A stretch of DNA of 64,000 bases from Rhodothermales bacterium (GTDB lineage Bacteria; Bacteroidota; Rhodothermia; Rhodothermales; Bin80). The notes under the pieces were generated by a model. The model made no database searches, was not told the origin of the DNA, and saw only the letters and a program-made list of their open reading frames with translations. Of this stretch, positions 1 to 64,000 are shown piece after piece (the first letter of the stretch is position 1; each line of letters begins with the position of its first letter). The translations under genes were made by a program, and so were the position numbers. The stretch is taken from assembly GCA_958296045.1 (NCBI GenBank), contig CATQHT010000002.1:682001-746000 (forward strand). The letters run 5' to 3'.

Positions 1-741
1 CGACGGGAATCCTCCCTTAATTAGCGAAACGTCCTTTATGGCGTCTCCATTGAATGCACTGAGAAAGCCGAAAAGGTGAAAAACGTTGTAGACCGTCGCG
101 CCGTCCAAGAGAATCAGGTTCTGATCCGGTCCGCCACCACGAACGTAGATTCCGCTGGTTGCCTCGCGTCCGGATGCTACGCCTGGAAGAAGCTGCAACA
201 CTCTTAAGAGGTCGGATTCACCCAGAAGCGCGGGAACAGACTGCAGCGCCTGCGTGGGTAGCGTGATCTGGCTCATCTGCACGGCCTGGACAATATCGTC
301 GGCTTCTCCTACGACCTGGAGCGTATCAAGCCCCACCGAACGTAGTGGCATCTTGACGTCGAGGCGCAGGTCTTGCTCCAGCCAGATGCGCCGAGTCTGT
401 GGAGTATACGAGATGTGGGAGAACACGAGTGTGACCGAATCAGCTTCCAGGGAGAGGCTGAAGTAGCCGAACGAATTCGTTATTGTGCCGCGTTCACGGA
501 CACGTACATACACGGTTGCACCAACGATGGTCTCCCCGCTTTCGGCGTCAGTGACATACCCGCTCACCGTGAACGTAGTGGCTTGCGATGCACGCGTGTC
601 GCTCTGGACACCTGGCATTGTCGTGCCGTTGGCTCCAGCGAAACCGGCCGCAGCATAGGGCAGTAGCCAAACGCAGGTCCAAGCGACCAGAAGCCAAAAG
701 CAGTAGAACCTCTGCGCCGACGACCGAAAATCAGGCCTCAT
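1..741 (-). CDS. TonB-dependent receptor, N-terminal part (leaves the window)
   Basis: The reading frame is open from an ATG at 741 to the window edge (247 codons). Residues about 10-30 are a hydrophobic export signal. A carboxypeptidase-regulatory-like beta-sandwich follows at about 50-125, seen in the pattern VSGYVTDAESGETIVGATV and an FGYFSL strand. A TonB-box-like stretch (LDTLQVVGEA) and the start of the plug domain come next, with YVRGGGPDQNLILLDG as the plug signature. The protein should sit in the outer membrane and import a ligand using TonB energy; the ligand cannot be told. It is the same subclass (RGG-PDQNL plug) as the receptor at the other end of the window. The barrel lies outside the window. 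Confidence 0.9.
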   Translation of the reverse strand, partial: MRPDFRSSAQRFYCFWLLVAWTCVWLLPYAAAGFAGANGTTMPGVQSDTRASQATTFTVSGYVTDAESGETIVGATVYVRVRERGTITNSFGYFSLSLEADSVTLVFSHISYTPQTRRIWLEQDLRLDVKMPLRSVGLDTLQVVGEADDIVQAVQMSQITLPTQALQSVPALLGESDLLRVLQLLPGVASGREATSGIYVRGGGPDQNLILLDGATVYNVFHLFGFLSAFNGDAIKDVSLIKGGFPS

Positions 742-827
742 AGAGCTATTCCCAGTGTTTATGGAAGGCAACATGGTCAGCATATCATGCTGCCCAAGAA
801 GCGATAGATTGCGAGGCCCGTTAGGAA

Positions 828-1891
828 TCAATGGATGGGATAGTTATCGGGAAGCATCGACACAGCGGTCATGAATGCCGCATGCTGGCTCCACATCCCG
901 GTTCCAGCACATCTGGCGATGGACGCTCGCACGGCCAGTCCATCCCAATCCCGCGCCGAGCGTAAATCTCTGCACGCCCCCCACCAACGCCGTTTCTGCG
1001 TATCCACCTTGGCGTACATGGAATAAGCCATTCCTTGCGGCAAATCACTTCCGCTTTCGGTAGCAAGCTTCAAGTCAGACCCCACCTCCTGTACTTGTAG
1101 AATACAGTATAAGCTTCTCCCCAAGGCCGGTATGTCCACGTCCTGTACGATGTGTTCCACATCACAACGGCACCGGGAGCATTAGGCGTGAAACCCAAGT
1201 CTTCTGGATCCACCTTAATGCCGGGATATCTGAAATCAGCCACACACATGTCCGTCGTACTCGTCGCGCCGAGCAGGGTTTCTAAGAAAGTCAAAGTCAT
1301 TCGAACGTCCGCAACCCGACAGTTCTCCAGTGGCACCCTGCGCCCCAAACAGCTCCACCACGCTGGACAACTGCCTTTTCGTCAGTTCCGCGTTCAGGCG
1401 ACTTTCCATGGTCGCCGATGGATCGAACTTCTCCAGCGGAAATGTCGCCTCCTCCTGAGAGGCTATATGCCGCTTCGAATATGAAGCGTTGCGCAGGGTG
1501 TAGAGCGTGTCGCCAACAATCAGCTGGCCATCCTGATTCACCATGGCGAGCTCAATCATCGGCACCATACGACTGAACTTCACGTATCGTCTTAGCGCGT
1601 GATGGATCTTGATCGGTACACCGCGCAAGGTGGATTCCTCCATCGTAAAATCTAGGGCGCCCTCATATTCTGCAGCTGAGGCAAACCTCTGAACAGGTCG
1701 ATTTCCGGCATTGAATTCGAACGTTGGGGCCTGTGCCTGAGCACCCGACGCAGCCAGCGCTTCGAGGGACTCAATCTCCTGCGCATCTATCGTCACATAT
1801 TCGAAGTCAGGCACCGTGTACGCATCCGATACCGTGGTCTGGTCGCATCCAGCCAAGAAAAGCACTGCGGCAACGGCATGTTACTCCTCAT
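828..1891 (-). pseudogene. Frameshifted lipoprotein of unknown function
   Basis: The longest open stretch (1865 down to 1236) encodes a lipobox-like LFLAGCD followed by a soluble domain of about 200 residues, but it has no usable start codon. An ATG at 1891 gives a charged MRSN start in another frame, and a one-base shift near 1875 would join it to the lipobox. Near 1330 and again near 1110 the plausible coding frame appears to move twice more (pieces at 1070-1348 and 828-1160). I read this as one lipoprotein gene with about three frameshifts, either decayed or affected by sequencing error. I recognise no family. It lies between a TonB-dependent receptor and a polysaccharide operon, both on the same strand. 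Confidence 0.5.
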
Positions 1892-2245
1892 GATTCCGTT
1901 CTTGTTTGTGGGCACCTGCCACTGCCCGGTGACTTGGTACGGCCTATTACGAACATGCACCGCCCCAAGATTGAAGTGTTTCGGCGCAACAGTATGAAGA
2001 CTGAACGAATTGGGTTGTTCAAACAGATGGTTTCGTGCGCTCTTCGAAGTCGCGACGGTGTATCTGTGCACATTCCGACGAATTCGTGCATCCAGCCCGA
2101 TTCCGAGTGGGTGCCGCGCGGGCCGTTGTACCTAGCGCCGGGCGTACTTCGCGGTCTGACAGGATAACGCTATGATAGTCGCTGGAGCCCGGTCTTTCAC
2201 TCACCTCGTGGTCCGGTGTGGATTCATCGCGCGGCGCTTGGCTCC
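1892..2245. other. Intergenic stretch without a recognisable gene
   Basis: Short frames are open on both strands here, but none has a signal peptide, domain or coding-like composition. It lies downstream of the last glycosyltransferase of the polysaccharide operon. I see no clear hairpin terminator. Confidence 0.5.
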
Positions 2246-3448
2246 CTATTTGGCGGTGCAAGGTTTTGGTTGGTCTGCCTCAGCGAAGGCCACAGCACGG
2301 AGGATACCATCTAACATGACATCCAGTCCCAGTCGGGCGCGTGCGAATGCCAAAGCGTTGCCTGCAAAACGCTCCCGGTCATTCAAGATCTTAGTCGCGG
2401 CCTCAGCCATGGCTTCAACGCTGCCGTAGGGCGTAAGGAGGCCGTTTTCGCCAGGCGTCAGGTAGTCGATCTCGGGACTGTGATACCGGATGCGCGGATC
2501 AGGAGAGGCCTGCGACACCACAGGCAGCCCCAACGCGAAAGCGTGATTGATCGATAAGCCCAGGTATCCCGGGTTAAGGAGCAGGTCGGCGGCATAGAGG
2601 TAAGGCGCAGAAGCCTCCCAGTCCGTGATGGCGCCGAGAAGGCGGATTCCGCCTGACTTACGTGCCTTGGATTCAAACAATTCCCGGTCAGGGCCCTCTC
2701 CGATGACGACCAGCTCCGCACCTGCATGGCGCTTCCGTAGCTGAGCGAAAGTGTCGAGGAGCATCTTCGTGCCCTTAGCGCGAATCAGCCTGCCAAGGTA
2801 CACGAACACGGGCGCATCCGTGTGCAGCTCCAGTCGCTGCCGGATGGCTCGGCGCCCGGAGCGCTCCAGCGCTGCGCGTAGCGTTAGTAGCTGACCGGTG
2901 TCCAGCGTGTTGGGAGCGGCGAATAGCCGCGCCGGATCCACATGAGGCTGCAGCATCGTCGCGATCGACGCTGAGTAGCAGATACAACCTTCTACGCTGC
3001 GCGCCAGCATTAACCGGTACCTGGTGGCGGGCGAATCCAGTGCAAACGGGCGCCTGTTTGACGAGAAATGCCCCCACAGCAGGCGCGCGGCGCCAGCCCG
3101 CTTGGCGCGCCAAAGCAGGAAAGGGAGCGTGGCCGAACGGACCGACTCCTCAGCAATAACAACAGAGGGGGCAGGATAGTGCCGGAAGATGGGCCCAAAG
3201 GCTTGCATGTGAAGCTTTTGGCCACCTACCCATAGGTTGCGCAGCGGCAGCAGGGGATACCCTTTTTGGGTGGAACCGATGAGCGATTGCATCGAAGACG
3301 CCTTGGGGGGTGCACCCGCGCAGACCACCAGCCGATGCCCAAGCCGCGCGTTAAGCCGCGCAAGTGCCGCGTGCCGGTAGTGCGGAACCATGCGCGCGAC
3401 GTACAGCACGGTCCCGCGATGGTCAGACCCGCGTTTGGTCCTACGCAT
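2246..3448 (-). CDS. Glycosyltransferase family 4-like
   Basis: A protein of 400 residues with the GT-B fold pattern. The N-terminal Rossmann half begins at VLYVARMVPHYR. The C-terminal half has the hinge motif YLGRLIRAKG followed by a nucleotide-sugar binding region with NPGYLGLSINHAFALGLPVVS. It should transfer a sugar from an activated donor to a lipid-linked repeat unit at the cytoplasmic face. I chose the ATG at 3448; the frame runs further upstream but enters the terminal repeat of the IS1182-type element, whose end lies only 13 bp away. The gene was therefore probably part of the operon upstream (5687-14696) and was cut off from its original promoter. No strong ribosome binding site is visible. 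Confidence 0.85.
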   Translation of the reverse strand: MRRTKRGSDHRGTVLYVARMVPHYRHAALARLNARLGHRLVVCAGAPPKASSMQSLIGSTQKGYPLLPLRNLWVGGQKLHMQAFGPIFRHYPAPSVVIAEESVRSATLPFLLWRAKRAGAARLLWGHFSSNRRPFALDSPATRYRLMLARSVEGCICYSASIATMLQPHVDPARLFAAPNTLDTGQLLTLRAALERSGRRAIRQRLELHTDAPVFVYLGRLIRAKGTKMLLDTFAQLRKRHAGAELVVIGEGPDRELFESKARKSGGIRLLGAITDWEASAPYLYAADLLLNPGYLGLSINHAFALGLPVVSQASPDPRIRYHSPEIDYLTPGENGLLTPYGSVEAMAEAATKILNDRERFAGNALAFARARLGLDVMLDGILRAVAFAEADQPKPCTAK

Positions 3449-3461
3449 ACGATACTGCGCC

Positions 3462-3484
3462 GCTAGGAGTCTGCGCCGCCGAAA
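3462..3484 (+). repeat. Left terminal inverted repeat of the IS1182-type element
   Basis: These 23 bp match the reverse complement of 5478-5500 with one mismatch. They lie 13 bp upstream of the glycosyltransferase start at 3448. Confidence 0.8.
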
Positions 3485-3624
3485 AATACAGTCTAAGTAT
3501 ATCCTTTGCTGGCCCGCAAGGCGCAGGAATGGTACGGGAATGGCAACGAAAGGACCCACTTCCGTTGAAAGTACAGTACATAGTAGAATATCGCTATCAT
3601 ATATTAATCATGTAATTGTCAGAT

Positions 3625-5415
3625 TCACCGAATATAAACGCCTCAAATTTAGACAAACCAGCCCAAGTTCCATTCGCCGCTGACCTTCGTCTGGCCTCGG
3701 ACATTGAATCGGCGAAAGCCGAGAACGTTCCTGATCCACCCATTGGGGGCCTCCGAGGGCCACTTGCGCTGCGCATAAATCGCCCGCACTCTTGGGGTAG
3801 CCAGCTTTGCCTGCATCTGGGCCGTCTGTGGACGAGTCTCTGGGTTAACGGACATGGCCTTGCGTCCCTCACGCCCTAATGCTGCGTATCCGTTCACACC
3901 GCGCGACGCTAAACCAGCAAGATTGGCCTCGCTGCAATAGTCCGCGTCTGCCAACACCTTTTCGGGCCGCTGAACATACGTCTTCACTACCGCCGACACC
4001 ATCGACATCAATTGCTTCTGATCCGTGGCTGGGTTCTCACGCACGTCTCCACGATCAGCTGATGCTCGGACTCTACCACTGTCTGTGCGCTGTACGCTTG
4101 TCGGAAGCTATGTTGGCTCGTCTTCATGATGCGGCTCTCGGGGTCGGTGAAGTTGCATTGAGCCTTGTCTTTCGGCACCCCGATGGGAAGCTCATAGGCC
4201 GGACCACCCCGTGGATTGCGCTCCTGGCTGGGCTTGCGCCCCGTCGCCCCGTCCGCCGCACGCTGCCTGGCTTCCAATGCCGCCCTCCCTTCTCCAATGA
4301 TCTTGAGCTGTTTCTTGTGCTGGGCTATTTCTGCGTCGATGGTGCTGCCTTCTGGAACGTCCACCTCCGACGGCAGAGCAGACTTCGGATCCTTCAGGCG
4401 GTCCTTATCCCCAGCGGCGGCCAAACCATCACCGCGGCCACCTGCTGCCTCCAGGGTCGAATCTGATCTGTGATCGGCAGCATTTTGGAGTTCTTTGCCC
4501 GAGAAGACCCCCCAACGTATCGCCTGTGGCCGCGTCGGCTTCAATGGCAGCGGCAGAACGGCCCACCGGACGCTTGGCTGGTGCACTGGATCGCAAATCC
4601 GACGGACTAGACGCATCCGCAGAATGATTGCCAGACTGCTTCTTGGCAGATCCCACCGCCTTGGCCTTAGCAGATTCGTGCTCGCGTCGGAGCGCCTCAA
4701 GCTGCTGTTCCGCTTCATCCCACGCCTTCTGTCGACCGCATGAGTAGCCACGGCTGGCGGCAATGCAACGTCGTCACCCTCCCTCCCGAAGCGCGTATCC
4801 TCCTCTGCATCGGTACGCTTCGAACGCGCCAGTAATTTATCAATCTCTCACTGAAGGCGCGCCGACTCTTTGACCATGCGATCGTAACTCATCGCCCTCC
4901 GCTTACTCGCGTTGGCTTCCACCTTCGTGCCATCTATCGAAACCTTGCCCAGCTTTGTCAACCCCGCCGCACGAGCCATCATCACCAGCTTGACGAACAA
5001 CTTCCGAAAATCCTGTAGGTGGCGCTGACGACACGCGCAGCTCGTCCGGTGATTTGGACGATTGCCCGCTGCTAATACCCGAAACGTTACATCAGTTTCC
5101 AAACGGCAGCAATCTTGCGGGCCGAAAACATCCCGACCATGTACGCATAAATCAGCTCCTTCAACATCATCGCGGGTGGTACGGCCAACTGCGGCGACCA
5201 TCACCGTCGAAGGGAGCGTAAAATGCACTCAAGTCCAGCCGATCCACGAAATCAGATACATAGTATACCAAGTGATCCTCCGGCAGCCAGTCCCGGAGCG
5301 ATCCAGGAAGCAAGCGCCCCTCATTCGACCGGTAATAGCGATACGTCGATCTCATCGGCCCAGCAGCGATAGCGAGCAGCAGCGTAGTTCCCCAAAATAC
5401 GGAACCAATGGGCAA
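3625..5415 (-). pseudogene. IS1182-family transposase, multiply frameshifted
   Basis: The pieces lie in order but in different frames. The N-terminus (about 5355-5170) has LLPGSLRDWLPEDHLVYYVSD, typical of IS1182 transposases. The next piece (5228-4848) has LGKVSIDGTKVEANASK around the first catalytic Asp. The middle (about 4750-4050) contains the charged insertion. The C-terminal part (4044-3649) has KVLADADYCSEANLAGL around the second Asp and the terminal GFRRFNVRGQTKVSGEWNL block. At least three frameshifts plus substitutions separate these blocks, so no functional DDE enzyme is possible. Programmed frameshifting is unlikely because several breaks are needed. Confidence 0.85.
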
Positions 5416-5477
5416 TAGCGATCATTGCACCAAGGCCACCGATATAGGTGCAAACCGCCTACCGTCGCTCCTAAGCG

Positions 5478-5500
5478 TTTCTGCGGCGCAGACTCCTAGC
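5478..5500 (-). repeat. Right terminal inverted repeat of the IS1182-type element
   Basis: Partner of the repeat at 3462-3484, one mismatch in 23 bp. Confidence 0.8.
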
Positions 5501-5686
5501 TGAAAGAGCAGCATGTGGGCCGCCTGGATTCATGGCACGTACGGAGGCCATTTGTCCCCGCCAAGTTGTGTTCGCTCCCGCCGGATGGGCTTGGCCATGG
5601 TACACTGGCACAAGGTGGTGCAAACTAAGCATCCTCTATATGGGATTACCGCCGAGCGCGTCAAGCGAAGTGCGCGAGCCCTCCAT

Positions 5687-6865
5687 TCAGGAGGCGCCAG
5701 CGGCTTGTACAACGTCCAGGAAGCGGTCCGCTATTCGTTCTATTTGAAACGTCTTCTTAGCATACGCGCGCCCGGCACGCCCCATGCGGGTGCGCGCTGA
5801 CTCGTCAGCGAGAAGCTCCAGCGCGGCCTGCCCGAAGCCGTCAGAGTCTTGGGGCGGAACGATCGTGCCCGCACCCGCGCGCGCGACTAGGCGAGCCGCC
5901 AGATTGGCGGCGGGCACCGCCAAAAGCAACGGACGCCCAGCGGCCAGATAGGTCAGCACCTTGGACGGAACCGAAAACACGCTGGCATCTTCATCCAGGA
6001 TCGCTACCAGGACCGTAGCAGCCGCGTAGAGCGCAGGCAGATGGCGTGTGGGCTGATACGGCAGCACCGTGAGCTGGGTGAGTCCTCGCGACGCCTGTTC
6101 CGACCGGAGCCAATGGGCACCCATACCCTGCGAAAGCACCACTACGCGGGCCCGACCCGCGACCGCTTCTGCCAAGCGCACCAGAAGCTCAGGGTTGTGC
6201 TTCATACTAAGCGTCCCGGTATAGAGCAAGCACGGCTCTTGGGCGATTTTCTGCGCCAAGGGCACCGGGTCGGGCACGGAAGGGGGCGCCAACGGAGCCC
6301 AGTTCTCGATGACATGGATGCGGTTCGCCTGCACGCCCATAGCTGTGACCATTGGCACGAAATCAGCCGAGATCGGCACCACAGCCGCGCTGCTCTTCAG
6401 GAGTCTAGCCTCCAGCGCTTGGAAGTACCGACCTGCCGCCTGTCCAACCCATCCCAGACGCTTGCCCAGGATGCGCCGGGTCGCCTCGCCGATCAGGTCC
6501 TGGAGCCAGTAGATCAGTGGGATCCCTGTTGCCTGGCAGGCCCGGAGCAGTCTATGCTGCGCGCTCAGCGGCGCATTGCCCGAAATCACCACCGAAGGCC
6601 GCCAAGCGTGGCACTCGCGAGCGACAAGGCGCCCGTATTCCCTTTCCTGCCGCCACCGCGTGATAAGCCGGTACTTGTCCAGAGGCTTGCGCAGGCGTAG
6701 CGCGCACACGGTGGGCCCTATGCCGGAAGCTCCGTCCATGCCGGGTGGCGTGGTCTGGTGGGAGGCGCAGTACACGTGGCTCACGGTGTGCCCGCGGGCG
6801 GTAAGCTCACGACTAAGCTCAAAGGCGAACGCATACCCGCCAAAGTCATGCACAAGGATGCGCAT
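5687..6865 (-). CDS. Glycosyltransferase family 4, WcaI/WbuB-like
   Basis: A protein of 392 residues starting MRILVHDFGGYAFAFELSREL, a typical GT-B N-terminal Rossmann strand with a Gly-rich loop. The middle has LIYWLQDLIGEA and an ENWAPL segment. The C-terminal donor-binding half has LLYTGTLSMKHNPELL and FSVPSKVLTYLAAGRPLLLAVP. This pattern resembles the WcaI/WbuB group that builds cell-surface polysaccharide repeat units; the sugar cannot be told. A strong Shine-Dalgarno (AAGGAGG, minus strand, about 6880-6874) precedes the ATG by about 8 bases. The start directly follows the stop codon of the upstream glycosyltransferase, so the two are translationally coupled. Downstream lies the IS1182-type remnant. 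Confidence 0.9.
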   Translation of the reverse strand: MRILVHDFGGYAFAFELSRELTARGHTVSHVYCASHQTTPPGMDGASGIGPTVCALRLRKPLDKYRLITRWRQEREYGRLVARECHAWRPSVVISGNAPLSAQHRLLRACQATGIPLIYWLQDLIGEATRRILGKRLGWVGQAAGRYFQALEARLLKSSAAVVPISADFVPMVTAMGVQANRIHVIENWAPLAPPSVPDPVPLAQKIAQEPCLLYTGTLSMKHNPELLVRLAEAVAGRARVVVLSQGMGAHWLRSEQASRGLTQLTVLPYQPTRHLPALYAAATVLVAILDEDASVFSVPSKVLTYLAAGRPLLLAVPAANLAARLVARAGAGTIVPPQDSDGFGQAALELLADESARTRMGRAGRAYAKKTFQIERIADRFLDVVQAAGAS

Positions 6866-8086
6866 CTATCGTTCCTCCTTGGATACCGCAGCCGGCAGCA
6901 GTATCTCAAGAATGGTCTGACTGAATCGTTCCGCCGTGCGGGCAGCACCGAAGGCGGCTGCACGCACTGGATCAAACGGAAAGGGACCATTACCGAGCCA
7001 AACCGAGAGCCCTTGTGCCAAGCTGCAAGGGCGCGTGGCATTGGTCGCTAGCCCCAATTCGTGCTCGCGCACGTATTGTCCGACAAGGCCATAGTCGGAT
7101 GCCAACACCGGGATACCGGCCTGCGCCGCGCGCACCAGCACGCCGCTAGATCCGACATGGCGCTGGTAAGGCATCAACACTAGATCCGCGCTGGCAAAGA
7201 GCGACGGCAGCTCGGCTTCGCTAACATACCGGTCCTCATAGATGACGTGCACACGGGAACGCTGGCGGCAGGCAGCAACCTGAGTGGCCAGCCGGGCATG
7301 ATCATGCGGCGCAGAACGTCCCAACACTACGACCACCAGCTGCCGCTGATGTGACTCTGGTAGCATGGTCAAGGCCTCCAGCATCTGGAAGATGCCCTTT
7401 CGCGCGGACAAGCTGCCGAAAAAGAGCGCTACACGCCGTCTGGAGCCCGCCTCCCAGCGGGTGCGAAGCGCAACCACGGAGTCTGGAGCAGCTCCGATTG
7501 GTGTAACGCCGTCTGGGAGTGTTATGAGTCGCGCTTGGCGGGTCTTAACATAGGGTATCACGTAGGGATCCAGGCTGAAGAGGTGTGTCACGTGCGGGTT
7601 GGCGAGCGCAGCCTGAAGCAGTAGCCGCTTGCGCACACGCGTGACCGTGTCCTTTAGTATGGCATCGGCATCACGCGCATAGTGGAAAGTAGGCCGAAAG
7701 TATATCCCCGAGATGGAGACTGCGCGCCTAAGCCGTAGTCCGAGAGCCAGCGAAAGCTGCACATGGTCCATGTACATGCATAAGACATGCGTAGGAGCGA
7801 GTGACCCGATGGTGCGCTTGAGCAGGCGGCCGTGCACCAGGGCGCGGCGAGCCAGACCGCCCGTCGGGGCTGCGGCGCAAATCGATTGGCAGGCGATCCC
7901 GGTTGCAGAGGTGCGCGACGCTAGGTCTATCACGTCGCTATGGAGATCCAAGAATTCCTGGCTGGCTGCCACAGTAAGCCGTCCAGGCATCCGGTGCGCG
8001 ATCCAATATTCAAGCAGCTGCCGTACGTACTGGCCATGGTGACCGCCAGCGTACAGGTCAAACACCACCAGATGCGGTCGCGTCAT
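6866..8086 (-). CDS. Glycosyltransferase (GT-B fold, group 1 type)
   Basis: A protein of 406 residues starting MTRPHLVVFDLYAGGHHGQY. I chose the ATG at 8086 because it overlaps the flippase stop in a 4-base ATGA junction; the longer frame upstream lies wholly inside the flippase gene. The C-terminal half shows RRVALFFGSLSARKGIFQML, a YEDRYVSEAELPSLFASADLVLMPY block and VGSSGVLVRAAQAGIPVLAS, the usual donor-binding region of group 1 glycosyltransferases. It should add a sugar to the undecaprenyl-linked repeat unit of the polysaccharide made by this operon. The specificity is unknown. Confidence 0.88.
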   Translation of the reverse strand: MTRPHLVVFDLYAGGHHGQYVRQLLEYWIAHRMPGRLTVAASQEFLDLHSDVIDLASRTSATGIACQSICAAAPTGGLARRALVHGRLLKRTIGSLAPTHVLCMYMDHVQLSLALGLRLRRAVSISGIYFRPTFHYARDADAILKDTVTRVRKRLLLQAALANPHVTHLFSLDPYVIPYVKTRQARLITLPDGVTPIGAAPDSVVALRTRWEAGSRRRVALFFGSLSARKGIFQMLEALTMLPESHQRQLVVVVLGRSAPHDHARLATQVAACRQRSRVHVIYEDRYVSEAELPSLFASADLVLMPYQRHVGSSGVLVRAAQAGIPVLASDYGLVGQYVREHELGLATNATRPCSLAQGLSVWLGNGPFPFDPVRAAAFGAARTAERFSQTILEILLPAAVSKEER

Positions 8087-9597
8087 CTGCCAGATGTAGG
8101 CAAGAGATCGGTTAACCACCGTTGCAGGTCCCGCCGGGCCGGGTGGTGCCAAGCGGGCAGGCACAGTACGGCAAGAAGCGCGCCGGGCGCGGCTGCCGCT
8201 ATCCAGAGCTGATCGACAAAGGGCGGCAAGATCAGCCACAGAGCTCCCAACCCCACAGCACCCACGCACGCGAGCACCAAGCTCTGGCGGTCACCAAGCG
8301 AGGCCAGCCGCACCCGATACTCTCTGTGGTAGGCTACAACCGTGACAGCGCTGCCGATGAGGAGCGCCACCACGAATCCGGCGACCACCCCAGTCCCGCC
8401 CACCAGGGAGCCGAACAGCCACCCCAACGTCACGTTGAGGACTCCGATAACAATCCTCCCCACCACATTCCAGCGCAGGGTCCCGATGCCCATATAGGCA
8501 AAGTAGGCCGGGTTGGACAGCAGGTTGCCAAACCACCCCGCGAAAAGCAGCGAGGAAAACAGGATGAACACTGGCTCGGCCCTCCCGTGCCATAGGTGCG
8601 AGATGAGTGGCGCGGCAACCACCATGAGCGGGAGCGTCACCAGCACCAGAAACAGTATGACGCGAAATGATTGCGCATACACGGTCCTGAGCAGCGCAGC
8701 CTGGCGCTCATACAGCTCCGCAATAGTCGGCACCAGGGACTGGTGGGCAGCCACGATTAGCGCACGCAGCTGGAACACCATGCGGTTAGCAAATTCGAAC
8801 CATCCGGCTGCGCTCAAGCCGCCAAAGAGGGAGACAAGCCAGCGTGTCAACGGTTCGACCAACAGCCAGAAGATGGCCATCACCTGAAAGTTCAGGCTGT
8901 AACCCAGGATCTCCCGCAATGTAGGCCAGTACCATCGCCAACGCCATGGCCAAAGGGGCAATGTGGAAAGCAGGCGCCTGGCCATCACCCAGGAAGCACC
9001 CAAGAGCCACAATGCCTGCGCGCAGTGCGCTAGGGCAAGGCCAACAAGCGCATGCTGCGGGACCAGCCAGAGCGCGACACCGAAGTAGATCAGTGTACCG
9101 CACACCTGGATTCCGCTTCGCAGGTCTATGCGCTGGTGGCCATCAAGTGCGCCAAGGGTAACGCCAGCCGTGGACAGCATCCAGAACGATAGGAAGGCAT
9201 ACGGCAGGATCGCATAAGCCTCATCAAGAAATGCGGGAGCCGCTTCGAAGGCCTCATGGTTGCTCAAGGCCCAGCGGGCTACCGGATAGAACAGACCCAG
9301 AACTAGGGAGAGCACGGCAGCCAGCGTAATCATTGCAGTCTGCACCACCTTGGTGGCACCGACAGGGTTGTTCCGGGCAAGGTATTGGGCCACGAACTTG
9401 ACCACGCTGCTGCCCAGGCCCAAGTTCGCCAAGCTGCTGACGCTGGCTGTAATCAGCACCAGAGACCAGATGCCGAATCGCTCAATGCCGACCTCGATCC
9501 TGACAAAGCGGTAAAGCAGAAAAAACACCACGCCCGCAACGAGCACCTGGACTGTCGCAGCCAGCGTGTTGATCGTAAGCTGGCGCTGACGGATCAT
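8083..9597 (-). CDS. Polysaccharide repeat-unit flippase (Wzx-like, MOP superfamily)
   Basis: A 504-residue membrane protein with about 12-14 hydrophobic segments spread over its whole length. It begins MIRQRQLTINTLAATVQVLV and has the charged VVKFVAQYLARNN loop after the second helix, as in Wzx and related oligosaccharide flippases. It should move undecaprenyl-diphosphate-linked oligosaccharide from the inner to the outer face of the cytoplasmic membrane. It overlaps by ATGA with the FkbM methyltransferase gene upstream (9594-9597) and with the glycosyltransferase gene downstream (8083-8086). With the O-antigen ligase-like protein this marks a Wzx/Wzy-type pathway rather than an ABC-transporter pathway. 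Confidence 0.92.
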   Translation of the reverse strand: MIRQRQLTINTLAATVQVLVAGVVFFLLYRFVRIEVGIERFGIWSLVLITASVSSLANLGLGSSVVKFVAQYLARNNPVGATKVVQTAMITLAAVLSLVLGLFYPVARWALSNHEAFEAAPAFLDEAYAILPYAFLSFWMLSTAGVTLGALDGHQRIDLRSGIQVCGTLIYFGVALWLVPQHALVGLALAHCAQALWLLGASWVMARRLLSTLPLWPWRWRWYWPTLREILGYSLNFQVMAIFWLLVEPLTRWLVSLFGGLSAAGWFEFANRMVFQLRALIVAAHQSLVPTIAELYERQAALLRTVYAQSFRVILFLVLVTLPLMVVAAPLISHLWHGRAEPVFILFSSLLFAGWFGNLLSNPAYFAYMGIGTLRWNVVGRIVIGVLNVTLGWLFGSLVGGTGVVAGFVVALLIGSAVTVVAYHREYRVRLASLGDRQSLVLACVGAVGLGALWLILPPFVDQLWIAAAAPGALLAVLCLPAWHHPARRDLQRWLTDLLPTSGR

Positions 9598-10331
9598 CGC
9601 ACGGCCGGTGCGCTGCTTCTGAAAAACAGTCCGTCGACCTGTAAGAGCTGGCCCGTCACGGGATCATCGATGACCGGCTGTACAGACATCAGGGCAAACC
9701 CTCGCTCCTGCAGATACGTGACAAGCTCGACCAGGGATGGCTCGGCCTTGTACAAAGGAACGAGCGACAGCTCCAGCTGCACGCCGATCATGTGCGGCAG
9801 CGTTGCGGACGATCCCAAGAGGACATGCTTCTCAAATCCCTGCGTGTCAACTTTGAGAAACGGCCGCGAGCCCAACGACTCAAAGTCGCTATACACATCA
9901 TCGAGGCGTCGGACAGGCACGGCTTCACGGCCGACAGTAGCAGCGCCAGGATAGGCGTCGGTATGACGGCGGTGCACCGGAAGGAATGAGCTGCTTTCGC
10001 TGTTTTGTGCCAAGTTCAGCGTCGCCATGCCTCCCAGGCTGCCAAGCGCGCAGCGCACCACATGCCACCGCGGATCGCTGGCGGCATGCGCCTCCAGTTT
10101 GGTGAAGGCTTCTAATGAGGGCTCAAACGACACTATGGCGCCCTTGAATCCCGTCGTTCGCAGCTCCTTGCCATATCCGCCCGTGCTGGCTCCCACGTCG
10201 AAAACGAGGTCAATGCCATAGTGGCAAAAGAGGCGCAGGCGCCGTGCCAATGGTGACGATCGCGGATTAAAGCGGATGAGGTCGAATCCGCTTAGCTGTA
10301 TCATCCGTTTGACAAGAGTCTTGGCGCTCAT
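9594..10331 (-). CDS. FkbM family methyltransferase
   Basis: A protein of 245 residues. The SAM-binding motif I is LVFDVGASTGGYGKELR at about 41-57, and the later conserved FkbM block KVDTQGFEKHVLLGS is present at about 160-174. Such enzymes often O-methylate sugars of surface polysaccharides or natural products. Its position between the polymerase/ligase and flippase genes suggests it methylates the polysaccharide repeat unit. The start overlaps the stop of the O-antigen ligase-like gene by ATGA (10328-10331), and its own stop overlaps the flippase start the same way. Confidence 0.92.
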   Translation of the reverse strand: MSAKTLVKRMIQLSGFDLIRFNPRSSPLARRLRLFCHYGIDLVFDVGASTGGYGKELRTTGFKGAIVSFEPSLEAFTKLEAHAASDPRWHVVRCALGSLGGMATLNLAQNSESSSFLPVHRRHTDAYPGAATVGREAVPVRRLDDVYSDFESLGSRPFLKVDTQGFEKHVLLGSSATLPHMIGVQLELSLVPLYKAEPSLVELVTYLQERGFALMSVQPVIDDPVTGQLLQVDGLFFRSSAPAVR

Positions 10332-11779
10332 GCGGTAGTAGCAGCGGTGTCCCGCACTTCACGGCGGCTGCGCAGATAGGCGCCGCCAGCCAGACCTGTC
10401 GTAACGCTGAAAATGAACAGAGAGTCTTTCAAGAAGAATGGGTTGGAAGTCACCGTGGAAAGCACAAAGCCTATCAGGCTGATGCCAGCGGCCAAGCCGC
10501 ACAGGCGTGTCCAGTACGTGGCGCCGCTCGTCTGGAAGGCCTCAAGTCCCTGCCAGAGGGTGCGCCCCCAGAAGAACAGGATCAGCCCCAGGCCCCAGAG
10601 GCCGAACTTGTACCAAAGCCCAACATAGCCGTTGTGAACCAACGGATCAAAGTCCGTCCACTGATGCGCGATGTCGTAGAAATAGTAAGATACCCCCATG
10701 CCGTAGCCGATGAATGGGTTCTGCCAGATGCGATCCAGCACCGTGGCCGCCTCCCTGAATCGGTTGACCAGCGAGAGGTCCTGTGTCACCGCGGTGCCGA
10801 TTGATAAGATCCGCTCTACCAGGCCACCTAGGAGCAGGTCCATATAGGATCCGACAAGAAGATACCCTGCTCCAATCATCGTGCCGAGCGCGACACTGCC
10901 CATAATCAGAATGAGCCTCCGCCTACGGCGATCTGTCAGACACACCAGCGCCGCGAAGCCGAGGAAAAATGCCATCCAGTAGCCGCGGCTCTGCGTCAAT
11001 ATGAGGCCGCCAAAGCAGAGAAAAAAGCCGGCACCGGCTGCAATGAAAGACTTCAGGCTCCGGGCATACACCACCAGCACCACCGAGAAGAGGGCGCTCA
11101 CCATGAGCAGGTTGTCATTGGTCACCACGCGGCCCGTCTGCACCTGCCACGCCTGCGTGACCCTTCCTAGCATCTGCCAGTACTCGTAAAAGTTGCGCAG
11201 CGCTACGAGCATGCCCACCGCCATCACCGTCAGCACTAGCGCCTTGGGTCCCCAGCGGTGGCGGGCGGCGACCTCCTTTAGCGGAAAGTAGAGCGCCAAC
11301 AGCGAGAGCGAAAACAGCTCGCTCACCGCACCAACGAAGCGTCCGCTAAACAGGAGAGTGAGCACCAGCGTGCATGGCAACAGCACCATAAAGATGCCCA
11401 GCGCCCAGTCTGCGCGTGTTCTTAGCAGCGGCGCACGTGCAACAGCTACGTGCCGTACCAACCACACGCTAAGCGCCGCATACAGGTACAGAGCATAGAC
11501 GATTTCGCGCAGCTGAAATCCCGCCTCGTTGTTAGCAACGATGACGAACCCGATCAGCACCGTGAACAGGTTCAGTGTCGGATGCCGAAAGAGCCACACC
11601 GCTGCGGACACAGCCAGCATCCCGGCGGGCAGGGCGGCAGCAAGGGTCCAGTCCCCGGTAGAGGCGACAAAGAGCGTAACGATGACCCCAAACGCCAGTG
11701 CCGCAGTAAGAAGCGCGCGTCCCCATTGCCAGACGCTGCGGGCACGGGGTGCGGCGAGAGCGGCAGGTGGAGCGCTCAT
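10328..11779 (-). CDS. O-antigen ligase / polysaccharide polymerase-like membrane protein (Wzy/WaaL type)
   Basis: I take the ATG at 11779 (MSAPPAALAAPRARSVWQWG), giving 483 residues; the longer frame would overlap the preceding gene by 52 bp. About ten or more membrane segments are seen, with a large periplasmic loop at roughly residues 310-400 that carries FREAATVLDRIWQNPFIGYGMGVSYYFYD and a conserved His (DPLVHNGYVGLWYKFG). This is the Wzy_C (O-antigen ligase) pattern. It either polymerises repeat units or ligates the chain to a lipid acceptor at the periplasmic face. Operon neighbours (Wzz-like, flippase) favour polymerisation. I cannot separate the two roles by sequence. Confidence 0.88.
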   Translation of the reverse strand: MSAPPAALAAPRARSVWQWGRALLTAALAFGVIVTLFVASTGDWTLAAALPAGMLAVSAAVWLFRHPTLNLFTVLIGFVIVANNEAGFQLREIVYALYLYAALSVWLVRHVAVARAPLLRTRADWALGIFMVLLPCTLVLTLLFSGRFVGAVSELFSLSLLALYFPLKEVAARHRWGPKALVLTVMAVGMLVALRNFYEYWQMLGRVTQAWQVQTGRVVTNDNLLMVSALFSVVLVVYARSLKSFIAAGAGFFLCFGGLILTQSRGYWMAFFLGFAALVCLTDRRRRRLILIMGSVALGTMIGAGYLLVGSYMDLLLGGLVERILSIGTAVTQDLSLVNRFREAATVLDRIWQNPFIGYGMGVSYYFYDIAHQWTDFDPLVHNGYVGLWYKFGLWGLGLILFFWGRTLWQGLEAFQTSGATYWTRLCGLAAGISLIGFVLSTVTSNPFFLKDSLFIFSVTTGLAGGAYLRSRREVRDTAATTA

Positions 11780-11802
11780 GAAAAAGGCCGTGACAACCCT
11801 GT

Positions 11803-12987
11803 CTATGCAGGGCTGAGTTTGCGCGCCAGCGTGCGGTAGTTCTTGCGCCACCACGCCAACAGCAGCACATATGCCACGCTCAGCATAAATCCGCTGGCGG
11901 TCGATGCCACACAGATCACCGCACGTGCTGGACGAGCCTTGTCCACGGGCGGTACAGCCGCATCGATAACCTCTACTGCCTCAATCTGCCGCAGCTCTTC
12001 CAAGCGCGCTTCCTCCAGAACGGGGCGGATGTAGGCTACCAGCTGCCCCAGAATCAGGCGACTGGTTTCGAGATCCACAAACTGGCGTGCCAATTCCGGT
12101 AGGCTGTCTTGAGCTACGGGCATCACGGCTTCCTGTCCTTCGAGCGCGGCCTGGTACTGCGCCGTGACAGCGTCCAAAGCGCGGCGGGCAGAGCGCGTAG
12201 CAGAATTCTTCTCTCCGTATAGGTAGAGGAGACGTTCATGTTCGACCTCGGTCACCAGAAGACTCATCCTGACCTCTACCATGCCTGTCATGAATGCTTC
12301 TGCCTGCGAGGCGATATCCAGCACGCCGGAATGCGCCTGTAGATCGCGCACCGCATTGTTGATGGAGTCCAGCTCCGCCTCCATAGCTAAGTATCGTACC
12401 TCGACCTTTTCGCGATAGGCGCGAGCATTCTGTGAGGCAAGCGCGGCGTTGCGCCGGTTCAGCTCCGCCACGACAAAGTTGGCTATATCCGCGGCGCGCT
12501 GCGGGTCCTTGTCGAAGGCGCGTACGGACAGGTGGTTGTATTCCTGGTCGACGACAAAGGCTAGGTTTTCAGAAAGCACCTCTATCGCGCGAAACTGCGG
12601 GGCATCGCTGTCGGCCACGTCATACACCACGACCAGATCGAATTGGCCCACCACGCTTTCTTTCATGGTGCGGCTGTCAAGGATGGACAGATACCGCTGG
12701 TAGTCGCCGGAGATGCCGCCCAGAAGGGAGGAGGCCGTAGTGGGCATGGAAGCGCCGCCAGCAAGCGCAGAAAGCAGGCCGGAGGCCATCCGGCCCGGCA
12801 GCAGTAGCCGCGTCTCTGCCATATACCACGCAGGCAGGAGAAGGCTGATGATTACCGCACCCACCGCAGCCGCGCCGGTGATGCCTACCACCACCCAGCG
12901 GCGCTGCCATATTGTGCGCAATGCGACAAAGATCGGCGAATCCGACTCCTTGCCCGCAGGGGTGGCGCGCTCGTGCTCGCGTTCCAA
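11803..12987 (-). CDS. Wzz-like chain-length determinant / polysaccharide co-polymerase
   Basis: A protein of 394 residues with the Wzz topology. The first membrane segment is at about 31-53 (WVVVGITGAAAVGAVIISLLL), then a long periplasmic region with a helical coiled part at about 165-290, then a second segment at about 355-380 near the C-terminus (ICVASTASGFMLSVAYVLLL). No tyrosine-kinase domain follows, so it is the kinase-less type. It should set polysaccharide chain length with the Wzy-like protein. The start is TTG at 12987, preceded by GAGG; that signal overlaps the stop codon of the exporter gene, so translation is coupled. Confidence 0.88.
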   Translation of the reverse strand: MEREHERATPAGKESDSPIFVALRTIWQRRWVVVGITGAAAVGAVIISLLLPAWYMAETRLLLPGRMASGLLSALAGGASMPTTASSLLGGISGDYQRYLSILDSRTMKESVVGQFDLVVVYDVADSDAPQFRAIEVLSENLAFVVDQEYNHLSVRAFDKDPQRAADIANFVVAELNRRNAALASQNARAYREKVEVRYLAMEAELDSINNAVRDLQAHSGVLDIASQAEAFMTGMVEVRMSLLVTEVEHERLLYLYGEKNSATRSARRALDAVTAQYQAALEGQEAVMPVAQDSLPELARQFVDLETSRLILGQLVAYIRPVLEEARLEELRQIEAVEVIDAAVPPVDKARPARAVICVASTASGFMLSVAYVLLLAWWRKNYRTLARKLSPA

Positions 12988-12995
12988 AGCAGACC

Positions 12996-14696
12996 TCAGT
13001 TCTTGCGGAACAGCGCTATGTACGTAGTCAGAATGCTGGTGACCGCCGTGATGCCCGCGACAATAACCTGCGTGATCTGAATGCGGTTCTGCTGTTGGCC
13101 AAGCAGCAGCTGCTGCATCTCGGGCGTTTCGGCAATGTCCTGGCGATCGACGAAGATCGTGTCCCCGTTGCGCACGACTGTCCCTTGACCCTTGCGTATT
13201 TCGCCAGAAGCGCTGCTGAACACAAAGATGCCGGTGCTGCCGGGCGCCGGACCGCCGGCCTGGTCCACATAGTAGCGAGCGGAGCGACCCTCTTCGAAAG
13301 GTACATAGCTGGGGCGTGGTACCTGTCCGCTGACCCGCACCGTCTGTTCGTCGCGCGGAAACACCACGCGATCCCCGTTATAGAGCACGATGGATTCGCC
13401 TCCCGAGCTTAAGGCCGCAGCGATATCTACAAGCACCCGGTACGCGGCTTCGCGCGAAAACGACTCGGCAAAGTTGCGACTGAAGAAGTCCAACGTGCTC
13501 AGACGTGCAGACTCTTTGAAGTCAAGCGACTGGCTCCGCTCCATAAACGCGCCATCGAGGTTCGCATCCTGCTCCAGGCCGCCGGCCATCTGGACCAGCT
13601 CTTGAATGGTGGTCTTGCCACTCTCGATAGAATAAGAGCCCGGATACCGCACTCTGCCCTGAATCCTAGCGATGGCCAGCTCCGGGGATTGCACCACTAG
13701 GTGATCCCCGGGCTCGAGCTGGGGGTTGTGCTGGATGTTTTCGAGTACGCGTTGCACATTCAAGTACGATGTTTCCACGCCACCGGTCCGTGCCAGTCGC
13801 ACCGAATCCAGCCGGGCTGTGCCCGCAGGACCTGCAGCCAGCCTGAGCAGGTCGGCAGCCGTGTCACCAGGCCTAAGGTCGTACGTGCCAGGATATGCCA
13901 CATCGCCCGAGACCCGAATGCCGTCACGCAGCTGATGAAACGATTCTACCACGATGCGGTCGCCGTCGCGCAGATATGGGTTGTGCTCGGTGTCGCCGAA
14001 GATGTAATAGCGGACCAGATCTATCCGGGTGACGGTGCTGTCCCGGTGTCTGATTTCCACGTTGCGAAATGCTGGCAGGTAGTTGGCCTGGAGGCTGGGG
14101 CGGCGCGCTGGCAGGAAGATGTACTCCCCGGTCTCGATATCGAAATATTTGGGAGTAAAGGTTTCTGCCAATACCTCGTCCACGCGCGATATGGGCAGCA
14201 TGAGGTAGCGCCCAGGCTGTGGCACGGCGCCGGAGACATGCACATAAAATGATCGTGCCTGGACCAGCGAAACGCTGATCGGGACGTTGCTGTGCTGCTC
14301 TTTAAGTGCGGCAAGCGATGCAGACTGCACCTGTGCCAGCGTGTGTCCCGCCGCGGTGATCTGTCCAGCTTCGGGCAGGTCCAGAAAGCCTCCTGCAGAA
14401 ACTGTGACGTTGTACGTGTTGGACAGGATACCTCCGATACCGATGTTAAATCGGTCGCCCGGCCCCACGACATAGGCATCGGGATCCACGGCGCCCTCTA
14501 GTGCTAGGGCGCTCCCTTGCATCGCGGCTTCCTGGACGCGCGCCTGCAGTTCGGACAGCGCATTAGCGCCGCCCAGCCCAATCAATGCGGAGGCAGCGCT
14601 CTTGTCCTGTGCCTGAGCAGCGTAGGTCAGGAGTGACCACAGCAGGCCGAGCGCGCACAGCACCGCTCCATAACTCGCTCTTCTAGTGTTACTCAT
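12996..14696 (-). CDS. Outer-membrane polysaccharide export protein (SLBB domains, Wza-like)
   Basis: I chose the ATG at 14696 (MSNTRRASYGAVLCALGLLW), which begins a signal peptide ending near YAAQAQ; 566 residues. The polysaccharide export domain starts with DAYVVGPGDRFNIGIGG. Three SLBB-type repeats follow, seen in RIQGRVRYPGSYSIESG, IRVSGDVAYPGTYDLRPGD and VRVSGQVPRPSYVPFEEG. A C-terminal hydrophobic helix (QITQVIVAGITAVTSILTTYIAL) could span the outer membrane as in Wza. There is no lipobox, unlike Escherichia coli Wza. It is the first gene of the operon; the promoter should lie in the 112-bp divergent gap before ispE. Confidence 0.9.
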   Translation of the reverse strand: MSNTRRASYGAVLCALGLLWSLLTYAAQAQDKSAASALIGLGGANALSELQARVQEAAMQGSALALEGAVDPDAYVVGPGDRFNIGIGGILSNTYNVTVSAGGFLDLPEAGQITAAGHTLAQVQSASLAALKEQHSNVPISVSLVQARSFYVHVSGAVPQPGRYLMLPISRVDEVLAETFTPKYFDIETGEYIFLPARRPSLQANYLPAFRNVEIRHRDSTVTRIDLVRYYIFGDTEHNPYLRDGDRIVVESFHQLRDGIRVSGDVAYPGTYDLRPGDTAADLLRLAAGPAGTARLDSVRLARTGGVETSYLNVQRVLENIQHNPQLEPGDHLVVQSPELAIARIQGRVRYPGSYSIESGKTTIQELVQMAGGLEQDANLDGAFMERSQSLDFKESARLSTLDFFSRNFAESFSREAAYRVLVDIAAALSSGGESIVLYNGDRVVFPRDEQTVRVSGQVPRPSYVPFEEGRSARYYVDQAGGPAPGSTGIFVFSSASGEIRKGQGTVVRNGDTIFVDRQDIAETPEMQQLLLGQQQNRIQITQVIVAGITAVTSILTTYIALFRKN

Positions 14697-14808
14697 CGAA
14701 AAAGAGGTTGATGAGGTAGCGGTCGTGTGATGCGCTGTGGGGGGATGTGCTGGGGCAGCCAGATAGCGCACGCTGGAACGCGGCCTAGAGCTGACGGTTT
14801 CTAACCAT

Positions 14809-15675
14809 ATGGCACCGATGGCAGCGGGGGTTCGCACCGCGCGGGCGCCGGGCAAAATCAACCTCGGGTTGCGTGTTCTGAGGCGTCGCCCAGACGGCTA
14901 CCACGACCTGGATACCGTCTTTTATCCAATAGCATGGGCTGACACACTCCAGGTGCAGGCGGCTGCCCGACTTGTCCTGCGTTGCGATGCGCCCGGGATA
15001 CCGGTGGATGAAACCAACCTAGTGATGCGCGCCGCGCGTGCGCTGGCCCAGGAGACCAGCACCCAAAGAGGCGCGGATATTGAGCTTATCAAGCACCTGC
15101 CAGCGGGCGCGGGCCTGGGGGGCGGCTCCAGTGATGCGGCCGCCACGCTGCGGCTCTTGGCCGACCTTTGGCAGACGCGCACGCCCAAGACAGTGCTGCA
15201 ACGCCTGGCGTTGGCCATGGGATCGGATGTGCCGTTCTTTTTGAATTCCAAGCCTGCGCGCGCCAGTGGGCGGGGCGAGGTGCTGGAGCTGATGGCGGGA
15301 TACGTGATGCCCTTTGCGCTGGTGGTAGTGGTTCCGCGTCTTCATGTGTCTACTGCATGGGCTTTCAGCAAGGTCAAGCCGCGGGCGTCGCATGGCAGCA
15401 GCCTGTGTGCTGCTGTAGTTTCCAACGACCTTGGGCGCTGGCGCCGGGAGCTGGTAAACGACTTTGAGGGGCCCGTCATGGCGGCCTTGCCCGAGATACG
15501 GACACGCAAAGAGGCGCTGATGACTTTGGGCGCCGGATTTGCGTCCCTTACGGGGACCGGCTCGGCCGTGTACGGTATGTTTGAAGATGTGCGGCATGCC
15601 CGCGCGGCTGCGGCGGAAGCCCAAGAAGCGGGGTGCATAGTGTATATGGAGCTGGGCGCAACGCCCCAGGTTTGA
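14809..15675 (+). CDS. ispE: 4-diphosphocytidyl-2-C-methyl-D-erythritol kinase
   Basis: A 288-residue GHMP kinase. It phosphorylates CDP-methylerythritol in the MEP route to isoprenoid precursors. The substrate-binding start ARAPGKINLGLRVLRRRPDGYH contains the catalytic Lys (about residue 16). The ATP-binding motif PAGAGLGGGSSDAAA is at about 98-112, and the catalytic Asp is in MGSDVPFF. The C-terminal GHMP motif is GAGFASLTGTGSAVYG. The gene is transcribed away from the polysaccharide operon; its product supplies undecaprenyl precursors for that pathway, but co-regulation is not evident. ispG at 29413-30528 is a second MEP gene in this window. Confidence 0.95.
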   Translation: MAPMAAGVRTARAPGKINLGLRVLRRRPDGYHDLDTVFYPIAWADTLQVQAAARLVLRCDAPGIPVDETNLVMRAARALAQETSTQRGADIELIKHLPAGAGLGGGSSDAAATLRLLADLWQTRTPKTVLQRLALAMGSDVPFFLNSKPARASGRGEVLELMAGYVMPFALVVVVPRLHVSTAWAFSKVKPRASHGSSLCAAVVSNDLGRWRRELVNDFEGPVMAALPEIRTRKEALMTLGAGFASLTGTGSAVYGMFEDVRHARAAAAEAQEAGCIVYMELGATPQV

Positions 15676-15728
15676 ATGGAAGCTCCAGGGACGGATCCGC
15701 AACGTCAGAATCCATAGCATACTCCATT

Positions 15729-17501
15729 ATGGTCCGTGTGAGAACCTTGTGGACGCTGAGCCTGATACTTGTGGTCTGCGGCTGTGCGGACCAAGATCAG
15801 ACGCGGCAGCCCAATGTCATCATCATCCTTACCGACGACCAGGGATGGGGAGATGTTGGCTTTAACGGCAACACCAACATTTCCACACCCAACCTGGACC
15901 GGATTGCGCGCCAAGGCGTCCGCCTCGACCGGTTCTATGTCAGCCCTGTCTGCTCTCCGACGCGGGCGGAGCTGCTGACCGGACGTTACCACGTACGCTC
16001 AGGGGTGGATGGCACGAGTGCTGGCCAGGAGCGCCTGGATCTGAATGAATCTACGCTGGCCGAAGTGTTTAATGCTGCCGGCTATGCGACCGGCGCGTTT
16101 GGCAAATGGCACAACGGCTCGCAGCCGCCCTATCATCCGACAGCGCGCGGCTTCGACGAGTATTACGGCTTCCCTTCCGGTCACTGGGGCGACTATTTCA
16201 GCCCGATGCTGGATCACAACGGGACATGGGTACAGGGCGAGGGATACCTTCCAGATGATATAACCACGAAGGCGCTCGCCTTTATGGAAGCCCACGCGGA
16301 CCGCCCGTTCCTGGTGTACCTGCCATACAACACGCCGCATAGTCCGATGCAGGTGCCCGATGCGTTCTTTGACCCGTTGGACGGGGATACGCTTGCGCAA
16401 CGGCACCGCCAGCCAGAGCGCGAAGACCTCGAACATACAAGGGCGGCGCTGGCCATGACCGCCAACATTGACTGGAATGTGGGACGTATCCTGGACTGGC
16501 TTGCTTCCTGGGCGCTGGATAGTCAGACCATTGTGCTCTACCTTTCTGACAACGGTCCGAACGGTGCTCGTTTCAACGGAGGAATGAAAGGGCGCAAGGG
16601 ATCAACGGACGAAGGGGGCGTGCGGGTACCATTCGTGGTGCAGTGGCCGGGCTCTGTGGAGGCTGGGCAGACCATCGACCAGATAGCCGCTGCCATAGAT
16701 ATTAGACCGACGCTGATGGAGCTGGTGGGCTTGACCTTAGCCGACACCACGCTTCCCTTTGATGGTGTGAGCCTGGCCCCGCTGCTTTTGGGACAGCCAT
16801 TCGGCCATGCGGACCGGCTGGTGCCTAGCCATTGGCGCGGCCGCACCAGCATACGCAGCCAGCGGTTTCGTCTAGACCATCAGGGAGCGCTCTTTGACAT
16901 GGTCGCCGATCCCGGACAGTACGAGGATGTGGCTGCGCGCCATCCCGAAGTGCTGGCAGCGCTGATAAGCGCGCATAAGGAGTTCGAGGATCTGGTTCGC
17001 CGCGAGGTTACTGCGCGGGAAGCCCGCCCGTATACGGTGGGCCACCCGCAGCACGAGTGGACCCATCTGCCAGCGCGTGACGCCCAAGCCAGCGGTGCGA
17101 TCACGCGATCTAACAGGTATCCCAATGACAGCCACTTCACCTCGTGGGTGAGTGTGGAGGACTCCATCTGGTGGGAGGCGGAAGTGTTGGCTACTGGAGC
17201 GTTCGTGGTGACACTGTACTACACGGTGCCACAAGGCAGCGAGGGCGCCGAAGTGGAGGTGCGTTTCGGCAAACACCGGCTGGCCGGGATTGTTGCTCCA
17301 TTCCACGATCCGCCGCTTCGCGGCATGGAGCGTGATCGGACGCCGCGCATCGAGTCGTACGTCAAGAATTTTCGACCGCTGACGCTTGGGACGATGACGT
17401 TGAGCGCTGGGCGGGGCGTGCTGGCACTGCGCGCGAACACGCGCCCTGGGGATCAGGTGATGGACTTCAAGATGTTGTCGTTCAGGAGACTGCCTGAATG
17501 A
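15729..17501 (+). CDS. Lipoprotein arylsulfatase (type I sulfatase)
   Basis: The start at 15729 gives 590 residues with a lipoprotein signal (SLILVVCGC, Cys near 17-19). The alkaline-phosphatase fold begins at NVIIILTDDQGWGDVG, where the two Asp bind calcium. The maturation motif is CSPTRAELLTGR with Cys75, the residue converted to formylglycine. The third metal site is YLSDNGPNG. A C-terminal extension of about 150 residues, beta-rich and containing WTHLPARDAQ, follows the catalytic domain. It should cleave a sulfate ester, probably from a sulfated glycan, and be membrane-anchored. The maturing enzyme (FGE or anSME) is not in the window. An upstream in-frame start would overlap ispE and lacks a signal peptide. 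Confidence 0.92.
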   Translation: MVRVRTLWTLSLILVVCGCADQDQTRQPNVIIILTDDQGWGDVGFNGNTNISTPNLDRIARQGVRLDRFYVSPVCSPTRAELLTGRYHVRSGVDGTSAGQERLDLNESTLAEVFNAAGYATGAFGKWHNGSQPPYHPTARGFDEYYGFPSGHWGDYFSPMLDHNGTWVQGEGYLPDDITTKALAFMEAHADRPFLVYLPYNTPHSPMQVPDAFFDPLDGDTLAQRHRQPEREDLEHTRAALAMTANIDWNVGRILDWLASWALDSQTIVLYLSDNGPNGARFNGGMKGRKGSTDEGGVRVPFVVQWPGSVEAGQTIDQIAAAIDIRPTLMELVGLTLADTTLPFDGVSLAPLLLGQPFGHADRLVPSHWRGRTSIRSQRFRLDHQGALFDMVADPGQYEDVAARHPEVLAALISAHKEFEDLVRREVTAREARPYTVGHPQHEWTHLPARDAQASGAITRSNRYPNDSHFTSWVSVEDSIWWEAEVLATGAFVVTLYYTVPQGSEGAEVEVRFGKHRLAGIVAPFHDPPLRGMERDRTPRIESYVKNFRPLTLGTMTLSAGRGVLALRANTRPGDQVMDFKMLSFRRLPE

Positions 17502-17515
17502 GTCAAAAAGGACGC

Positions 17516-18775
17516 TCAGGATGCGGATGCAGATGCGGCCAACGGCCCCTGATCGAGGCCAGCATCCAGTGCCAGCGCTTTCTCTATCAGGGCATCTTCT
17601 AGCTCCTTGAGGTCGTTGCGCTGTGCGATATAGCTGGTCAGTGCCTCCTTGAGCGAAGCCTCTCGGTGGACACTGGTCACATGCTTGCGGGTATCGCTGT
17701 CAATGATCCGGTCGATGGCCGCTATCGCGAAGGCGGGCTTGAGGGCGTGGCGGATGCGGCTTACCTCGATCGTGGACCACTGGGATTCGGTGATTTTCAT
17801 GCGCACGCGGATAATGCTGCCAGCCACCTTTTCGCGTTCTATGGCCTTGAGTACCGCCTCGGTCGGGTCCGCCTCGGACTTCAGGTCTAAGTCGAGCGCG
17901 ATGAAGCGCCGGGCTGGCGTTTCAATGAAGCGGTACGATGTCTTCTTCGAGGCGCCTTGTCTGGCAATGGTAACCAGAACAAACCCTTTACGACTGTCGC
18001 GTTCCCGAAAGGTGACACGCTCAATGCTACTGCTATAGACGACGGGTACCGCGTCGGCGTCGGTCGCACAGTTCTGGTGGTGGTGGATATGGCCTAGCGC
18101 CACGTAATCTATCGGTGGCACCGCGAGCTGCACAGGAGATAATACCGGCTCCTGCAGCATCAGGGTGGACGCCTCTGACCCGCCCTTAAGGCTGCCGGTT
18201 ACGCTAAAGTGGCCAGCCAGGACGGTCGGCAGTGCAGGGTCAAAGCGGGCCGCCTCCTTCTTGACGAAAGCGTGATATTTCTGTTCGATGGCTTCGCAGA
18301 GCGCTTCGGGCGTCATCCGCTTGTATTCGGCTCCTGCCAACAGGACGCTGCGCACGGGCCAAGGCATGGCCAGTAGCTGCAATGGGCCTCGCCGGGTCTG
18401 TATTCTCGCGGCGGTAGGCTTCCGAAAGACATGCACATCCCCGGTCAGATACCCGAAGATATCTATGGACGTCGCCTTGCCGTAGGATACCGGATGGTCA
18501 TGGTTGCCAGAGAGCATCACCATGGGGACGCCGGCGTCCGCCAGGGGCTTCAGGCACTGCGCAAAGACTTTCTGCTGCGTCGGGGTGGGCCGGGTAGTGC
18601 GAAACGCGTCCCCACAGAAAAGAAAGACGTCGATGTCTTCCTCAAGTCCACGTTTGACCATCGCATCAAAACACCGGCGAAAATCCTTTAGCCGGGTGTT
18701 GAGTCCATCCTTAGGGTCAATGGTGCCAAACGTGTTGGTACCAAGGTGAATGTCGGCTGTATGAAGAATTTTCAA
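17516..18775 (-). CDS. sbcD: DNA repair exonuclease SbcD (Mre11-like metallophosphoesterase)
   Basis: A 419-residue protein beginning MKILHTADIHLGT. The metallophosphoesterase motifs are in order: D-x-H in ADIHLG, GDAF, GNHDHP, GHFS and GHIHHHQ, all in the first 240 residues. A C-terminal domain of about 150 residues follows. SbcD is the nuclease subunit of the SbcCD complex that processes hairpins and protein-blocked DNA ends. The ATPase partner sbcC is normally adjacent but is missing here; the next gene downstream is the convergent sulfatase, 14 bp away. It shares its strand with the PBP gene upstream. Confidence 0.9.
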   Translation of the reverse strand: MKILHTADIHLGTNTFGTIDPKDGLNTRLKDFRRCFDAMVKRGLEEDIDVFLFCGDAFRTTRPTPTQQKVFAQCLKPLADAGVPMVMLSGNHDHPVSYGKATSIDIFGYLTGDVHVFRKPTAARIQTRRGPLQLLAMPWPVRSVLLAGAEYKRMTPEALCEAIEQKYHAFVKKEAARFDPALPTVLAGHFSVTGSLKGGSEASTLMLQEPVLSPVQLAVPPIDYVALGHIHHHQNCATDADAVPVVYSSSIERVTFRERDSRKGFVLVTIARQGASKKTSYRFIETPARRFIALDLDLKSEADPTEAVLKAIEREKVAGSIIRVRMKITESQWSTIEVSRIRHALKPAFAIAAIDRIIDSDTRKHVTSVHREASLKEALTSYIAQRNDLKELEDALIEKALALDAGLDQGPLAASASAS

Positions 18776-18796
18776 AATGGTGGCTGCTGCCGGTTC

Positions 18797-21040
18797 CTAA
18801 TACTCGTATCTGTCTGTCTCGACGGACTCGCTCGTCTCGGGCATTGGAAACTTTGCCTCGAGGCTGATTGCTACCTTAGCATCCTTGGTGATCCGCTGCA
18901 GAAAGTCTCCTACCACAAAGAGGGCATTATGCGCGCCCTGGCCCCACCAGTCTGATCGAAAGGCGATACGCCGGTCATTAAATCCTACCCACGAGCCGGT
19001 GACAAGCTCAGGATGCATCAGCATAAACCATCCGTCAGCGCGCTCCTGCGTCGTTCCCGTCTTGCCCGCGAAGTCGTAACCATGGAGCCCGAATTGCCAC
19101 CGGATCCTGTGGCCGGTACCGTACGGCTTATCAATCACATCCCGCATCATATCCAGCACGGTGGCTGCGGTCTCCCTGAGCAGCTCCACCCGAGGCTCCA
19201 GATGGTATTCGTACAGCGGAGTGCCATCCTGATCTTCAATGCTTAGCACAACCACCGGGTCTTGCCTTGCGCCCAGATTAGCGAGCGTGCTGTATGCGGT
19301 CACCATGTCTAGAAGCGACACATCGCTGGTGCCTAATGCCAGAGACAGAACCGCCTCTAGGTCGCTCTTGATGCCCATTCCATGGGCGAACTGGACCACC
19401 TGTTTGGGCCCGAGCTCATGTATCAGCTGCGCCGAGATGGTGTTGAGGGAGCGTGCGAGCGCCTCACTCAAAGGGTAATACTTTCCTGTTGACTCGCCTC
19501 CTGAATTCTGCGGGGCCCAGACGGTACCGGATCCAGGCACCGGGTATGAAAACACCTTGTCCTGGTATTCCTCGTCGGGGGACCAGCCTGTCTGGATGGC
19601 CGAAGCGTACAAGATGGGCTTGAAGGTGGAGCCAGGCTGGCGTCGCGCCACACTGACGTGGTCGTACCACTCGGTGGCTAGGCTGCGTCCTCCGACCCAG
19701 GCTTTGACATGGCCGGTACGCGGGTCCACCGAAAGCAGTCCGGTTTCCAGGCGCGTCTTGGCATTCTTGAGGGAATCTATAAACGCCGCATCGTCGCGCA
19801 GACGATTCAGTGCTTCCAAAGGCGTTATACCAGCACGTACCAATTCGCGGAAGTGGGCGGTTTCGCGGATGAACGTCTTCAGTTCCTCTTGGTGAGTCTC
19901 CCAGTACCAGGCGAATCGCTGCGGCGGGTCTTGATGGCAGGCGTCGGCCATGTACAGGGCCATGTTGTCGAAAAAGTCCAGCCGTTTCGATGTGGACGTG
20001 CTCCATTCGCAATTCGCTACGGCCTGGAGCGAGTCCAGCATCCCTCTGGCAGCCGTCTCCGCGTGCTGCTGAATGCGCCCGTCGATCGTGGTGTACACCA
20101 CCAAGCCGTCTTCATAGACGTCAAATCCTGCCTTCTCGCCCCATGCCTGAACCCACTGGCGCACGTATTCTGCGGCATAGGGGGCAAAGCTCTGGGTCAC
20201 ATCAGCTGTGCGCAGCGTCGTTGGTGTCAGCCGATCCTTATGGTGTCCATAGAATTCGGGGCTGAGGTTGTCTCGCCGCACCATGGCGCGCAGCACCGCA
20301 TTGCGGCGGACGCGGGAGTTTTCTGGGTTGCGGGCAGGGTCGTAGCGGGTACTGGCAGCCAACATCCCTATGAGCGCCGCAGCTTCTAAGGTATCGAGCT
20401 GCGTGGCGGGCTTGTCGAAATAGGTTCGGGCGGCGGCTTCGATGCCAAAAGCGTTGTGCCGGAAGGGCACCGTATTCAGGTACATCTCAAGGACCTCTTC
20501 TTTGGCGTAGCGCCGCTCCAGCTGCACAGCGGCGCCCATCTCCTTGAGTTTGCGCTCGACGCTGACCTCGAATCCAATCTGGCTGTTGTATAGGTTGCGG
20601 GCGAGCTGCTGGGTGATTGTGGATCCACCCTGCTGTTCAAACGGTAGCCCGATCTTGCCGAGCAGCGTCTGAGTCAGCCCGGAAAATGTCCGCCACATAT
20701 CGATGCCCCAGTGCCTCCAGAAGCGGTGGTCCTCGATGGCTACGAGCGCGTGCACCACATGTCCAGGGAGGCTGTCGTAGGTGATCCAGGTGCGGTTCTG
20801 GCGGCCGTAGCGCCCCAGCACCTGGCCGTCGGACGTATAGGCAACCGTCGCCAGGGTGAGCTCGAAATTCTGACTTTCAATTTCCTGCAATTCCGGCAGG
20901 TTATTGCTGGTGGTGAACCAGTAGGCGTATCCTATGGGCAACAGTGCGGCTAGGGTTATAGCTGCTGCCAGAAGGAACAGAACTTTGGTCGCCCGCCTGA
21001 ACCTGCCGTGGGATGATCTTTCGGGTCGCCGGGTCGTCAT
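18797..21040 (-). CDS. Class A penicillin-binding protein (PBP1A-like transglycosylase/transpeptidase)
   Basis: I use the ATG at 21040, giving 747 residues with a short cytoplasmic tail and one membrane helix at about 19-40. The glycosyltransferase domain has the catalytic Glu in AIEDHRFWRHWG (E103) and GGSTITQQLARN at about 139-149. The transpeptidase domain carries all three active-site motifs: STFK with nucleophile Ser471, SLN at 531-533 and KTG at 660-662 (AGKTGTTQERADG). It polymerises and cross-links peptidoglycan at the cytoplasmic membrane. A long insert at about 345-430 lies between the domains. A decayed full-length copy of the same gene follows upstream (21216-26782). Confidence 0.95.
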   Translation of the reverse strand: MTTRRPERSSHGRFRRATKVLFLLAAAITLAALLPIGYAYWFTTSNNLPELQEIESQNFELTLATVAYTSDGQVLGRYGRQNRTWITYDSLPGHVVHALVAIEDHRFWRHWGIDMWRTFSGLTQTLLGKIGLPFEQQGGSTITQQLARNLYNSQIGFEVSVERKLKEMGAAVQLERRYAKEEVLEMYLNTVPFRHNAFGIEAAARTYFDKPATQLDTLEAAALIGMLAASTRYDPARNPENSRVRRNAVLRAMVRRDNLSPEFYGHHKDRLTPTTLRTADVTQSFAPYAAEYVRQWVQAWGEKAGFDVYEDGLVVYTTIDGRIQQHAETAARGMLDSLQAVANCEWSTSTSKRLDFFDNMALYMADACHQDPPQRFAWYWETHQEELKTFIRETAHFRELVRAGITPLEALNRLRDDAAFIDSLKNAKTRLETGLLSVDPRTGHVKAWVGGRSLATEWYDHVSVARRQPGSTFKPILYASAIQTGWSPDEEYQDKVFSYPVPGSGTVWAPQNSGGESTGKYYPLSEALARSLNTISAQLIHELGPKQVVQFAHGMGIKSDLEAVLSLALGTSDVSLLDMVTAYSTLANLGARQDPVVVLSIEDQDGTPLYEYHLEPRVELLRETAATVLDMMRDVIDKPYGTGHRIRWQFGLHGYDFAGKTGTTQERADGWFMLMHPELVTGSWVGFNDRRIAFRSDWWGQGAHNALFVVGDFLQRITKDAKVAISLEAKFPMPETSESVETDRYEY

Positions 21041-21215
21041 CTGTGCTTTATTAGCCCTGGCCAAAGGTGGCGGTACAATAGTGGTGTGGTCGAGGCGATT
21101 TGCAGGTGTCCATCGGCGGCGTGCAGGTTCCGTCACTAGCCTCGGTGCCAATGCACTGGGCAACGCTACCACGTCGCCCTACGCTGCAGGCGGCATCGCT
21201 GTTCCAGCATCGTAA

Positions 21216-22142
21216 TCACCTGACCAGATCCGCCAGATGGCTGTGTCCGATAGCCAAATCCAGTGTGCGCGCGGCGTAGCACTTCCACTGGTCATCTGAA
21301 GCCGGGAAATCCGCCTCCCGACGGAATGCCACCTCCAGATCCTGGGCGACCCGGCCCATAAAGCCTCCTACCACGTAAGAGGGCATTAGGCGCCGCCTGG
21401 CCCCAGAAAGCTGATCGGATGGTGAAATGCGAGTCATGGAATCCTACCCAGGCGCTGGTGATCAGCTCAGGATGCATTGGCATGAGCCACCCGCCAGCGC
21501 CTTTCTGCGGGGTTGCCGCCTTCTGGGCTAAGTCGCACTCGCGCAGTCCGTACGGCCACCGGATCTGATGGCCAGTGCCATTTACCTGGTCGATTACATC
21601 CCTGAGCATATCCACCACGGTGATCGTTGTCGTCCAATGAAGGCCCACCTGCGGCGCTGGGTGGTGTGGGTACATCACCGTGCCGTCACGATCTACGAGG
21701 CTCAGAATGACTACCGCGTCCTGCTTTTTGCCCAGGTTGGCCAGCGTGCTGTATGCAGTCACCAGTTCCAGAAGCAACACATCGCTGGTACCTAACGCCA
21801 ATCATGGAACCGTATCCAGGGGCCCGTGATGCCCATCCCGCGGGCGCACTAGATGACGGGCTGCGGACCGAGCTCATCGATTCAGGTGCGCCCGGATGGT
21901 ATTGAGGGACCGCGCAAATGCCTCACGCAGAGTGCAATATTCTCGGGTCGGCACGCCTGGAGAATTCTGAGGGGTCCAGACGCTATCGGATCCAGGCTCT
22001 CGGCATGATACCACAGTGTCCTGGTAGACGTCATCTTAGGACCAGCCAGTCTGGATGGCCGCAGCATACAGGATGGGCGTAAAGGGGGAACCGGGATGGC
22101 GCCGTGTCATATCGACATGGTCGTTCCAGTCGGTAGCTAGGT
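21216..22142 (-). pseudogene. C-terminal part of a decayed PBP1A-like paralogue
   Basis: The open piece at 21801-21216 aligns end to end with residues about 568-740 of the intact PBP next door: ALGTSDVLLLELVTAYSTLA against ALGTSDVSLLDMVTAYSTLA. The KTG motif is lost (QKAATPQKGAGGW replaces KTGTTQERADGW). Between 21802 and 22142 similarity continues with stops and frameshifts. The segment ends exactly at the 8-bp target duplication of the inserted element at 22143, and the rest of the gene resumes at 25412. Confidence 0.9.
22135..22142 (+). repeat. Target site duplication, left copy
   Basis: AGCTAGGT, repeated directly at 25412-25419 on the far side of the insertion. Removing the insertion and one copy rejoins sequence resembling the intact PBP gene near 19680 (GGCTAGGCTGCGTC). 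Confidence 0.9.
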
Positions 22143-22179
22143 CTGCCCTTTACCCATATCGCGACCTAGTCTGACGACT
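22143..22179 (+). repeat. Left terminal inverted repeat (37 bp) of the outer insertion
   Basis: Perfect reverse complement of 25375-25411. The transposase remnant begins immediately inside it. Confidence 0.92.
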
Positions 22180-22763
22180 TCGATGGCGCCAAAGGGCCCC
22201 ACGCCGCTATCAAGGAGGTCTTCGGCGGCTTCGTGCAGGTGCAGCGCTGCTGTTGGCACAAGCGGGAAAACGTGGTGGCCCACATGAGCAAAGAAGATAA
22301 GCTCGTATATCGGGCGCGCCTGCAGAAAGCCTATCACATTCCAAACTGCAGAGACGCGAAGGCGGAAGTCCTATCGATCAAGGACGACCTGGAAGCCTCC
22401 AACCAACTCAAGGCCATGAAGTGTCTGGAGGAAGGCATGGAGGACACGCTCACGATCCAAAGGCTCGCAATAGCCAAAGAGCTCGGCCAAAGCCTGCGCA
22501 CCACCAACTGTATTGAGAATCTCAATAGTACCCTCGGCAGATTGACGCGCAATGTTTGCAGTTGGAACAACTCGGCACAGGTCCACCGCTGGATGGCGCT
22601 GGCTCTCATGTATGCAGAATCCAAACTGAAAACCATCCCCAATCACCAACACCTGCTCAAGCTCCGAAAGGCGCTTATGAAGGTCAGGGCCCGACTGCCA
22701 AACCCCAAAATCCCCTTCTCCCCCCAGCGGGTGCCTTGGACCTATCTTCAGGCCCAGCAATAG
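22180..22763 (+). pseudogene. Mutator-type (IS256 family) transposase, C-terminal half only
   Basis: Translation starts in mid-protein directly after the left terminal repeat with FDGAKGPHAAIKEVFGGF and QRCCWHKRENVV, the DG and C/H block of IS256-family transposases. It continues to the RTTNCIENLNSTLGRLTRNV block that holds the third catalytic acidic residue. The N-terminal half with the first Asp residues is absent, so it cannot act. A short downstream frame reaches a stop at 22763, but its last dozen residues come from the terminal repeat of the inner element. Confidence 0.85.
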
Positions 22764-22771
22764 TGCTCAGT
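22728..22771 (+). repeat. Left inverted repeat (44 bp) of the inner element
   Basis: Matches the reverse complement of 25329-25372 at 42 of 44 positions. Confidence 0.8.
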
Positions 22772-22954
22772 TCGCGGCGATGAGTGATCATGCGGAGCTC
22801 CCTTGCTGACTTTTTGCACTTCGCCGCCCGTAAGGTTTCGACATGCCGTCACTCAATGTGCGTTCAGACTTGCATTAGAGGTATCCACTGCTTACGATGC
22901 CAGTGCTGCTCCGTGGTGGCGTGCCTCTGGCTCGTGCGTCGATGCGCGACAGGG

Positions 22955-25267
22955 TCAAGAAAGTATGCTGCTCCCATGGCCATAGTCGCAACCAAGCCCT
23001 TCTCGATACGCTGCCGGCAGTATTTCGTACCCAAAGCAAATGGTGGATAGTCGCTCTAATCCGCGCCACATGATCTGAAAGCCGGGCGGTCCATCGCGAG
23101 TTCGATTCTGATAGCCGCCCATTACTGCTACTAGCAGAAGCGCCGCTTCCAGGGTGCGGGGTACCGGCAGCTTCACGTTCTTAGCATAAAAGGAGAGAGC
23201 AATCAACTGCATCGGGGAGAATATCAGCTCGGCGTCTAATCCAGGGACGGCACGCCCCAGTAAGGTGAGCATCATGACATAGCAGGCGATCACGCAGTAC
23301 ACCGCCAACCCACGTTCCAGGCGCGCTGCCGAACGCATCGCCATGCGTTCCACCTTACAGCCACTCTTGAGCACACGGAAAAAGTCTTCAACACGCCATC
23401 GCCGGGTATAATAAGTCAGGATCTGCACCGCTTCTTCTGCGCTGTGCACCGCCATACTGGTCAGCAGATACCATTCCACCGCCTTCTCTCCCTTCGGGGG
23501 CGCGATCTCCCGGACATGCACGCCGTACATCGCTACGGATCCCCCTTGCCGCTGCGTGGCGGGCAGCTGTACGCAATGGTAGCGTACCTCGGCTCGGGCA
23601 ATACGGTGACTACGTCCGTGGCGCACCTTCTTCCTGGAAGACTTCGGACGCGCCGTGACCCGTTGGATCTCTATCCGCACCTTCGCTGCGGCAGGACCGC
23701 TGCGAAGCGTCGCAAACAGCTTTTTATTCTTCGCCAGTCTCCGGTCATGACGGGCGCGGACCAGGAGTTCCACGCGATCCTGTGCCCGCTGGGCGGCAAA
23801 TAGCGCAAAGTTATCCGCCTCCCGGTCCATCACGCAGATGAGGCGACACTGCTTGGGAATCTCCTCTGCTGCTTCGCAGATGTCCAGAAATCCGTCTAAC
23901 CACTGCTGCGATCGAGGTTTGAGCGGTCCCGTATCTGGATCCCGATAACTACAACGTAATATCCCCAGAGGCAGGCCATCGGTAGTAGTAACCAGCGTGG
24001 CATGAAGGGGCATCCCACGGGATTTTGCTTTCGTCTGGTTGGTACCTATGACCTGCAAGTCTTCACAGGCGGGTCGCGTGCTGAAATTCAGCTTGGTGGT
24101 ATCCTGTATGCAGAGTACCACCTTCTGACTCCGTATCCGCTCAATCGTACGTTTGCGATGCGGCGCCAGCATGTTTTCGGGTGTTACGTCGGTCTGCTTG
24201 CTGCTCAGAAGCCGGTAATGGGCCTTCACCGCCGCCCTATCATGGCTTATATGGGAGCATATAGGCTTTCCTATCACATCGGCCAACAACGATGCGCTCT
24301 TCACCAGCCGCGTGGACAGCCGCCGGTCTCCCAGCGGAGCATCTCCGAACTCTGCCTCAACCCAGTCGTCCATGCCTTCGTGCGGTTGCCTGACCGGACG
24401 CAGCGCCACCTCGGGTACGCCCAAGTACGAGCGCCACCGGCGGTCCACTTCGTACATGAACAAGGCCTTCGGCGCTTCTTCTTTGGAATGTGCGTGGCGC
24501 TTGCCCCCAGCAGTATAGCCGATGGACAGAAAATTGGCCGCCTTGAAGCAGGTACCTTTCCATGGAGGTTCCACATACGTTTCTATCAACCAGGGGTGGT
24601 ATCCATAAAGCGCATAACAGTCGTCAGATAACTGCTTCAACACCCTGCCGAGTACGTGACTGGCCAGGTATTTGCAAGTGCCGCGTATCAGAAAGCGGCT
24701 CAAACAGAAGATGCGGTGGAGGTGCGCTTGGCGTTGGGCATCGCTCCATGCCATGAAGTGTTCCCTTGCGGCCAAGCGCAAGGCCGGGGCGGAAAAACCT
24801 ACCGCGCCCAGATATCCATGCGCGCTCACTACCAGGTACCGCAGCTGGGCACCAACAAGGGTGGTCGTACCACGAGGATGCTCATGGTGCAGCAGGGTAT
24901 TCCACACCGCACGCTGTGCTGCGGTCCGAACTCTTACTACTGCAAGACCTTCCACCTCACCCAAAGTCGCGGGCATCGCCACCGGTGGAGCAACCGCCTC
25001 GTCCAACAGGCGGGGCGATGCCTGCGCAGCATGATTGTTGAGCGGTGCTGGCAGCGTGATCTCACCCCGTGCCTCCAGCTTCAAGAGGGCTTTCGCGCAG
25101 GTAGCTACCTGTGCCCTGCCTTTGGCATCTACAAAGCCAAAGTCCTCACATACACGGCGCGCAATCGCGGTGCGATTGGGAAGGCTCTCGTCAGAAAGCC
25201 TCTTCTTCAAGCGCATGCGCCCCCGGGGAGCACTGAGAGTCCGCAAAATCTGATTCTGCTCGAACAT
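22955..25267 (-). CDS. Tn5-like (IS4 family) transposase fused to an N-terminal DUF4338 (DruA-like) domain
   Basis: A 770-residue protein, far longer than the roughly 480 residues of Tn5 transposase. Residues about 130-285 match DUF4338 (GAQLRYLVVSAHGYLGAVGF, RFLIRGTCKYLASHVLGR, ETYVEPPWKGTCFKAANF). A Tn5-type DNA-binding domain follows at about 300-355 (WVEAEFGDAPLGDRRLSTRL). The DDE core has Asp389 (CIQDTTKLNF), Asp481 (CVMDREADNF) and Glu627 within an intact YREK signature (Y620, R623, E627, K634). The C-terminus (GPPGFQIMWRGLERL) matches the Tn5 dimerisation domain. All catalytic residues are present, so it may be active. DUF4338 also occurs as DruA in Druantia anti-phage systems; its role in transposases is not known to me. 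Confidence 0.9.
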   Translation of the reverse strand: MFEQNQILRTLSAPRGRMRLKKRLSDESLPNRTAIARRVCEDFGFVDAKGRAQVATCAKALLKLEARGEITLPAPLNNHAAQASPRLLDEAVAPPVAMPATLGEVEGLAVVRVRTAAQRAVWNTLLHHEHPRGTTTLVGAQLRYLVVSAHGYLGAVGFSAPALRLAAREHFMAWSDAQRQAHLHRIFCLSRFLIRGTCKYLASHVLGRVLKQLSDDCYALYGYHPWLIETYVEPPWKGTCFKAANFLSIGYTAGGKRHAHSKEEAPKALFMYEVDRRWRSYLGVPEVALRPVRQPHEGMDDWVEAEFGDAPLGDRRLSTRLVKSASLLADVIGKPICSHISHDRAAVKAHYRLLSSKQTDVTPENMLAPHRKRTIERIRSQKVVLCIQDTTKLNFSTRPACEDLQVIGTNQTKAKSRGMPLHATLVTTTDGLPLGILRCSYRDPDTGPLKPRSQQWLDGFLDICEAAEEIPKQCRLICVMDREADNFALFAAQRAQDRVELLVRARHDRRLAKNKKLFATLRSGPAAAKVRIEIQRVTARPKSSRKKVRHGRSHRIARAEVRYHCVQLPATQRQGGSVAMYGVHVREIAPPKGEKAVEWYLLTSMAVHSAEEAVQILTYYTRRWRVEDFFRVLKSGCKVERMAMRSAARLERGLAVYCVIACYVMMLTLLGRAVPGLDAELIFSPMQLIALSFYAKNVKLPVPRTLEAALLLVAVMGGYQNRTRDGPPGFQIMWRGLERLSTICFGYEILPAAYREGLGCDYGHGSSILS

Positions 25268-25328
25268 GCTGCTATAGTAAGCAACACGACTTACAATGTC
25301 AAGTGGTCCCTATGGGCCGGGGGCAGAC

Positions 25329-25372
25329 CTGAGCACTATTGCTGGGCCTGAAGAGAGGTCCAATGCACCCGC
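25329..25372 (-). repeat. Right inverted repeat (44 bp) of the inner element
   Basis: Partner of 22728-22771. It lies about 60 bp upstream of the transposase start codon at 25267. Confidence 0.8.
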
Positions 25373-25374
25373 AG

Positions 25375-25411
25375 AGTCGTCAGACTAGGTCGCGATATGG
25401 GTAAAGGGCAG
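25375..25411 (-). repeat. Right terminal inverted repeat (37 bp) of the outer insertion
   Basis: Perfect partner of 22143-22179. Only two bases separate it from the outer end of the inner 44-bp repeat. Confidence 0.92.
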
Positions 25412-25419
25412 AGCTAGGT
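25412..25419 (+). repeat. Target site duplication, right copy
   Basis: Direct repeat of 22135-22142. Confidence 0.9.
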
Positions 25420-26782
25420 CGCGTCTTCCAACCCAGGCTCTGATGTCCCCGTTACGCGGGTCAATCGTAAGTAGCCCGGTTGCTAGGCGCATCTTGGCGA
25501 TTTGCAGAGTATCCATAAACGCCTCATCGGCTTGCAGGCGATTCAGCGCTGTGGACTGCGTTTCGCGGCCGCTTACCAGTCTATTAGAGCGCGGACCGTC
25601 GCCGACGATTATGTTTAGGTCTTCCGGGAGCGTCTCCTAGGATCAGGTGAACCACTGCAGCGGGTCCTAATGGTAGGCGTCGGCCATATACAAGGCCATG
25701 GAGCCGCGCAACTTCAGTCGCGGCGAGCACGCTGCGCTCCATTCATAATTCGCTACGGCCTGCAGTGCATCGAGCATACCAGTGGCGGCTGCATTCGCGT
25801 GCTGCTATATGCACGTTTCACGGGCGGTAGTCACTGCCAGGCCGTCTCTATCGACGTCAAATCCAATGAGTCGACCAGCTCTTAGACTCGCCGGCGCACA
25901 TGCTTTGCGGCATAGGGGGCGAGGCTGCCAGAAGCGGCCGCAGTGCGCAGCCTCGTCGGTGCGCGGATCCTTGTAGCCCTCGTAGGTCTCGTAGAACTCG
26001 GAGCAGAGGAAGTCTTGCCGCATCATCGCGCGTAGCACCGCCTTGTGGCGGACGTGGGACTCCCGGGTTGCGCTCAGGGTCGTACAGGGGTGGCCACTCA
26101 CATCGCTACCAGCGTTGCAGCTTCAAAGGTATTTAGCCGCGTATCCGACGTGCCGAAATATGTACGGACGGCTCCTTCGATGCAAAAAGCGTTGTGCCAG
26201 AAGGGCACCGTATTCAGGTGCAACTTAATGACCCCTTATTTGGCGGAGCGCCGTTCCACCCGCACGGTGGCGCCCATCTCATTGAATTTGCGCAAGACGC
26301 AGACCTCAAATCCAAACTGGCTGCTATAGAGGATGTGGGCGAGATACTAGATGATTGTGCACCCGCCCTGCTGCTCAAGCGGCAGGGCGATATTGCTCAG
26401 GAGCTTCTGTGTCACCGCGGAAAGCGTCCGCCACAGAGCGATTTTCCAGTGGCTCCAAAAGCGGCGGTCCTCACCAGCCACGAGCGCGTGCACCACATGC
26501 GCAGGGAGGATGTCATAAGATATACACGTGTGGTATTGGCATCCGCAGCGCCCCAGCGCCAAGCCGTCGGACGGATAGCCTACCGTCGCTAGGGGTAGCC
26601 CAAAGTTCTGAGGTTCGACTTCCCACAGTTCCGAAGGATTGTCGTCGGTGCCGAACATAGCTCCGTAAGCGACCGGCAGCCTTACGGCCACGGCCATCAC
26701 ACGTGCGAGGATCGACAGAATGATGGTCGCCTACCTACGCCTGCCCTGGGTAGACTTCTCGGCACGCCGGTTGGGTCGTGAT
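25412..26782 (-). pseudogene. N-terminal part of a decayed PBP1A-like paralogue
   Basis: This continues the copy interrupted at 22142. The clearest frame (26700-26347) gives VVHALVAGEDRRFWSHWKIA, matching VVHALVAIEDHRFWRHWGID of the intact PBP, including the catalytic Glu. The start codon position appears as ATC (near 26782) instead of ATG. Several stops and frameshifts follow. Host sequence on the two sides of the insertion adds up to about 2.3 kb, nearly the length of the intact gene (2.24 kb), so this was a full-length tandem duplicate that decayed. Confidence 0.9.
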
Positions 26783-26850
26783 GGCTGGTATGAATCCGCC
26801 AACAGTAGCGTCACATAAGCGGTGTGGAAGGAGCCGATTGCAGATAATCA

Positions 26851-27651
26851 TTAGCTACATGCGGCTGTTGTCTTTATCACGGGCCTGCCGCAATGCCACT
26901 GCACTAGACGAACATGGCCAGACTCCATAACGCCAAAGGTGGCCTCGTCCCTGAAGCTTCCGGGGTTCAGATAGGTGCCTTCCGGCCACCGGACGAGCTC
27001 CGCTGCATGACTGTGCCCCATAATGACCACCTGTGCGCTCGTATGGCGCAGCGTCTGGCGCGCGTAGTGGCGCAGATCCGAAGCGGTACGGGGATTCGGG
27101 GCGCGGTGTCTTAACGCTTGGCTGACGGTGCGTGCAAGTGCCACCCCAAGATCAGCGGGGAGGAGGTTCCGATAGAGCCAAACTAGGCATCGGTTGCGCA
27201 ACAGTCCTTGAAACCAGCGCACAGGGCGCGCGATGTGCCCGATGCCATCGCCATGCCTCAGGTAGCACTCAGCGTCCTCTTTGCGCACCACCGTGTATCC
27301 CGGTACCATGTGTACGCCCATCTCGGTGGCAAAATAGTCACGGTGCCACAGGTCATGGTTTCCGATGAGATACGTGACATCGATGCCGCGATCTGTCCAC
27401 TTCAATAGAAGCGACATCAGGCGCACAGAGACCTTGGGCATCAGGAAGCGGTGTTCGATGTACGCGTCGAAGATGTCGCCGATAAGAACGAGGTGGGTGA
27501 CCCTTGCCTGATAGTGCAAAAGGCAGGCGATCAGGGATTCTTCGTGGGCACGATCCTGGCGTTCGGTGCCGTGGCCGAAGTGCGTGTCGCCTACGAAGAT
27601 CACCATAGGCCCTTCGGCCGCTCCGTGAATGTGCAAGTCTGCACGATGCAA
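26851..27651 (-). CDS. lpxH: UDP-2,3-diacylglucosamine diphosphatase-like metallophosphoesterase (LpxH-like)
   Basis: A 266-residue calcineurin-type phosphoesterase with motifs in order: FVGDTHFGHG, LIGDIFDAYIE, LIGNHDLWH and MGHSHAAELV. The arrangement and length fit LpxH, which releases UMP from UDP-diacylglucosamine in lipid A synthesis at the membrane face; related UDP-2,3-diacylglucosamine hydrolases of Bacteroidota look the same. A later Met (residue 16, just before VIFVGDTH) is an alternative start. The divergent rhomboid gene begins about 50 bp away. The symbol is a family assignment from motifs only. Confidence 0.8.
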   Translation of the reverse strand: MHRADLHIHGAAEGPMVIFVGDTHFGHGTERQDRAHEESLIACLLHYQARVTHLVLIGDIFDAYIEHRFLMPKVSVRLMSLLLKWTDRGIDVTYLIGNHDLWHRDYFATEMGVHMVPGYTVVRKEDAECYLRHGDGIGHIARPVRWFQGLLRNRCLVWLYRNLLPADLGVALARTVSQALRHRAPNPRTASDLRHYARQTLRHTSAQVVIMGHSHAAELVRWPEGTYLNPGSFRDEATFGVMESGHVRLVQWHCGRPVIKTTAACS

Positions 27652-27701
27652 CCTTGCAGGGCAATAAACGCTATAACAGGCTCAAAGATTGTCTTACCTG
27701 T

Positions 27702-28325
27702 ATGTATCAGTACCAGACCAGACCGTCGTTCTTCGCGTTTCCGCCGGTCGTCAAAAACCTTCTCATCGTCAACGGTCTCGTCTTCATGGCGCAGATCGTT
27801 TTGGGGCAGGTCCTGTTCGGAGCCTTTGCGCTTTGGCCACTGGGTAACGGGTTCTTGCCTTGGCAGCTGGTCAGCTACTCATTTCTTCACAGCGGAATCT
27901 GGCACTTGGCGCTCAACCTGTTTGCGCTCTGGATGTTTGGAGTGCAGGTTGAGAGCTTGTGGGGGCCCAGACGGTTCGCTTTATTCTACTTCGTGTGCGT
28001 GGTTGGGGCGGGCATTGCGCAGCTTCTTGTTAACCCGGGCGCACCGACGGTGGGTGCGTCGGGTGGAGTTTTCGGCATCTTGGCCGCCTTCGGCATGCTG
28101 TTTCCAGAGCAGCGCATCATGCTGTTGTTTCCACCGATCCCGCTCAAGGCCAAATATGTTGTTATAGGGTACGGGGTGCTGGAGCTGTATATGGTCATGT
28201 CAGGTGGGCAGCCTGGGGTTGCTAACTTCGCACATCTGGGGGGCATGGTTGTAGGAGTGCTTCTTATCCTTTACTGGCGCGGCAGCTTGCCGTTTAAGCC
28301 CCAACGGCGTTCACCTTACCGTTGA
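27702..28325 (+). CDS. Rhomboid family intramembrane serine protease
   Basis: I use the ATG at 27702 (MYQYQTRPSFFAFPPVVKNL), giving 207 residues and about six membrane helices. The HxxxN motif in the second helix region is HLALN (about 68-72), the nucleophile is Ser120 in GASGGVFG, and the catalytic His178 lies in ANFAHLGG. The set is complete for an active rhomboid, which cuts transmembrane substrates inside the bilayer. A second rhomboid gene follows almost at once on the same strand. The pair resembles the tandem rhomboids common in Bacteroidota. Confidence 0.93.
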   Translation: MYQYQTRPSFFAFPPVVKNLLIVNGLVFMAQIVLGQVLFGAFALWPLGNGFLPWQLVSYSFLHSGIWHLALNLFALWMFGVQVESLWGPRRFALFYFVCVVGAGIAQLLVNPGAPTVGASGGVFGILAAFGMLFPEQRIMLLFPPIPLKAKYVVIGYGVLELYMVMSGGQPGVANFAHLGGMVVGVLLILYWRGSLPFKPQRRSPYR

Positions 28326-28371
28326 ATTGATTCGAAAACGCCAATTGCAGCTGCAATGGACAGCGTTCCGC

Positions 28372-29292
28372 ATGGTGATGCGCATGCTGATACGCTGGGT
28401 AGCTTCGGGACCCAAAGTGGTCAACACTCTGATGTTGATCCATCTGGGTACCATCCTGCTGTGGGTGTGCGTGTTGGCTCATCTTGATTGGGGTCGCAGC
28501 TTGGTGCTCGACCACTTGGTGCTCCACACGTCTTGGGCCGATCTCTTGCGTGCGCCGTGGGTGCTGTTGACGTACAGCTTCACGCATGTGGGGACTGGCT
28601 TCTTGGAGTGGACCACGATGGCCATCGTGCTGCAATGGACATACCTGATGGCGCGCCAGATGGAAGAGGCCTACGGGTCGCACGCACTTCTTGGATTCTA
28701 CATCCTTGTCAGCATCGGGTCCGCTCTTTTCAGCGTGGCGGTCTATCCTCTGTTTTCGTCCCATGTTTTGATGGTGCATGGGGCCTCGGGCGTCCTTCTT
28801 GGGTTGGTAACCGGGATGGTAGTCTGGCAGCCGAAGATTCGAATAGACCTCTTGCCGAACCGCCCGGTACGCTTGGTGTATGTGCTGCTGGGGTTGATAA
28901 TAGCAGAAGCAGCTATTTGCGCGCTGTATTTCAATTCTGCGCCGCCTCCGTTCCCGTTGCACTTAGGAGGAATCGTTGCAGGTCTGTTGGTGGCTGTGGT
29001 GGAGTCGCGGGGCGGGGAGGTGCTGGTCTGGGCCCAGTGGTTCGCGAAGCCGCGCGTAGATACGGTCGAATCTCTCCTCGTACGAGCGGAAAATAGAGTT
29101 TTCAGCCTGCCCACTCCCAGCCCAGAGGTGCATCCAGTGGCCAAGGCGCAGCCCTTGCCCCCTGAGGTTGCGCCGCGCACGCTAACAGAAGACGACCTAG
29201 ATCGCATCCTTGAGAAGATCAGTGCGCAGGGGCTTGATTCGCTGACGCGCCAGGAGCGAGCGGTCCTGGAATCATTCAGCCGGAGCCGTTAG
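28372..29292 (+). CDS. Rhomboid family protein with C-terminal cytoplasmic tail
   Basis: The ATG at 28372 gives 306 residues; an in-frame TTG at 28327 is possible. Ser139 (HGASGVLLG) and His197 (PLHLGG) are in place, but the HxxxN motif expected in the second helix is replaced by a segment reading FLEWTTMAIV, so the oxyanion-stabilising residues differ. After the membrane core a tail of about 90 residues ends with LTEDDLDRILEKISAQG, a short helical domain seen at the end of many Bacteroidota rhomboids. It is probably co-transcribed with the first rhomboid (47-bp gap). It may be a less active or regulatory rhomboid; this is inference. Confidence 0.88.
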   Translation: MVMRMLIRWVASGPKVVNTLMLIHLGTILLWVCVLAHLDWGRSLVLDHLVLHTSWADLLRAPWVLLTYSFTHVGTGFLEWTTMAIVLQWTYLMARQMEEAYGSHALLGFYILVSIGSALFSVAVYPLFSSHVLMVHGASGVLLGLVTGMVVWQPKIRIDLLPNRPVRLVYVLLGLIIAEAAICALYFNSAPPPFPLHLGGIVAGLLVAVVESRGGEVLVWAQWFAKPRVDTVESLLVRAENRVFSLPTPSPEVHPVAKAQPLPPEVAPRTLTEDDLDRILEKISAQGLDSLTRQERAVLESFSRSR

Positions 29293-29412
29293 CGTGATTG
29301 TCCAGCGCCAGAGCCTCGCATCTTGGCTGTTCTTAGTGCTTGCGGTTGTTGCATAGCAGTCAGCCCTTGGGCTGCGGTCTCTGCCATGTAAAGGCTTCGC
29401 GCATACGCGCCG

Positions 29413-30528
29413 TCAGGCTGCCTCCGCACCGGCGTGCCCATTGCCGGCTTCGTCCTGTTCTGGCTCCTCCCAGGTCTCGATGGCTTCGAGCACGGCATTG
29501 ACGATATCCTTTTCCGGGACGGTGCCGGTCACTTTGCCACGCTTGAAGAGGTGAGCACGGCCGCGTCCAAGTGAGATGCCCAGATCCGCGCCTTGGGCTT
29601 CCCCGGGTCCGTTCACCGCGCACCCCATCAGGGCCACGGTCAGGTCTTTGGAGAACTTCCGCTTGCTGACGGCGGCCTCCACCTCTTCCACAATGGAAAA
29701 CAGATCTCCTGTGAGGCGTCCGCAGGTGGGGCAGGCGATGATGTTCACTCCTGGGCGCCCCAGGCGCAGCGACTTCAGGATGGCGTGTCCTACTTCCACC
29801 TCTTTCACGCTCGGCGCAGCCAAAGATACACGGATCGTGTCACCGATTCCGTCTGCCAGAAGGGCGCCGATGCCGATGGAGCTCTTGATGGTTCCCGCTG
29901 TAGCGGAGCCGGATTCCGTGACCCCCAGGTGCAGCGGGTAGTCGGTGCGTTCGGCGATCAGGCGGTAGGACTGGATCATGAAAAAGACATCCGAATGCTT
30001 AACGGACACCACGATATCCTCAAATCCGTGGCGCCTGCAGATGTCGATGTGGCGCATGGCGCTCTCGAAGAGCGCCTCAGGCTGGGGGTAGCCATACTTG
30101 TTGAGAATGTCGCGTTCCAGCGATCCTGAGTTGACGCCGATACGAATCGGTGTTCCGGCCTCTTTGGCCGCTAGGAGCACTTCCCGTTCCCACGCCTCCT
30201 TGCCGATATTGCCCGGGTTGATCCGGACTTTGGCGACGCCAGCCTCAATGGCTTTCAAGGCATACGTGTAATTGAAGTGGATGTCCGCCACTATGGGGAC
30301 CGGTGATCCCTGCACGACATCTTTGAGTGCGGCGGCATCTTCAGGCCGCGGCACCGCGATACGGACGATGTCAGCGCCGGCTTCTGCGAGCTCCCGAATT
30401 TCGGCTAGGCAGGTGGGTACGTCGTGCGTCTTTGACACGGTCATGGATTGGACCGAGATCGGAGCACCGCCACCGATCTGTACGGGTCCGACACGCACTG
30501 CGCGGGAATGTCGTCTGGGACGCTGCAT
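29413..30528 (-). CDS. ispG: 4-hydroxy-3-methylbut-2-en-1-yl diphosphate synthase
   Basis: A 371-residue protein of the GcpE/IspG family. It converts methylerythritol cyclodiphosphate to HMBPP, the penultimate MEP step, using a 4Fe-4S cluster. The TIM-barrel part begins VGPVQIGGGAPISVQSMT and includes VADIHFNY and VRINPGNIG. The cluster ligands are C266 and C269 (ACPTCGR) and C303 (GCAVNGPGE), with the fourth-ligand Glu310 in the same motif. This is the short form without the long central insertion of chlamydial and plant types. Gene order around it shows no MEP partner; ispE is 14 kb away. Confidence 0.96.
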   Translation of the reverse strand: MQRPRRHSRAVRVGPVQIGGGAPISVQSMTVSKTHDVPTCLAEIRELAEAGADIVRIAVPRPEDAAALKDVVQGSPVPIVADIHFNYTYALKAIEAGVAKVRINPGNIGKEAWEREVLLAAKEAGTPIRIGVNSGSLERDILNKYGYPQPEALFESAMRHIDICRRHGFEDIVVSVKHSDVFFMIQSYRLIAERTDYPLHLGVTESGSATAGTIKSSIGIGALLADGIGDTIRVSLAAPSVKEVEVGHAILKSLRLGRPGVNIIACPTCGRLTGDLFSIVEEVEAAVSKRKFSKDLTVALMGCAVNGPGEAQGADLGISLGRGRAHLFKRGKVTGTVPEKDIVNAVLEAIETWEEPEQDEAGNGHAGAEAA

Positions 30529-30691
30529 GCGACTGTAAGCGAGTGTAGAGGGCCGCAGTGACGATTTTCTGAGGCATCCTGATGCCGCTGGGGGCCGGGA
30601 ATGCGCTCTAGCGATCAGGGACGCGGCTAGCCAAGCTCATACGCTTCGGGTCCGGCTTTGTGACCTGAGCATGCTCCGTGTTGCCAGCGTT

Positions 30692-30716
30692 GCAGGGTGC
30701 CAAGCCCTGCCGTTTT
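30692..30716 (+). terminator. Possible intrinsic terminator
   Basis: A 6-bp stem (GCAGGG/CCCTGC, loop TGCCAAG) followed by CGTTTT. No gene reads into it on this strand, so it may be chance or a leftover of the adjacent mobile element remnant. Confidence 0.25.
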
Positions 30717-30766
30717 CCCATGAATCCCTCTTAACTCTCTGATATCTGCCGCATAGCTTACGGGCT

Positions 30767-31380
30767 ATGTTCACGCAGAGCCAGGTATTGCGCACGTTGC
30801 GTGCGGCGGATTTGCAGGTACGGTTCGAGGCTGTGTTGTCGGATGCGCGGCTCAGGGGGCGCGCGGCGATGGCTCGTGGTGTGTGTGCGAGTTTCGACTT
30901 TGTTGACGCATGTGGGCGCTGGCAGGTGGCCAGTTACGTTAAGGCGTTGGCGACTCTGGAGGATCGGGGCCTCGTGGCGCTGCGAGCGCCGACGAACGAG
31001 TATGCTGCTGGTATCGGTCTCAGCCTGTTGCCAGAGCCCGTGCCGCGCTGCACGCGTGTCCTGGTACGGTGCAAGATGTACAGAGCTTGGCCGTGGTGCA
31101 CGTGACCTACGACGCGCAGCGCGCGGTCTGGAACACGCTCTTACATCATGAACTTCCGCGCGGCACTACAACATTCTGCGGCGCGCAGATGCGCTATCTG
31201 ATCTGTATCGCGCATGGCTCTGGGTGCGGTAGGCTTTTTGCGGCCACACTGTGCTTAGTTGCCCGCGAGCACTGGATGGCCTGAACCGATGCCCAGAGGC
31301 AGGCCCACCCGCATCGTGTGGTGAGTCTGAGCCGCTTTCTGGTGCGGGGCCGCTGCAAGCACCTGTCATGTCCTGGCCCA
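30767..31380 (+). pseudogene. Remnant of a second DUF4338-transposase gene
   Basis: The start MFTQSQVLRTLRAADL mirrors MFEQNQILRTLSAPRG of the intact transposase at 22955-25267. After a frameshift near 31040, AVWNTLLHHELPRGTTT is nearly identical to the intact AVWNTLLHHEHPRGTTT. A stop follows after REHWMA (31282-31284), and beyond it TDAQRQAHPHR and SLSRFLVRGRCKH still align with the intact protein. Similarity stops near 31380, roughly a quarter of the way along the intact protein. The DDE part is absent. It lies in the opposite orientation to the intact copy. I could not find terminal repeats around it. Confidence 0.85.
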
Positions 31381-31531
31381 CGTGTGCGTAGCCTATCGCA
31401 AAACAAGATCCCTTCCCCCACCAAACGCTCCAAAATTAGAATCGCTGAAGCACACTGACCTAGTTGTATATGTTGCGCTTCGAAGGTAAGTTAGGATTAG
31501 GACACTAAGAAACTGGACAGCATCTGCTGAT

Positions 31532-32755
31532 ATGTCTTCTGGACTTCTCCCGGTAATTTGTGTGCTTTCCGTAGCCTTGGTGCTGCAATCTGCCGGTTGC
31601 GGCGTACCCGGCGCCGACCCCGGTGACGCCTGGTCCGGCTCCATTGATACGCTGGAGTCTGGGGTAATCGTGATCCAAAACACAGGCGAATCCTCTTGGT
31701 CGCCGGAGAGGGCGTGGCGGGTCGTAGAAGAGATTAGAATCGGAAGCGATTCGGACGACGATGCCGTGCTGATAGGACATGTTGAGTCTTTTGACGTGGA
31801 TGCCCGGGGGCGCATCTTTGCGCTTGACTCGCAATCCCAAGAGATTTATGTCTTTGATGCAAGTGGCGAGCTGACTCGGTCGGTAGGCGGCCAGGGTGCC
31901 GGTCCAGGGGAATTCGAGCAGGCGCATGCCATTGACCTCGGCGACGATGGCCGGCTTTGGGTCATGGAAATGCAGCACGGGCAGCTTACCATTATTGACG
32001 AGAACGGTGACTATCTTGGCGCAGAGCGGGTCGCGAGTACGGGCTGGAGCTATTCTCCTTACCCGGGTGGCATGGATCACAAGGGTCGCTACAATGCTGC
32101 GGTCATCGTGCAGGAGGAAGATGATTCACACCTTGAACTGGCCCGTTATGACCAGTCATTCGTACCCATTGATACGATAAAAATCCCCAGCCGCACGGAG
32201 CCCACGGAGATGTTTGAGTATGTAACAGAACGTGGCGCAACATACAGCGCGACTATTCCCTTTCGGGGGTCCTTTTCATGGCGCTTTTCGCCTGGGGGCA
32301 ATTTCTGGACCCTGCAAACCAAGAAGTATGAGTTAAGTGAGGTTACTGGCGCTGGTGAAACGCTTCGAAGGGTTACGCTCGACCATGATCCGCTCCCCGT
32401 TACCGAATCGGATCGGGAGCAGGCCATAGAGAGCTTGAGCTGGCTCCTTGAAGAGGGGGGCAAGATTGACCGGTCAAAAATTCCTAAGACCAAGCCTGTT
32501 GTTTCCAACTTCTTTTGTGACGACGAAGGCAATCTCTGGGTTATGCGGATACCGGAAGACGAAGAAGACGAAGGCGATGAAGGTCAATGGATTGATCTGT
32601 TTGGATCTGAAGGGCGATTTCTGGGAGGCATCCGCCTTCCGTTCTCGTTGCGAGCAAACCCTGAGCCCATCGTGCGTAGCGGCTTTCTCTATGGCATTAC
32701 CACGAATGAGCTTGGTGCTGAAATTATTGTCAGGGCCCGAATCATCAAACCCTAG
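31532..32755 (+). CDS. 6-bladed beta-propeller lipoprotein (NHL-like)
   Basis: A 407-residue protein with a lipoprotein signal ending LQSAGCG (Cys about 23). Repeats of the NHL/6-bladed propeller type follow: VESFDVDARGRIFALDSQSQEIYVF, then FEQAHAIDLGDDGRLWVME and later FCDDEGNLWVMRI. The GGQGAGPGEF motif between blades is typical of the 6-bladed beta-propeller family abundant in this phylum. A very acidic stretch (EDEEDEGDEG) is near residue 345-355. Such proteins bind ligands or partners at the cell surface; no catalytic site is apparent. It stands alone, with a transposase remnant upstream. Confidence 0.85.
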   Translation: MSSGLLPVICVLSVALVLQSAGCGVPGADPGDAWSGSIDTLESGVIVIQNTGESSWSPERAWRVVEEIRIGSDSDDDAVLIGHVESFDVDARGRIFALDSQSQEIYVFDASGELTRSVGGQGAGPGEFEQAHAIDLGDDGRLWVMEMQHGQLTIIDENGDYLGAERVASTGWSYSPYPGGMDHKGRYNAAVIVQEEDDSHLELARYDQSFVPIDTIKIPSRTEPTEMFEYVTERGATYSATIPFRGSFSWRFSPGGNFWTLQTKKYELSEVTGAGETLRRVTLDHDPLPVTESDREQAIESLSWLLEEGGKIDRSKIPKTKPVVSNFFCDDEGNLWVMRIPEDEEDEGDEGQWIDLFGSEGRFLGGIRLPFSLRANPEPIVRSGFLYGITTNELGAEIIVRARIIKP

Positions 32756-32948
32756 CGGGTAGGGGACTCGGTTGGTAACCGCCGTGTCCTGGAGGCACGG
32801 GTTCAGACCCCGCCACGGCAAACTGCGGCGTGCGGTTTTCCCGCACTGGACATTCCTGCTAGATACGCCGTGAAGGTCATACGCCGTTGGGGTGGTGTTG
32901 AGCGACAATTAGAATTGCAGTGGGTGTAGGGGCGAGCCCGGATGCGAG

Positions 32949-34169
32949 TTAGAGCCTGTGGCCACGGTCCGGGGAGTCATAGTGCCTGGCGCGGGGTTTC
33001 TGGGGGCTCCGGGATCGGGGCCCATATTCTGAAACCAGCCAGTTGTGCATTGACGGGATGGGAGGAGCAAACCCCTTCCCACGCCGGGCGAGCACCCCCT
33101 TGAGCAGCGCATGCTCGAACAGGCGGTTGGCTTCGTCCAGGCTGTAATTCTTGGCCAGGGAGGCCAGGATCACCCTCTTAGCTACTCCGTCAGCCGGGGT
33201 GCCGGCTAGAAGTGCTTCGGTCAGAGGCCCAAGCTCCTCTGCGGTGAAATCGTCGGTCCGTCCTTGGTAATAGGCCCTCCGTCTGGCCTTACCATTCCTG
33301 AGCACGCCAGCCAATCCCTGGTCGGTCAGATATCCGTCGTCCTTGTGCAGCTGTTCCAGCGCCGGTTTCACGTACGACAGGATGTGCTGCGGCCAGCCGT
33401 GAGTTTCTTCTGTGATGGCATCGATCCAAGGGGTCACATTGCCTTGGGCCTTACCATCTTTAGTCAGCCAGTCGTGCAGCACCGCCCGTTCCGCCATCGG
33501 ACTCAACCGCCCCAGATTCACCAGACAGTCTCCCTCGAAGCGGGAAATCCCCAATTTCCCAAACGCACTCCGGGATGTGCTCAGCCCGCCAGCCAAAAGT
33601 ATGACGGGCTGGCCTAATTGACCGTTATGAATGCGGGTAAGGACCGTGCTCACGGATTCGACAGTCTCCACAGGCCGCGTGGCGGTCAGATGAAGCCGCT
33701 GAGCCTCGTCCAACACGAGGAGCAGCGGGCCTCTACCGCTCTTCAGCAGGCGGATAACAGATAGCGGTGCACGGGCGGTGACGCCTGCCGATGCAAATCC
33801 GAGCACACCCAGGCGCCCCTCTGCTGCCGTGACCTTCATTTTGCGGCCTACCCCCATGGAGCGATGCAACTCATGCGGGTCCCATAGCGCCTGGGGGTCA
33901 ATGTTGGCGGTCCGCCAGCCTGCCGCCTTGGCGCGCTTCACGCATTCCGCGAGCAGCGCGGTCTTGCCAACCCCCGGCGCCCCTTGTGCCAGAAAGATAG
34001 TACCGGACTTATCTGCGGCGGCGTCCAGACACTCCTGCGTGAATGTGGTCAATATTGCGCGCCGTCCGTGAAAATACTTGGCTGGGCCGCGGTCGCGTGC
34101 GCGGGCATGAGACGAACGTTCAGCCCGCTGCCGGCGGCCGCGTTTACGGAAGAGTCCAAATTTACGCAT
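32949..34169 (-). CDS. Orphan AAA-type ATPase
   Basis: A 406-residue protein. A very basic N-terminus (MRKFGLFRKRGRRQRAERSS) precedes an AAA domain with Walker A GAPGVGKTA (about 63-71) and Walker B LLLVLDEAQRL (Asp154, Glu155). A sensor region with RLSPMAERAVL, a HGWPQHILSYV segment and a probable winged-helix C-terminus follow. The layout recalls ORC/Cdc6-like and STAND-type ATPases often found as single genes in genomic islands. No helicase, nuclease or toxin partner adjoins it; the neighbours on both sides are decayed. I cannot name a function. Confidence 0.75.
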   Translation of the reverse strand: MRKFGLFRKRGRRQRAERSSHARARDRGPAKYFHGRRAILTTFTQECLDAAADKSGTIFLAQGAPGVGKTALLAECVKRAKAAGWRTANIDPQALWDPHELHRSMGVGRKMKVTAAEGRLGVLGFASAGVTARAPLSVIRLLKSGRGPLLLVLDEAQRLHLTATRPVETVESVSTVLTRIHNGQLGQPVILLAGGLSTSRSAFGKLGISRFEGDCLVNLGRLSPMAERAVLHDWLTKDGKAQGNVTPWIDAITEETHGWPQHILSYVKPALEQLHKDDGYLTDQGLAGVLRNGKARRRAYYQGRTDDFTAEELGPLTEALLAGTPADGVAKRVILASLAKNYSLDEANRLFEHALLKGVLARRGKGFAPPIPSMHNWLVSEYGPRSRSPQKPRARHYDSPDRGHRL

Positions 34170-35544
34170 GTTGCAGCGGGTCCTAGCCTATAAACGCCTT
34201 CATACCAGAGTAAGACAATCCTGATCAAGTCCTATAACGTAAACGGAGCACAGCTGCTTCCACCCACCGGGCCTCGGCGCAGTGAGTGATCATATAGAAT
34301 GGACTTCAATGCCCGGTTGGTGGCGTCATCATTGAACGCTCATGGTGGGCGGACCGTCACGGGTGTGAACGAAGCAGAATCGGGTCCAATCAGCTGGGAG
34401 CTGCCTTATTGTGATTGGATGCCCATGCGAGCGGGGCCGTAACGAGCAGGATGAAAAATGCCCGGTACAGACTGTTTGGGCCCACCTGCGATCCGTCGCT
34501 GGAAAGCCAGTCTCGTACGAACGCGTTGTGGTCTGAAGCATCGCCCAGCGCGGAATCGATATGGTAGACTGAATGCACCCGCCGGGGTATGACGCGTGTG
34601 ATACGTATTTTGCGACGGCGCTGAATCCAGCGCGCTGACCTTTGGTGGAATGCAGGGCCATTTTCGGGCTGTTCCAGCGGTTTTCCTGGTACAATTCCAG
34701 CCTCTCGGCGCTGGCTGCGGCCAGCGATGGCGCCATTTCGACACGCAAACTATGGCTGCCGAAACGCGGCGGGGTTTCGATGCCATTGGGTTTGGCCGAT
34801 TTCTAGGCAGCGGCCTTGACAAAGTTGCGGATGGTGACGGTTGAAAGCCCGGCATCCAGCACGTTGCCGCCTTGCTGGCGGCAAGCATGTAGGCGCGTGG
34901 GACTGACATCGTTTCGGCGTGTACGTACTGGCTTTCGCCTTTGCTTGTTTGGTCCGTTCTCGATTGCCGGATGTAGATGCGTCCGCTGCCGTCCAAACTG
35001 GCCGGAGATATATTCGTCCTATACTGCGGCCAATTCGCAGACGCGTAACATGCCCTCGCTGCCGACAAGCAGGATTAGCACATTCCGCCAGCCAGCGTAC
35101 CGGAGCTTTGCTGGATGCGCGCAGGGGCCAGTATGTGGGCGAATGGCAGCCCGGCTAATTGCCCGCGGCCCCGGCCCCGGCCTCTGCCTTTGCGCGAAGC
35201 GCCGCGATGGGGCGCCCGCGTTTCTGGACTCGCCGGATTGGGCACTTCCGTAAGCCGGGCCGCACCGGACACGGACGCGATTTCCAGCCGCAGCATGTTC
35301 GATGCGGTACCAGTGGCCAGGGGGCGGTGACGTAATCGGCAAGCGCCGCACCTGAAAGCGGTCACCCGTTCAAGGCTTGCGCAATCCGCTCATGCAGCCG
35401 CAGGTACTTGATGCGCGCGCTTTTGGCAATGGATGCCCGCTACAAGTCGCGCGTTCCGGCAGACACGGAAACGATGCTGGCGGCAATTAGACCATTTATG
35501 GTCTGCCTACCTGCGTGTTCATGCGATCACTACGAAGTAGATTC
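34170..35544. other. Decayed sequence without an assignable gene
   Basis: About 1.4 kb with many short overlapping frames on both strands. On the minus strand a few stretches look protein-like (for example LLVGSEGMLRVCELAAV near 35060, and a stretch near 34560 containing DASDHNAFVRDWLSSDG), each broken by stops or frameshifts. I recognise no family. It probably holds one or two dead genes. Confidence 0.5.
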
Positions 35545-36525
35545 GCAAAGTCTCCGAAATGGGAAGCCACGATGAACAGTGGCTCATGTGCAAGATGCGG
35601 CAGCATGGCGCATGCACTGCGGCTCCCGCTGGCGGGGCAACTTGTGACCCGGACCTGCTGGGTAACGCGCTGGCCTACAACGTGCGCCATCTGCCGGTGG
35701 CGCTGGACCGGCTGAAGATGGCCGGAGCCTTCTTTTATCTGGTTCCCGGTCCGCGCATGCTGTGGCAATTCCAAAAGCGGAGCTACGGGTACAGCGACAA
35801 CGGTGAACAATGTCTGCGGAGCAACGACCGCCCGCCCATTGCGCCCCGCTCCCAAACCAATCCGGTGGGACTACTAAGACGCCCCGCTGCGTGCGATGCT
35901 GTATGGTGCCTGGTCCGCGCTCATCAACCTTAGGCAGCAGCACGTAGTGTTTCGGAGCCCTGCCACCACGGTCACTTTGGAGGTGGCCAGTGCCGTCAAG
36001 CGCATCTACCTTGCGCGTCCGACGATGGAGGTGGAGATTGTCGGCAACTTCGGCGTTACTCTGCAGCCCAATAGGTCGAGAATTACCACGCCGCCACGTT
36101 ACTGATACGACTTTTTCAGTGGCGACTCGGTGGATGTGACCGGCAACCGCAGCGCGACGCTCAAGCCAGGAGAGTTTCGCATCTATTCGACTAGACGCCT
36201 CGAAACGCCGCCGGAAGGCCTGCTGACGGTAGGGGCAGAGCAGGGCGGGCTGCCGCCGGTGCGAGAGCTGAACTTGGAGAAGCCCTTTCCCAACCCGTCT
36301 AGCGAAAGCACGGTGCTCACGATTCAGCTGCCGGAAGCATCCGAGATGCGCCTAGTGGTGTGTGACCTCTTGAGATGTCGCGTGGCTACACTGGCGCGCG
36401 GCCACTATAGAAGCGGCAGCCATTTGGTGCAGTTTGAGGCCGCCCTTCTGCCCACCGGACTCTATTTCGCCAGGCTTCAGACGAAGGGGCGAACGGCTTC
36501 CCAGCCGACGCTGCATGTGCGGTAG
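35545..36525 (+). pseudogene. Alpha-amylase family (GH13) remnant with type IX secretion C-terminal sorting domain
   Basis: EMGSHDEQWLMCKMRQHG (35556 on) matches the conserved SHDE region of GH13 enzymes. AGAFFYLVPGPRMLWQF follows in the same frame. Then in a shifted frame PIRWDY is followed by an in-frame TAA, DAPLRAMLYGAWSALINLR and RSPATTVTLEVA. After a further stop near 36102 comes YDFFSGDSVDVTGN and EFRIYSTRRLETP. The last part (about 36290-36525) is a T9SS type A sorting domain: FPNPSSESTVLTIQLPEA and GLYFARLQTKG. It is the C-terminal third of a secreted amylase, and no N-terminal part is recognisable upstream. It implies the lineage has or had a type IX secretion system. Confidence 0.8.
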
Positions 36526-36641
36526 GGCAGGCCCGGAATCTATGGCCAGGCGCCGCAACGGGCGAACCGGGGATCGGACTAACCTGCGGAGCAGGAGGGC
36601 CGCCGGTTTGTATTACCTTAAACGACACGTAAAGCACGGCG

Positions 36642-37742
36642 ATGCGGGCAATCAGATATACGGCGTGGGATCCCAAGCGGCACGGCAACATTCCGCCACC
36701 GTTTGAGCTGCTCATGGATGTATTCAACCAGCTCCTGCAGCAGACCGCGGGCGATGCTGGCGAAGCCCTGCAGTGGCTTACGCTCTTAGACCACAAGTAC
36801 AACCTCACCGACGGTGTGATGGGCATCGGCGACTTTATTGAGGAGCTGAAGCGGCAAGGGTACCTGAAGGTGGCTCCGCCCGACCGGCCGGTAATCACCG
36901 CGCGCATGGAACAGTCCCTGCGCAGCCGTGCCCTGGAAGAAATCTTCGGACAGCTGCGCAAAGGCGGCCGAGGCCTGCATAAGACGGCGTACGCCGGCGC
37001 CGGCTTTGAGCGCCTCCCCGAAACCCGCCGCTGGCATTTTGGCGACGACCCCCACCTTTTAGATGTCACCGGCACGCTGTCTAACTCGTATCGGCGGGCT
37101 GGCATTGACAACTGGAATCTGGCCGAAGACGACTATGAGGTATATCAGACGGATCATCACACCAGCCATGCCACAGTGCTGATGATAGATCTGTCGCACT
37201 CCATGGTGCTCTATGGCGAGGATCGGATCACACCCGCGCGCAAGACTGCGATGGCGCTGGCGGAGCTCATCATGCGACGCTACAAGAATGATACGCTGGA
37301 CATCGTGGCCTTTGGCAACGATGCGTGGGAGGTGTCGGTTAAGGACCTGCCGTACCTGACGGTGGGGCCATACTATACCAATACGCGTGCAGGGCTGCAG
37401 CGGGCTCGCGCGCTGCTGCATCGCCGGCGCAATCGTAACCGGCAGATATTTATGATCACCGACGGCAAGCCGAGTTGCCAGATCGTCGACGGTCGCATGT
37501 ACCGCAACGCATTCGGGCTGGACCGCCGCATCGTCAACGGCGTGCTGAATGAAGCGGTCTTATGCCGGCGGGAGAAGATCACGATCACGACGTTTATGAT
37601 CGCCAGGGATCCGTACCTGCAGCAGTTTGTTCGCGATCTGACCCAAGCCAACAGGGGGCGCGCCTATTATGCCAGCCTGGAAAATCTTGGCGAATTCATT
37701 CTTGAGGATTATGTGCGCAACCGGCGCAAACGCATGCGATAG
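36642..37742 (+). CDS. VWA domain protein
   Basis: A 366-residue protein. The first 170 residues form a mostly helical region (IGDFIEELKRQGYL, RALEEIFGQLRKGG). The von Willebrand A domain starts near 176 with the metal-ion adhesion motif MIDLSHS (D183, S185, S187), continues with DTLDIVAFGNDAWEV and a MITDGKPSCQI strand, and ends near ENLGEFILEDYV. It resembles the soluble VWA partners of MoxR or Mg-chelatase-type ATPases. No MoxR-like ATPase adjoins it. Start chosen as the ATG at 36642. The gene lies 49 bp before rsmA on the same strand. Confidence 0.85.
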   Translation: MRAIRYTAWDPKRHGNIPPPFELLMDVFNQLLQQTAGDAGEALQWLTLLDHKYNLTDGVMGIGDFIEELKRQGYLKVAPPDRPVITARMEQSLRSRALEEIFGQLRKGGRGLHKTAYAGAGFERLPETRRWHFGDDPHLLDVTGTLSNSYRRAGIDNWNLAEDDYEVYQTDHHTSHATVLMIDLSHSMVLYGEDRITPARKTAMALAELIMRRYKNDTLDIVAFGNDAWEVSVKDLPYLTVGPYYTNTRAGLQRARALLHRRRNRNRQIFMITDGKPSCQIVDGRMYRNAFGLDRRIVNGVLNEAVLCRREKITITTFMIARDPYLQQFVRDLTQANRGRAYYASLENLGEFILEDYVRNRRKRMR

Positions 37743-37791
37743 GTGTCGACCGTCGCAATGGCGGGTGCGGCGGCAGCCGTCCCGGTGACTG

Positions 37792-38625
37792 ATGGCGTTG
37801 CCATTTAGTCCCAAGAGGCGCCTCGGGCAGCACTTTCTGGCTGACACCAACCTTGCGTCGAGGATCGTTCGCGCCTTGGAGGCGCCTGCTGATGCGCCCA
37901 TCGTTGAGATCGGTCCTGGCACAGGAGCGCTTACGCGGCTCCTCCTTGAGCGACATAGGGATGTGACCGCCATAGAGGTGGACGAGCGGGCCGTAGCCCA
38001 CCTTGCCGCCACCCTGGACGGGCTTGAGCTCTGGTGCAGTGACGCTCGTGTGACGGACTGGACCGCTCTCGCGGCAGCCAAAGGCACGCGGCTGCATGTG
38101 ATAGGCAACCTCCCGTACAACATTGCTAGCGTACTGGTCTTTGCGCTCCTGCGCCATCATGCCGCTCTTACGCAGGCGGTGCTCATGGTGCAGCGCGAGG
38201 TAGCAGAGCGGCTGGTAGCAGCGCCCCGATCCAAGCAGTACGGCATTCCGAGCGTGCTGACACAGCTGTACGCTTCGGTAGAGCTGCTTCTTAGGGTGCC
38301 GCCTGCGGTCTTTGTACCCAGACCGGCGGTGGAAAGTGCGGTGGTTCGTTTGCGCTTCAAGACTGAAGGGGTGCCTACAGTAGATCACGATGTGCTGCGA
38401 CTTGTCGTGCGTGCCGCGTTCGGGCAGCGGCGCAAAGTGCTTCGCAACAGCCTGCACCAATGGACCCGACAACAGCAGATAGCGTTGCCTGGGCGCTGGA
38501 GCGGGCGCCGGGCGGAAGAGCTTACGCCACACGGCTTCGTGTCGCTCGCGAAGTTTTTGCAGGCGGCGGCTCCAGCAGGTGACACGGCAACCCCGTCGGG
38601 GGAGCCAGCAACCCGGAAAGCATGA
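37792..38625 (+). CDS. rsmA: 16S rRNA (adenine1518-N6/adenine1519-N6)-dimethyltransferase
   Basis: A 277-residue protein of the KsgA/RsmA family that dimethylates two adenines in helix 45 of 16S rRNA during 30S maturation. The substrate-binding RRLGQHFLAD motif is at the N-terminus, SAM motif I is VEIGPGTGALTRLL (about 38-51), and the catalytic NLPYN motif is at 106-110. VPRPAVESAVVRL and the C-terminal FGQRRKVLRNSL complete the family pattern. The stop overlaps the start of mgtE (ATGATGA), so the two are translationally coupled. Confidence 0.96.
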   Translation: MALPFSPKRRLGQHFLADTNLASRIVRALEAPADAPIVEIGPGTGALTRLLLERHRDVTAIEVDERAVAHLAATLDGLELWCSDARVTDWTALAAAKGTRLHVIGNLPYNIASVLVFALLRHHAALTQAVLMVQREVAERLVAAPRSKQYGIPSVLTQLYASVELLLRVPPAVFVPRPAVESAVVRLRFKTEGVPTVDHDVLRLVVRAAFGQRRKVLRNSLHQWTRQQQIALPGRWSGRRAEELTPHGFVSLAKFLQAAAPAGDTATPSGEPATRKA

Positions 38626-40022
38626 TGAGTGAGTGGGCGAACGACGCGGAAAGGGCGCTGGTTGAGGAGCTGGCGGACCTGTTGGATCAAAGTCGGCTCG
38701 ATGCGGCGCTGACCCGCGTGGCCGGGCTGCACCACGCAGACCTAGCACGCATCATTAGCAACCTTTCCAGGTCCGACACGGAGAAGCTGTTCGTGGCGCT
38801 GGAAGCACCGATCGCAGCCCAGGTGCTGTCGGAGCTAGACGACGCATTGTGTGAGGACCTGCTCGAAGATGTTGGTCCCGAGCGGCTGAGGAATCTTCTC
38901 AATGCACTCAGCTCCGATGACGCGGCGGACGTAGCAGCACTGATGCCGCCCGAGATGGCGTCGAAAGTGCTGCCGCAGCTGGAGAATGCGGACATTATAC
39001 GCGGGCTCCTAGCCTACGGGGATGAGACCGCAGGCGGCATTATGGCCAAAGAGCTGGTGGCTGTTGCGCCTGACTGGACGGTGTCCGAAGCTATCGAGGA
39101 GGTGCGGCGCAACCGCAAGATGGTCGAAGAGCTGTACGTGATTTTCGTGGTGGACACCGCGGGCTCGCTCCGCGGTTTTGTGTCCATCATGCGGTTGCTG
39201 TTGGCGCCTTCCGATGCGCCTATTGGTGAGGTGATGAATCGGGATGTGCAGTCTGTGACGACGGATATGGACCAGGAAGAGGTCGTCAGGATTATGGAGC
39301 GTTATGACCTGATTTCTTTGGCCGTCGTGGACGAGGAAGGGCGCCTCTTGGGTCGGGTCACCATTGATGACGCTATCGATGTCATCCGGGATGAGGCAGA
39401 AGAGGACTACCAGCGCCTGAGCGGTATCACCGGTGACGAGGAGCCGACAGATACCGTCGGCCGCATCACGCGGGGCCGCCTGCCGTGGCTGCTGCTCGGA
39501 ATGGTGGGGGCCGCCTTCGCAGGATTTGTTATCGGCTATTTCGATGAAACGATCCGTCAGGTGTCGATGCTGGCGGCGTTCATCCCCGTCGTGATGGCCA
39601 TGGCGGGCAACGCCGGCATACAGAGCTCCGCCATCGTCGTGCAAGGACTGGCGTCCGGCGATGTGTGGTCCACCAACATTCTGCGCCGCCTGGGCAAGGA
39701 GGTGGTAGTGGCAACGATCAATGGCGTCGCGCTGGGTGCGGCCATCATGGTGGTGGTAATGGTGGTGTTTGCCGCCGGCGCGGACTTGTTGGCGCTCTCT
39801 ACCGATACGCGGCCCTTGCGCCTGGCGGCGACGGCAGGGTTGTCGCTGTTTATCGTGATCCTGCTGGCTGCGGCTACCGGAACAACGATACCATTGCTGT
39901 TGGATCGGTTCGGCATCGATCCCGCGCTTGCGACCGGTCCGTTTATCACCACCAGCAACGACATCATTGGGCTGGTGGTCTTTTTTGCGCTTGCGGCCAC
40001 GCTGTACCTGCCGTATATATGA
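38622..40022 (+). CDS. mgtE: Magnesium transporter MgtE
   Basis: A 466-residue protein. The cytoplasmic N-domain (about 1-130) has the superhelical repeats (VAALMPPEMASKVLPQLE). Two CBS domains follow at about 140-260 (IGEVMNRDVQSVTTDMDQEE). Five membrane helices at about 285-466 include the selectivity segment AGNAGIQSSAIVVQGLASGD. MgtE is a Mg2+-gated channel for magnesium uptake in the cytoplasmic membrane. It starts at ATG 38622 or the next codon, overlapping the rsmA stop. The plus-strand run ends here; the convergent ccm genes follow. Confidence 0.96.
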   Translation: MMSEWANDAERALVEELADLLDQSRLDAALTRVAGLHHADLARIISNLSRSDTEKLFVALEAPIAAQVLSELDDALCEDLLEDVGPERLRNLLNALSSDDAADVAALMPPEMASKVLPQLENADIIRGLLAYGDETAGGIMAKELVAVAPDWTVSEAIEEVRRNRKMVEELYVIFVVDTAGSLRGFVSIMRLLLAPSDAPIGEVMNRDVQSVTTDMDQEEVVRIMERYDLISLAVVDEEGRLLGRVTIDDAIDVIRDEAEEDYQRLSGITGDEEPTDTVGRITRGRLPWLLLGMVGAAFAGFVIGYFDETIRQVSMLAAFIPVVMAMAGNAGIQSSAIVVQGLASGDVWSTNILRRLGKEVVVATINGVALGAAIMVVVMVVFAAGADLLALSTDTRPLRLAATAGLSLFIVILLAAATGTTIPLLLDRFGIDPALATGPFITTSNDIIGLVVFFALAATLYLPYI

Positions 40023-40173
40023 GGCCTACCGACTGGAGGCTGCCGTGAAGCAAGCATCAAGGATGCAGCTCGGTGACGGCGGCGCAAGGGCCGGGTCAGT
40101 TCCTAGAAAATGCGGCCTATCTCGCCTGCCGAGCGATCCTGAGCGGTAGCGGAGGGCACGTACAGCCCACTGC

Positions 40174-40587
40174 CTACAGATGTGAAGGGGTCTCGGCCTC
40201 GCCTTGCAAAGCTCTCGCGTCGTTGTATTTCGACGGGCACTTGATGAGGATATCCTCGGCCACGAAAATGTCTCCCTCAATCCGTCCCTGAACGACTACT
40301 TGTTCGGCATCTTCAAAGGTGGCCGGCTTGACATCGTAATAGTGCACCTGGCGCACAGCACCTTCCTCATCCCGCATAAAGAAGGAGAACAGGTTTTGCG
40401 CTGGATCATAGCGTGTCTCGTCTCTAGCTACCCAATCGCCAATAACATGCGCACGCGCCTGGCTCTCTACGGCCTGCGCAAAGCTCATATAGCCGCCCAC
40501 CTGGCTTTCGAAGCTGAACAGGAGCAGGCAGAAAAAACCCGCCATAGCGATTAGCCCGACCAGGGTTTTGCGCTTCATCATGATCAA
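40174..40587 (-). CDS. ccmE: Cytochrome c maturation haem chaperone CcmE, Cys-type
   Basis: A 137-residue protein with one N-terminal membrane helix (about 8-25) and a small periplasmic OB-fold domain (SFAQAVESQARAHVIGDWV, VHYYDVKPATFEDAEQVVVQG). CcmE holds haem covalently before transfer to apocytochrome c. The haem-binding motif here is CPSKY (C117 to Y121), the CxxxY variant, where the common form has HxxxY. Several Met codons cluster at the start; the first is used. It follows the ccmD-like gene by 15 bp on the same strand and is the last gene of the murB-ccmB-ccmC-ccmD-ccmE run. Confidence 0.88.
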   Translation of the reverse strand: MIMMKRKTLVGLIAMAGFFCLLLFSFESQVGGYMSFAQAVESQARAHVIGDWVARDETRYDPAQNLFSFFMRDEEGAVRQVHYYDVKPATFEDAEQVVVQGRIEGDIFVAEDILIKCPSKYNDARALQGEAETPSHL

Positions 40588-40602
40588 ACAGAGGCGAATG
40601 AG

Positions 40603-40824
40603 TCAGGAAGGCTGGTCTTTGGGATACTCCCTTGGAGGCGGCTTGGGAGGGAAAGCCTCTTTTTCCAGGCGTACCAGCCGGCGATCCACCTTGAAGATGT
40701 AGACGACGATCCCCGCCCAAATGATCAGCACGACCGCTAGAACGACAAACAACTTGTCGTTCGCCAGCATCACACTGTCTAAGGCCTCCTGAATGGCTAC
40801 CGCCAGATATACGCCTGCCCGCAT
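40603..40824 (-). CDS. CcmD-like small membrane protein
   Basis: A 73-residue protein with one hydrophobic helix (about 25-43, LFVVLAVVLIIWAGIVVYIF) followed by a charged, Pro-rich tail (DRRLVRLEKEAF, PPKPPPREYP). Size, topology and position between ccmC and ccmE fit CcmD, which helps release haem-loaded CcmE from CcmC. Its start codon overlaps the ccmC stop (TGATG at 40826-40822). The family is too short and variable for a firm assignment by sequence alone. Confidence 0.75.
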   Translation of the reverse strand: MRAGVYLAVAIQEALDSVMLANDKLFVVLAVVLIIWAGIVVYIFKVDRRLVRLEKEAFPPKPPPREYPKDQPS

Positions 40825-41555
40825 CAGTGCATGTGTCCAATCAACGCTTCCGACCCTCTACGGTCTGCGGCCGCCTCCAACCGGTAAGTTCGTACGCGCT
40901 GCCGGTAAAGCAGCCAAGCTACGCCGATAAAGCCAGCAATGGCAGGGTAAAAGACCAGGCGCATAACCGGGTGTGTAATTTCGCTAAATGCCGGGTTACC
41001 TTCGGCGCCCGGGTGCAGACTCTCCATCTGCCGCGGCAGCACATAGAGCAGGAAGGGTACCGTCACAAACGCGAACACGTTATATACAGCCGAGATGCGC
41101 GCACGTTTCTCGGGTTCATCTAGCGAATTGCGCAGCGCAAAATAGGCTCCGTAGATGAGTACCTGCACAGCCGCCATCGTCTGCTTCGGGTCAAAGTTCC
41201 ACCAGATGTCGGTGCCTTCATACCAAGTGTAGTGCGCCCAATAGCTGCCGGTAAGCAAGCCGAGCACCCCGAATAGGATCGCCACATGCACCGCGGCTCG
41301 GGCCCGCATGTCGCACTCCAGGTCGCCGGTCTTAAGGCACCGGAATGACTGCCATGCGGCCATGGCGGTAAGTGCCATCATGGTAAACCACATCGGTACA
41401 TGGAAATACAGGTTGCGGGCCGTGTGTTCCAGGATGGGGATCCGAGGAACGTTAAGCAACAGACCGCCGAACGAAAAGGCGGCCAACAGCACTAGGGTCA
41501 TCCAGGCGACCAAGGCAAGCCGGATGCTCCGATAGCAGGCTCCAGTGAGGCTCAT
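40824..41555 (-). CDS. ccmC: Haem transporter subunit CcmC
   Basis: I use the ATG at 41555 (MSLTGACYRSIRLALVAWMT), giving 243 residues and six membrane helices. The Trp-rich haem-handling loop is DIWWNFDPKQT, preceded by TGSYWAHYTWYEGT, and a conserved periplasmic His is in FHVPMWFT. CcmC presents haem to CcmE at the outer face of the cytoplasmic membrane. The frame extends 37 codons further, but that part lacks coding character. It lies 143 bp downstream of ccmB. Confidence 0.92.
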   Translation of the reverse strand: MSLTGACYRSIRLALVAWMTLVLLAAFSFGGLLLNVPRIPILEHTARNLYFHVPMWFTMMALTAMAAWQSFRCLKTGDLECDMRARAAVHVAILFGVLGLLTGSYWAHYTWYEGTDIWWNFDPKQTMAAVQVLIYGAYFALRNSLDEPEKRARISAVYNVFAFVTVPFLLYVLPRQMESLHPGAEGNPAFSEITHPVMRLVFYPAIAGFIGVAWLLYRQRVRTYRLEAAADRRGSEALIGHMH

Positions 41556-41698
41556 AAACCTATTTGTGTTTCGAGGCTTGGGGCAACGATCCTGTGTTGC
41601 TACTAAGCCGAGCCGGCTCTTGAGTAGCGCGTGGGATTGGGCCAGCTTCGGCTCAGCTTCCGTCACGGGGCTGGCGGGTGCGTGGGTGACATCAGCAG

Positions 41699-42379
41699 TC
41701 AGTCGTGCCAGACGTAATCAAACAGCAGCACTGAGGCCGAGATCACTACGCCCGTGAAACCAGCCATGGCCAACAGCGAATCTGCCGCGGCCCTCCACGT
41801 TCCCAGCGGCACACCCGACAGACTAAGGTGCGTGGCACTGACCGCGGACAGCAGGAGGGGACACAACAGCGGAAACAACAGCATCGGAAGCAGAGGCCCC
41901 CGGCGCGCGGTGCGCGCGATGATCGCCGCCAACAGCGTGGTGGCGCCCGCAAGCCCCAGCGTGCCCAGTGCGATGGTCACCATCAGAAGGCCGGGGCGGG
42001 CGACTTCAACGCTGAACAACACCAGAAAGGCCCCCAGGAGCACGCTGTTGACGACCAGCACGGAGACAAAGCTGAGCACCAGCTTTCCCGCATACACTGT
42101 GGTACCTGTCGCGTTCAGGCGCAGCAGCAATACCGTGCCGCGCTCCTCTTCGGCGACGAAGGACCGCCCAAGCCCCAGTGCCGCAGCAAACAGAATCACA
42201 ATCCAAAGCAGGCCCGCCTGAATGCGCGCATCCAATGCATCACCGCCCGCAGCCAGCGCTACCACCAGTAACGCACTGAGTACGAAAACGAGCAGCACAT
42301 TCACCACATACCGGCTCCTTAGCTCCAGCTGCAGGTCTTTTTGCAATAGCGCCCAAGCGGCGCTGAGCCACCGTCGCAT
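41699..42379 (-). CDS. ccmB: Haem exporter permease CcmB
   Basis: A 226-residue membrane protein with about six helices. It begins with LLQKDLQLELRSRYVVNVLLVF, then GRSFVAEEERGTVLLLRL, both typical of CcmB. Together with the ATPase CcmA it should form an ABC complex that frees haem-CcmE from CcmCD. ccmA is not adjacent and does not occur in this window, so it must lie elsewhere if the pathway works. The start is 2 bp after the murB stop, so the two are probably co-translated. Confidence 0.9.
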   Translation of the reverse strand: MRRWLSAAWALLQKDLQLELRSRYVVNVLLVFVLSALLVVALAAGGDALDARIQAGLLWIVILFAAALGLGRSFVAEEERGTVLLLRLNATGTTVYAGKLVLSFVSVLVVNSVLLGAFLVLFSVEVARPGLLMVTIALGTLGLAGATTLLAAIIARTARRGPLLPMLLFPLLCPLLLSAVSATHLSLSGVPLGTWRAAADSLLAMAGFTGVVISASVLLFDYVWHD

Positions 42380-42381
42380 TG

Positions 42382-43425
42382 TTAACGCCCGCTCTTGCGC
42401 ATCCTGGCCAGCTCTTCCGCGGTCACCAGGCCGCGCGGTCGTGGCAGAAAAACGGGCGCAGCCGGGTTGGGGCTCTCAAAGTCGCCGACAAAAGAAATCT
42501 CGGTAGCAAGTTCGTACCCGGTACGTTGAAGCACCATATTGTACACGTAGGCGATAAGGGCTTGAAGGTCGCTGGCGCGCCCTTCACCGGTATTGGTCAT
42601 GATGTTGGCATGGCGGTGTGTGATGGTGATGCCTCCGATGGTGGCGCCCTTAAGGCCACACTCATCAATCAGTCTGCCTGCCCCGATGCCCTGAATCTTC
42701 TTGAAGATGGACCCCACGCTGGGTTCGGTGCTAAGCGGAGGATGGCGCAATGCGCGCCAAGCAAGATTTTCTCTTGCCGTTTGGAGCATCCGGGCAGGAT
42801 CGGCTCGCTGGAGCAGGAATGTGGCACTAAGCACCACATCGCTCCGCACATGCAGGATGGAATAGTCATAACCGAACTCAAAATAGTCAGCATCTACGGT
42901 TCGCCGCTCGTTGTCTTCGGCCAATATGTCGGCCGAATGCAGCACCTCTTCAATAAACATCGTGCGCTCCCTGGCTGGCGCAGGCGCCAGAAAATGCAGG
43001 TTCTGCCAGAGCGCGCCCCCTGCCGTAGACGGAATGCCTACGTAATGCTCCAAGCCGGCCAGCCCATGTACGATCGCGGAGCCGATGACGTCAGGGTACA
43101 TCACGGCGCCGCTATCCACCGTGATTCGGCACGCACGCTCCTGGACAAAGATGCCACCCGCGCAGTTGCGGATCACAAGCCCCCGAAAGCCGCGGTCACC
43201 GATCGCTACGTTGGCACCCATGCCTAAAAGGAAGTGGGGAATTTCCATCTGACGAGCCCCCATAATCGCTTTGGCGAGTTCGTCTGCGGTCTCTGCCTCA
43301 AAAAAATAGTCTGCCGGTCCGCCAAACTTGAAGGTCGTATACGGGGCCAGGGATACCTGCCGACGTATGCGTCCCTGGCCCACATCCCGCTCCAGCGTTC
43401 GCATCACGAGGTTACTAAGTGCCAT
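42382..43425 (-). CDS. murB: UDP-N-acetylenolpyruvoylglucosamine reductase
   Basis: A 347-residue FAD enzyme that reduces UDP-GlcNAc-enolpyruvate to UDP-MurNAc in peptidoglycan synthesis. The FAD-binding part begins YTTFKFGGPADYFFEAET and has LLGMGANVAIGDRGFRGLVI. The active-site block is PSVGSIFKKIQGIGAGRLIDECGLKG, with the catalytic Ser in GSIFK; HANIM follows. The C-terminus is longer than in many homologues. It heads the minus-strand run that continues into ccmB, and diverges from the band-7 gene. Confidence 0.94.
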   Translation of the reverse strand: MALSNLVMRTLERDVGQGRIRRQVSLAPYTTFKFGGPADYFFEAETADELAKAIMGARQMEIPHFLLGMGANVAIGDRGFRGLVIRNCAGGIFVQERACRITVDSGAVMYPDVIGSAIVHGLAGLEHYVGIPSTAGGALWQNLHFLAPAPARERTMFIEEVLHSADILAEDNERRTVDADYFEFGYDYSILHVRSDVVLSATFLLQRADPARMLQTARENLAWRALRHPPLSTEPSVGSIFKKIQGIGAGRLIDECGLKGATIGGITITHRHANIMTNTGEGRASDLQALIAYVYNMVLQRTGYELATEISFVGDFESPNPAAPVFLPRPRGLVTAEELARMRKSGR

Positions 43426-43507
43426 ATAGCAGGAATCAGGATTCGAGTCCTGACGTTTAACACAAGTCTGGAAACGACAATCTACTCATTTGAAAAGAGC
43501 AGCAGCT

Positions 43508-44341
43508 ATGAAATCAAGCTCTCCCAACTTCACGCGCCTGGCAATTCGTATCGCGATAGGCGTGATCGCCTTCCTTGTCTTATCCGCGATGGCGACGGGT
43601 TGTATGACCACCACCATTGAATCGGGCGGAGCCGGCGTCCGCTACAGCCCCTTTGGAGGTACGGACGTGGATAGGACCTATGGCGAGGGTCTTAACCTGC
43701 ATGCCCCTTGGGTGAGCGTTATCAAGTATGACGTGCGCGTGCAGGAGCAGCTGGAAAATATGGAAGCGCTGTCCTCGAACGGGTTGTCGATCGGCACCGA
43801 CGTATCCATCCGCTGGCGCCCGGAGGCATCGACGCTTCCCAGACTGCACCAGACCTATGGCGTAGACTACTATCGCAAGCTTATTCAGCCTGAGATGCGC
43901 AGTGCCGTCCGTGAAGTGATCGGCCAGTTTACTCCCGATGAGCTGTACTCATCGAAGCGGACACAGCTGCAGGATAGCATCTTTGGTCGGGTCAGCCGCA
44001 GCGTGGAGTCCGACTTTGTGCTGGTGGAAGCCATTCTCATCCGAGATATCCGGCTTCCAGATCAAATTAAGGGGGCTATCGAAGAGAAGCTCAAAGAAGA
44101 GCAGGAAGCGGAGCGCTACGAATTTACCATTCAGAAGGAGCGACTGGAGGCCGAACGCAAGCGTATCGAAGCCGAAGGCGAAGCGGCGTACCAGCGGATC
44201 ATCACCGAGAGCCTGACCTCGCAGTACCTGCGTTTTAAAGGTATAGAAGCCACACAGGCGCTTGCCAACTCACCTAACAGCAAGACTGTTATCGTGGGCA
44301 GCGGCTCTGACGGTCTGCCGCTGATCCTAGGAGGCCAGTAG
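43508..44341 (+). CDS. SPFH/band 7 (prohibitin-like) lipoprotein
   Basis: The ATG at 43508 gives 277 residues; an in-frame TTG at 43490 is possible. The signal ends LSAMATGC, a lipobox. The band 7 domain follows (SGGAGVRYSPFGGTD, YGEGLNLHAPWVSVIKYDVRVQE, VREVIGQFTPDELY). A long charged coiled coil (about 190-245, IEEKLKEEQEAERYEFTIQK) leads to a C-terminal GSGSDGLPLILGG. Prohibitin-like proteins form ring oligomers at membranes; here lipid anchorage replaces the usual N-terminal helix. The partner is unknown. It is divergent from murB. Confidence 0.88.
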   Translation: MKSSSPNFTRLAIRIAIGVIAFLVLSAMATGCMTTTIESGGAGVRYSPFGGTDVDRTYGEGLNLHAPWVSVIKYDVRVQEQLENMEALSSNGLSIGTDVSIRWRPEASTLPRLHQTYGVDYYRKLIQPEMRSAVREVIGQFTPDELYSSKRTQLQDSIFGRVSRSVESDFVLVEAILIRDIRLPDQIKGAIEEKLKEEQEAERYEFTIQKERLEAERKRIEAEGEAAYQRIITESLTSQYLRFKGIEATQALANSPNSKTVIVGSGSDGLPLILGGQ

Positions 44342-44483
44342 CGGCCCCATAACGCGCGGATCGGAATACCGGCCGCGCACATCTGCAGCATCAACGAACT
44401 GCCCAGCCGGTAGCGGGCTGCCAAGGGTGTCGGCGCCATTGCGGCGTGGGGCCTTCTACGAGCACCACAAGCCAATCTTTGCC

Positions 44484-47336
44484 ATGAAGACGGGACAGAT
44501 TCTTTGCGCCGCCTTAGTGGCGGTATGTTTGTGGGCGCCACTGGCGGTAGCTCAGACGGTCGTCACCGGCGCGGTGACCGATGCTGAAACCGGCGAAATG
44601 CTTCCCGGGGTGAACGTGTCCGTAAAGGGCACGCTCCAAGGGACTGTGACCGCCGCAGATGGCTCCTTCACCTTGCGCCTGGAGTCCGACGAGGTGCACC
44701 TGGTATTCCGCTTTGTCGGCTATCGGACCCTCACCGTGCGCACGGGCGAGGGAATAGGCGTGCTTACCATCCGCCTGCGGGCCAGCACACTCGGCCTCAA
44801 TGAGATCGTCGTCGTGGGGACGCGCAGGCTTCCCCGGATGGTCAAGGACTCCGTGGTACCTGTGGACGTTATGGGACCCGAAGACTTGGCTGGCGCGCAA
44901 ACCACCGATCTGGACGATGTTCTGCGGACACATGTCCCTTCATACAATGTGCGGCGTAGCGGCGGTGATGAGGCGTCGCTGGTGCGGCCTGCCACGCTAA
45001 GGGGGCTGCCGACAGACAACGTCGTGGTCCTTCTTAACGGCAAACGGCGACACCGCTCGAGCTCCATCGCACTTAGCGGCAGCGCGCTCAACAAGGGGGC
45101 GCAGGGTCCTGACCTTAACACGATTCCCGCCATCGCGGTCAGGCAGGTCGAGATTCTGCGCGACGGTGCATCAGCGCAGTACGGTGCGGACGCTGTGGCC
45201 GGCGTGTTCAACCTGCAGCTGCGCGAATCGTCGCGCGGACTGATCGTCAACCTGCAGGGAGGGCAGTACACCCAAGGGGACGGGCGTTACGGTCGGATGG
45301 CCGCGAACCTGGGATTGCCGCTGACCACGCGCGGGTTTCTGAATCTGAGTCTGGAGGTGCGCGACCTAGATCAGGCTATACGCAGCGTTCAGCGCAGCGA
45401 TGCCGCAACCTTGGCACAGCGCGGGTACCCGGTCAATAATCCTGCCCAGCTATGGGGGCATCCCCAGGTGCGCAAAGCATGGACCGGATTTGCCAATGCG
45501 GGCCTGCAACTAGGAGGCAACATGAGTGCCTATGCGTTTGGCGGTTTTGCGCAGCGTACGCCCGAGACAGGATTCTATTTTCGGTCACCGGGCACGGCTT
45601 CGGCCCGCGGCAGCGTGTTCCGGTTCGGTACGGGCGATGCGGCTACGCGCGCGGTGATCGATCTGAATCCCGAAGACGATATCGTCTGCCAGGACCTCAA
45701 AGAGCTTCCAGGCCTGGATTCGGACATCAGCGCGGTGCAACAGTTCATCGGTGCCTATCAGGGGCGGTGCTTTCTGTTCAATGAGCTGTATCCGGGAGGA
45801 TTCACGCCCCGATTTGGCTCCGACATGAAGGATTGGAGCCTAGTTGCGGGGCTTAAAGGGGGATCGCAGTCTGGACTGCAGTGGGATGCCAGTATAAACG
45901 TGGGCTATAGCATCCAGGACTACTATCTCAACAACACGGTCAATGCGTCCTACGGACCCGAGACCCCGACCTCATTTCGGCCTCGCGGATATATCCAGCA
46001 GGAGACGGAAGCGGCGGTAGCGATGAGCTACCCGGTGACCGTCAGCGGCCTGGCTTCTCCTCTGCATTTGGCCTGGGGCGTGTCCTGGCGCGACGAGACT
46101 TTCGAAAGCCGGCCGGGCGACGAGGATTCCTACAAGCCGGGCCCGTACGCGGATCAGGGGTTCAGCGTGGGCTCGAACGGCTTTCAGGGCCTTAATCCGG
46201 CCTTTGCAGGCCGATGGAGTCGCCCCAACATGGCTGTATATGTGGATGCGGAAGCCGACATTGACGCGCGCTGGGTGATCGACGTGGCGGCGCGCTACGA
46301 GAATTACTATCAGGATTTCGGCAGTACGCTCACAGGCAAGGTGGGCGGGCTGTATCGGGCGACGGACCGGATCTCGTTCCGCGGGACGCTCAGCACGGGA
46401 TTCAGGGCTCCGACGCCGGGTCAGGCGAACCTTAACGTGTTTCAGACCACGGGATTTTCGCCACTAACGGGACTGATCGAGGTGGGGCAGTTGCCGTCTA
46501 CGCACCCTATTGCGCAGGGACTGGGCGGGAAGGCACTGACCGAAGAAAAGGCGCGCAGCCTTTCTTTGGGGCTGATTATGGAGCTCTCGGAGGATCTGAC
46601 GCTGACGCTGGACTATTTCGACATCGTTTTCAAGGACCGGATCGCCGTTACGGGCAACATCCCGATGACCGACGAGATGGTGGAGATTGTGGACAGGAAA
46701 GATCTTCTTGGAGGCGTCAGCAACATCAGAGAGATTCGTTTCTATTCCAATGACTTTGATACGTGGACTCGCGGGACGGATTTGGTCCTCGCCTGGGAGC
46801 GTGAGTGGGACCGTCGCGCGTTCTCCCGCGCAAGTCTCGCGTGGAACTGGACGCAGCTGGATCTGGTGGATTTTGCTCAGCCGCGCCAGATCCACGAGTT
46901 TTTGGGCTCGCCGCTCAAGCAGCCGGTTGAGCTCAGTCTGCTTACGACTGCACGGCAGACCGAGATGTTGACACTCAACCCCAAGCACCGCATGGTGTTG
47001 ATGGCGCAGCACCAGGTGGGTGCGCTCAGGGGCCAGATCCGCCTTAACTACTATTCATCGTTTCAGGTCTGCGCGTTTGGAAACTCGTCTTGCCGGCTCG
47101 AAAACGGCCAGAGCACGCTTGAAACGTATGGTAGTGCGATTATCGCTGCGGCAGAGCTCAGCATCGCGCTGCGTCAAGACTACCACGTGTCCGTAGGCGC
47201 CAACAACCTTTTTGATACCGTTCCAATCACCAGCGAGGCCGAAGCGCAGCGGATAGGGAATCGCCATCCTCGGACGCTGCCATGGGACCATAGCGGCCGG
47301 GCAGTCTACCTGAGGCTGTCGGCGGACATCTTCTAG
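44484..47336 (+). CDS. TonB-dependent outer-membrane receptor
   Basis: The ATG at 44484 (MKTGQILCAALVAVCLWAPL) starts a signal peptide ending AVAQ; 950 residues. A carboxypeptidase-regulatory-like domain follows (VVTGAVTDAETGEMLPGVNV), then a TonB-box-like LNEIVVVGTR near 112. The plug domain has LRGLPTDNVVVLLNGKRRHR and EILRDGASAQYGADAVAGVF. The beta barrel ends in an aromatic strand (AVYLRLSADIF). It should import a substrate across the outer membrane with TonB. It opens the plus-strand block that continues with SusC and SusD, after a 290-bp gap. Confidence 0.93.
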   Translation: MKTGQILCAALVAVCLWAPLAVAQTVVTGAVTDAETGEMLPGVNVSVKGTLQGTVTAADGSFTLRLESDEVHLVFRFVGYRTLTVRTGEGIGVLTIRLRASTLGLNEIVVVGTRRLPRMVKDSVVPVDVMGPEDLAGAQTTDLDDVLRTHVPSYNVRRSGGDEASLVRPATLRGLPTDNVVVLLNGKRRHRSSSIALSGSALNKGAQGPDLNTIPAIAVRQVEILRDGASAQYGADAVAGVFNLQLRESSRGLIVNLQGGQYTQGDGRYGRMAANLGLPLTTRGFLNLSLEVRDLDQAIRSVQRSDAATLAQRGYPVNNPAQLWGHPQVRKAWTGFANAGLQLGGNMSAYAFGGFAQRTPETGFYFRSPGTASARGSVFRFGTGDAATRAVIDLNPEDDIVCQDLKELPGLDSDISAVQQFIGAYQGRCFLFNELYPGGFTPRFGSDMKDWSLVAGLKGGSQSGLQWDASINVGYSIQDYYLNNTVNASYGPETPTSFRPRGYIQQETEAAVAMSYPVTVSGLASPLHLAWGVSWRDETFESRPGDEDSYKPGPYADQGFSVGSNGFQGLNPAFAGRWSRPNMAVYVDAEADIDARWVIDVAARYENYYQDFGSTLTGKVGGLYRATDRISFRGTLSTGFRAPTPGQANLNVFQTTGFSPLTGLIEVGQLPSTHPIAQGLGGKALTEEKARSLSLGLIMELSEDLTLTLDYFDIVFKDRIAVTGNIPMTDEMVEIVDRKDLLGGVSNIREIRFYSNDFDTWTRGTDLVLAWEREWDRRAFSRASLAWNWTQLDLVDFAQPRQIHEFLGSPLKQPVELSLLTTARQTEMLTLNPKHRMVLMAQHQVGALRGQIRLNYYSSFQVCAFGNSSCRLENGQSTLETYGSAIIAAAELSIALRQDYHVSVGANNLFDTVPITSEAEAQRIGNRHPRTLPWDHSGRAVYLRLSADIF

Positions 47337-47625
47337 TTGCTGCGCGAAAGAATTATTAACTAAGGCGCTTATAGGGTGCAACATCGGCCCACACGCTGCA
47401 GAGAGTGCTGCCTAGTGCGTATCTTGCCGTTTGTCGTGCAATGGGTATTGCAGAAACCTTAACGGTAATTCACTCGGCGTCGCGCCCCCTGCGGGCTGCA
47501 CCTGTGTGATCAGGAGCGATTGTGCTGATAATAGGCGCGTTGTGCTGCGCCGACGGGCGCGTTCGGGCCTTGTCGTTCTTCAAGCCTGTTGCACGCCTCT
47601 AGTTGTTTCACTCACCGCAAGACTT

Positions 47626-50600
47626 ATGAAACGCAAGCTTACGATGGCACTGGTGTGCCTGCTTCTTTTGCCGGGCTTGGCGCTCGCACAGGGAACCATC
47701 ATCTCTGGCAGCGTGACCGACGAGGATGGTGAAGCGCTTATTGGCGCGAATGTCATCATAGAGGGCCTGCTGATAGGTGCTTCTACCGACATTGACGGGA
47801 ACTATTCGTTCCAGGTTCCTGCCGCCAATACGGGGCAGACGGTGGAGCTGTCCGTGAAGTACATCGGTTACAGCCCCCAGTCGGCCACGATCACGCTGGC
47901 GGAAGGGCCGATGACCCAGGACTTCGTGCTAGCTCTAGACCGCATGAACCTAGATGAGGTTGTAGTCACCGGGGTTGCAGAAGAAACGCCGCGAAAAAAG
48001 TTGGCGTTCACGGTTTCCGAGGTCAGCCAGGAAGAACTGACGGTGGCCTCTGGGTCCAGCCCCATCTCCAACCTAGCAGGCAAGGTGGCGGGCGTTTCGG
48101 TGCAGGCTTCCAGCGGCACGCCAGGGGACGCGATTTCTGTGCGGCTGCGTGGTTCTACCAGCTTGACCGGAGGTAGCGCGCCGTTGTATATCGTCGACGG
48201 TGTGGTGCTGGGCGCCAATCAAGTTGACATCGATGCCCTGGACATTGAGAGCATGGAAATCGTCAAGGGGGCCGCAGCGTCATCTTTTTACGGTTCGCGT
48301 GCGCATAATGGCGTGATCAACATCACGACGCAGCGCGGCAGCAACATCCCGCTGAACCAGACGCGCGTGGTGATACGTAACGAGTACGGCGTCAACAGCC
48401 TTGGCGAGAATCTGGTTACCAACCGTTCGCACAACTATGCCACGGATGCCTCGGGCAACTTCCTCAATGCCGATGGTGAGAGGAACTCATGTGACAACTG
48501 CCTTCCCAACGGGTATGGTCCTGGCGCCGCACTGGCCAGGAATGCTCATGGGGAGTCTTTCTATCACACTCCGTACGCGGGACAGCTGTACGACGCCTTC
48601 GATACCTTCTTCGATCCTGGCGACTCGTACATCAACTATGTCGGTATCAGCCAGAACAGCTCCAAGACCAACTTCTTGGCCAGCTTCACGAATACGTCAG
48701 AGCAGGGAGCCATTCGGGGGCTTCAGGGCCTCAATCGGAAGAGCTTCCGTGTCAACCTTGACCATCGGGTCAGCCAGAGCCTGACGTTTTCCGCTTCCGG
48801 CTTCTACTCACAGTCGACTAACGATGCCGTGACCTCGAGTCTGGCATCCGATTCGGCCATCAATCCATTCTTCGGGTTGATGTTTACCAATCCATTGGTC
48901 AACCTTAACGCACGTGATGAGGCCGGAGAGCTCATGGTGCAGGCGGATCCGTTAGCGGTTGAGGAGAATCCGATCTATACGATCGAGAACGCGGACCTGG
49001 ACCAGGAACGCTCCCGCGTCTTGGGCAATTTCCGGGCGCGGTTCAGTCCGGTGGACTGGATGGATGTGCAAGGCAACTTCTCGTATGACCGTTCGGATCG
49101 TGATGAGAAGGAGTTTTATGACATCGGGTTCAAGACTATTGACGCGTCGGCGCTCAATGACGGCCGCGTCGAGCGCAGGAATGCCACTAGTGAAGCGCTC
49201 AACGCGGATGCGACCATCTCGCTGCGTCGTACTTTCGGACCGCTGGCTACGCGAATGCAGGTCAAAGCGCAGGTGGAGGATTTTCAGTCATTTAGCGAAT
49301 TCGTTATCGGTACGGACCTGACCACGCAGGGTATCTCCGACCTTTCCAATGTGGAGACCGAAGGCGAGAAGCTGATCGGCAACGGCGCCTCAACGGTGCG
49401 ATCAGAGGGCTATTATATGACCTTTGGCATTGACTATATGGACCGCTACATTGTGGACATCTTCGGGCGTCGTGACGGCAGTTCTCTCTTTGGTGCAGAG
49501 GAGCGTTGGCAGACGTATTACCGTGCCAGTGGCGCGTGGCGCGTATCCGAAGAAGACTTCTGGGGTCTCGACAATCCGCTGAGTGAATTCAAGCTACGTG
49601 CCTCGATTGGGACCGCAGGGGGTCGGCCGAGATTCGAGGCGCAGTATGAGACGCTGAGGCTCGCCAACGGCCAGTTGAGTAAAGCTACCCTCGGCAACAA
49701 GTTCTTAAAGCCTGAGCTTCAGACGGAGATCGAGTTCGGGATGGATCTGGGTTTCCGGGACCGCATCTTCTTGGAGCTGGTCTATGCGCAGACGACGGTT
49801 CAGGATCAACTGCTGGCGGTACCGTTGGCTGGTTACTTCGGATTCGGTTCGCAGTGGCGCAATGCTGGCGATCTGGCGACGAACACTATAGAGGCTACGC
49901 TGTCGGGCACGATCATTGACCAGTCGGACCTGCTGCTGGATATGAGCGTCACCTTCGACCGCACGCGGCAGGAAATCACCGCGTTTGACTCGAACCCTTT
50001 TCTGGGTGGCCCGCTTGACCTCTTCTTTATTCGCGACAACGAGCGGCTTGGCACCATGTACGGCAACCTGTTCATTACCGACATGTCCCAGCTACCGACG
50101 GGCGCGGAGGCCAGCCTCTTTGATATCAACGACGACGGTTATGTGGTGGCAGTAGGAAGCGGCAACTCGCACATGAGCGGCACGGGCTCCGACGGCATGG
50201 TAGGCACCGATGATGACCTGTGGGGTACCTCTGTGGATGTGGGGGGCACCTCCTACCGCTGGGGAATCCCGATTAAGTACTACGATGAGACGGAAGAGAC
50301 GGCGATCGTTCGCATTGCCGATGCGGTACCCGACTTCAACATTGGCGTGAACACGACGCTCAACTATAAGGGCATAAGCCTCTACATGTTGTGGGGTGCC
50401 CAGGTAGGAGGCGATGTATACAACTTCACCAAGCAGTGGAGCTATCGCGACGGTCGTGCGGCGGATCAGGATCAAGGAGGCAAAGCGGAAGGGCTCAAGA
50501 AGTCCATTACCTATTACGAAGTGCTGTATGATGCGACGGCCCGCAATAGTCACTTCGTTGAAGATGCCACCTACATCAAGCTGCGTGAATTATCGATCGG

Positions 50601-50829
50601 ATACACGTTCAATCGTCGTCAGCTCCAGAGTGTATTTGGCAACTCGTTGCACTCGATCGGCATCAGCCTGATCGGACGCAACTTGATTACGATCACGGAT
50701 TACTCGGGCTTTGATCCAGAGGTGGGCAGTGCTGCGGAGGAGTTCGGCGATGCCACACTTGGGCGCGTAGACAACTTCAATTACCCGCCCTACCGCACGT
50801 ACCGCGCGAAACTTGAGATACAGTTTTAA
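47626..50829 (+). CDS. SusC/RagA-type TonB-linked outer-membrane transporter
   Basis: I use the ATG at 47626 (MKRKLTMALVCLLLLPGLAL), which begins a signal peptide ending ALAQ; 1067 residues. The regulatory-like domain (ISGSVTDEDGEALIGANV) is followed by the TonB box LDEVVVTG and a plug with VRLRGSTSLTGGSAPLYIVDG, the SusC signature region. The barrel ends YRAKLEIQF. SusC channels pair with a SusD lid to import glycans or peptides. The susD gene follows after 41 bp. A long in-frame extension upstream lacks signal-peptide character and was not used. Confidence 0.95.
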   Translation: MKRKLTMALVCLLLLPGLALAQGTIISGSVTDEDGEALIGANVIIEGLLIGASTDIDGNYSFQVPAANTGQTVELSVKYIGYSPQSATITLAEGPMTQDFVLALDRMNLDEVVVTGVAEETPRKKLAFTVSEVSQEELTVASGSSPISNLAGKVAGVSVQASSGTPGDAISVRLRGSTSLTGGSAPLYIVDGVVLGANQVDIDALDIESMEIVKGAAASSFYGSRAHNGVINITTQRGSNIPLNQTRVVIRNEYGVNSLGENLVTNRSHNYATDASGNFLNADGERNSCDNCLPNGYGPGAALARNAHGESFYHTPYAGQLYDAFDTFFDPGDSYINYVGISQNSSKTNFLASFTNTSEQGAIRGLQGLNRKSFRVNLDHRVSQSLTFSASGFYSQSTNDAVTSSLASDSAINPFFGLMFTNPLVNLNARDEAGELMVQADPLAVEENPIYTIENADLDQERSRVLGNFRARFSPVDWMDVQGNFSYDRSDRDEKEFYDIGFKTIDASALNDGRVERRNATSEALNADATISLRRTFGPLATRMQVKAQVEDFQSFSEFVIGTDLTTQGISDLSNVETEGEKLIGNGASTVRSEGYYMTFGIDYMDRYIVDIFGRRDGSSLFGAEERWQTYYRASGAWRVSEEDFWGLDNPLSEFKLRASIGTAGGRPRFEAQYETLRLANGQLSKATLGNKFLKPELQTEIEFGMDLGFRDRIFLELVYAQTTVQDQLLAVPLAGYFGFGSQWRNAGDLATNTIEATLSGTIIDQSDLLLDMSVTFDRTRQEITAFDSNPFLGGPLDLFFIRDNERLGTMYGNLFITDMSQLPTGAEASLFDINDDGYVVAVGSGNSHMSGTGSDGMVGTDDDLWGTSVDVGGTSYRWGIPIKYYDETEETAIVRIADAVPDFNIGVNTTLNYKGISLYMLWGAQVGGDVYNFTKQWSYRDGRAADQDQGGKAEGLKKSITYYEVLYDATARNSHFVEDATYIKLRELSIGYTFNRRQLQSVFGNSLHSIGISLIGRNLITITDYSGFDPEVGSAAEEFGDATLGRVDNFNYPPYRTYRAKLEIQF

Positions 50830-50870
50830 CGCGTAGGCTCCCTACCACTAGAATGTACGAGGTGCAAATC

Positions 50871-52490
50871 ATGAAACAGACTTTCGTTACCGGTTTGGCG
50901 TGCCTCCTCCTATTGGGAGGTTGCCAGGACTTGGCGGTGGAAAACCCGAACAACCCTGACCGCGCGGTGGCCTTTGCGCAGCCGGGTGATGTGGTAAACC
51001 TTATCAAGGGAACGTTCCAGGATTACTGGCTGGGATTGCAGAATTGCAGTAGTGGCGCGATGTTTTATTCCACGATAGCCGACGAGAATTCCTCCTCATG
51101 GGCCAACTGGGGTATGCGGGATATGTCCTCCGAGCCGCGCATTGCTTGGGACAACAGTCCGACGTACAATCGGCGTAGCTCCACGCAAGAGCCGTGGTTT
51201 GACGCGTATCGGGGCATTTCCAACGCGAATGACGCGTTGCAGGCGATCGCTCGCGCAGAGTCGGAAGGTGGCCCGTCGAACAACGTCTTCACGCGGGAAG
51301 GCTACGACACCAACCTGTTGAAGGCCTTTGCCAAGATGAGTCAAGGCCTTATGCACGGCACCTTGGCGCTGATTTTCGACCAGGCTTTTGTGGTCGATGA
51401 GACCGTGGATTTGGAGAACGACCAGATTGACTTCCGTACCTATGGTGAGGTGGCCATGGAGGCTGTTAGGATGCTGGATGAGGCAAGAGCCATCGCGTCG
51501 GCCAACTCGTTTTCCATCTCGGCTGCGGATGACTGGATCTGGGGCCTTGATGTAGACTCAGACCGCATGGTTCGTCTGATCAACTCCTTTGCGGCGCGCA
51601 TTATGGTACAGTCCGCACGGAATCCAGAAGAGCGGGCCGCGGTCAACTGGCAGGAGGTCCTGTCGCGTGTTAATAGCGGCATCACCGAGGACTTTGCACC
51701 TATCGGCGACGATGACGGCACCGTGGAGTGGGATTGTCTCAAGTTTTATGGGCAGAACGGAACCACATGGAGCCGTGCCGACTATCGGACCATTGGGCCA
51801 GCGGACGAGTCTGGTGGGTATGCGGATTGGCTTTCAAAGCCGCTGATTGATCGATTGGTGTTCGACATTGAGACTTCGGACCGCCGCATTGTCGGTAGCG
51901 CGAGTGATGTCACGGTGGACGGCTCCGACTTCGAGTATCAGGGCACCAACGGACCGTTCCCTGCTGCACGTGGGACGTATCACTACTCCTCACACAACCA
52001 CAAGCGTTACCAGTACTATTACAATGGCAATGCCAACGGCCCCATGCCGCATATGATTATGACCGAGATGGACATGTACAAGGCCGAAGCACTGCTACGG
52101 ACCGGCGGCAGCAGCGACGAGGTGGCGATGCTGATCAACAAGACACGTGTCAGCCGGGGGATGCTTAATCCCGCTATGGGAAGTGACTCCAGGGGCTCGC
52201 CTTCGGATGATCAAAGCCACATGGATTCTGCCAGTCTCTGGGCTAAGGTCAAGCATGAGCGCAGGATAGAGACATTTCAGACTGCCACAGGGTTAGCCTA
52301 CTTTGATGATCGAGGTATGGGAGATCTTGTGCAGGGTACGCCGATTCATTTCCCGGTACCTGGCAGGGAGCTGGAGACGCTGGGTATGGCCATCTACACC
52401 TTCGGTGGCGTGGGAGGCACGGGAGGTGCTCCTACGGCATTCCGTGATGATGGCGTGGATGATCCGGTGCCAACCTTCTTCAGGCGGTAA
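50871..52490 (+). CDS. SusD/RagB-type surface lipoprotein
   Basis: The ATG at 50871 is preceded by GAGGTG; 539 residues. The lipobox is LLLLGGCQD (Cys about 18), followed by DLAVENPNNP, as in SusD-like proteins that lie on the cell surface. Helical repeat regions (YRGISNANDALQAIA, LLKAFAKMSQGLMHGTLALI) form the SusD fold. The C-terminal KHERRIETFQTATGLAYFDDRG segment matches the family. It should capture the ligand and close over the SusC channel. Its substrate is unknown; no linked enzyme indicates a glycan. A possible terminator follows 39 bp downstream. Confidence 0.93.
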   Translation: MKQTFVTGLACLLLLGGCQDLAVENPNNPDRAVAFAQPGDVVNLIKGTFQDYWLGLQNCSSGAMFYSTIADENSSSWANWGMRDMSSEPRIAWDNSPTYNRRSSTQEPWFDAYRGISNANDALQAIARAESEGGPSNNVFTREGYDTNLLKAFAKMSQGLMHGTLALIFDQAFVVDETVDLENDQIDFRTYGEVAMEAVRMLDEARAIASANSFSISAADDWIWGLDVDSDRMVRLINSFAARIMVQSARNPEERAAVNWQEVLSRVNSGITEDFAPIGDDDGTVEWDCLKFYGQNGTTWSRADYRTIGPADESGGYADWLSKPLIDRLVFDIETSDRRIVGSASDVTVDGSDFEYQGTNGPFPAARGTYHYSSHNHKRYQYYYNGNANGPMPHMIMTEMDMYKAEALLRTGGSSDEVAMLINKTRVSRGMLNPAMGSDSRGSPSDDQSHMDSASLWAKVKHERRIETFQTATGLAYFDDRGMGDLVQGTPIHFPVPGRELETLGMAIYTFGGVGGTGGAPTAFRDDGVDDPVPTFFRR

Positions 52491-52528
52491 CAAGGCCGTC
52501 TTCGCAAGAAAGAGAGTAGTGCGTCAGG

Positions 52529-52561
52529 AGGCCAGTGCCGCCAGGGTGCTGGCCTTCTGTT
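52529..52561 (+). terminator. Possible intrinsic terminator after the SusD gene
   Basis: A 7-bp stem (AGGCCAG at 52529-52535 and CTGGCCT at 52549-52555) with a 13-base loop, followed by TCTGTT. The T-run is short, so it may only attenuate. Confidence 0.4.
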
Positions 52562-52595
52562 GCACTGTACAACATGCAATCCTTGGATGGGAACT

Positions 52596-53090
52596 ATGCG
52601 ATTTCTTTCAGGACTGATGATTGCTGCGTGGCTGGTGACCGGTTGTTCCGGCTCGGGTGCCAGCGCAGACGGCGGTGAAAATGTCAGAAACACGATGCGG
52701 GCGAGCCTGGGAACGTCGACGGCGAGCCACATCGTCAGCGCCTCAGAGGATGCGCTGCTTAACCGTTACGGTTACCAGTTTGAGCGGCGCGTCGAGACTA
52801 CCGAAGATGTACGCCTGGAGACGTCTTGGAAGGAGCTGCCGGCTACGAGCGACGAGAAGGCATTGGGATTCGGGTTCGCGCGCATCAGGATCACGGTTCG
52901 GGCTCGACCTCGGGACAGGGCGGCCGGCACGTTTTCGGCGACGCTAAACGCGTGGGTAGAAGGTAGCGGCCCAGCCAGCGACATATGGGTGCGGATCCCG
53001 GTGACGGACGAGCGCGAGGCGTACTTAAAGGAGGTGATTGACTTTTTGGAGAACGAGTTCAAGGGTGGCGTCCGTCGGGGCACTCCCTGA
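52596..53090 (+). CDS. Small lipoprotein of unknown function
   Basis: The ATG at 52596 (MRFLSGLMIAAWLVTGCSGS) gives 164 residues with a lipobox VTGCS (Cys 17). The mature part contains NRYGYQFERRVETTEDVRLE and ALGFGFARIRITVRARPRD, a mixed alpha/beta pattern of about 100 residues, and a C-terminal helix (EREAYLKEVIDFLENEFKG). I recognise no family. It lies between the SusCD pair and the first CRTAC1-type gene on the same strand, which suggests a shared process but proves nothing. Confidence 0.8.
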   Translation: MRFLSGLMIAAWLVTGCSGSGASADGGENVRNTMRASLGTSTASHIVSASEDALLNRYGYQFERRVETTEDVRLETSWKELPATSDEKALGFGFARIRITVRARPRDRAAGTFSATLNAWVEGSGPASDIWVRIPVTDEREAYLKEVIDFLENEFKGGVRRGTP

Positions 53091-53560
53091 TGTTGATCGG
53101 TTCTGATGGGCCGGCTGACTGTTGTGCGCTGTGGCAGCCAGTCGTGCGTGCATGCAGCGTGGCGCCGCATTACGCGGATTCTATGGTTCGCGTATAGCGG
53201 TCTGACTACAACGCGGTCGGCAGCGTTGGCTGGCGAAGCTCGGCTGTAGCTACGAAAGTCGTCTTGAGGTTTGTAGATGTGGTCGTTAGACATGGTCAGC
53301 CGGAGCTGGGCTGGAGCAGTCCTTATTAGTGGCCGCACATACCTGGTGCGTAATTGCCGGCCGGCGAGCAACGGGTCCCAGTGGCCACAACAGGCGCAGG
53401 TTGATGGTCAGGGCCAGAAGCGGTGCGCCTTGCCGCTTCTGCCGCGGGTGCACAGGCCTGCTCACGGGCTCTAGTAGCGCGTGCTATCCCACCTGGTGGC
53501 GTGTCCGATCCCGCAGCGACTGATTACCTACCTTGTGCGCGGACGGATGGACGCACCGCA
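53091..53560 (+). other. Gap before the CRTAC1-type genes
   Basis: About 470 bp. The frame of the following gene is open through the last part of it (from 53423), but translation there lacks protein-like features. No promoter, repeat or RNA gene is recognisable. It presumably holds the promoter of the three CRTAC1-type genes. Confidence 0.4.
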
Positions 53561-56500
53561 GTGGAAGGCAGGAAACATCGTACCGGTCACCGCAGCATCC
53601 GGGCGTCAACCGGCTTTCGCTGCGGCGCAAGAACGTGGGCCGCGTGCCTAGTACTCCTGGCCGCATGCTCGACTCCGCCCGAGTACGATCAGGCATGGAT
53701 CGAAGGCGACGGATACCGGAAGCAGGCGCTAAGGCCGCCGATGGGGCGGGGCGAAGGCTTTACCGAGATGCGTGCGGCCCGCACCAGGGTCGACTTCAAC
53801 AACACGCTGCCGGATTCCCTGTGGCTGCGCAACCGGCATCTGGTGAACGGGTCGGGCGTAGCGCTCGGGGATGTGGATGGCGACGGATGGTCCGACATCT
53901 TTTTGGCCAGCATGGCGGGGCTCAATGCGCTGTACATCAACCACGGCAACTGGACCTTCGGAGAGGTAAGCGATCACGCCACTACCGAGGCGGAAGCCAG
54001 AACGAGCGGCGCTGTAATGGCCGACATGGATGGAGATGACGATCTAGACCTCATTCTGACTTCGCTCGGCGGCGGCATCACGGCCTTCGAGAACGAAGGT
54101 AAAAGGAGCTTCATTGACATCACACACCAGGCCGGACTGTGGCGCCCCGGTGGCGCCACGTCCATGGCATTGGCGGACGTCGATGGAGATAACGATCTGG
54201 ACCTGTATGTCGGGTACTACAAAGCACAAACTGTCAAAGACCTGTATCCGCCAGAGCGGCTGGCGTTTGAACGTGTCGTCCGGGCAGTGGGCGACACGTA
54301 TGCCATCGATCCAGAATTTGCATCCCACTACCGGCTGGTGCGCCAAGGCAATCGGCTGATGCGCCTTGAGGTCGCCGAGCCGGACCACTTCTTTCTGAAC
54401 GACGGGGAAGGGCGCTTCGAGGAGGTGAACCCACTGGGAGGGGCATTCAGAGGTGAAGACGGGCAGCCGCTTAGAGAGACGCCCCGGGACTGGGCCCTTA
54501 GCGTGCGCTTTCAGGACCTGAGCGGGGACCGGATCCCGGACCTGTATGTGTGCAACGACTTTGAGAGTCCCGACCGTTTCTGGATCGGGGATGGGAAGGG
54601 CGGCTTTGATGCGGCGCCCGCTACAGCGGTGCGCAAGACCAGCCAGTCCACCATGTCGGTGGCGGCAGGTGACGCCAATGGTGACGGCCACGTGGACCTA
54701 TTCCTGGCGGACATGCTTAGCATGCACTATGTGCAGCGCCAGCGCCAGCATCTGGCGATCCCGCCAGAGGTGGTGACTATCGGTGACCTGGCAGCCCGTC
54801 CGCAGGTGATGCAAAACATGCTCCTGGTAGCCGACGGCGACGGGACCTTTGCGGAGGTCGCATATATGGCCGGCGTCGCTCAGACCGGCTGGACGTGGAG
54901 CAGCGCGTTCCTCGATGTGAACCTTGACGGCCACCAGGACCTGTTGCTGACGACCGGCCATGTCTACGACGCCATGGATTCTGACGCGCAGATGCAGTCG
55001 GGGAGGCCCGGTGGCGACTGGCGTACGAAGCTGCGGCTATTTCCGGGGCTGGACCTGCCGAACGTAGCATTCCGAGGCCGTGGCGACGGCACCTTTGTGC
55101 TCATGCCAGACGGGTGGGGGCTGGGCTGGAGCCCGGATGTCTCGCACGGGATGGCGTTCGCGGACCTGGATGGTGACGGCGACCTCGATGCCGTGATCAA
55201 TCGTCTCAACGGGCCTGCCGGACTGTTTCGCAACGATGCTACCGCGCCCCGCCTAGCCGTACGCCTGCGCGGTACCGCGCCCAACACGCGCGCGGTGGGC
55301 GCGCGAATCGTCGTAACCGGGGACGGCCTGCCGACCCGGCAGGCCGAGGTGATCGCGGGCGGCCTCTACCTGTCATCCAGCGATCCGCTGCGCTCCTTTG
55401 CAGTGCGTGAACGGGCAACCGTCACCGTGCACTGGCCCAGTGGCCAAGAGAGCGTCATTCGGGATGCAGAGGCTGGTTACCTGTACGAGTTACGGGAAGG
55501 TGAATCTTGGCCCGTGGCGCCACCCGATTCGATCATAACGCCACGCGCGTTGATGCGTCCTGTTACGTTACCCCTGGTGCACTATGAAGCCCCATACCAG
55601 GACTTTGCGCGCCAGCCCCTGCTGCCGCGGCGCTTGAGTCAGCGCGGTCCCGCCCTGGCGATCACCGACGCGGACGGCGACGGGGAGGATGATATCGTGA
55701 TGGGGGCTGGCCGTGGAGGCCGCCTCGCGTTCGTTAAGAACCCGGGAGGCGCTACGGTGCGCATAGAGCACCTGGGACCGCTAGCGAGCGGAGACCACGC
55801 CGGCGTGGTGGCCGCAGGAGACGGCCGGCTTGTTGTAGCGGTATCCAACTATGAGCGGGGTCCCGTTGATGCCGAGGAGGCCGCCATGCTGCAAGTAATG
55901 ACGCTGGATGCTCCAGACGGGACGCAGACTATTACACTTGGTGCGGCAACGCCTGGCCCGCTGGTGCTGGCCGACTTTGATGCGGATGGCTCGCTGGATC
56001 TCTTGGTCGGTGGCCACTTTGTGCCTGGAAGGTATCCAGAGCCCGCGTCCAGCCAGATCCTGCGTGGGTATTCGGATACGTTCGTTGCGGATCCGGCCCT
56101 GAGCCAGCCACTAAAGGATGTCGGCCTCGTGAGCGGAGCTGTGGCGGGAGATCTAGACGGGGACGGCGACAGCGACCTAGCATTGGCTGTGGAGTGGGGG
56201 CCGGTAAAGGTATTTCTTAATGACGGGCGAGGCCTCCTAACGGACCGGACCGAGGCGCTGGGTCTGGGTGCGTACATCGGGTGGTGGAACGGGGTGGCAC
56301 TGGGCGACTTCGACGGGGATGGCCGGCTCGACATGGTGGCGACCAACTGGGGTACCAATACGTCTTACGCGGGCTCTGGTCGACCGCTTGTTGCCTATTA
56401 TGGTGACCTAGACCGCAATGGCACCGTAGATATCCTGGAAGCGCGCTTTGATGCGGGCCTTTCGGAATACGGCATGGTGCGCGATCTGCGCGTGCTGTCG

Positions 56501-57256
56501 CACGCAATACCACCGATTGTAGGCCGTGTGCGCTCCTACCACGAGTTTGCAGAGCTGAACGTTACGGAGCTTTTTGGCGAGGTGCTGGGCGCTATGGAAA
56601 GGCATGAAGCCCACACGCTAACCAGTATGGTGTTCCTGAACCGTGGCGACACGTTTGAGGGTTCCCCACTGCCGCTTGCCGCGCAGCGGACGCCGGCATT
56701 TGCAGCCGCGGTGGCGGACTATGACGGTGATGGCAACGAAGATCTCTTCCTCAGTCAGAACTTCTTCGCGGTGCCTGAAACACAGCCCAGGATGGATGCC
56801 GGACGTGGGTTGATGCTGCTCGGCGACGGACATGGTAGCTTTGAGCCGATGTCTGCGGCAGCGGCCGGGATAGCGGTTTTTGGAGAGCAGCGGGCAGCGG
56901 CTGTAGGGGACTTCGATCGCGATGGCCGTGCCGACTTGGTGGTGACGCAGAACGGCTCACCGCCCGTGCTGCACATGAATCAGGGAGAGCGGCCCGGCAT
57001 CCTTGTCACGCTGAAAGATCCTTTTGGTGGCATAGGAGCCGTGATGCGGCTCCGCTATGCCGATGGCACCGCCGGCCCTGCGCGCATCGTGGCGGCCGGA
57101 TCAGGCTACTGGACGCAGCATGCGCTGGAGCAGGTGCTGGGCGCCGCTGGAACGCCCGTGGCGCTTTGGGTGCGCTGGCCTGGCGGCGTGGTCACCGAGT
57201 CGCCCCTGGCACCGGACCAGTCCGCGGTCGTGTCCTTTGGGCCCAATGACCGGTAG
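53561..57256 (+). CDS. CRTAC1-type FG-GAP/ASPIC-UnbV lipoprotein, double module (first copy)
   Basis: With the in-frame GTG at 53561 the protein has 1231 residues and a lipobox LVLLAACS (Cys 36); no ATG is available, so the start is uncertain. The mature part holds 14 DxDGDGxxD-type motifs: seven (from GDVDGDGWSD to ADLDGDGDLD), an ASPIC/UnbV domain (GLYLSSSDPLRSFAV, VTVHWPSGQESV), then DFARQPLLPRRLS, seven more (from TDADGDGEDD to GDFDRDGRAD) and a second ASPIC domain (RIVAAGSGYWTQ). Each set of seven should fold as an integrin-like calcium-binding propeller. It is a paralogue of the next gene and overlaps it by 11 bp. The family is widespread beside SusCD pairs but has no known function that I can name. 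Confidence 0.9.
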   Translation: MEGRKHRTGHRSIRASTGFRCGARTWAACLVLLAACSTPPEYDQAWIEGDGYRKQALRPPMGRGEGFTEMRAARTRVDFNNTLPDSLWLRNRHLVNGSGVALGDVDGDGWSDIFLASMAGLNALYINHGNWTFGEVSDHATTEAEARTSGAVMADMDGDDDLDLILTSLGGGITAFENEGKRSFIDITHQAGLWRPGGATSMALADVDGDNDLDLYVGYYKAQTVKDLYPPERLAFERVVRAVGDTYAIDPEFASHYRLVRQGNRLMRLEVAEPDHFFLNDGEGRFEEVNPLGGAFRGEDGQPLRETPRDWALSVRFQDLSGDRIPDLYVCNDFESPDRFWIGDGKGGFDAAPATAVRKTSQSTMSVAAGDANGDGHVDLFLADMLSMHYVQRQRQHLAIPPEVVTIGDLAARPQVMQNMLLVADGDGTFAEVAYMAGVAQTGWTWSSAFLDVNLDGHQDLLLTTGHVYDAMDSDAQMQSGRPGGDWRTKLRLFPGLDLPNVAFRGRGDGTFVLMPDGWGLGWSPDVSHGMAFADLDGDGDLDAVINRLNGPAGLFRNDATAPRLAVRLRGTAPNTRAVGARIVVTGDGLPTRQAEVIAGGLYLSSSDPLRSFAVRERATVTVHWPSGQESVIRDAEAGYLYELREGESWPVAPPDSIITPRALMRPVTLPLVHYEAPYQDFARQPLLPRRLSQRGPALAITDADGDGEDDIVMGAGRGGRLAFVKNPGGATVRIEHLGPLASGDHAGVVAAGDGRLVVAVSNYERGPVDAEEAAMLQVMTLDAPDGTQTITLGAATPGPLVLADFDADGSLDLLVGGHFVPGRYPEPASSQILRGYSDTFVADPALSQPLKDVGLVSGAVAGDLDGDGDSDLALAVEWGPVKVFLNDGRGLLTDRTEALGLGAYIGWWNGVALGDFDGDGRLDMVATNWGTNTSYAGSGRPLVAYYGDLDRNGTVDILEARFDAGLSEYGMVRDLRVLSHAIPPIVGRVRSYHEFAELNVTELFGEVLGAMERHEAHTLTSMVFLNRGDTFEGSPLPLAAQRTPAFAAAVADYDGDGNEDLFLSQNFFAVPETQPRMDAGRGLMLLGDGHGSFEPMSAAAAGIAVFGEQRAAAVGDFDRDGRADLVVTQNGSPPVLHMNQGERPGILVTLKDPFGGIGAVMRLRYADGTAGPARIVAAGSGYWTQHALEQVLGAAGTPVALWVRWPGGVVTESPLAPDQSAVVSFGPNDR

Positions 57257-60200
57257 CGCCGCGCTTCGGTTTGTAGCGGCGCTGGCCGGGGTGTGCTTCA
57301 TGGCGGCATGTGGGGCTGAGCTGGGTGAATGGCAATCGGAAGACGAGGTGCGGTGGCGCACACTCGCGTCGCCGTCTGGAAGAAGCGCGGGATTCAGGCA
57401 GGTGGCGCCTGCCCGTACGGGGGTTACCGCGGGCAACTACGTGTCAGGGTCGCAGATTACGGCCAACCGCCACGTCATGCACGGCTCGGGTGTGGCTATT
57501 GGCGACGTCGATGGGGATGGGCGGCCAGACATAGCGCTGGCGCGCCTTTTTGACGACAACGTGTTGTATCGCAACGATGGCCACTGGCGCTTTACGGATG
57601 TTACGCGCGAAGCCGGGATAGCGCTGCCAGGCCGCCAGTCCACAGGCGTCGCACTGGCCGACCTGGATGGCGACGGGGACCTGGACATGCTGGTCACCAC
57701 GCTTTCTGGACCAGGGGCCGTGCTGCGCAACAATGGTATGGGACGATTTGCCGATGTCACCAATGCCTCTGGTCTGGCGCTGGGATCGGGTGCGACCACG
57801 ATGGCACTAGCGGACATCGATGGCGATCACGACCTGGATCTCTACGTCGCCCGCTACAAACGTATAGCACTGGCGGATAGCCTTCCAGCAAGCGCCATCA
57901 GCTGGGAAGAGATCCTGGTGGACTCCACGTACAAGGTTCGGGCCGCGTTTGAAGATCATTACCGGTTTCGGCGGTACGGCGACAAGGTGGTGCGCCTGGA
58001 ACTGGCAGAGCCCGACGCACTGTACCTCAACGATGGTACAGGGGTCTTTGAACCGGCAGACTGGACCGGCCAGTCTTTTGTAGATGCGCACGGCCAGCCG
58101 CTGGAGGCGGCGCCCAGGGACTGGGCGCTCACGGCCCGCTTTCACGACATCAACGGCGACGGCTTTGCAGACCTGTATGTATGCAACGACTTTGAAAGCG
58201 AGGACGCGCTATGGTTCGGTGATGGCACAGGCACAATGAAGCTGGCCGCGCCACATGTGCTGCGCAAAACCAGCAACGCCACCATGTCCGTGGACTTTTC
58301 CGACATAGACAGGGATGGCCATATGGACATCTTTCTGACGGATATGCTAAGCCGTGACTATGCTCGACGCCAGCGCCAGCGCAATACGCGCATCCCGTTG
58401 CCGGTGCGCGCTGGAGACCTGGACGCGCGCCCGCAGGAAATGCAGAACATGCTCTTTCTTAACCGGGGTGATGCCACCTTCGCGGAGGTGGCCCGCCTAG
58501 CGGGCGTGGCTGCGTCAGACTGGTCCTGGGCTACGAGCTTTCTTGACGTTGACCTTGACGGTTACGAAGACCTATTGATCACTACGGGCCATGTGTTTGA
58601 TATCCAGGACCTGGATGCGCAGGCCAATGAGCAGGAGCGCCTGCGGCGCGCTGTTAATATGCGTACGGCTCGCGCGCTGATTCTGGACTTTCCGCCATTG
58701 GCGCTTACCAACGTGGCCTTTCGCAATAGGGGTGACCGCACGTTTACTCCGGTGCCTAACGGTTGGGGCCTGGGCAAGGAGGCGGACGTCTCGCATGGAA
58801 TGGCACTGGGAGACCTCGATGGCGATGGCGATTTGGATGTCGTCATCAACCGCCTGAACGCCGCTGCGGGCTTGTATGAGAACCGGGCACCTGGCCGTCG
58901 CATTGCGGTGCGCATCAAAGGGCCTGGGCGCAACACATATGGCGTGGGTACCACCGTGCACGTCTATTGCGAGGGATTGGCTGCGCAGCAGAAGGAGATC
59001 ACCGCTGGAGGCCAGTATGTATCACACAGCCAGATGGTGGCGGTGTTTGCGGCGACCGAAGACAGCTGTAGCCTCGAGGTCGCCTGGCCAGGCGGCAAGC
59101 GATCGAGCGTGGCGTCCGTCTTGGCAGGTCGACTCTATGAGGTATCGTACGAAGGTGCCGTAGCATTGCCCGCGCTGGTGGATGCGACGGGGGCTACCGA
59201 TGCCGTCTTTGTATCGACCCAGGTGCTGCCGCCCGTAACCGAGACACTCTACCATGACTTTGCTCGGCAGCCCCTGCTGCCGCGTCGATTGAGCCGCCGC
59301 GGTCCTGCAGCCGCTGCGGCCGACCTGGACGGCGACGGGGACCCCGATTTGGTGCTGGGAGCCGGCATGGGCGGGCGCCTGACAGCATGGTACAACAGAG
59401 GCGGAAGGTTGCACAGAGCCTATGCATCGGCCCCTGTATCTGGGGATGTGACCGGGATCGTGGTGCTGCCGGATTCGGTGGGCACTGCCCGCATCCTGGC
59501 GGGTATCGCCAACTACGAGCGCACCCCAGACACCACTGGAGACTCGTCATATGTGCTGGAGCTTGCGGCCTCCACAGCGCGCAGGATTCCCTTCGGCCTT
59601 GATGCACCCGGTCCTATGGCGCTGGCGGACATGGATGGCGACGGGGATCTAGACCTCTTCGTGGGCGGTTCCTTCAGGCCGGGTGCATATCCGCTAGCGG
59701 CTACAAGTCGTATCTACCGCAACACGGCGGGGAGACTGGAACCCGACGACGCATGGAGCCGGCCGTTTTATGGCCTGGGCATGACGTCTGGAGTGGCGCT
59801 TGGCGACCTGGACGGCGACAGCGATGCCGATGTCGTGCTGGCCCAGGATTGGGGGCCGCTAAGGGTGATGATGAGCGAAGGCGGCACGTTTGTGGACCGA
59901 ACGCAGGCATTGGGGCTGGCGCAGCATACCGGCTGGTGGCGCGGCGTAGCGATGGGGGATTTTGACGAGGATGGCCGGCTGGACCTCGTCGCCACGAATT
60001 GGGGATGGAACCATGTGGCGCACGAGGCTATGCCGGTGCGTCTGTATTATGGTGATATCGACGCTAACGGGATGATGGACCTTTTTGAGGCGTTGTGGGA
60101 GCCGTCGCTGGACGCCTACGTGCCTGCCCGGCAGCTGGGTGATTTGGCGTCGGGCGTGCCGGCGCTGCGGCGCCGGTTCGCTTCCCATGCTGCCTTTGCC

Positions 60201-60914
60201 TCCTTACCGCTGGCACAGGTGCTCCAAGGCGCGTGGAGCTCGTTGCACTACGTGGAAGCGACCACTTTGAGCTCTACCGCGTGGCTTAATCGGGGCAGCC
60301 ACTTTGAGGTGCGCTCGCTGCCACAAGAGGCCCAGCAGACCGTGGCTTCCGGCGTCGTAGTCGTGGATATCGATGCGGACGGTCACGAGGATCTGGTGCT
60401 GGCGCAGAACTACTTTGCTTTGCCTTTATCCACGTCGCGTCACGACGCAGGTCGCGGGCTCTGGCTTCGAGGGGACGGCCATGGTGGCTTCATCTCCATG
60501 GGCCGGTCAGGCCTAGCCGCCTATGGTGAGCAGCGTGCGGCGGTCACGGCGGACTGGGATCAGGATGGACGCAGCGACCTTCTAATAACGCAGCACGGGG
60601 CCGCGCCGGTGGTGCTTAGCAACGTGTCATCGCGAAGTGGTCTGCGCGTTCGCCTGGAGGGCCCTGCGGACAACCCCTGGGGTATTGGCGCCACCGTCAG
60701 GATCATTTATGCCGACAGCAGCCGGGGACCGGCGCGCCTAGTGACGGCAGGCTCTGGATACTGGTCGCAGCAAGCACCGGTGCTCGTGCTGGGCCGGCGT
60801 TGGGGCGTAGAGGCGGCAGGGGCAGCGGTACGCTGGTCTGACGGCGCAACGTCGCTGGTGCCAGTGGTACCAGATGCACTTGAGGTGACCGTCCAGCGCA
60901 GCGAAGCAAAGTGA
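57246..60914 (+). CDS. CRTAC1-type FG-GAP/ASPIC-UnbV lipoprotein, double module (second copy)
   Basis: The ATG at 57246 lies inside the end of the previous gene (11-bp overlap). It gives 1222 residues with a lipobox CFMAACGA (Cys 22). The layout equals the first copy: seven motifs (GDVDGDGRPD to GDLDGDGDLD), ASPIC domain (GGQYVSHSQMVAVFA, LEVAWPGGKRSS), DFARQPLLPRRLS, seven motifs (ADLDGDGDPD to ADWDQDGRSD), ASPIC domain (LVTAGSGYWSQQ). Identical blocks such as DLYVCNDFES and DFARQPLLPRRLS show a tandem duplication. Longer upstream frames lie in the previous gene and were not used. Expected location: outer membrane, probably facing out. Confidence 0.92.
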   Translation: MTGSAALRFVAALAGVCFMAACGAELGEWQSEDEVRWRTLASPSGRSAGFRQVAPARTGVTAGNYVSGSQITANRHVMHGSGVAIGDVDGDGRPDIALARLFDDNVLYRNDGHWRFTDVTREAGIALPGRQSTGVALADLDGDGDLDMLVTTLSGPGAVLRNNGMGRFADVTNASGLALGSGATTMALADIDGDHDLDLYVARYKRIALADSLPASAISWEEILVDSTYKVRAAFEDHYRFRRYGDKVVRLELAEPDALYLNDGTGVFEPADWTGQSFVDAHGQPLEAAPRDWALTARFHDINGDGFADLYVCNDFESEDALWFGDGTGTMKLAAPHVLRKTSNATMSVDFSDIDRDGHMDIFLTDMLSRDYARRQRQRNTRIPLPVRAGDLDARPQEMQNMLFLNRGDATFAEVARLAGVAASDWSWATSFLDVDLDGYEDLLITTGHVFDIQDLDAQANEQERLRRAVNMRTARALILDFPPLALTNVAFRNRGDRTFTPVPNGWGLGKEADVSHGMALGDLDGDGDLDVVINRLNAAAGLYENRAPGRRIAVRIKGPGRNTYGVGTTVHVYCEGLAAQQKEITAGGQYVSHSQMVAVFAATEDSCSLEVAWPGGKRSSVASVLAGRLYEVSYEGAVALPALVDATGATDAVFVSTQVLPPVTETLYHDFARQPLLPRRLSRRGPAAAAADLDGDGDPDLVLGAGMGGRLTAWYNRGGRLHRAYASAPVSGDVTGIVVLPDSVGTARILAGIANYERTPDTTGDSSYVLELAASTARRIPFGLDAPGPMALADMDGDGDLDLFVGGSFRPGAYPLAATSRIYRNTAGRLEPDDAWSRPFYGLGMTSGVALGDLDGDSDADVVLAQDWGPLRVMMSEGGTFVDRTQALGLAQHTGWWRGVAMGDFDEDGRLDLVATNWGWNHVAHEAMPVRLYYGDIDANGMMDLFEALWEPSLDAYVPARQLGDLASGVPALRRRFASHAAFASLPLAQVLQGAWSSLHYVEATTLSSTAWLNRGSHFEVRSLPQEAQQTVASGVVVVDIDADGHEDLVLAQNYFALPLSTSRHDAGRGLWLRGDGHGGFISMGRSGLAAYGEQRAAVTADWDQDGRSDLLITQHGAAPVVLSNVSSRSGLRVRLEGPADNPWGIGATVRIIYADSSRGPARLVTAGSGYWSQQAPVLVLGRRWGVEAAGAAVRWSDGATSLVPVVPDALEVTVQRSEAK

Positions 60915-63046
60915 CTGCGCTACGTTCCATGTTCTGGCCCGGGGTGTTGGTGGCCCTGCTTCTGGCGCCGGGATGCGCTGTGCCGCAGAGCCACGGCACC
61001 CGCGAGATGGCCCAAGTGCTAGAAGCGATCGCCCTCGAGACCGACCGGTATCCTCGCAGCAATGCGCACGCCAACAAGGCGCGCGTGCGCGCGCTGCGCG
61101 CGGTCCAGCCTCCGTCCGACCCGGAGGAGCATGTCCAATACGCAAGCCTGCTGGGCCAGGAGCTGCTGCGCGCCGGCGATAGCGAAGCCGCCATCGCACA
61201 ATTTGAATCAATACTGCGCGACATCGAGGCAGCACCTGACGTGTTTGATGCCTCTTACCTGCTCGGAGCCCAAGACTACCTGGCGCTCAGCTACCTGCGA
61301 CTGGGAGAGCAAGATAATTGTGTCGCCAACCCCAATGCTCAGCGGTGCCTGTTGCCCATTACCGCAGAAGGTGTGCACACGCTCAAGCGCGGATCCAGGG
61401 CCGCCATGGGCCTCTACCAGGAGCTGCTCACAGCAGATGCGGACGACTTGACGAGCCTGTGGCTTCTAAACTTGGCCGCCATGACGCTGGGCATCTATCC
61501 CGACAGCGTACCAGCCCAGTGGCGCGTCCCGCCCCAGGCACTGGAAGCCGAAGACGACGTGGGCAGGTTTGTGGACATCGCACCCCTATCTGGCGTGGAT
61601 GTGATGGGGCTCTCTGGCGGCGTCGTGATGGAAGACCTTACCGGTGATGGCGCGCTGGACATCCTGGCATCCTCCTGGGGGCTGCGCGACCCGCTGCGCT
61701 TCTTTGTCAACCTGGGCCAGGGCACCTTCGAGGATCGGAGCGCACACGCGGGCCTTGACGGGCTCACCGGAGGGCTTAACATGGTCCATGCGGACTACGA
61801 CAATGATGGCGATGCAGACGTGCTGGTGCTGCGAGGTGCCTGGCTGGCCCAAGGCCATCCCAACTCGCTGCTCCGAAACCGCGGCGACGGCACCTTCGAG
61901 GATGTAACAGTGCAGGCTGGATTGTACACGCTCCGCCCTACGCAGACGGCCGTATGGACCGACCTCGACCTTGACGGGGATCTGGACCTCTTCATTGGCA
62001 ACGAATCCAACCCCCAAGCCGGGTGGCACGACTGCGAATACTATCGCAACCTCGGCGACGGCACCTTTGAAGAGGCGGCAAGGGAGATGGGGCTCGCGGT
62101 GACTGGGTATGTTAAAGCTGTAATCAGCGGGGACTATAACAACGACGGATGGCCGGATCTGTACGTGTCGCGCTATGGAGATCCCAACCTGCTCCTGCAC
62201 AACGTGGGCGGCGTGGCGTTTGAAGAGGTAGCGGCTGTGGCCGGGGTGCAAGAACCGATCGACAGCTTTCCGGCATGGTTTTGGGATGTGGATAACGATG
62301 GGTGGCAGGACCTGTTTGTGTCTGGATGGCGGGCAAGTGCGGCAGATGTGGCGGCCGAATACCTAGGGCACGAGCGCGAGGACGCCAGGGCCAAGCTGTA
62401 CCGCAACAACCAGGACGGCACCTTTACCGATGTGGCGGGTGCGTTCAGGCTGGACCGAGTGATTTTTGCGATGGGCTCGAACTTCGGGGACCTGGATAAC
62501 GACGGCTGGCTCGATTTCTATGTCGGCACGGGGGATCCGAACCTGAGGGCGCTGATACCTAATCGGATGTTCCGCAATGACGCTGGTAAGCGGTTTGTGG
62601 AGGTTACCACCTCTGGGGGCTTCGGACATCTGCAGAAGGGCCATGGCGTCGCGTTTGGCGACATCGATGGCGATGGCGACCAGGACGTGTACGCAGTGAT
62701 GGGCGGTGCCTTCGAGGGAGACCTCGCCATGAACGTGCTCTTTGAGAATCCTGGCCACGGCAACGAGTGGGTAACGCTCGAGCTGGTAGGTACCCAGAGC
62801 AACCGGAGCGCTATCGGCGCGCGCATCCGTGTGGATGTGGTGACCGAAGATGGCCGGCGTTCTATCCATCGTACCGTCTCCGCAGGCGGCAGCTTTGGCG
62901 CCTCCAGCCTTTGGCAGGAGGTGGGGCTTGGGCAGGCGACAGCCATCGAAGCCCTCGAGGTCTACTGGCCCGCGCTGGGTAGCGTGCAGCGCCTAGAACG
63001 CGTATCCATGAGGCAGAAAGTGCGCATCGTGGAAGAGGAGCGCTAG
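60911..63046 (+). CDS. CRTAC1-type lipoprotein, single module with helical N-terminal domain
   Basis: The GTG at 60911 overlaps the previous stop (GTGA). It gives 711 residues with a lipobox LLLAPGCA (Cys 22). Residues about 30-200 are helical with TPR-like pattern (EHVQYASLLGQELLRAGDSEAAIAQFES). Then come seven Asp-rich motifs (EDLTGDGALD, ADYDNDGDAD, TDLDLDGDLD, GDYNNDGWPD, WDVDNDGWQD, GDLDNDGWLD, GDIDGDGDQD) and one ASPIC/UnbV domain (SAGGSFGASSLWQEVGLG, LEVYWPALGSVQ). It is a more distant relative of the two double-module proteins. The coupled translation suggests the three products are needed together. Confidence 0.92.
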   Translation: MTALRSMFWPGVLVALLLAPGCAVPQSHGTREMAQVLEAIALETDRYPRSNAHANKARVRALRAVQPPSDPEEHVQYASLLGQELLRAGDSEAAIAQFESILRDIEAAPDVFDASYLLGAQDYLALSYLRLGEQDNCVANPNAQRCLLPITAEGVHTLKRGSRAAMGLYQELLTADADDLTSLWLLNLAAMTLGIYPDSVPAQWRVPPQALEAEDDVGRFVDIAPLSGVDVMGLSGGVVMEDLTGDGALDILASSWGLRDPLRFFVNLGQGTFEDRSAHAGLDGLTGGLNMVHADYDNDGDADVLVLRGAWLAQGHPNSLLRNRGDGTFEDVTVQAGLYTLRPTQTAVWTDLDLDGDLDLFIGNESNPQAGWHDCEYYRNLGDGTFEEAAREMGLAVTGYVKAVISGDYNNDGWPDLYVSRYGDPNLLLHNVGGVAFEEVAAVAGVQEPIDSFPAWFWDVDNDGWQDLFVSGWRASAADVAAEYLGHEREDARAKLYRNNQDGTFTDVAGAFRLDRVIFAMGSNFGDLDNDGWLDFYVGTGDPNLRALIPNRMFRNDAGKRFVEVTTSGGFGHLQKGHGVAFGDIDGDGDQDVYAVMGGAFEGDLAMNVLFENPGHGNEWVTLELVGTQSNRSAIGARIRVDVVTEDGRRSIHRTVSAGGSFGASSLWQEVGLGQATAIEALEVYWPALGSVQRLERVSMRQKVRIVEEER

Positions 63047-63165
63047 ATGTGCCCAGAGGCGTGGCGTCCCTGGGCTGCGCAGCCCTGCGCGAAACACCAA
63101 GCACAGCCAACAGTCCTAGGTAGTTCTATCGCATTCCTACACCAATTCCCGTTTTTATTTTCGTC

Positions 63166-64000
63166 GTGATCAAGCGATCCTGCCTGCTGCTGTTGCTGAG
63201 CTCCGTTGGCACCTCCCTTACCTACGGACAGGTGGTTAGCGGCCGGGTGCTGGCAGCGCTTTCGGATTCGGCACTCGCGGGTGCCTCCGTCACGCTGGAG
63301 CGGCATGGCATCGTGGCTCACGGAGCAGCGGCCGACAGCGCAGGCCGCTACTCATTGGTGGTGACGCGCGCTGGTACGTACCGGATCGTGGCTCGCCATG
63401 TAGGCTTTGGGACAAGCGCAGCCGCTATCCATGTCGGGGAGGATCCGGTCACGTATGACTTTAGACTGACGCCAGTGGCCATCGGTATGGAGGAGATCGA
63501 GATCCATGCCGAGCGTTGGCAGCTCGCTTACGATGTCGGCGTGGCTACCAGCCGGGTATCGGCGCGCGATGTGCAGGCGCTCGCCGGGGCAGGCGAGGAT
63601 GTGCTGCAGGCGCTGCGGGTTTTCCCTGGGGTGCAGACGTCAGGTGACTACTCGACGCAGCTCTATATCCGCGGCGGCACTCCAGATCAGAACCTCATCG
63701 TGATTGACGACATCGAGGTATTCAGCCCATACCAGCTCAGCGGCATGGGCAGCCTGCTGAATCCAGAGCTGGTGCGCGAAGTCGAGCTCTATCCGGGCAC
63801 GATGCCCGCCGAGTACGGGGACCGCCTGTCGTCCGCACTGGTGGTAACAACGCGCGAAGGGCGCACCGATGGCGCGCTGCACGGTCGCCTCAACACCACG
63901 ATGATGACGGTGAACGCTACGCTCGAAGGTGCTACTGGCTTTTGGGATGGAAGTTGGATTGCTAGCGGGCGCAAAACGTATTTCGGGTCGTTTGCAAACA
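63166..64000 (+). CDS. TonB-dependent receptor, N-terminal part (leaves the window)
   Basis: A GTG at 63166 starts a signal peptide (CLLLLLSSVGTSLTYGQ). A carboxypeptidase-regulatory-like domain (VVSGRVLAALSDSALAGASV), a linker with MEEIEIHAERW and a plug domain (LRVFPGVQTSGDY, LYIRGGTPDQNLIVIDDIEV, VELYPGTMPAEYGDRLSSAL) follow. The frame is open to the window edge (278 codons). It lies 119 bp after the third CRTAC1-type gene, so it may belong to the same transcription unit and serve the same substrate. Its plug is of the same RGG-PDQNL subclass as the receptor at 1-741. Confidence 0.9.
   Translation, partial: MIKRSCLLLLLSSVGTSLTYGQVVSGRVLAALSDSALAGASVTLERHGIVAHGAAADSAGRYSLVVTRAGTYRIVARHVGFGTSAAAIHVGEDPVTYDFRLTPVAIGMEEIEIHAERWQLAYDVGVATSRVSARDVQALAGAGEDVLQALRVFPGVQTSGDYSTQLYIRGGTPDQNLIVIDDIEVFSPYQLSGMGSLLNPELVREVELYPGTMPAEYGDRLSSALVVTTREGRTDGALHGRLNTTMMTVNATLEGATGFWDGSWIASGRKTYFGSFAN

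What the first reader, a model, noticed from the sequence alone, without database searches (positions are those of the whole stretch)
22955..25267. Intact Tn5-like transposase with a DruA-like (DUF4338) N-terminal domain
The 770-residue protein joins a DUF4338 domain to a full Tn5/IS4-type transposase with all DDE and YREK residues. DUF4338 is the DruA component of Druantia defence systems, whose biochemical role is unclear. A transposase context suggests the domain works on DNA, perhaps in target choice or end recognition, and may show where DruA came from.
Basis: partly seen in the sequence, partly recalled or inferred. Interest (0 to 1): 0.55.

Follow-up and report, generated by a model that had tools for sequence, protein, structure and literature searches.

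The report
Tn5-type transposase with Mom-like domain
A jumping gene in this bacterium has fused its cut-and-paste enzyme to a domain related to Mom, the DNA-modifying enzyme of phage Mu; related transposons elsewhere carry the same domain with its Mom-type active-site residues intact, whereas in this fused lineage two of them are lost although the domain is well conserved.

Summary
In detail: 22955-25267 (-) is an intact 770-aa Tn5/IS4-family transposase with an N-terminal PF14236 (DruA/DUF4338) domain. The ends were misplaced: the mobile unit is 22143-25411 with an 8-bp duplication. It has about 90-bp inverted ends, the left one split by an IS256 fragment. The fusion is no oddity: 26 of 41 PF14236 matches in this genome lie in open frames of 683-814 aa.

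The modelled domain has a GNAT fold. By profile and structure its nearest solved relative is phage Mu Mom (adenine N6 modification); similarity to Druantia DruA is confined to 51 columns. The same domain is a partner of three transposase groups: IS66 (gene between tnpB and tnpC), ISAs1-type (fused or operonic) and Tn5/IS4. The Mom residues H48, Y49, R101, S114, Y149 are nearly all kept in 22 domains outside the Tn5-fusion clade. All 23 domains of that clade have Pro for Y49, and none of the 22 readable keeps Y149. Yet the domain is the best conserved part of the fusion. I infer a Mom-type module recruited by transposons, first as a separate coupled gene, then fused and probably turned into a non-catalytic DNA-recognising or regulatory part. 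No activity was tested.

The parts
22135..22142 (.). target-site duplication, left copy (AGCTAGGT)
   Evidence: exact 8-bp duplications in 6 of the 9 copies with both ends (L001, L002, L003, L004, L006, L009), none in L005, L007, L008; read by eye
22143..22179 (+). left terminal inverted repeat, outer part
22180..22724 (+). 3' fragment of an IS256-family element inserted in the left terminal repeat; shared by 8 genomic copies
   Evidence: IS256 profile on the ORF
22233..22763 (+). truncated IS256-family transposase ORF (176 aa), not part of the Tn5-type machinery
22725..22773 (+). left terminal inverted repeat, inner part
22955..25267 (-). fusion transposase, 770 aa
25058..25267 (-). N-terminal helical region, residues 1-70 (four helices in the model; fold not identified)
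24413..24952 (-). GNAT-fold, Mom-related domain, residues 106-285 (Pfam DruA)
24197..24367 (-). Tn5-type transposase DNA-binding domain, residues 301-357
23288..24187 (-). DDE catalytic region, residues 361-660 (D389, D481, E627)
23039..23293 (-). Tn5-type dimerisation domain, residues 659-743
25326..25372 (-). right terminal inverted repeat, inner part
25375..25411 (-). right terminal inverted repeat, outer part
25412..25419 (.). target-site duplication, right copy (AGCTAGGT)

Best explanation
The N-terminal part is a GNAT-fold module related to phage Mu Mom, which DDE transposons have recruited as a transposition accessory more than once. Shown by sequence and prediction: the fold, the Mom kinship, the association with Tn5/IS4, ISAs1-type and IS66 transposases, the single clade of the Tn5 fusions, the lack of two Mom tyrosines in that clade, and continued purifying selection on the domain. 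Inferred: in IS66 and ISAs1-type elements the module is an active base modifier; next to a Tn5-type transposase it began as a separate, translationally coupled gene, was fused, lost Mom-type chemistry and was kept as a non-catalytic DNA-recognising or regulatory part of the transposition complex. That part would act at the long terminal repeats, where the Tn5-type DNA-binding domain binds the tip and the Mom-like part contacts more DNA.
For: Fold: AlphaFold2 model of residues 1-290, pLDDT 90.4. Best Foldseek hit in the PDB is Mom 8bv8 (E 8.3e-6, TM 0.43 by query and 0.59 by target), with general GNAT enzymes close behind from 2.3e-5. VIA-align: 8bv8 Z 15.2, rmsd 3.3, 166 aligned; next row Z 13.0. 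Profiles: A2 (31 domains) against A5 (11 Mom) probability 96.6, pairwise E 4.9e-10, 168 columns; 15 of 31 domains match Pfam Mom at E <= 1, best 5.6e-4, and no other GNAT family is among the six listed; 4 of 4 non-fused domains match the PHROG Mom family, E 3e-5 to 6.4e-3. Comparison: Druantia-DruA-type proteins against Mom give probability 0.08. Partners of 45 domains: IS66 14, ISAs1-type 7, IS4 operon 1, Tn5 clade 23. Residues: Y49 kept in 20 of 22 domains outside the Tn5 clade, Pro in 23 of 23 inside; Y149 kept in 22 of 22 outside, in 0 of 22 readable inside. Tree (built, read): Tn5 clade UFboot 100, with L079 98. L079 has both tyrosines, and its stop codon overlaps the ATG of a frame that by eye is a Tn5-type DNA-binding domain. 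Conservation: GNAT part 56% mean identity over 45 pairs of 10 fusions, against 52% for the DDE region.
Against: The window's own domain matches neither Pfam Mom nor the PHROG Mom family. The Mom matches for which bits are shown are below Pfam's cut-off (16.3 and 23.9 against 27.1). Of the Mom-invariant positions E98 and A138 are in no DruA domain, S136 is mostly Thr, G71 and L99 differ between the groups, and H173 and Y207 were not mapped. H48, R101 and S114 are still kept in the fusions, so chemistry of another kind is possible. The model of the whole fusion is poor (pLDDT 65.6, pTM 0.45), so no contact between the domains is shown. DNA binding is not tested. No other GNAT family was profile-compared as a control. 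One IS66 copy (L239) has Pro for Y49 and one ISAs1-type copy (L230) has Phe, so the split is not perfect.
Confidence: 0.5

Rival explanations
1. The fused domain is still an enzyme with altered chemistry: it transfers an acyl group to DNA or to a protein, with H130, R191 and S203 doing the work.
For: H, R and S at the Mom-equivalent positions are kept in 22, 23 and 22 of 23 Tn5-clade domains; purifying selection; GNAT fold.
Against: Y49 and Y149 are lost in all readable copies and D139 is G, C or S in 12 of 23. The role of these residues in Mom is not known to me from a paper that I could read.
Confidence: 0.2
2. One reading: it is a DruA-type DNA-binding domain that helps in target choice or end recognition and marks the origin of Druantia DruA.
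For: Pfam PF14236 covers both; shared block around 'RD-x-W-x-GW'.
Against: Only 51 columns align with Druantia-type DruA, though the large insert there may hinder the alignment; PADLOC Druantia models miss the window protein and 3 of the 4 other transposon proteins scanned, L079 matching weakly at 1.4e-5; target sites of fused subfamilies look alike, which the transposase core alone could give.
Confidence: 0.12
3. The domain carries out Mom-type adenine modification of the element itself, to shield it from restriction or to time transposition, in the window copy too.
For: The Mom signature is intact in most IS66, ISAs1-type and IS4-operon relatives.
Against: The window copy has P131, E233 and F241 in place of Mom Y49, D139, Y149.
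Confidence: 0.08
4. A neutral hitchhiker: the fusion is an accident of one transposon lineage without function.
For: It is one clade.
Against: dN/dS 0.12-0.41 in the pairs where it could be computed, and the highest mean identity of all parts; 31 of the 32 transposase matches over cut-off in the genome have a PF14236 match in frame or within about 6 kb (my count); recurrent association with three transposase groups.
Confidence: 0.05

Closest known systems
Phage Mu Mom (PDB 8bv8; Pfam PF25680)
   Same: GNAT fold over residues 105-290 of the model (Z 15.2); profile match over 168 columns; H48, R101, S114, G146, A151, N153 and G158 of Mom kept in the window domain
   Different: Y49, D139, Y149 are Pro, Glu, Phe; extra N-terminal helices; fused to a transposase; no Pfam or PHROG Mom match for the window copy
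Tn5/IS50 transposase (IS4 family)
   Same: DNA-binding, DDE and dimerisation domains in the same order; DDE and YREK residues
   Different: about 290 extra N-terminal residues; about 90-bp two-part ends against 19 bp (recalled); 8-bp duplication against 9 bp (recalled)
Druantia DruA (PADLOC PDLC00001/2)
   Same: same Pfam family; shared block of about 50 residues
   Different: large insert; no HYL or HHY motif in the ORFs searched; no detectable profile match to Mom. Their gene partners were not examined systematically
DUF4338 GNAT domain fused to DndF (PMC10853773, one passage seen)
   Same: same Pfam domain, already called a GCN5-like acetyltransferase domain there
   Different: fused to DndF of a defence system; the passage mentions neither Mom nor transposases

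Membership tests
IS4/Tn5-type transposase | profile match over the curated cut-off and DDE plus YREK residues | tested here: met
IS4/Tn5-type transposase | terminal inverted repeats and target duplication | tested here: met
   8-bp exact in 6 of 9 copies with both ends
Pfam DruA (PF14236) | score over the gathering cut-off | tested here: met
   69.9 bits against 27
Druantia DruA | match to PADLOC DruA models | tested here: not met
   0 families at E <= 1
Druantia DruA | Druantia gene neighbours | tested here: inconclusive
   between the ends only the fusion and an IS256 fragment were identified; of the neighbours only two were profiled, a penicillin-binding protein and a phosphoesterase
GNAT superfamily | fold | tested here: met
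   (predicted model)
GNAT superfamily | acyl-CoA binding or transfer | not testable with these tools
   no assay
Mom family (PF25680) | Pfam Mom match over cut-off by the window domain | tested here: not met
   only DruA listed at E <= 1
Mom family (PF25680) | residues H48, Y49, R101, S114, D139, Y149 of Mom in the window domain | tested here: not met
   window H, P, R, S, E, F
Mom family (PF25680) | same residues in the 22 IS66/ISAs1-type/IS4-operon relatives | tested here: met
   H 22, Y 20, R 22, S 22, D or E 21, Y 22 of 22

The most novel reading that the evidence does not exclude
Transposons of three DDE groups carry their own Mom-type DNA hypermodification enzyme, which marks adenines at their ends or in their DNA to time transposition or to escape restriction; in the Tn5 lineage this writer was fused to the transposase and turned into a reader of DNA within the transposition complex.
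Probability: 0.3. Interest if true: 0.88.

Novelty: new variant of a known kind. Interest (0 to 1): 0.62.

Why it matters
It gives a testable biochemical lead, Mom-like GNAT chemistry or DNA recognition, for a Pfam family that is named after a defence protein of unclear role. It also points to a possible layer of transposition control, base modification encoded by the transposon itself, that can be tested directly: most IS66 and ISAs1-type copies found here carry the module with intact Mom residues, and the Tn5 fusions carry a natural series of altered ones. It warns that annotating such genes as Druantia parts on the Pfam name alone would mislead.

Tried and rejected
Whole-fusion structure: pLDDT 65.6, pTM 0.45; not used for contacts between domains. 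VIA rows cover about residues 96-290, so the fold of the N-terminal helices was not identified. Sequence search of the PDB with A2 found nothing at E <= 1. The genome-contig scan with the window protein gave 2 loci, one matching only the transposase part. Plasmid searches with the DruA part found relatives in 2 records only; phages none. Comparison A2 against A3 was meant as a control but only re-found the shared domain. Neutral hitchhiking was rejected.

Rows left out. A2 used the window plus 30 of 34 cluster representatives (L005, L104, L128, L129 dropped). The residue and tree counts used 45 domains (31 of A2 and 14); viral loci L166, L195, L196 (same contig as L165), L197 (partial) and L198 were not added, although L198 reads HHYLS, RFLIFPW and ETFVDRSRFKGTCYKAANW. 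The label 'Tn5' was given by default in the scripts: of those 23 domains, 16 are in one frame with Tn5-type transposase sequence, L110 and L123 lie beside it in a separate frame, L119 has fragments of it nearby, and for L108, L111, L122 and L124 none was seen, their contigs ending there. L122 looks decayed. Long Druantia-like frames of G650, G732, G785 and G815 were not classified. Ten DruA-type proteins went into A7, of which five were checked with PADLOC. 'tnpA' of the IS66 loci is my name for a small ORF alike between loci; the one scanned has no Pfam match. 'ISAs1-type' for L125, L230, L241 and L242 rests on DDE_Tnp_1_assoc; the NCBIfam ISAs1 profile was matched by L168, and L080 bears that name in its record.

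Literature: DUF4338 in 3 papers; DruA with Druantia in 47, 30 listed, of which passages of PMC12458937 and PMC11090510 were seen and PMC13192584 has no whole word DruA; PMC12458937 has no word transposase, acetyltransferase or GNAT. DruA with transposase and fused in 0; Mom searches; IS66 with Mom-like in 1, listing only. The Mom papers I wanted were not held, so the role of a Mom residue is known to me only from the PDB title of 8bv8 (inactive mutant S124A). My equation of S124 with S114 rests on a numbering offset of about 10.

Full report
Observation. The ORF at 22955-25267 (-) encodes 770 aa without a stop. Pfam finds DruA (PF14236, E 2.6e-19, residues 107-234), Tnp_DNA_bind, DDE_Tnp_1 and Dimer_Tnp_Tn5 in that order, and NCBIfam the IS4_3 transposase at 286 bits. 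PADLOC finds nothing at E <= 1. D389, D481, E627, Y620 and R623 are invariant over 14 fusions, with K634 nearly so.

The element. Comparison of genomic copies shows that the ends lie at 22143 (CTGCCCTTTACCC) and 25411 (GGGTAAAGGGCAG), flanked by AGCTAGGT. Of nine copies with both ends (L001-L009; L001 is the window's), six have exact 8-bp duplications and three (L005, L007, L008) do not (read by eye). The end repeats are about 90 bp in two parts. In eight copies (L001-L008) the left one is split by about 545 bp of the 3' part of an IS256-family element, of which 11 further near-full matches at 95-96% lie elsewhere in the genome. As four copies besides the window's (L002, L003, L004, L006) share the insert and have their own exact duplications, the split element is evidently mobile, so the inner part of the left end need not sit next to the outer part. 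Copies L009, L010, L012, L013, L016 and L017 have the unsplit left end.

Extent. The genome (4.78 Mb) has 41 PF14236 matches, 26 of them in open frames of 683-814 aa, and 56 matches of the transposase profile, 32 over cut-off. By position, 31 of these 32 have a PF14236 match in frame or within about 6 kb, some of them split by insertions or frame breaks; the exception is C3:1545030 (my count from the two lists). In relatives, 9 of 15 genomes of the same family and 0 of 23 of other families of the order have a match; in a phylum sample 6 of 296, own genome included. One relative of the same family has the same matches as a Rhodothermales MAG, which places the window in that order (inferred).

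What the domain is. A model of residues 1-290 has pLDDT 90.4. Its best PDB match by Foldseek is phage Mu Mom, 8bv8, with general GNAT enzymes close behind; by VIA-align Mom leads with Z 15.2 against 13.0 for the next row. Among viral models a Mom protein is second. Profile comparison of 31 domains with 11 Mom proteins gives probability 96.6 and pairwise E 4.9e-10 over 168 columns, and 95.5 for nine domains outside the Tn5 clade alone. Pfam Mom is matched by 15 of 31 members (best E 5.6e-4) and by L242 at 3.8e-5, 23.9 bits against a cut-off of 27.1, so the matches shown with bits are below cut-off. The window's own domain matches neither Pfam Mom nor PHROG's. PHROG's Mom family is matched by the four non-fused domains scanned. 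Druantia-DruA-type proteins against Mom give probability 0.08, which shows that the comparison is not indiscriminate; another GNAT family was not tried. A passage in PMC10853773 already calls DUF4338 a GCN5-like acetyltransferase domain; passages in PMC7824862 describe the Mom family as GNAT enzymes that modify adenine N6.

Druantia. Proteins of 639-1185 aa from the phylum of a 'Deltaproteobacteria' MAG gave good PADLOC DruA matches in the five that I scanned (E 1.5e-80 to 4.5e-182). Against ten of them the transposon domains align over only 51 columns (probability 58.6). PF14236 therefore joins two rather different groups, and the origin of DruA is not settled here.

Partners. Outside the window's family the domain was found: between tnpB and tnpC of IS66 elements (tnpA, tnpB, DruA and tnpC all found in L170, L215, L233-L238; tnpA is my name for a small ORF alike between loci); next to IS66 tnpC in L165, L167, L198, L232, L239 and L240; downstream of IS66-type tnpA/tnpB in L169; fused to ISAs1-type transposases (L080, L168 twice, L241, L242); directly before ISAs1-type transposases (L125, L230); before a Tn5-type transposase in Candidatus Thiodictyon (L079); and fused to one in L231. 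All 14 regions fetched, 13 and one, chosen because the match was not of the long Druantia type, had a transposase partner: 10 IS66, 3 ISAs1-type, 1 Tn5 fusion. Two copies of an IS66-type element, 99.8% alike over 3002 bp with different flanks on the side that can be compared, lie in one viral contig. The surveys had 12 of 235, 18 of 317 (same phylum, partly overlapping) and 3 of 98 genomes with PF14236.

Active-site residues. At the positions of Mom H48, Y49, R101, S114, D139, Y149, A151, N153 and G158, the 22 domains outside the Tn5 clade have H 22, Y 20, R 22, S 22, D or E 21, Y 22, A 21, N 21, G 22. The 23 of the Tn5 clade have H 22, Y 0 (Pro 23), R 23, S 22, D or E 11, Y 0 of 22 readable (F 20, I 2), A 22, N 11, G 20. 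Of the other Mom-invariant positions, G146 is shared, E98 and A138 are not, S136 is mostly Thr, G71 and L99 differ between the groups, and H173 and Y207 were not mapped. In the maximum-likelihood tree the Tn5 clade has UFboot 100 and joins L079 with 98. Of its 23 members 16 are seen in one frame with the transposase (the rest are told under Tried and rejected). L079 has the intact tyrosines; its stop codon overlaps the ATG of another frame that by eye is a Tn5-type DNA-binding domain, which breaks off before an annotated IS91-type insertion, and the rest of the transposase follows behind it. The simplest order, inferred, is a coupled gene pair with intact residues, then fusion and loss of the two tyrosines. 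L231, a fusion from the phylum of the 'Deltaproteobacteria' MAG, already has both changes.

Selection. Over 45 pairs of 10 fusions the GNAT part has 56% mean identity, the DDE region 52%, dimerisation 50%, DNA-binding 47%, N-terminal helices 41%, linker 40%, tail 23%. dN/dS in the GNAT part is 0.12-0.41 in the 12 of 17 pairs where it could be computed. The domain is needed for something.

Mechanism. I think it most likely that the domain recognises DNA in the transposition complex and no longer modifies it (about 0.5). Target choice is less likely its job: duplications of the window's subfamily and of a second fused subfamily (TCCTAGCC in L092, GCCTAGGC in L086), and two of three sites next to the right ends of a third, have a CTAG-like centre, and Tn5/IS50 itself prefers a similar centre (recalled). 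In the second and third subfamilies my search found no long inverted repeat like the window's (matches of 9 and 8 bp), so the long two-part ends are not a feature of all fusions, which weakens the idea that the domain reads them. The boldest reading, a transposon-encoded Mom-type writer that became a reader, is not excluded (0.3).

Print. The searches showed no paper that reports DruA or DUF4338 fused to transposases or in IS66 elements; most listed papers were not opened, and the library lacks most subscription papers, two that I asked for among them.

Noticed in passing
window 21292-21801 (-), 25805-26101 (-), 26347-26700 (-), beside 18797-21172 (-): Short ORFs on both sides of the element resemble pieces of the intact penicillin-binding protein gene upstream; the element seems to sit in a decayed tandem copy of it (by eye).
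   Followed up: no
window 22180-22724: IS256-family 3' fragment inside the left end repeat; carried along by at least four other copies with their own exact duplications, so a split end repeat still works.
   Followed up: partly
L171 1367-7547, L172 2236-8324: Two DruA-type genes pointing outward around a gene of about 498 aa; in L171 it matches MzaB (E 4.3e-15). Possible defence locus of its own.
   Followed up: no
L173 3887-7444 (+): DruA fused to an SspF/DndF-like ATPase part (1185 aa).
   Followed up: no
L127 2931-4964: 382-aa protein with a partial PF14236 match followed by a 286-aa protein that looks like an HNH nuclease by eye.
   Followed up: no
G000:C3:1545030-1546223: The one transposase over cut-off without a PF14236 match nearby: perhaps a fusion that lost the domain.
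   Followed up: no
L239 3130-4482: IS66-type copy with Pro for Mom Y49, as in the Tn5 fusions but with Y149 kept; a possible independent partial loss.
   Followed up: no
L089, L086, L092 and L099 ends: Other fused subfamilies have only short or imperfect end repeats, unlike the long two-part ends of the window's element.
   Followed up: partly

Follow-up and report, generated by a model that had tools for sequence, protein, structure and literature searches.

A conserved SusC-SusD gene cluster with CRTAC1-type lipoproteins in a Rhodothermales bacterium

Gene content and boundaries of the locus

The window, the whole stretch of DNA analysed here, comprises 64,000 nucleotides from a Rhodothermales bacterium, and the locus occupies positions 44484 to 64000. 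As shown in Table 1, one run of genes on the plus strand encodes a TonB-dependent receptor (TBDR1), SusC, SusD, a small lipoprotein (LIP), three CRTAC1-type proteins (CR1, CR2 and CR3) and a second receptor (TBDR2). Every gene type listed in the original prediction was recovered, and all lie on that strand. The SusD gene starts 24 nt downstream of SusC. The reading frames of CR1 and CR2, and of CR2 and CR3, overlap or abut in an operon-like packing: the ATG of CR2 overlaps the CR1 stop codon, and the start codon of CR3 overlaps the CR2 stop codon by 4 nt. Terminator-like matches at the locus showed no excess over shuffled sequence. Promoter-like matches numbered 11, against 5.2 (sd 2.3) in shuffles, and were not used in interpretation.

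Table 1. Features of the locus and evidence for their assignment.
Feature	Description	Position	Strand	Evidence
TBDR1	TonB-dependent receptor with CarboxypepD_reg-like N-terminal domain; adjacent, not core	44484..47336	+	Pfam TonB_dep_Rec_b-barrel, Plug, CarbopepD_reg_2
SusC	SusC/RagA-type transporter, core; likely start ATG 47626	47626..50829	+	TIGR04056, 529 bits (cut-off 368); orthologues in relatives
SusD	SusD-type lipoprotein lid, core; lipobox LGGC, Cys codon 50922	50853..52490	+	Orthologue profile against solved SusDs, 1e-11
LIP	Small lipoprotein, core; likely start ATG 52587 or 52596	52560..53090	+	Lipobox VTGC
CR1	Double-module CRTAC1-type lipoprotein; start uncertain; lipobox Cys codon 53666	53423..57256	+	FG-GAP_3 1e-72, ASPIC 7.5e-13
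CR2	Double-module CRTAC1-type lipoprotein; ATG 57246; lipobox Cys codon 57309	57246..60914	+	FG-GAP_3 1.8e-78, ASPIC 3.1e-12
CR3	Helical/TPR-like N-terminus and one CRTAC1 module; GTG start	60911..63046	+	FG-GAP_3 4.3e-43, ASPIC 6.3e-9
TBDR2	Second TonB-dependent receptor; adjacent, not core	63166..64000 in window, to 65817 in genome	+	Plug, CarboxypepD_reg
GWxTD	GWxTD-domain gene, last of the conserved cluster, beyond the window	65833-67707 (L009:5833-7707)		TIGR04514, 34.5 bits (cut-off 28)

The conserved unit is SusC-SusD-LIP-CR1-CR2-CR3-GWxTD. The boundaries first drawn around the block had to be moved at both ends. Among the genomes compared, the outer receptors were present only in the window genome and in genus g3; genus g6 and others lack TBDR1 in front of SusC, and TBDR2 did not occur at the orthologous loci of g6 and G043. 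Because they are missing from most orthologous loci, both receptors were ruled out as members of the unit. The conserved partner GWxTD had been overlooked because its gene sits beyond the window end.

LIP matched no Pfam or NCBIfam family, and its single-sequence structure model yielded no usable fold (pLDDT 45). Its orthologues stand after SusD across the phylum; a homology search gave no match between LIP and c4, a second small lipoprotein found in Bacteroidota loci. Of the 16 strong GWxTD homologues in nine genomes of the family, 15 have an ASPIC domain no more than 5 kb away. GWxTD proteins were not mentioned in the literature searched.

The SusCD pair and the CRTAC1-type proteins

SusC contains a CarboxypepD_reg-like domain, a plug and a barrel, and its TIGR04056 score lies above the family cut-off. 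As a single sequence, SusD scored 22.6 bits against the Pfam family SusD-like_3, under the cut-off of 27; its orthologue profile matched solved SusD structures (Table 1). With the SusC family match and a SusD gene directly after it, the pair is a SusCD transporter.

FG-GAP repeats run along the whole length of CR1 and CR2, which also carry ASPIC domains, and Dx[DN]xDG motifs occur 10 times in CR1, 11 times in CR2 and 6 times in CR3. The double-module architecture originally assigned to these proteins holds for CR1 and CR2. It does not hold for CR3, in which a helical N-terminus of about 220 residues, weakly TPR-like (TPR_16 only 0.015), precedes a single module. A CR3 orthologue was found in the Gemmatimonadota locus L017. 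Lipoboxes are present on SusD, LIP, CR1 and CR2, and a related LAPGC site is present in CR3. The Pfam matches, and for CR2 the structure match, place the proteins in the CRTAC1 family, defined by an FG-GAP/VCBS propeller followed by an ASPIC domain.

The AlphaFold model of CR2 is a high-confidence tandem propeller (pLDDT 91.6, pTM 0.93). Its first module superposed on murine CRTAC1 (9etn) with a Z score of 38.6 and an rmsd of 2.4 over 452 residues; the first half of the model has the solved CRTAC1 fold. That structure was the sole strong sequence match; the next best in the PDB were integrin alpha propellers. The folds nearest to module 2 were protein-binding propellers such as LGI1. Both results would suit a rather unlikely reading in which the CRTAC1 proteins are integrin-alpha-like calcium-propeller adhesins or scaffolds that attach the cell to particles, to matrix or to neighbouring cells, and SusCD merely profits at the contact site with no hand-over of substrate. 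The propeller fold alone cannot discriminate here, and gene order, described below, bears on the question.

Some propellers are enzymes, and aldos-2-ulose dehydratase matched module 2 with a Z score of 27.8. The CRTAC1 proteins might then belong to an unrecognised enzyme class, such as lyases or dehydratases whose propeller holds metal sites, and the locus would be a normal degradative system. The long motifs kept across phyla are compatible with catalysis; the conserved residues, however, are mostly the aspartates of Dx[DN]xDG and structural glycines, no catalytic family was matched, and the only strong sequence match is CRTAC1 itself. We consider this quite unlikely. Numerous unrelated propellers among the same matches score at least as well as the dehydratase, whose match is therefore not discriminating, and a catalytic role by fold was rejected.

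Linkage and enzymes in related genomes

Several genera share the order SusC-SusD-LIP-CR1-CR2-CR3-GWxTD, which extends to a second family. Across five genomes of the family, an ASPIC domain lay no more than 10 kb away from 13 of 16 SusC genes, where 0.72 were expected (p ~1e-15 against uniform placement). SusD was nearby in 41 of 56 sampled Bacteroidota CRTAC1 loci, stood immediately before CRTAC1 in 31 of 68 Bacteroidota runs and lay within 31 of 67 CRTAC1 operons. The recurrent, ordered SusC-SusD-CRTAC1 association that had been proposed is thus borne out by conserved order and by proximity above chance. Such ordered operons, with CRTAC1 fixed right behind SusD in many members of the phylum, suit a transporter subunit better than a free adhesin.

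Two CRTAC1 trees were compared, each with one non-CRTAC1 row (L111_2473, L075_1; long branches), and the lineage split was identical in both. Coupling of SusCD to CRTAC1 appeared in two deeply separated CRTAC1 lineages, one of which includes Gemmatimonadota; the coupling has therefore been kept or made more than once. SusCD-LIP orthologues also exist without CRTAC1, among genes that by eye are apparently unrelated housekeeping genes, and the transporter can therefore do without the CRTAC1 proteins. Conversely, close CRTAC1 relatives of the same lineage in Verrucomicrobiota have no SusCD beside them, so the CRTAC1 proteins have a function of their own. These transporter-free proteins also agree with adhesion. 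CRTAC1 genes unlinked to SusCD, which the original prediction had named as evidence against itself, accordingly do occur in Verrucomicrobiota, and linkage elsewhere is widespread. The fact that each partner is found without the other could also mean that the genes encode unrelated surface proteins that happen to lie in one operon or island and do not cooperate. Gene order kept over families and phyla, and enrichment far above chance, make such an accidental neighbourhood highly improbable. No paper in the literature searched ties CRTAC1, ASPIC or VCBS proteins to SusCD, and the pairing, which recurs in several phyla, seems to be undescribed.

None of the genes at the window locus matched a catalytic Pfam or NCBIfam family, in agreement with the enzyme-free reading of this block. 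Neither the window locus nor the GWxTD gene supplies the linked CAZymes or degradative enzymes by which a polysaccharide utilisation locus is recognised. Intact orthologous loci within the window's own family showed no enzyme, and the single PAP2 match in the window genome lies away from every CRTAC1 locus. As a defining property of the system, however, freedom from enzymes had to be abandoned. Both in Bacteroidota and in other families of the order, the last gene of SusC-SusD-CRTAC1 operons often encodes a PAP2/vanadium-haloperoxidase-like enzyme, as in the SusC-SusD-CRTAC1-CRTAC1-PAP2 loci of Dokdonia pacifica (L066) and Algoriphagus aquimarinus (L057); some of these operons also carry GH65, GH30 or an alpha-amylase. 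LacI regulators, sugar transporters and glycoside hydrolases, which are genes of uptake and catabolism, also occur in the operons of relatives. In one orthologous operon only (locus L111), a gene for an M14 zinc carboxypeptidase lipoprotein lies between LIP and CR1. By eye, a gene neighbouring the Gemmatimonadota locus L015 reads as an M14-type carboxypeptidase. SusCD systems without linked enzymes are already known from RagAB (PMC11817032) and the SusCDE complex of F. johnsoniae (PMC12611786).

The M14 genes, and RagA (6sli) as the solved sequence closest to the window SusC, would fit a RagAB-like importer of peptides or protein fragments, with CRTAC1 proteins that bind proteinaceous material. 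Such an importer narrows the reading preferred below and does not oppose it; we regard it as rather unlikely. The SusC orthologue profile prefers the SusC homologue 8aa4, with RagA behind, and the best solved match of the SusD profile is 5lx8/5t3r, which we take to be glycan-type SusDs. The commoner linked enzymes in Bacteroidota are moreover of PAP2 type or glycoside hydrolases, and the M14 gene is confined to a single orthologous operon.

Proposed function and comparison with known systems

We lean towards the view that the locus encodes an outer-membrane SusCD importer in which CRTAC1-type surface lipoproteins are accessory, non-catalytic capture subunits. For the CRTAC1 proteins themselves, non-catalytic surface capture, utilisome- or BtuG-like, fits best and is the most likely role. 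The lipoproteins would be exported to the surface and positioned on SusCD or next to it, and many bound Ca2+ ions may keep their propellers rigid. The broad propeller faces would capture the substrate, directly or by way of a protein that carries it, and pass it to the SusD lid for import through SusC powered by TonB energy. Degradation is not encoded in the operon; cutting would be left to enzymes encoded elsewhere or to other organisms and, in relatives, to enzymes borne by the locus. LIP and GWxTD may serve accessory functions or help in assembly. Against this view, neither a carbohydrate-binding module nor a known ligand site was recognised, and SusCD and CRTAC1 each also occur without the other. 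A glycan or a peptide is the likeliest ligand. It is possible, though only tentatively proposed, that SusC-SusD-CRTAC1 together with GWxTD or haloperoxidase-like partners forms a widespread, undescribed surface uptake machine whose tandem calcium propellers catch a substrate class new for SusCD, such as matter that is oxidised, halogenated or bound to protein.

CRTAC1/ASPIC proteins are common in bacteria, and their mammalian relative is poorly understood. The conserved link to SusCD offers them a testable function, surface ligand capture, and the cultured Bacteroidota Dokdonia, Algoriphagus and Pontibacter provide a genetic setting for the SusCD-CRTAC1 pairing. The little-characterised GWxTD-domain proteins and haloperoxidase-like PAP2 proteins are now tied to SusCD loci.

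The locus resembles the SusCD utilisomes for levan and dextran of Bacteroides thetaiotaomicron, in which further lipoproteins assemble on a SusC barrel with a SusD lid (PMC7618045). Both kinds of locus encode further lipoproteins besides SusD, which in the present case are putatively at the surface. The utilisome partners are a glycoside hydrolase and a protein that binds glycans at the surface, whereas the present system, known from its genes, lacks a hydrolase and has LIP, GWxTD and tandem CRTAC1 propellers. RagAB of Porphyromonas gingivalis is likewise a SusC/SusD-type importer whose degrading enzymes, the gingipains, work apart from the transporter; it imports gingipain-cut peptides, and no CRTAC1 partners are described for it (PMC11817032). 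The abundant SusCDE complex of Flavobacterium johnsoniae (Fjoh_0403-0405) adds a third, unrelated surface lipoprotein to SusCD, which by description recalls SusC-SusD-LIP; no CRTAC1 genes are reported there (PMC12611786). In BtuB-BtuG, a beta-propeller surface lipoprotein caps a TonB-dependent transporter and captures B12 with no enzyme needed (PMC10404256), a likeness that we propose for the CRTAC1 proteins. BtuG is one seven-bladed propeller on the smaller BtuB barrel, whereas the present locus combines double modules and ASPIC domains with a SusC that has its own SusD lid. Like murine CRTAC1 (9etn), the first module of CR2 consists of a calcium-motif propeller and an ASPIC domain; unlike it, CR1 and CR2 carry two tandem modules with bacterial lipoprotein signals.

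Extent and boundaries of the locus

The few-base overlaps at the CR1/CR2 and CR2/CR3 junctions were operon-like. A SusD profile built from 31 orthologues matched solved SusDs at 1e-11. Lipoboxes were clear in SusD, LIP, CR1 and CR2; in CR3 an LAPGC site was spotted by eye, and its N-terminus was helical and weakly TPR-like ahead of the single CRTAC1 module.

Genes of the SusCD-CRTAC1 locus and its flanks
Gene	Position	Strand	Description
TBDR1	44484-47336	+	TonB-dependent receptor
SusC	47626-50829	+	SusC/RagA model, 529 bits (cut-off 368)
SusD	50853-52490	+	Single sequence under Pfam cut-off; profile matches solved SusDs
LIP	52560-53090	+	Small lipoprotein with lipobox
CR1	53423-57256	+	FG-GAP and ASPIC domains; 10 Dx[DN]xDG motifs
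CR2	57246-60914	+	FG-GAP and ASPIC domains; 11 Dx[DN]xDG motifs
CR3	60911-63046	+	One module; 6 Dx[DN]xDG motifs
TBDR2	63166-65817 (past window end)	+	Second TonB-dependent receptor
GWxTD-domain protein	65833-67707 (outside window)		After TBDR2

The order SusC-SusD-LIP-CR1-CR2-CR3-GWxTD, without the two outer receptors, was found in relatives with intact contigs (L097, L098, L099, L108, L109 and, from another family, L111), the short LIP not being called in L099. TBDR1 and TBDR2 accompanied the locus in just two places, the window genome and genus g3 (L095, L096), and were rejected as unit members because they are missing from intact relatives' loci outside g3. The unit originally predicted was therefore retained from SusC to CR3 and lost its outer receptors, while GWxTD lies beyond the window edge. 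Strong GWxTD homologues in nine family genomes were less than 5 kb from an ASPIC domain in 15 of 16 cases (0.4 expected), and the tie to CRTAC1 was seen in two locus types. Relatives' genes were called with a simple ORF picker, and some loci were cut by contig ends.

MurB and Band7 genes lay upstream in several relatives, as in the window genome. In L104 (11912-15694, genome G005), a minus-strand gene block, one gene of which reads like an IS110-type transposase, separates CR1 from CR2, with CR2, CR3 and GWxTD beyond it. Elsewhere in the window, two ORFs with similar N-termini (22955-25267, MFEQNQILRTL; 30767-31105, MFTQSQVLRTL) are possibly full-length and truncated copies of one mobile-element gene.

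Association of SusCD with CRTAC1

The window genome contained 13 ASPIC matches and three full SusC genes. Its contig C3 (316-336 kb) carries SusC-SusD, a GWxTD gene and a double CRTAC1. A third locus type, CRTAC1-lipoprotein-CRTAC1-CRTAC1 near SusC-SusD in relatives (L116-L118), is broken up in the window genome, where 47 kb lie between its parts. Across five family genomes, 13 of 16 SusC genes had an ASPIC domain no more than 10 kb away, against 0.72 expected (p 1.6e-15, assuming uniform placement); at least one further SusC type of the family has no nearby CRTAC1 (G009, contig C62).

Other CRTAC1 loci were also observed. L011 (C1, 24-40 kb, window genome; likewise L126, L102 and parts of L125 and L130) is of a different type and comprises genes for a SusC-like receptor, a protein of 773 aa that belongs to no known family, a PorP/SprF-like protein, three CRTAC1s of one module each, a pair of TPR proteins and an alpha/beta hydrolase, in an order kept in G002. 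L010 (C3, 742-757 kb, window genome) is a CRTAC1 cluster beside a redoxin, a sodium:solute symporter and a PIG-L deacetylase-like protein.

Of 395 phylum genomes, 45 encoded an orthologue or relative of the window SusD. Many had SusC-SusD or SusC-SusD-LIP alone (L112, L139, L142-L144, L146, L147, L161), one family had SusC-SusD-GWxTD (L135, L136), and in L145 SusC-SusD-LIP was convergent with CR-CR-CR3. SusC-SusD, in most cases with LIP, thus forms the core, to which CRTAC1 and GWxTD are frequently added.

Eighty named CRTAC1 loci were fetched as best matches to the query. In this non-random sample, SusD was inside the fetched stretch in 41 of 56 Bacteroidota-group loci (grouped by record title, one Ignavibacteria locus among them) and was included in 31 of 67 CRTAC1 operons, typically ordered SusC-SusD-CRTAC1(x1-3). 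SusCD occurred in both Gemmatimonadota loci, with SusC-SusD-CR-CR3 repeated in L017, and beside CRTAC1 in none of 19 fetched Verrucomicrobiota loci. Twelve loci (e.g. L041:529-1122, L047, L062, L080) carried a small lipoprotein of another family, c4 (about 195 aa), placed either after SusD or between CRTAC1 genes; it had no Pfam match and no profile relation to LIP.

In trees, CR1 and CR2 grouped with proteins from Gemmatimonadota and from SusCD-less Verrucomicrobiota loci. This group was divided from Bacteroidota-type CRTAC1s, including the window genome's remaining copies, by a long branch with full support; two runs, each with one stray non-CRTAC1 row, gave the identical split. Two distant CRTAC1 lineages therefore show SusCD coupling, and that of CR1/CR2 also exists without SusCD.

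Linked enzymes

The locus had been predicted to be an enzyme-free surface capture system. The enzyme-free part holds for the window locus, where no gene has a recognised catalytic domain, and fails as a generality: PAP2 proteins, glycoside hydrolases and a zinc carboxypeptidase (M14) occur in relatives, so the enzyme-free state is not universal in the association. PAP2-family proteins were encoded in 18 of 56 Bacteroidota-group loci, with the KX6RP haloperoxidase motif in 16 of 16 tested and P-x-Y/H-x-SGH in 14 of 16. The arrangement SusC-SusD-CRTAC1-CRTAC1-PAP2 was also found closer to the window, in two families belonging to its order (L128, L132). Other Bacteroidota-group loci bear LacI, GyrI-like, GH65, GH30 or alpha-amylase genes, and in the orthologous operon L111 the M14 lipoprotein gene sits between LIP and CR1. 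PAP2/vanadium-haloperoxidase-like genes were seen to close SusC-SusD-CRTAC1 operons (e.g. L037:13213-14547, L066, L090), a link for which no report was found. The conserved SusCD-CRTAC1 pairing with GWxTD or PAP2 partners appears undescribed within the open-access literature searched.

Proposed function and known systems

Mature CR2 was modelled with AlphaFold from 52 aligned sequences (pLDDT 91.6, pTM 0.93). Residues 22-612 of the model matched murine CRTAC1 (9etn) with Z 38.6 and an rmsd of 2.4 across 452 residues. The second half was modelled as a further propeller, whose many matches were similar in strength and did not discriminate; LGI1 (Z 30.9) was among them, as was aldos-2-ulose dehydratase (Z 27.8). 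Sequence profiles gave CRTAC1 and, weakly, integrin alpha chains as PDB relatives.

As for the substrate, a peptide is made possible by the similarity to RagA and by the M14 gene, a glycan by relatives' glycoside hydrolases and LacI genes. The locus is best explained as a SusCD importer for which the CRTAC1 propeller lipoproteins would act as surface capture subunits. The lack of linked enzymes is not new, because RagAB, which imports peptides cut by gingipains (PMC11817032), and the Flavobacterium johnsoniae SusCDE complex, of unknown function (PMC12611786), are importers without them. Each half of the capture-subunit account has published precedent: BtuG is a propeller lipoprotein that captures B12 for BtuB with no enzyme (PMC10404256), and SusCD is known to have extra lipoproteins assembled on it (PMC7618045).
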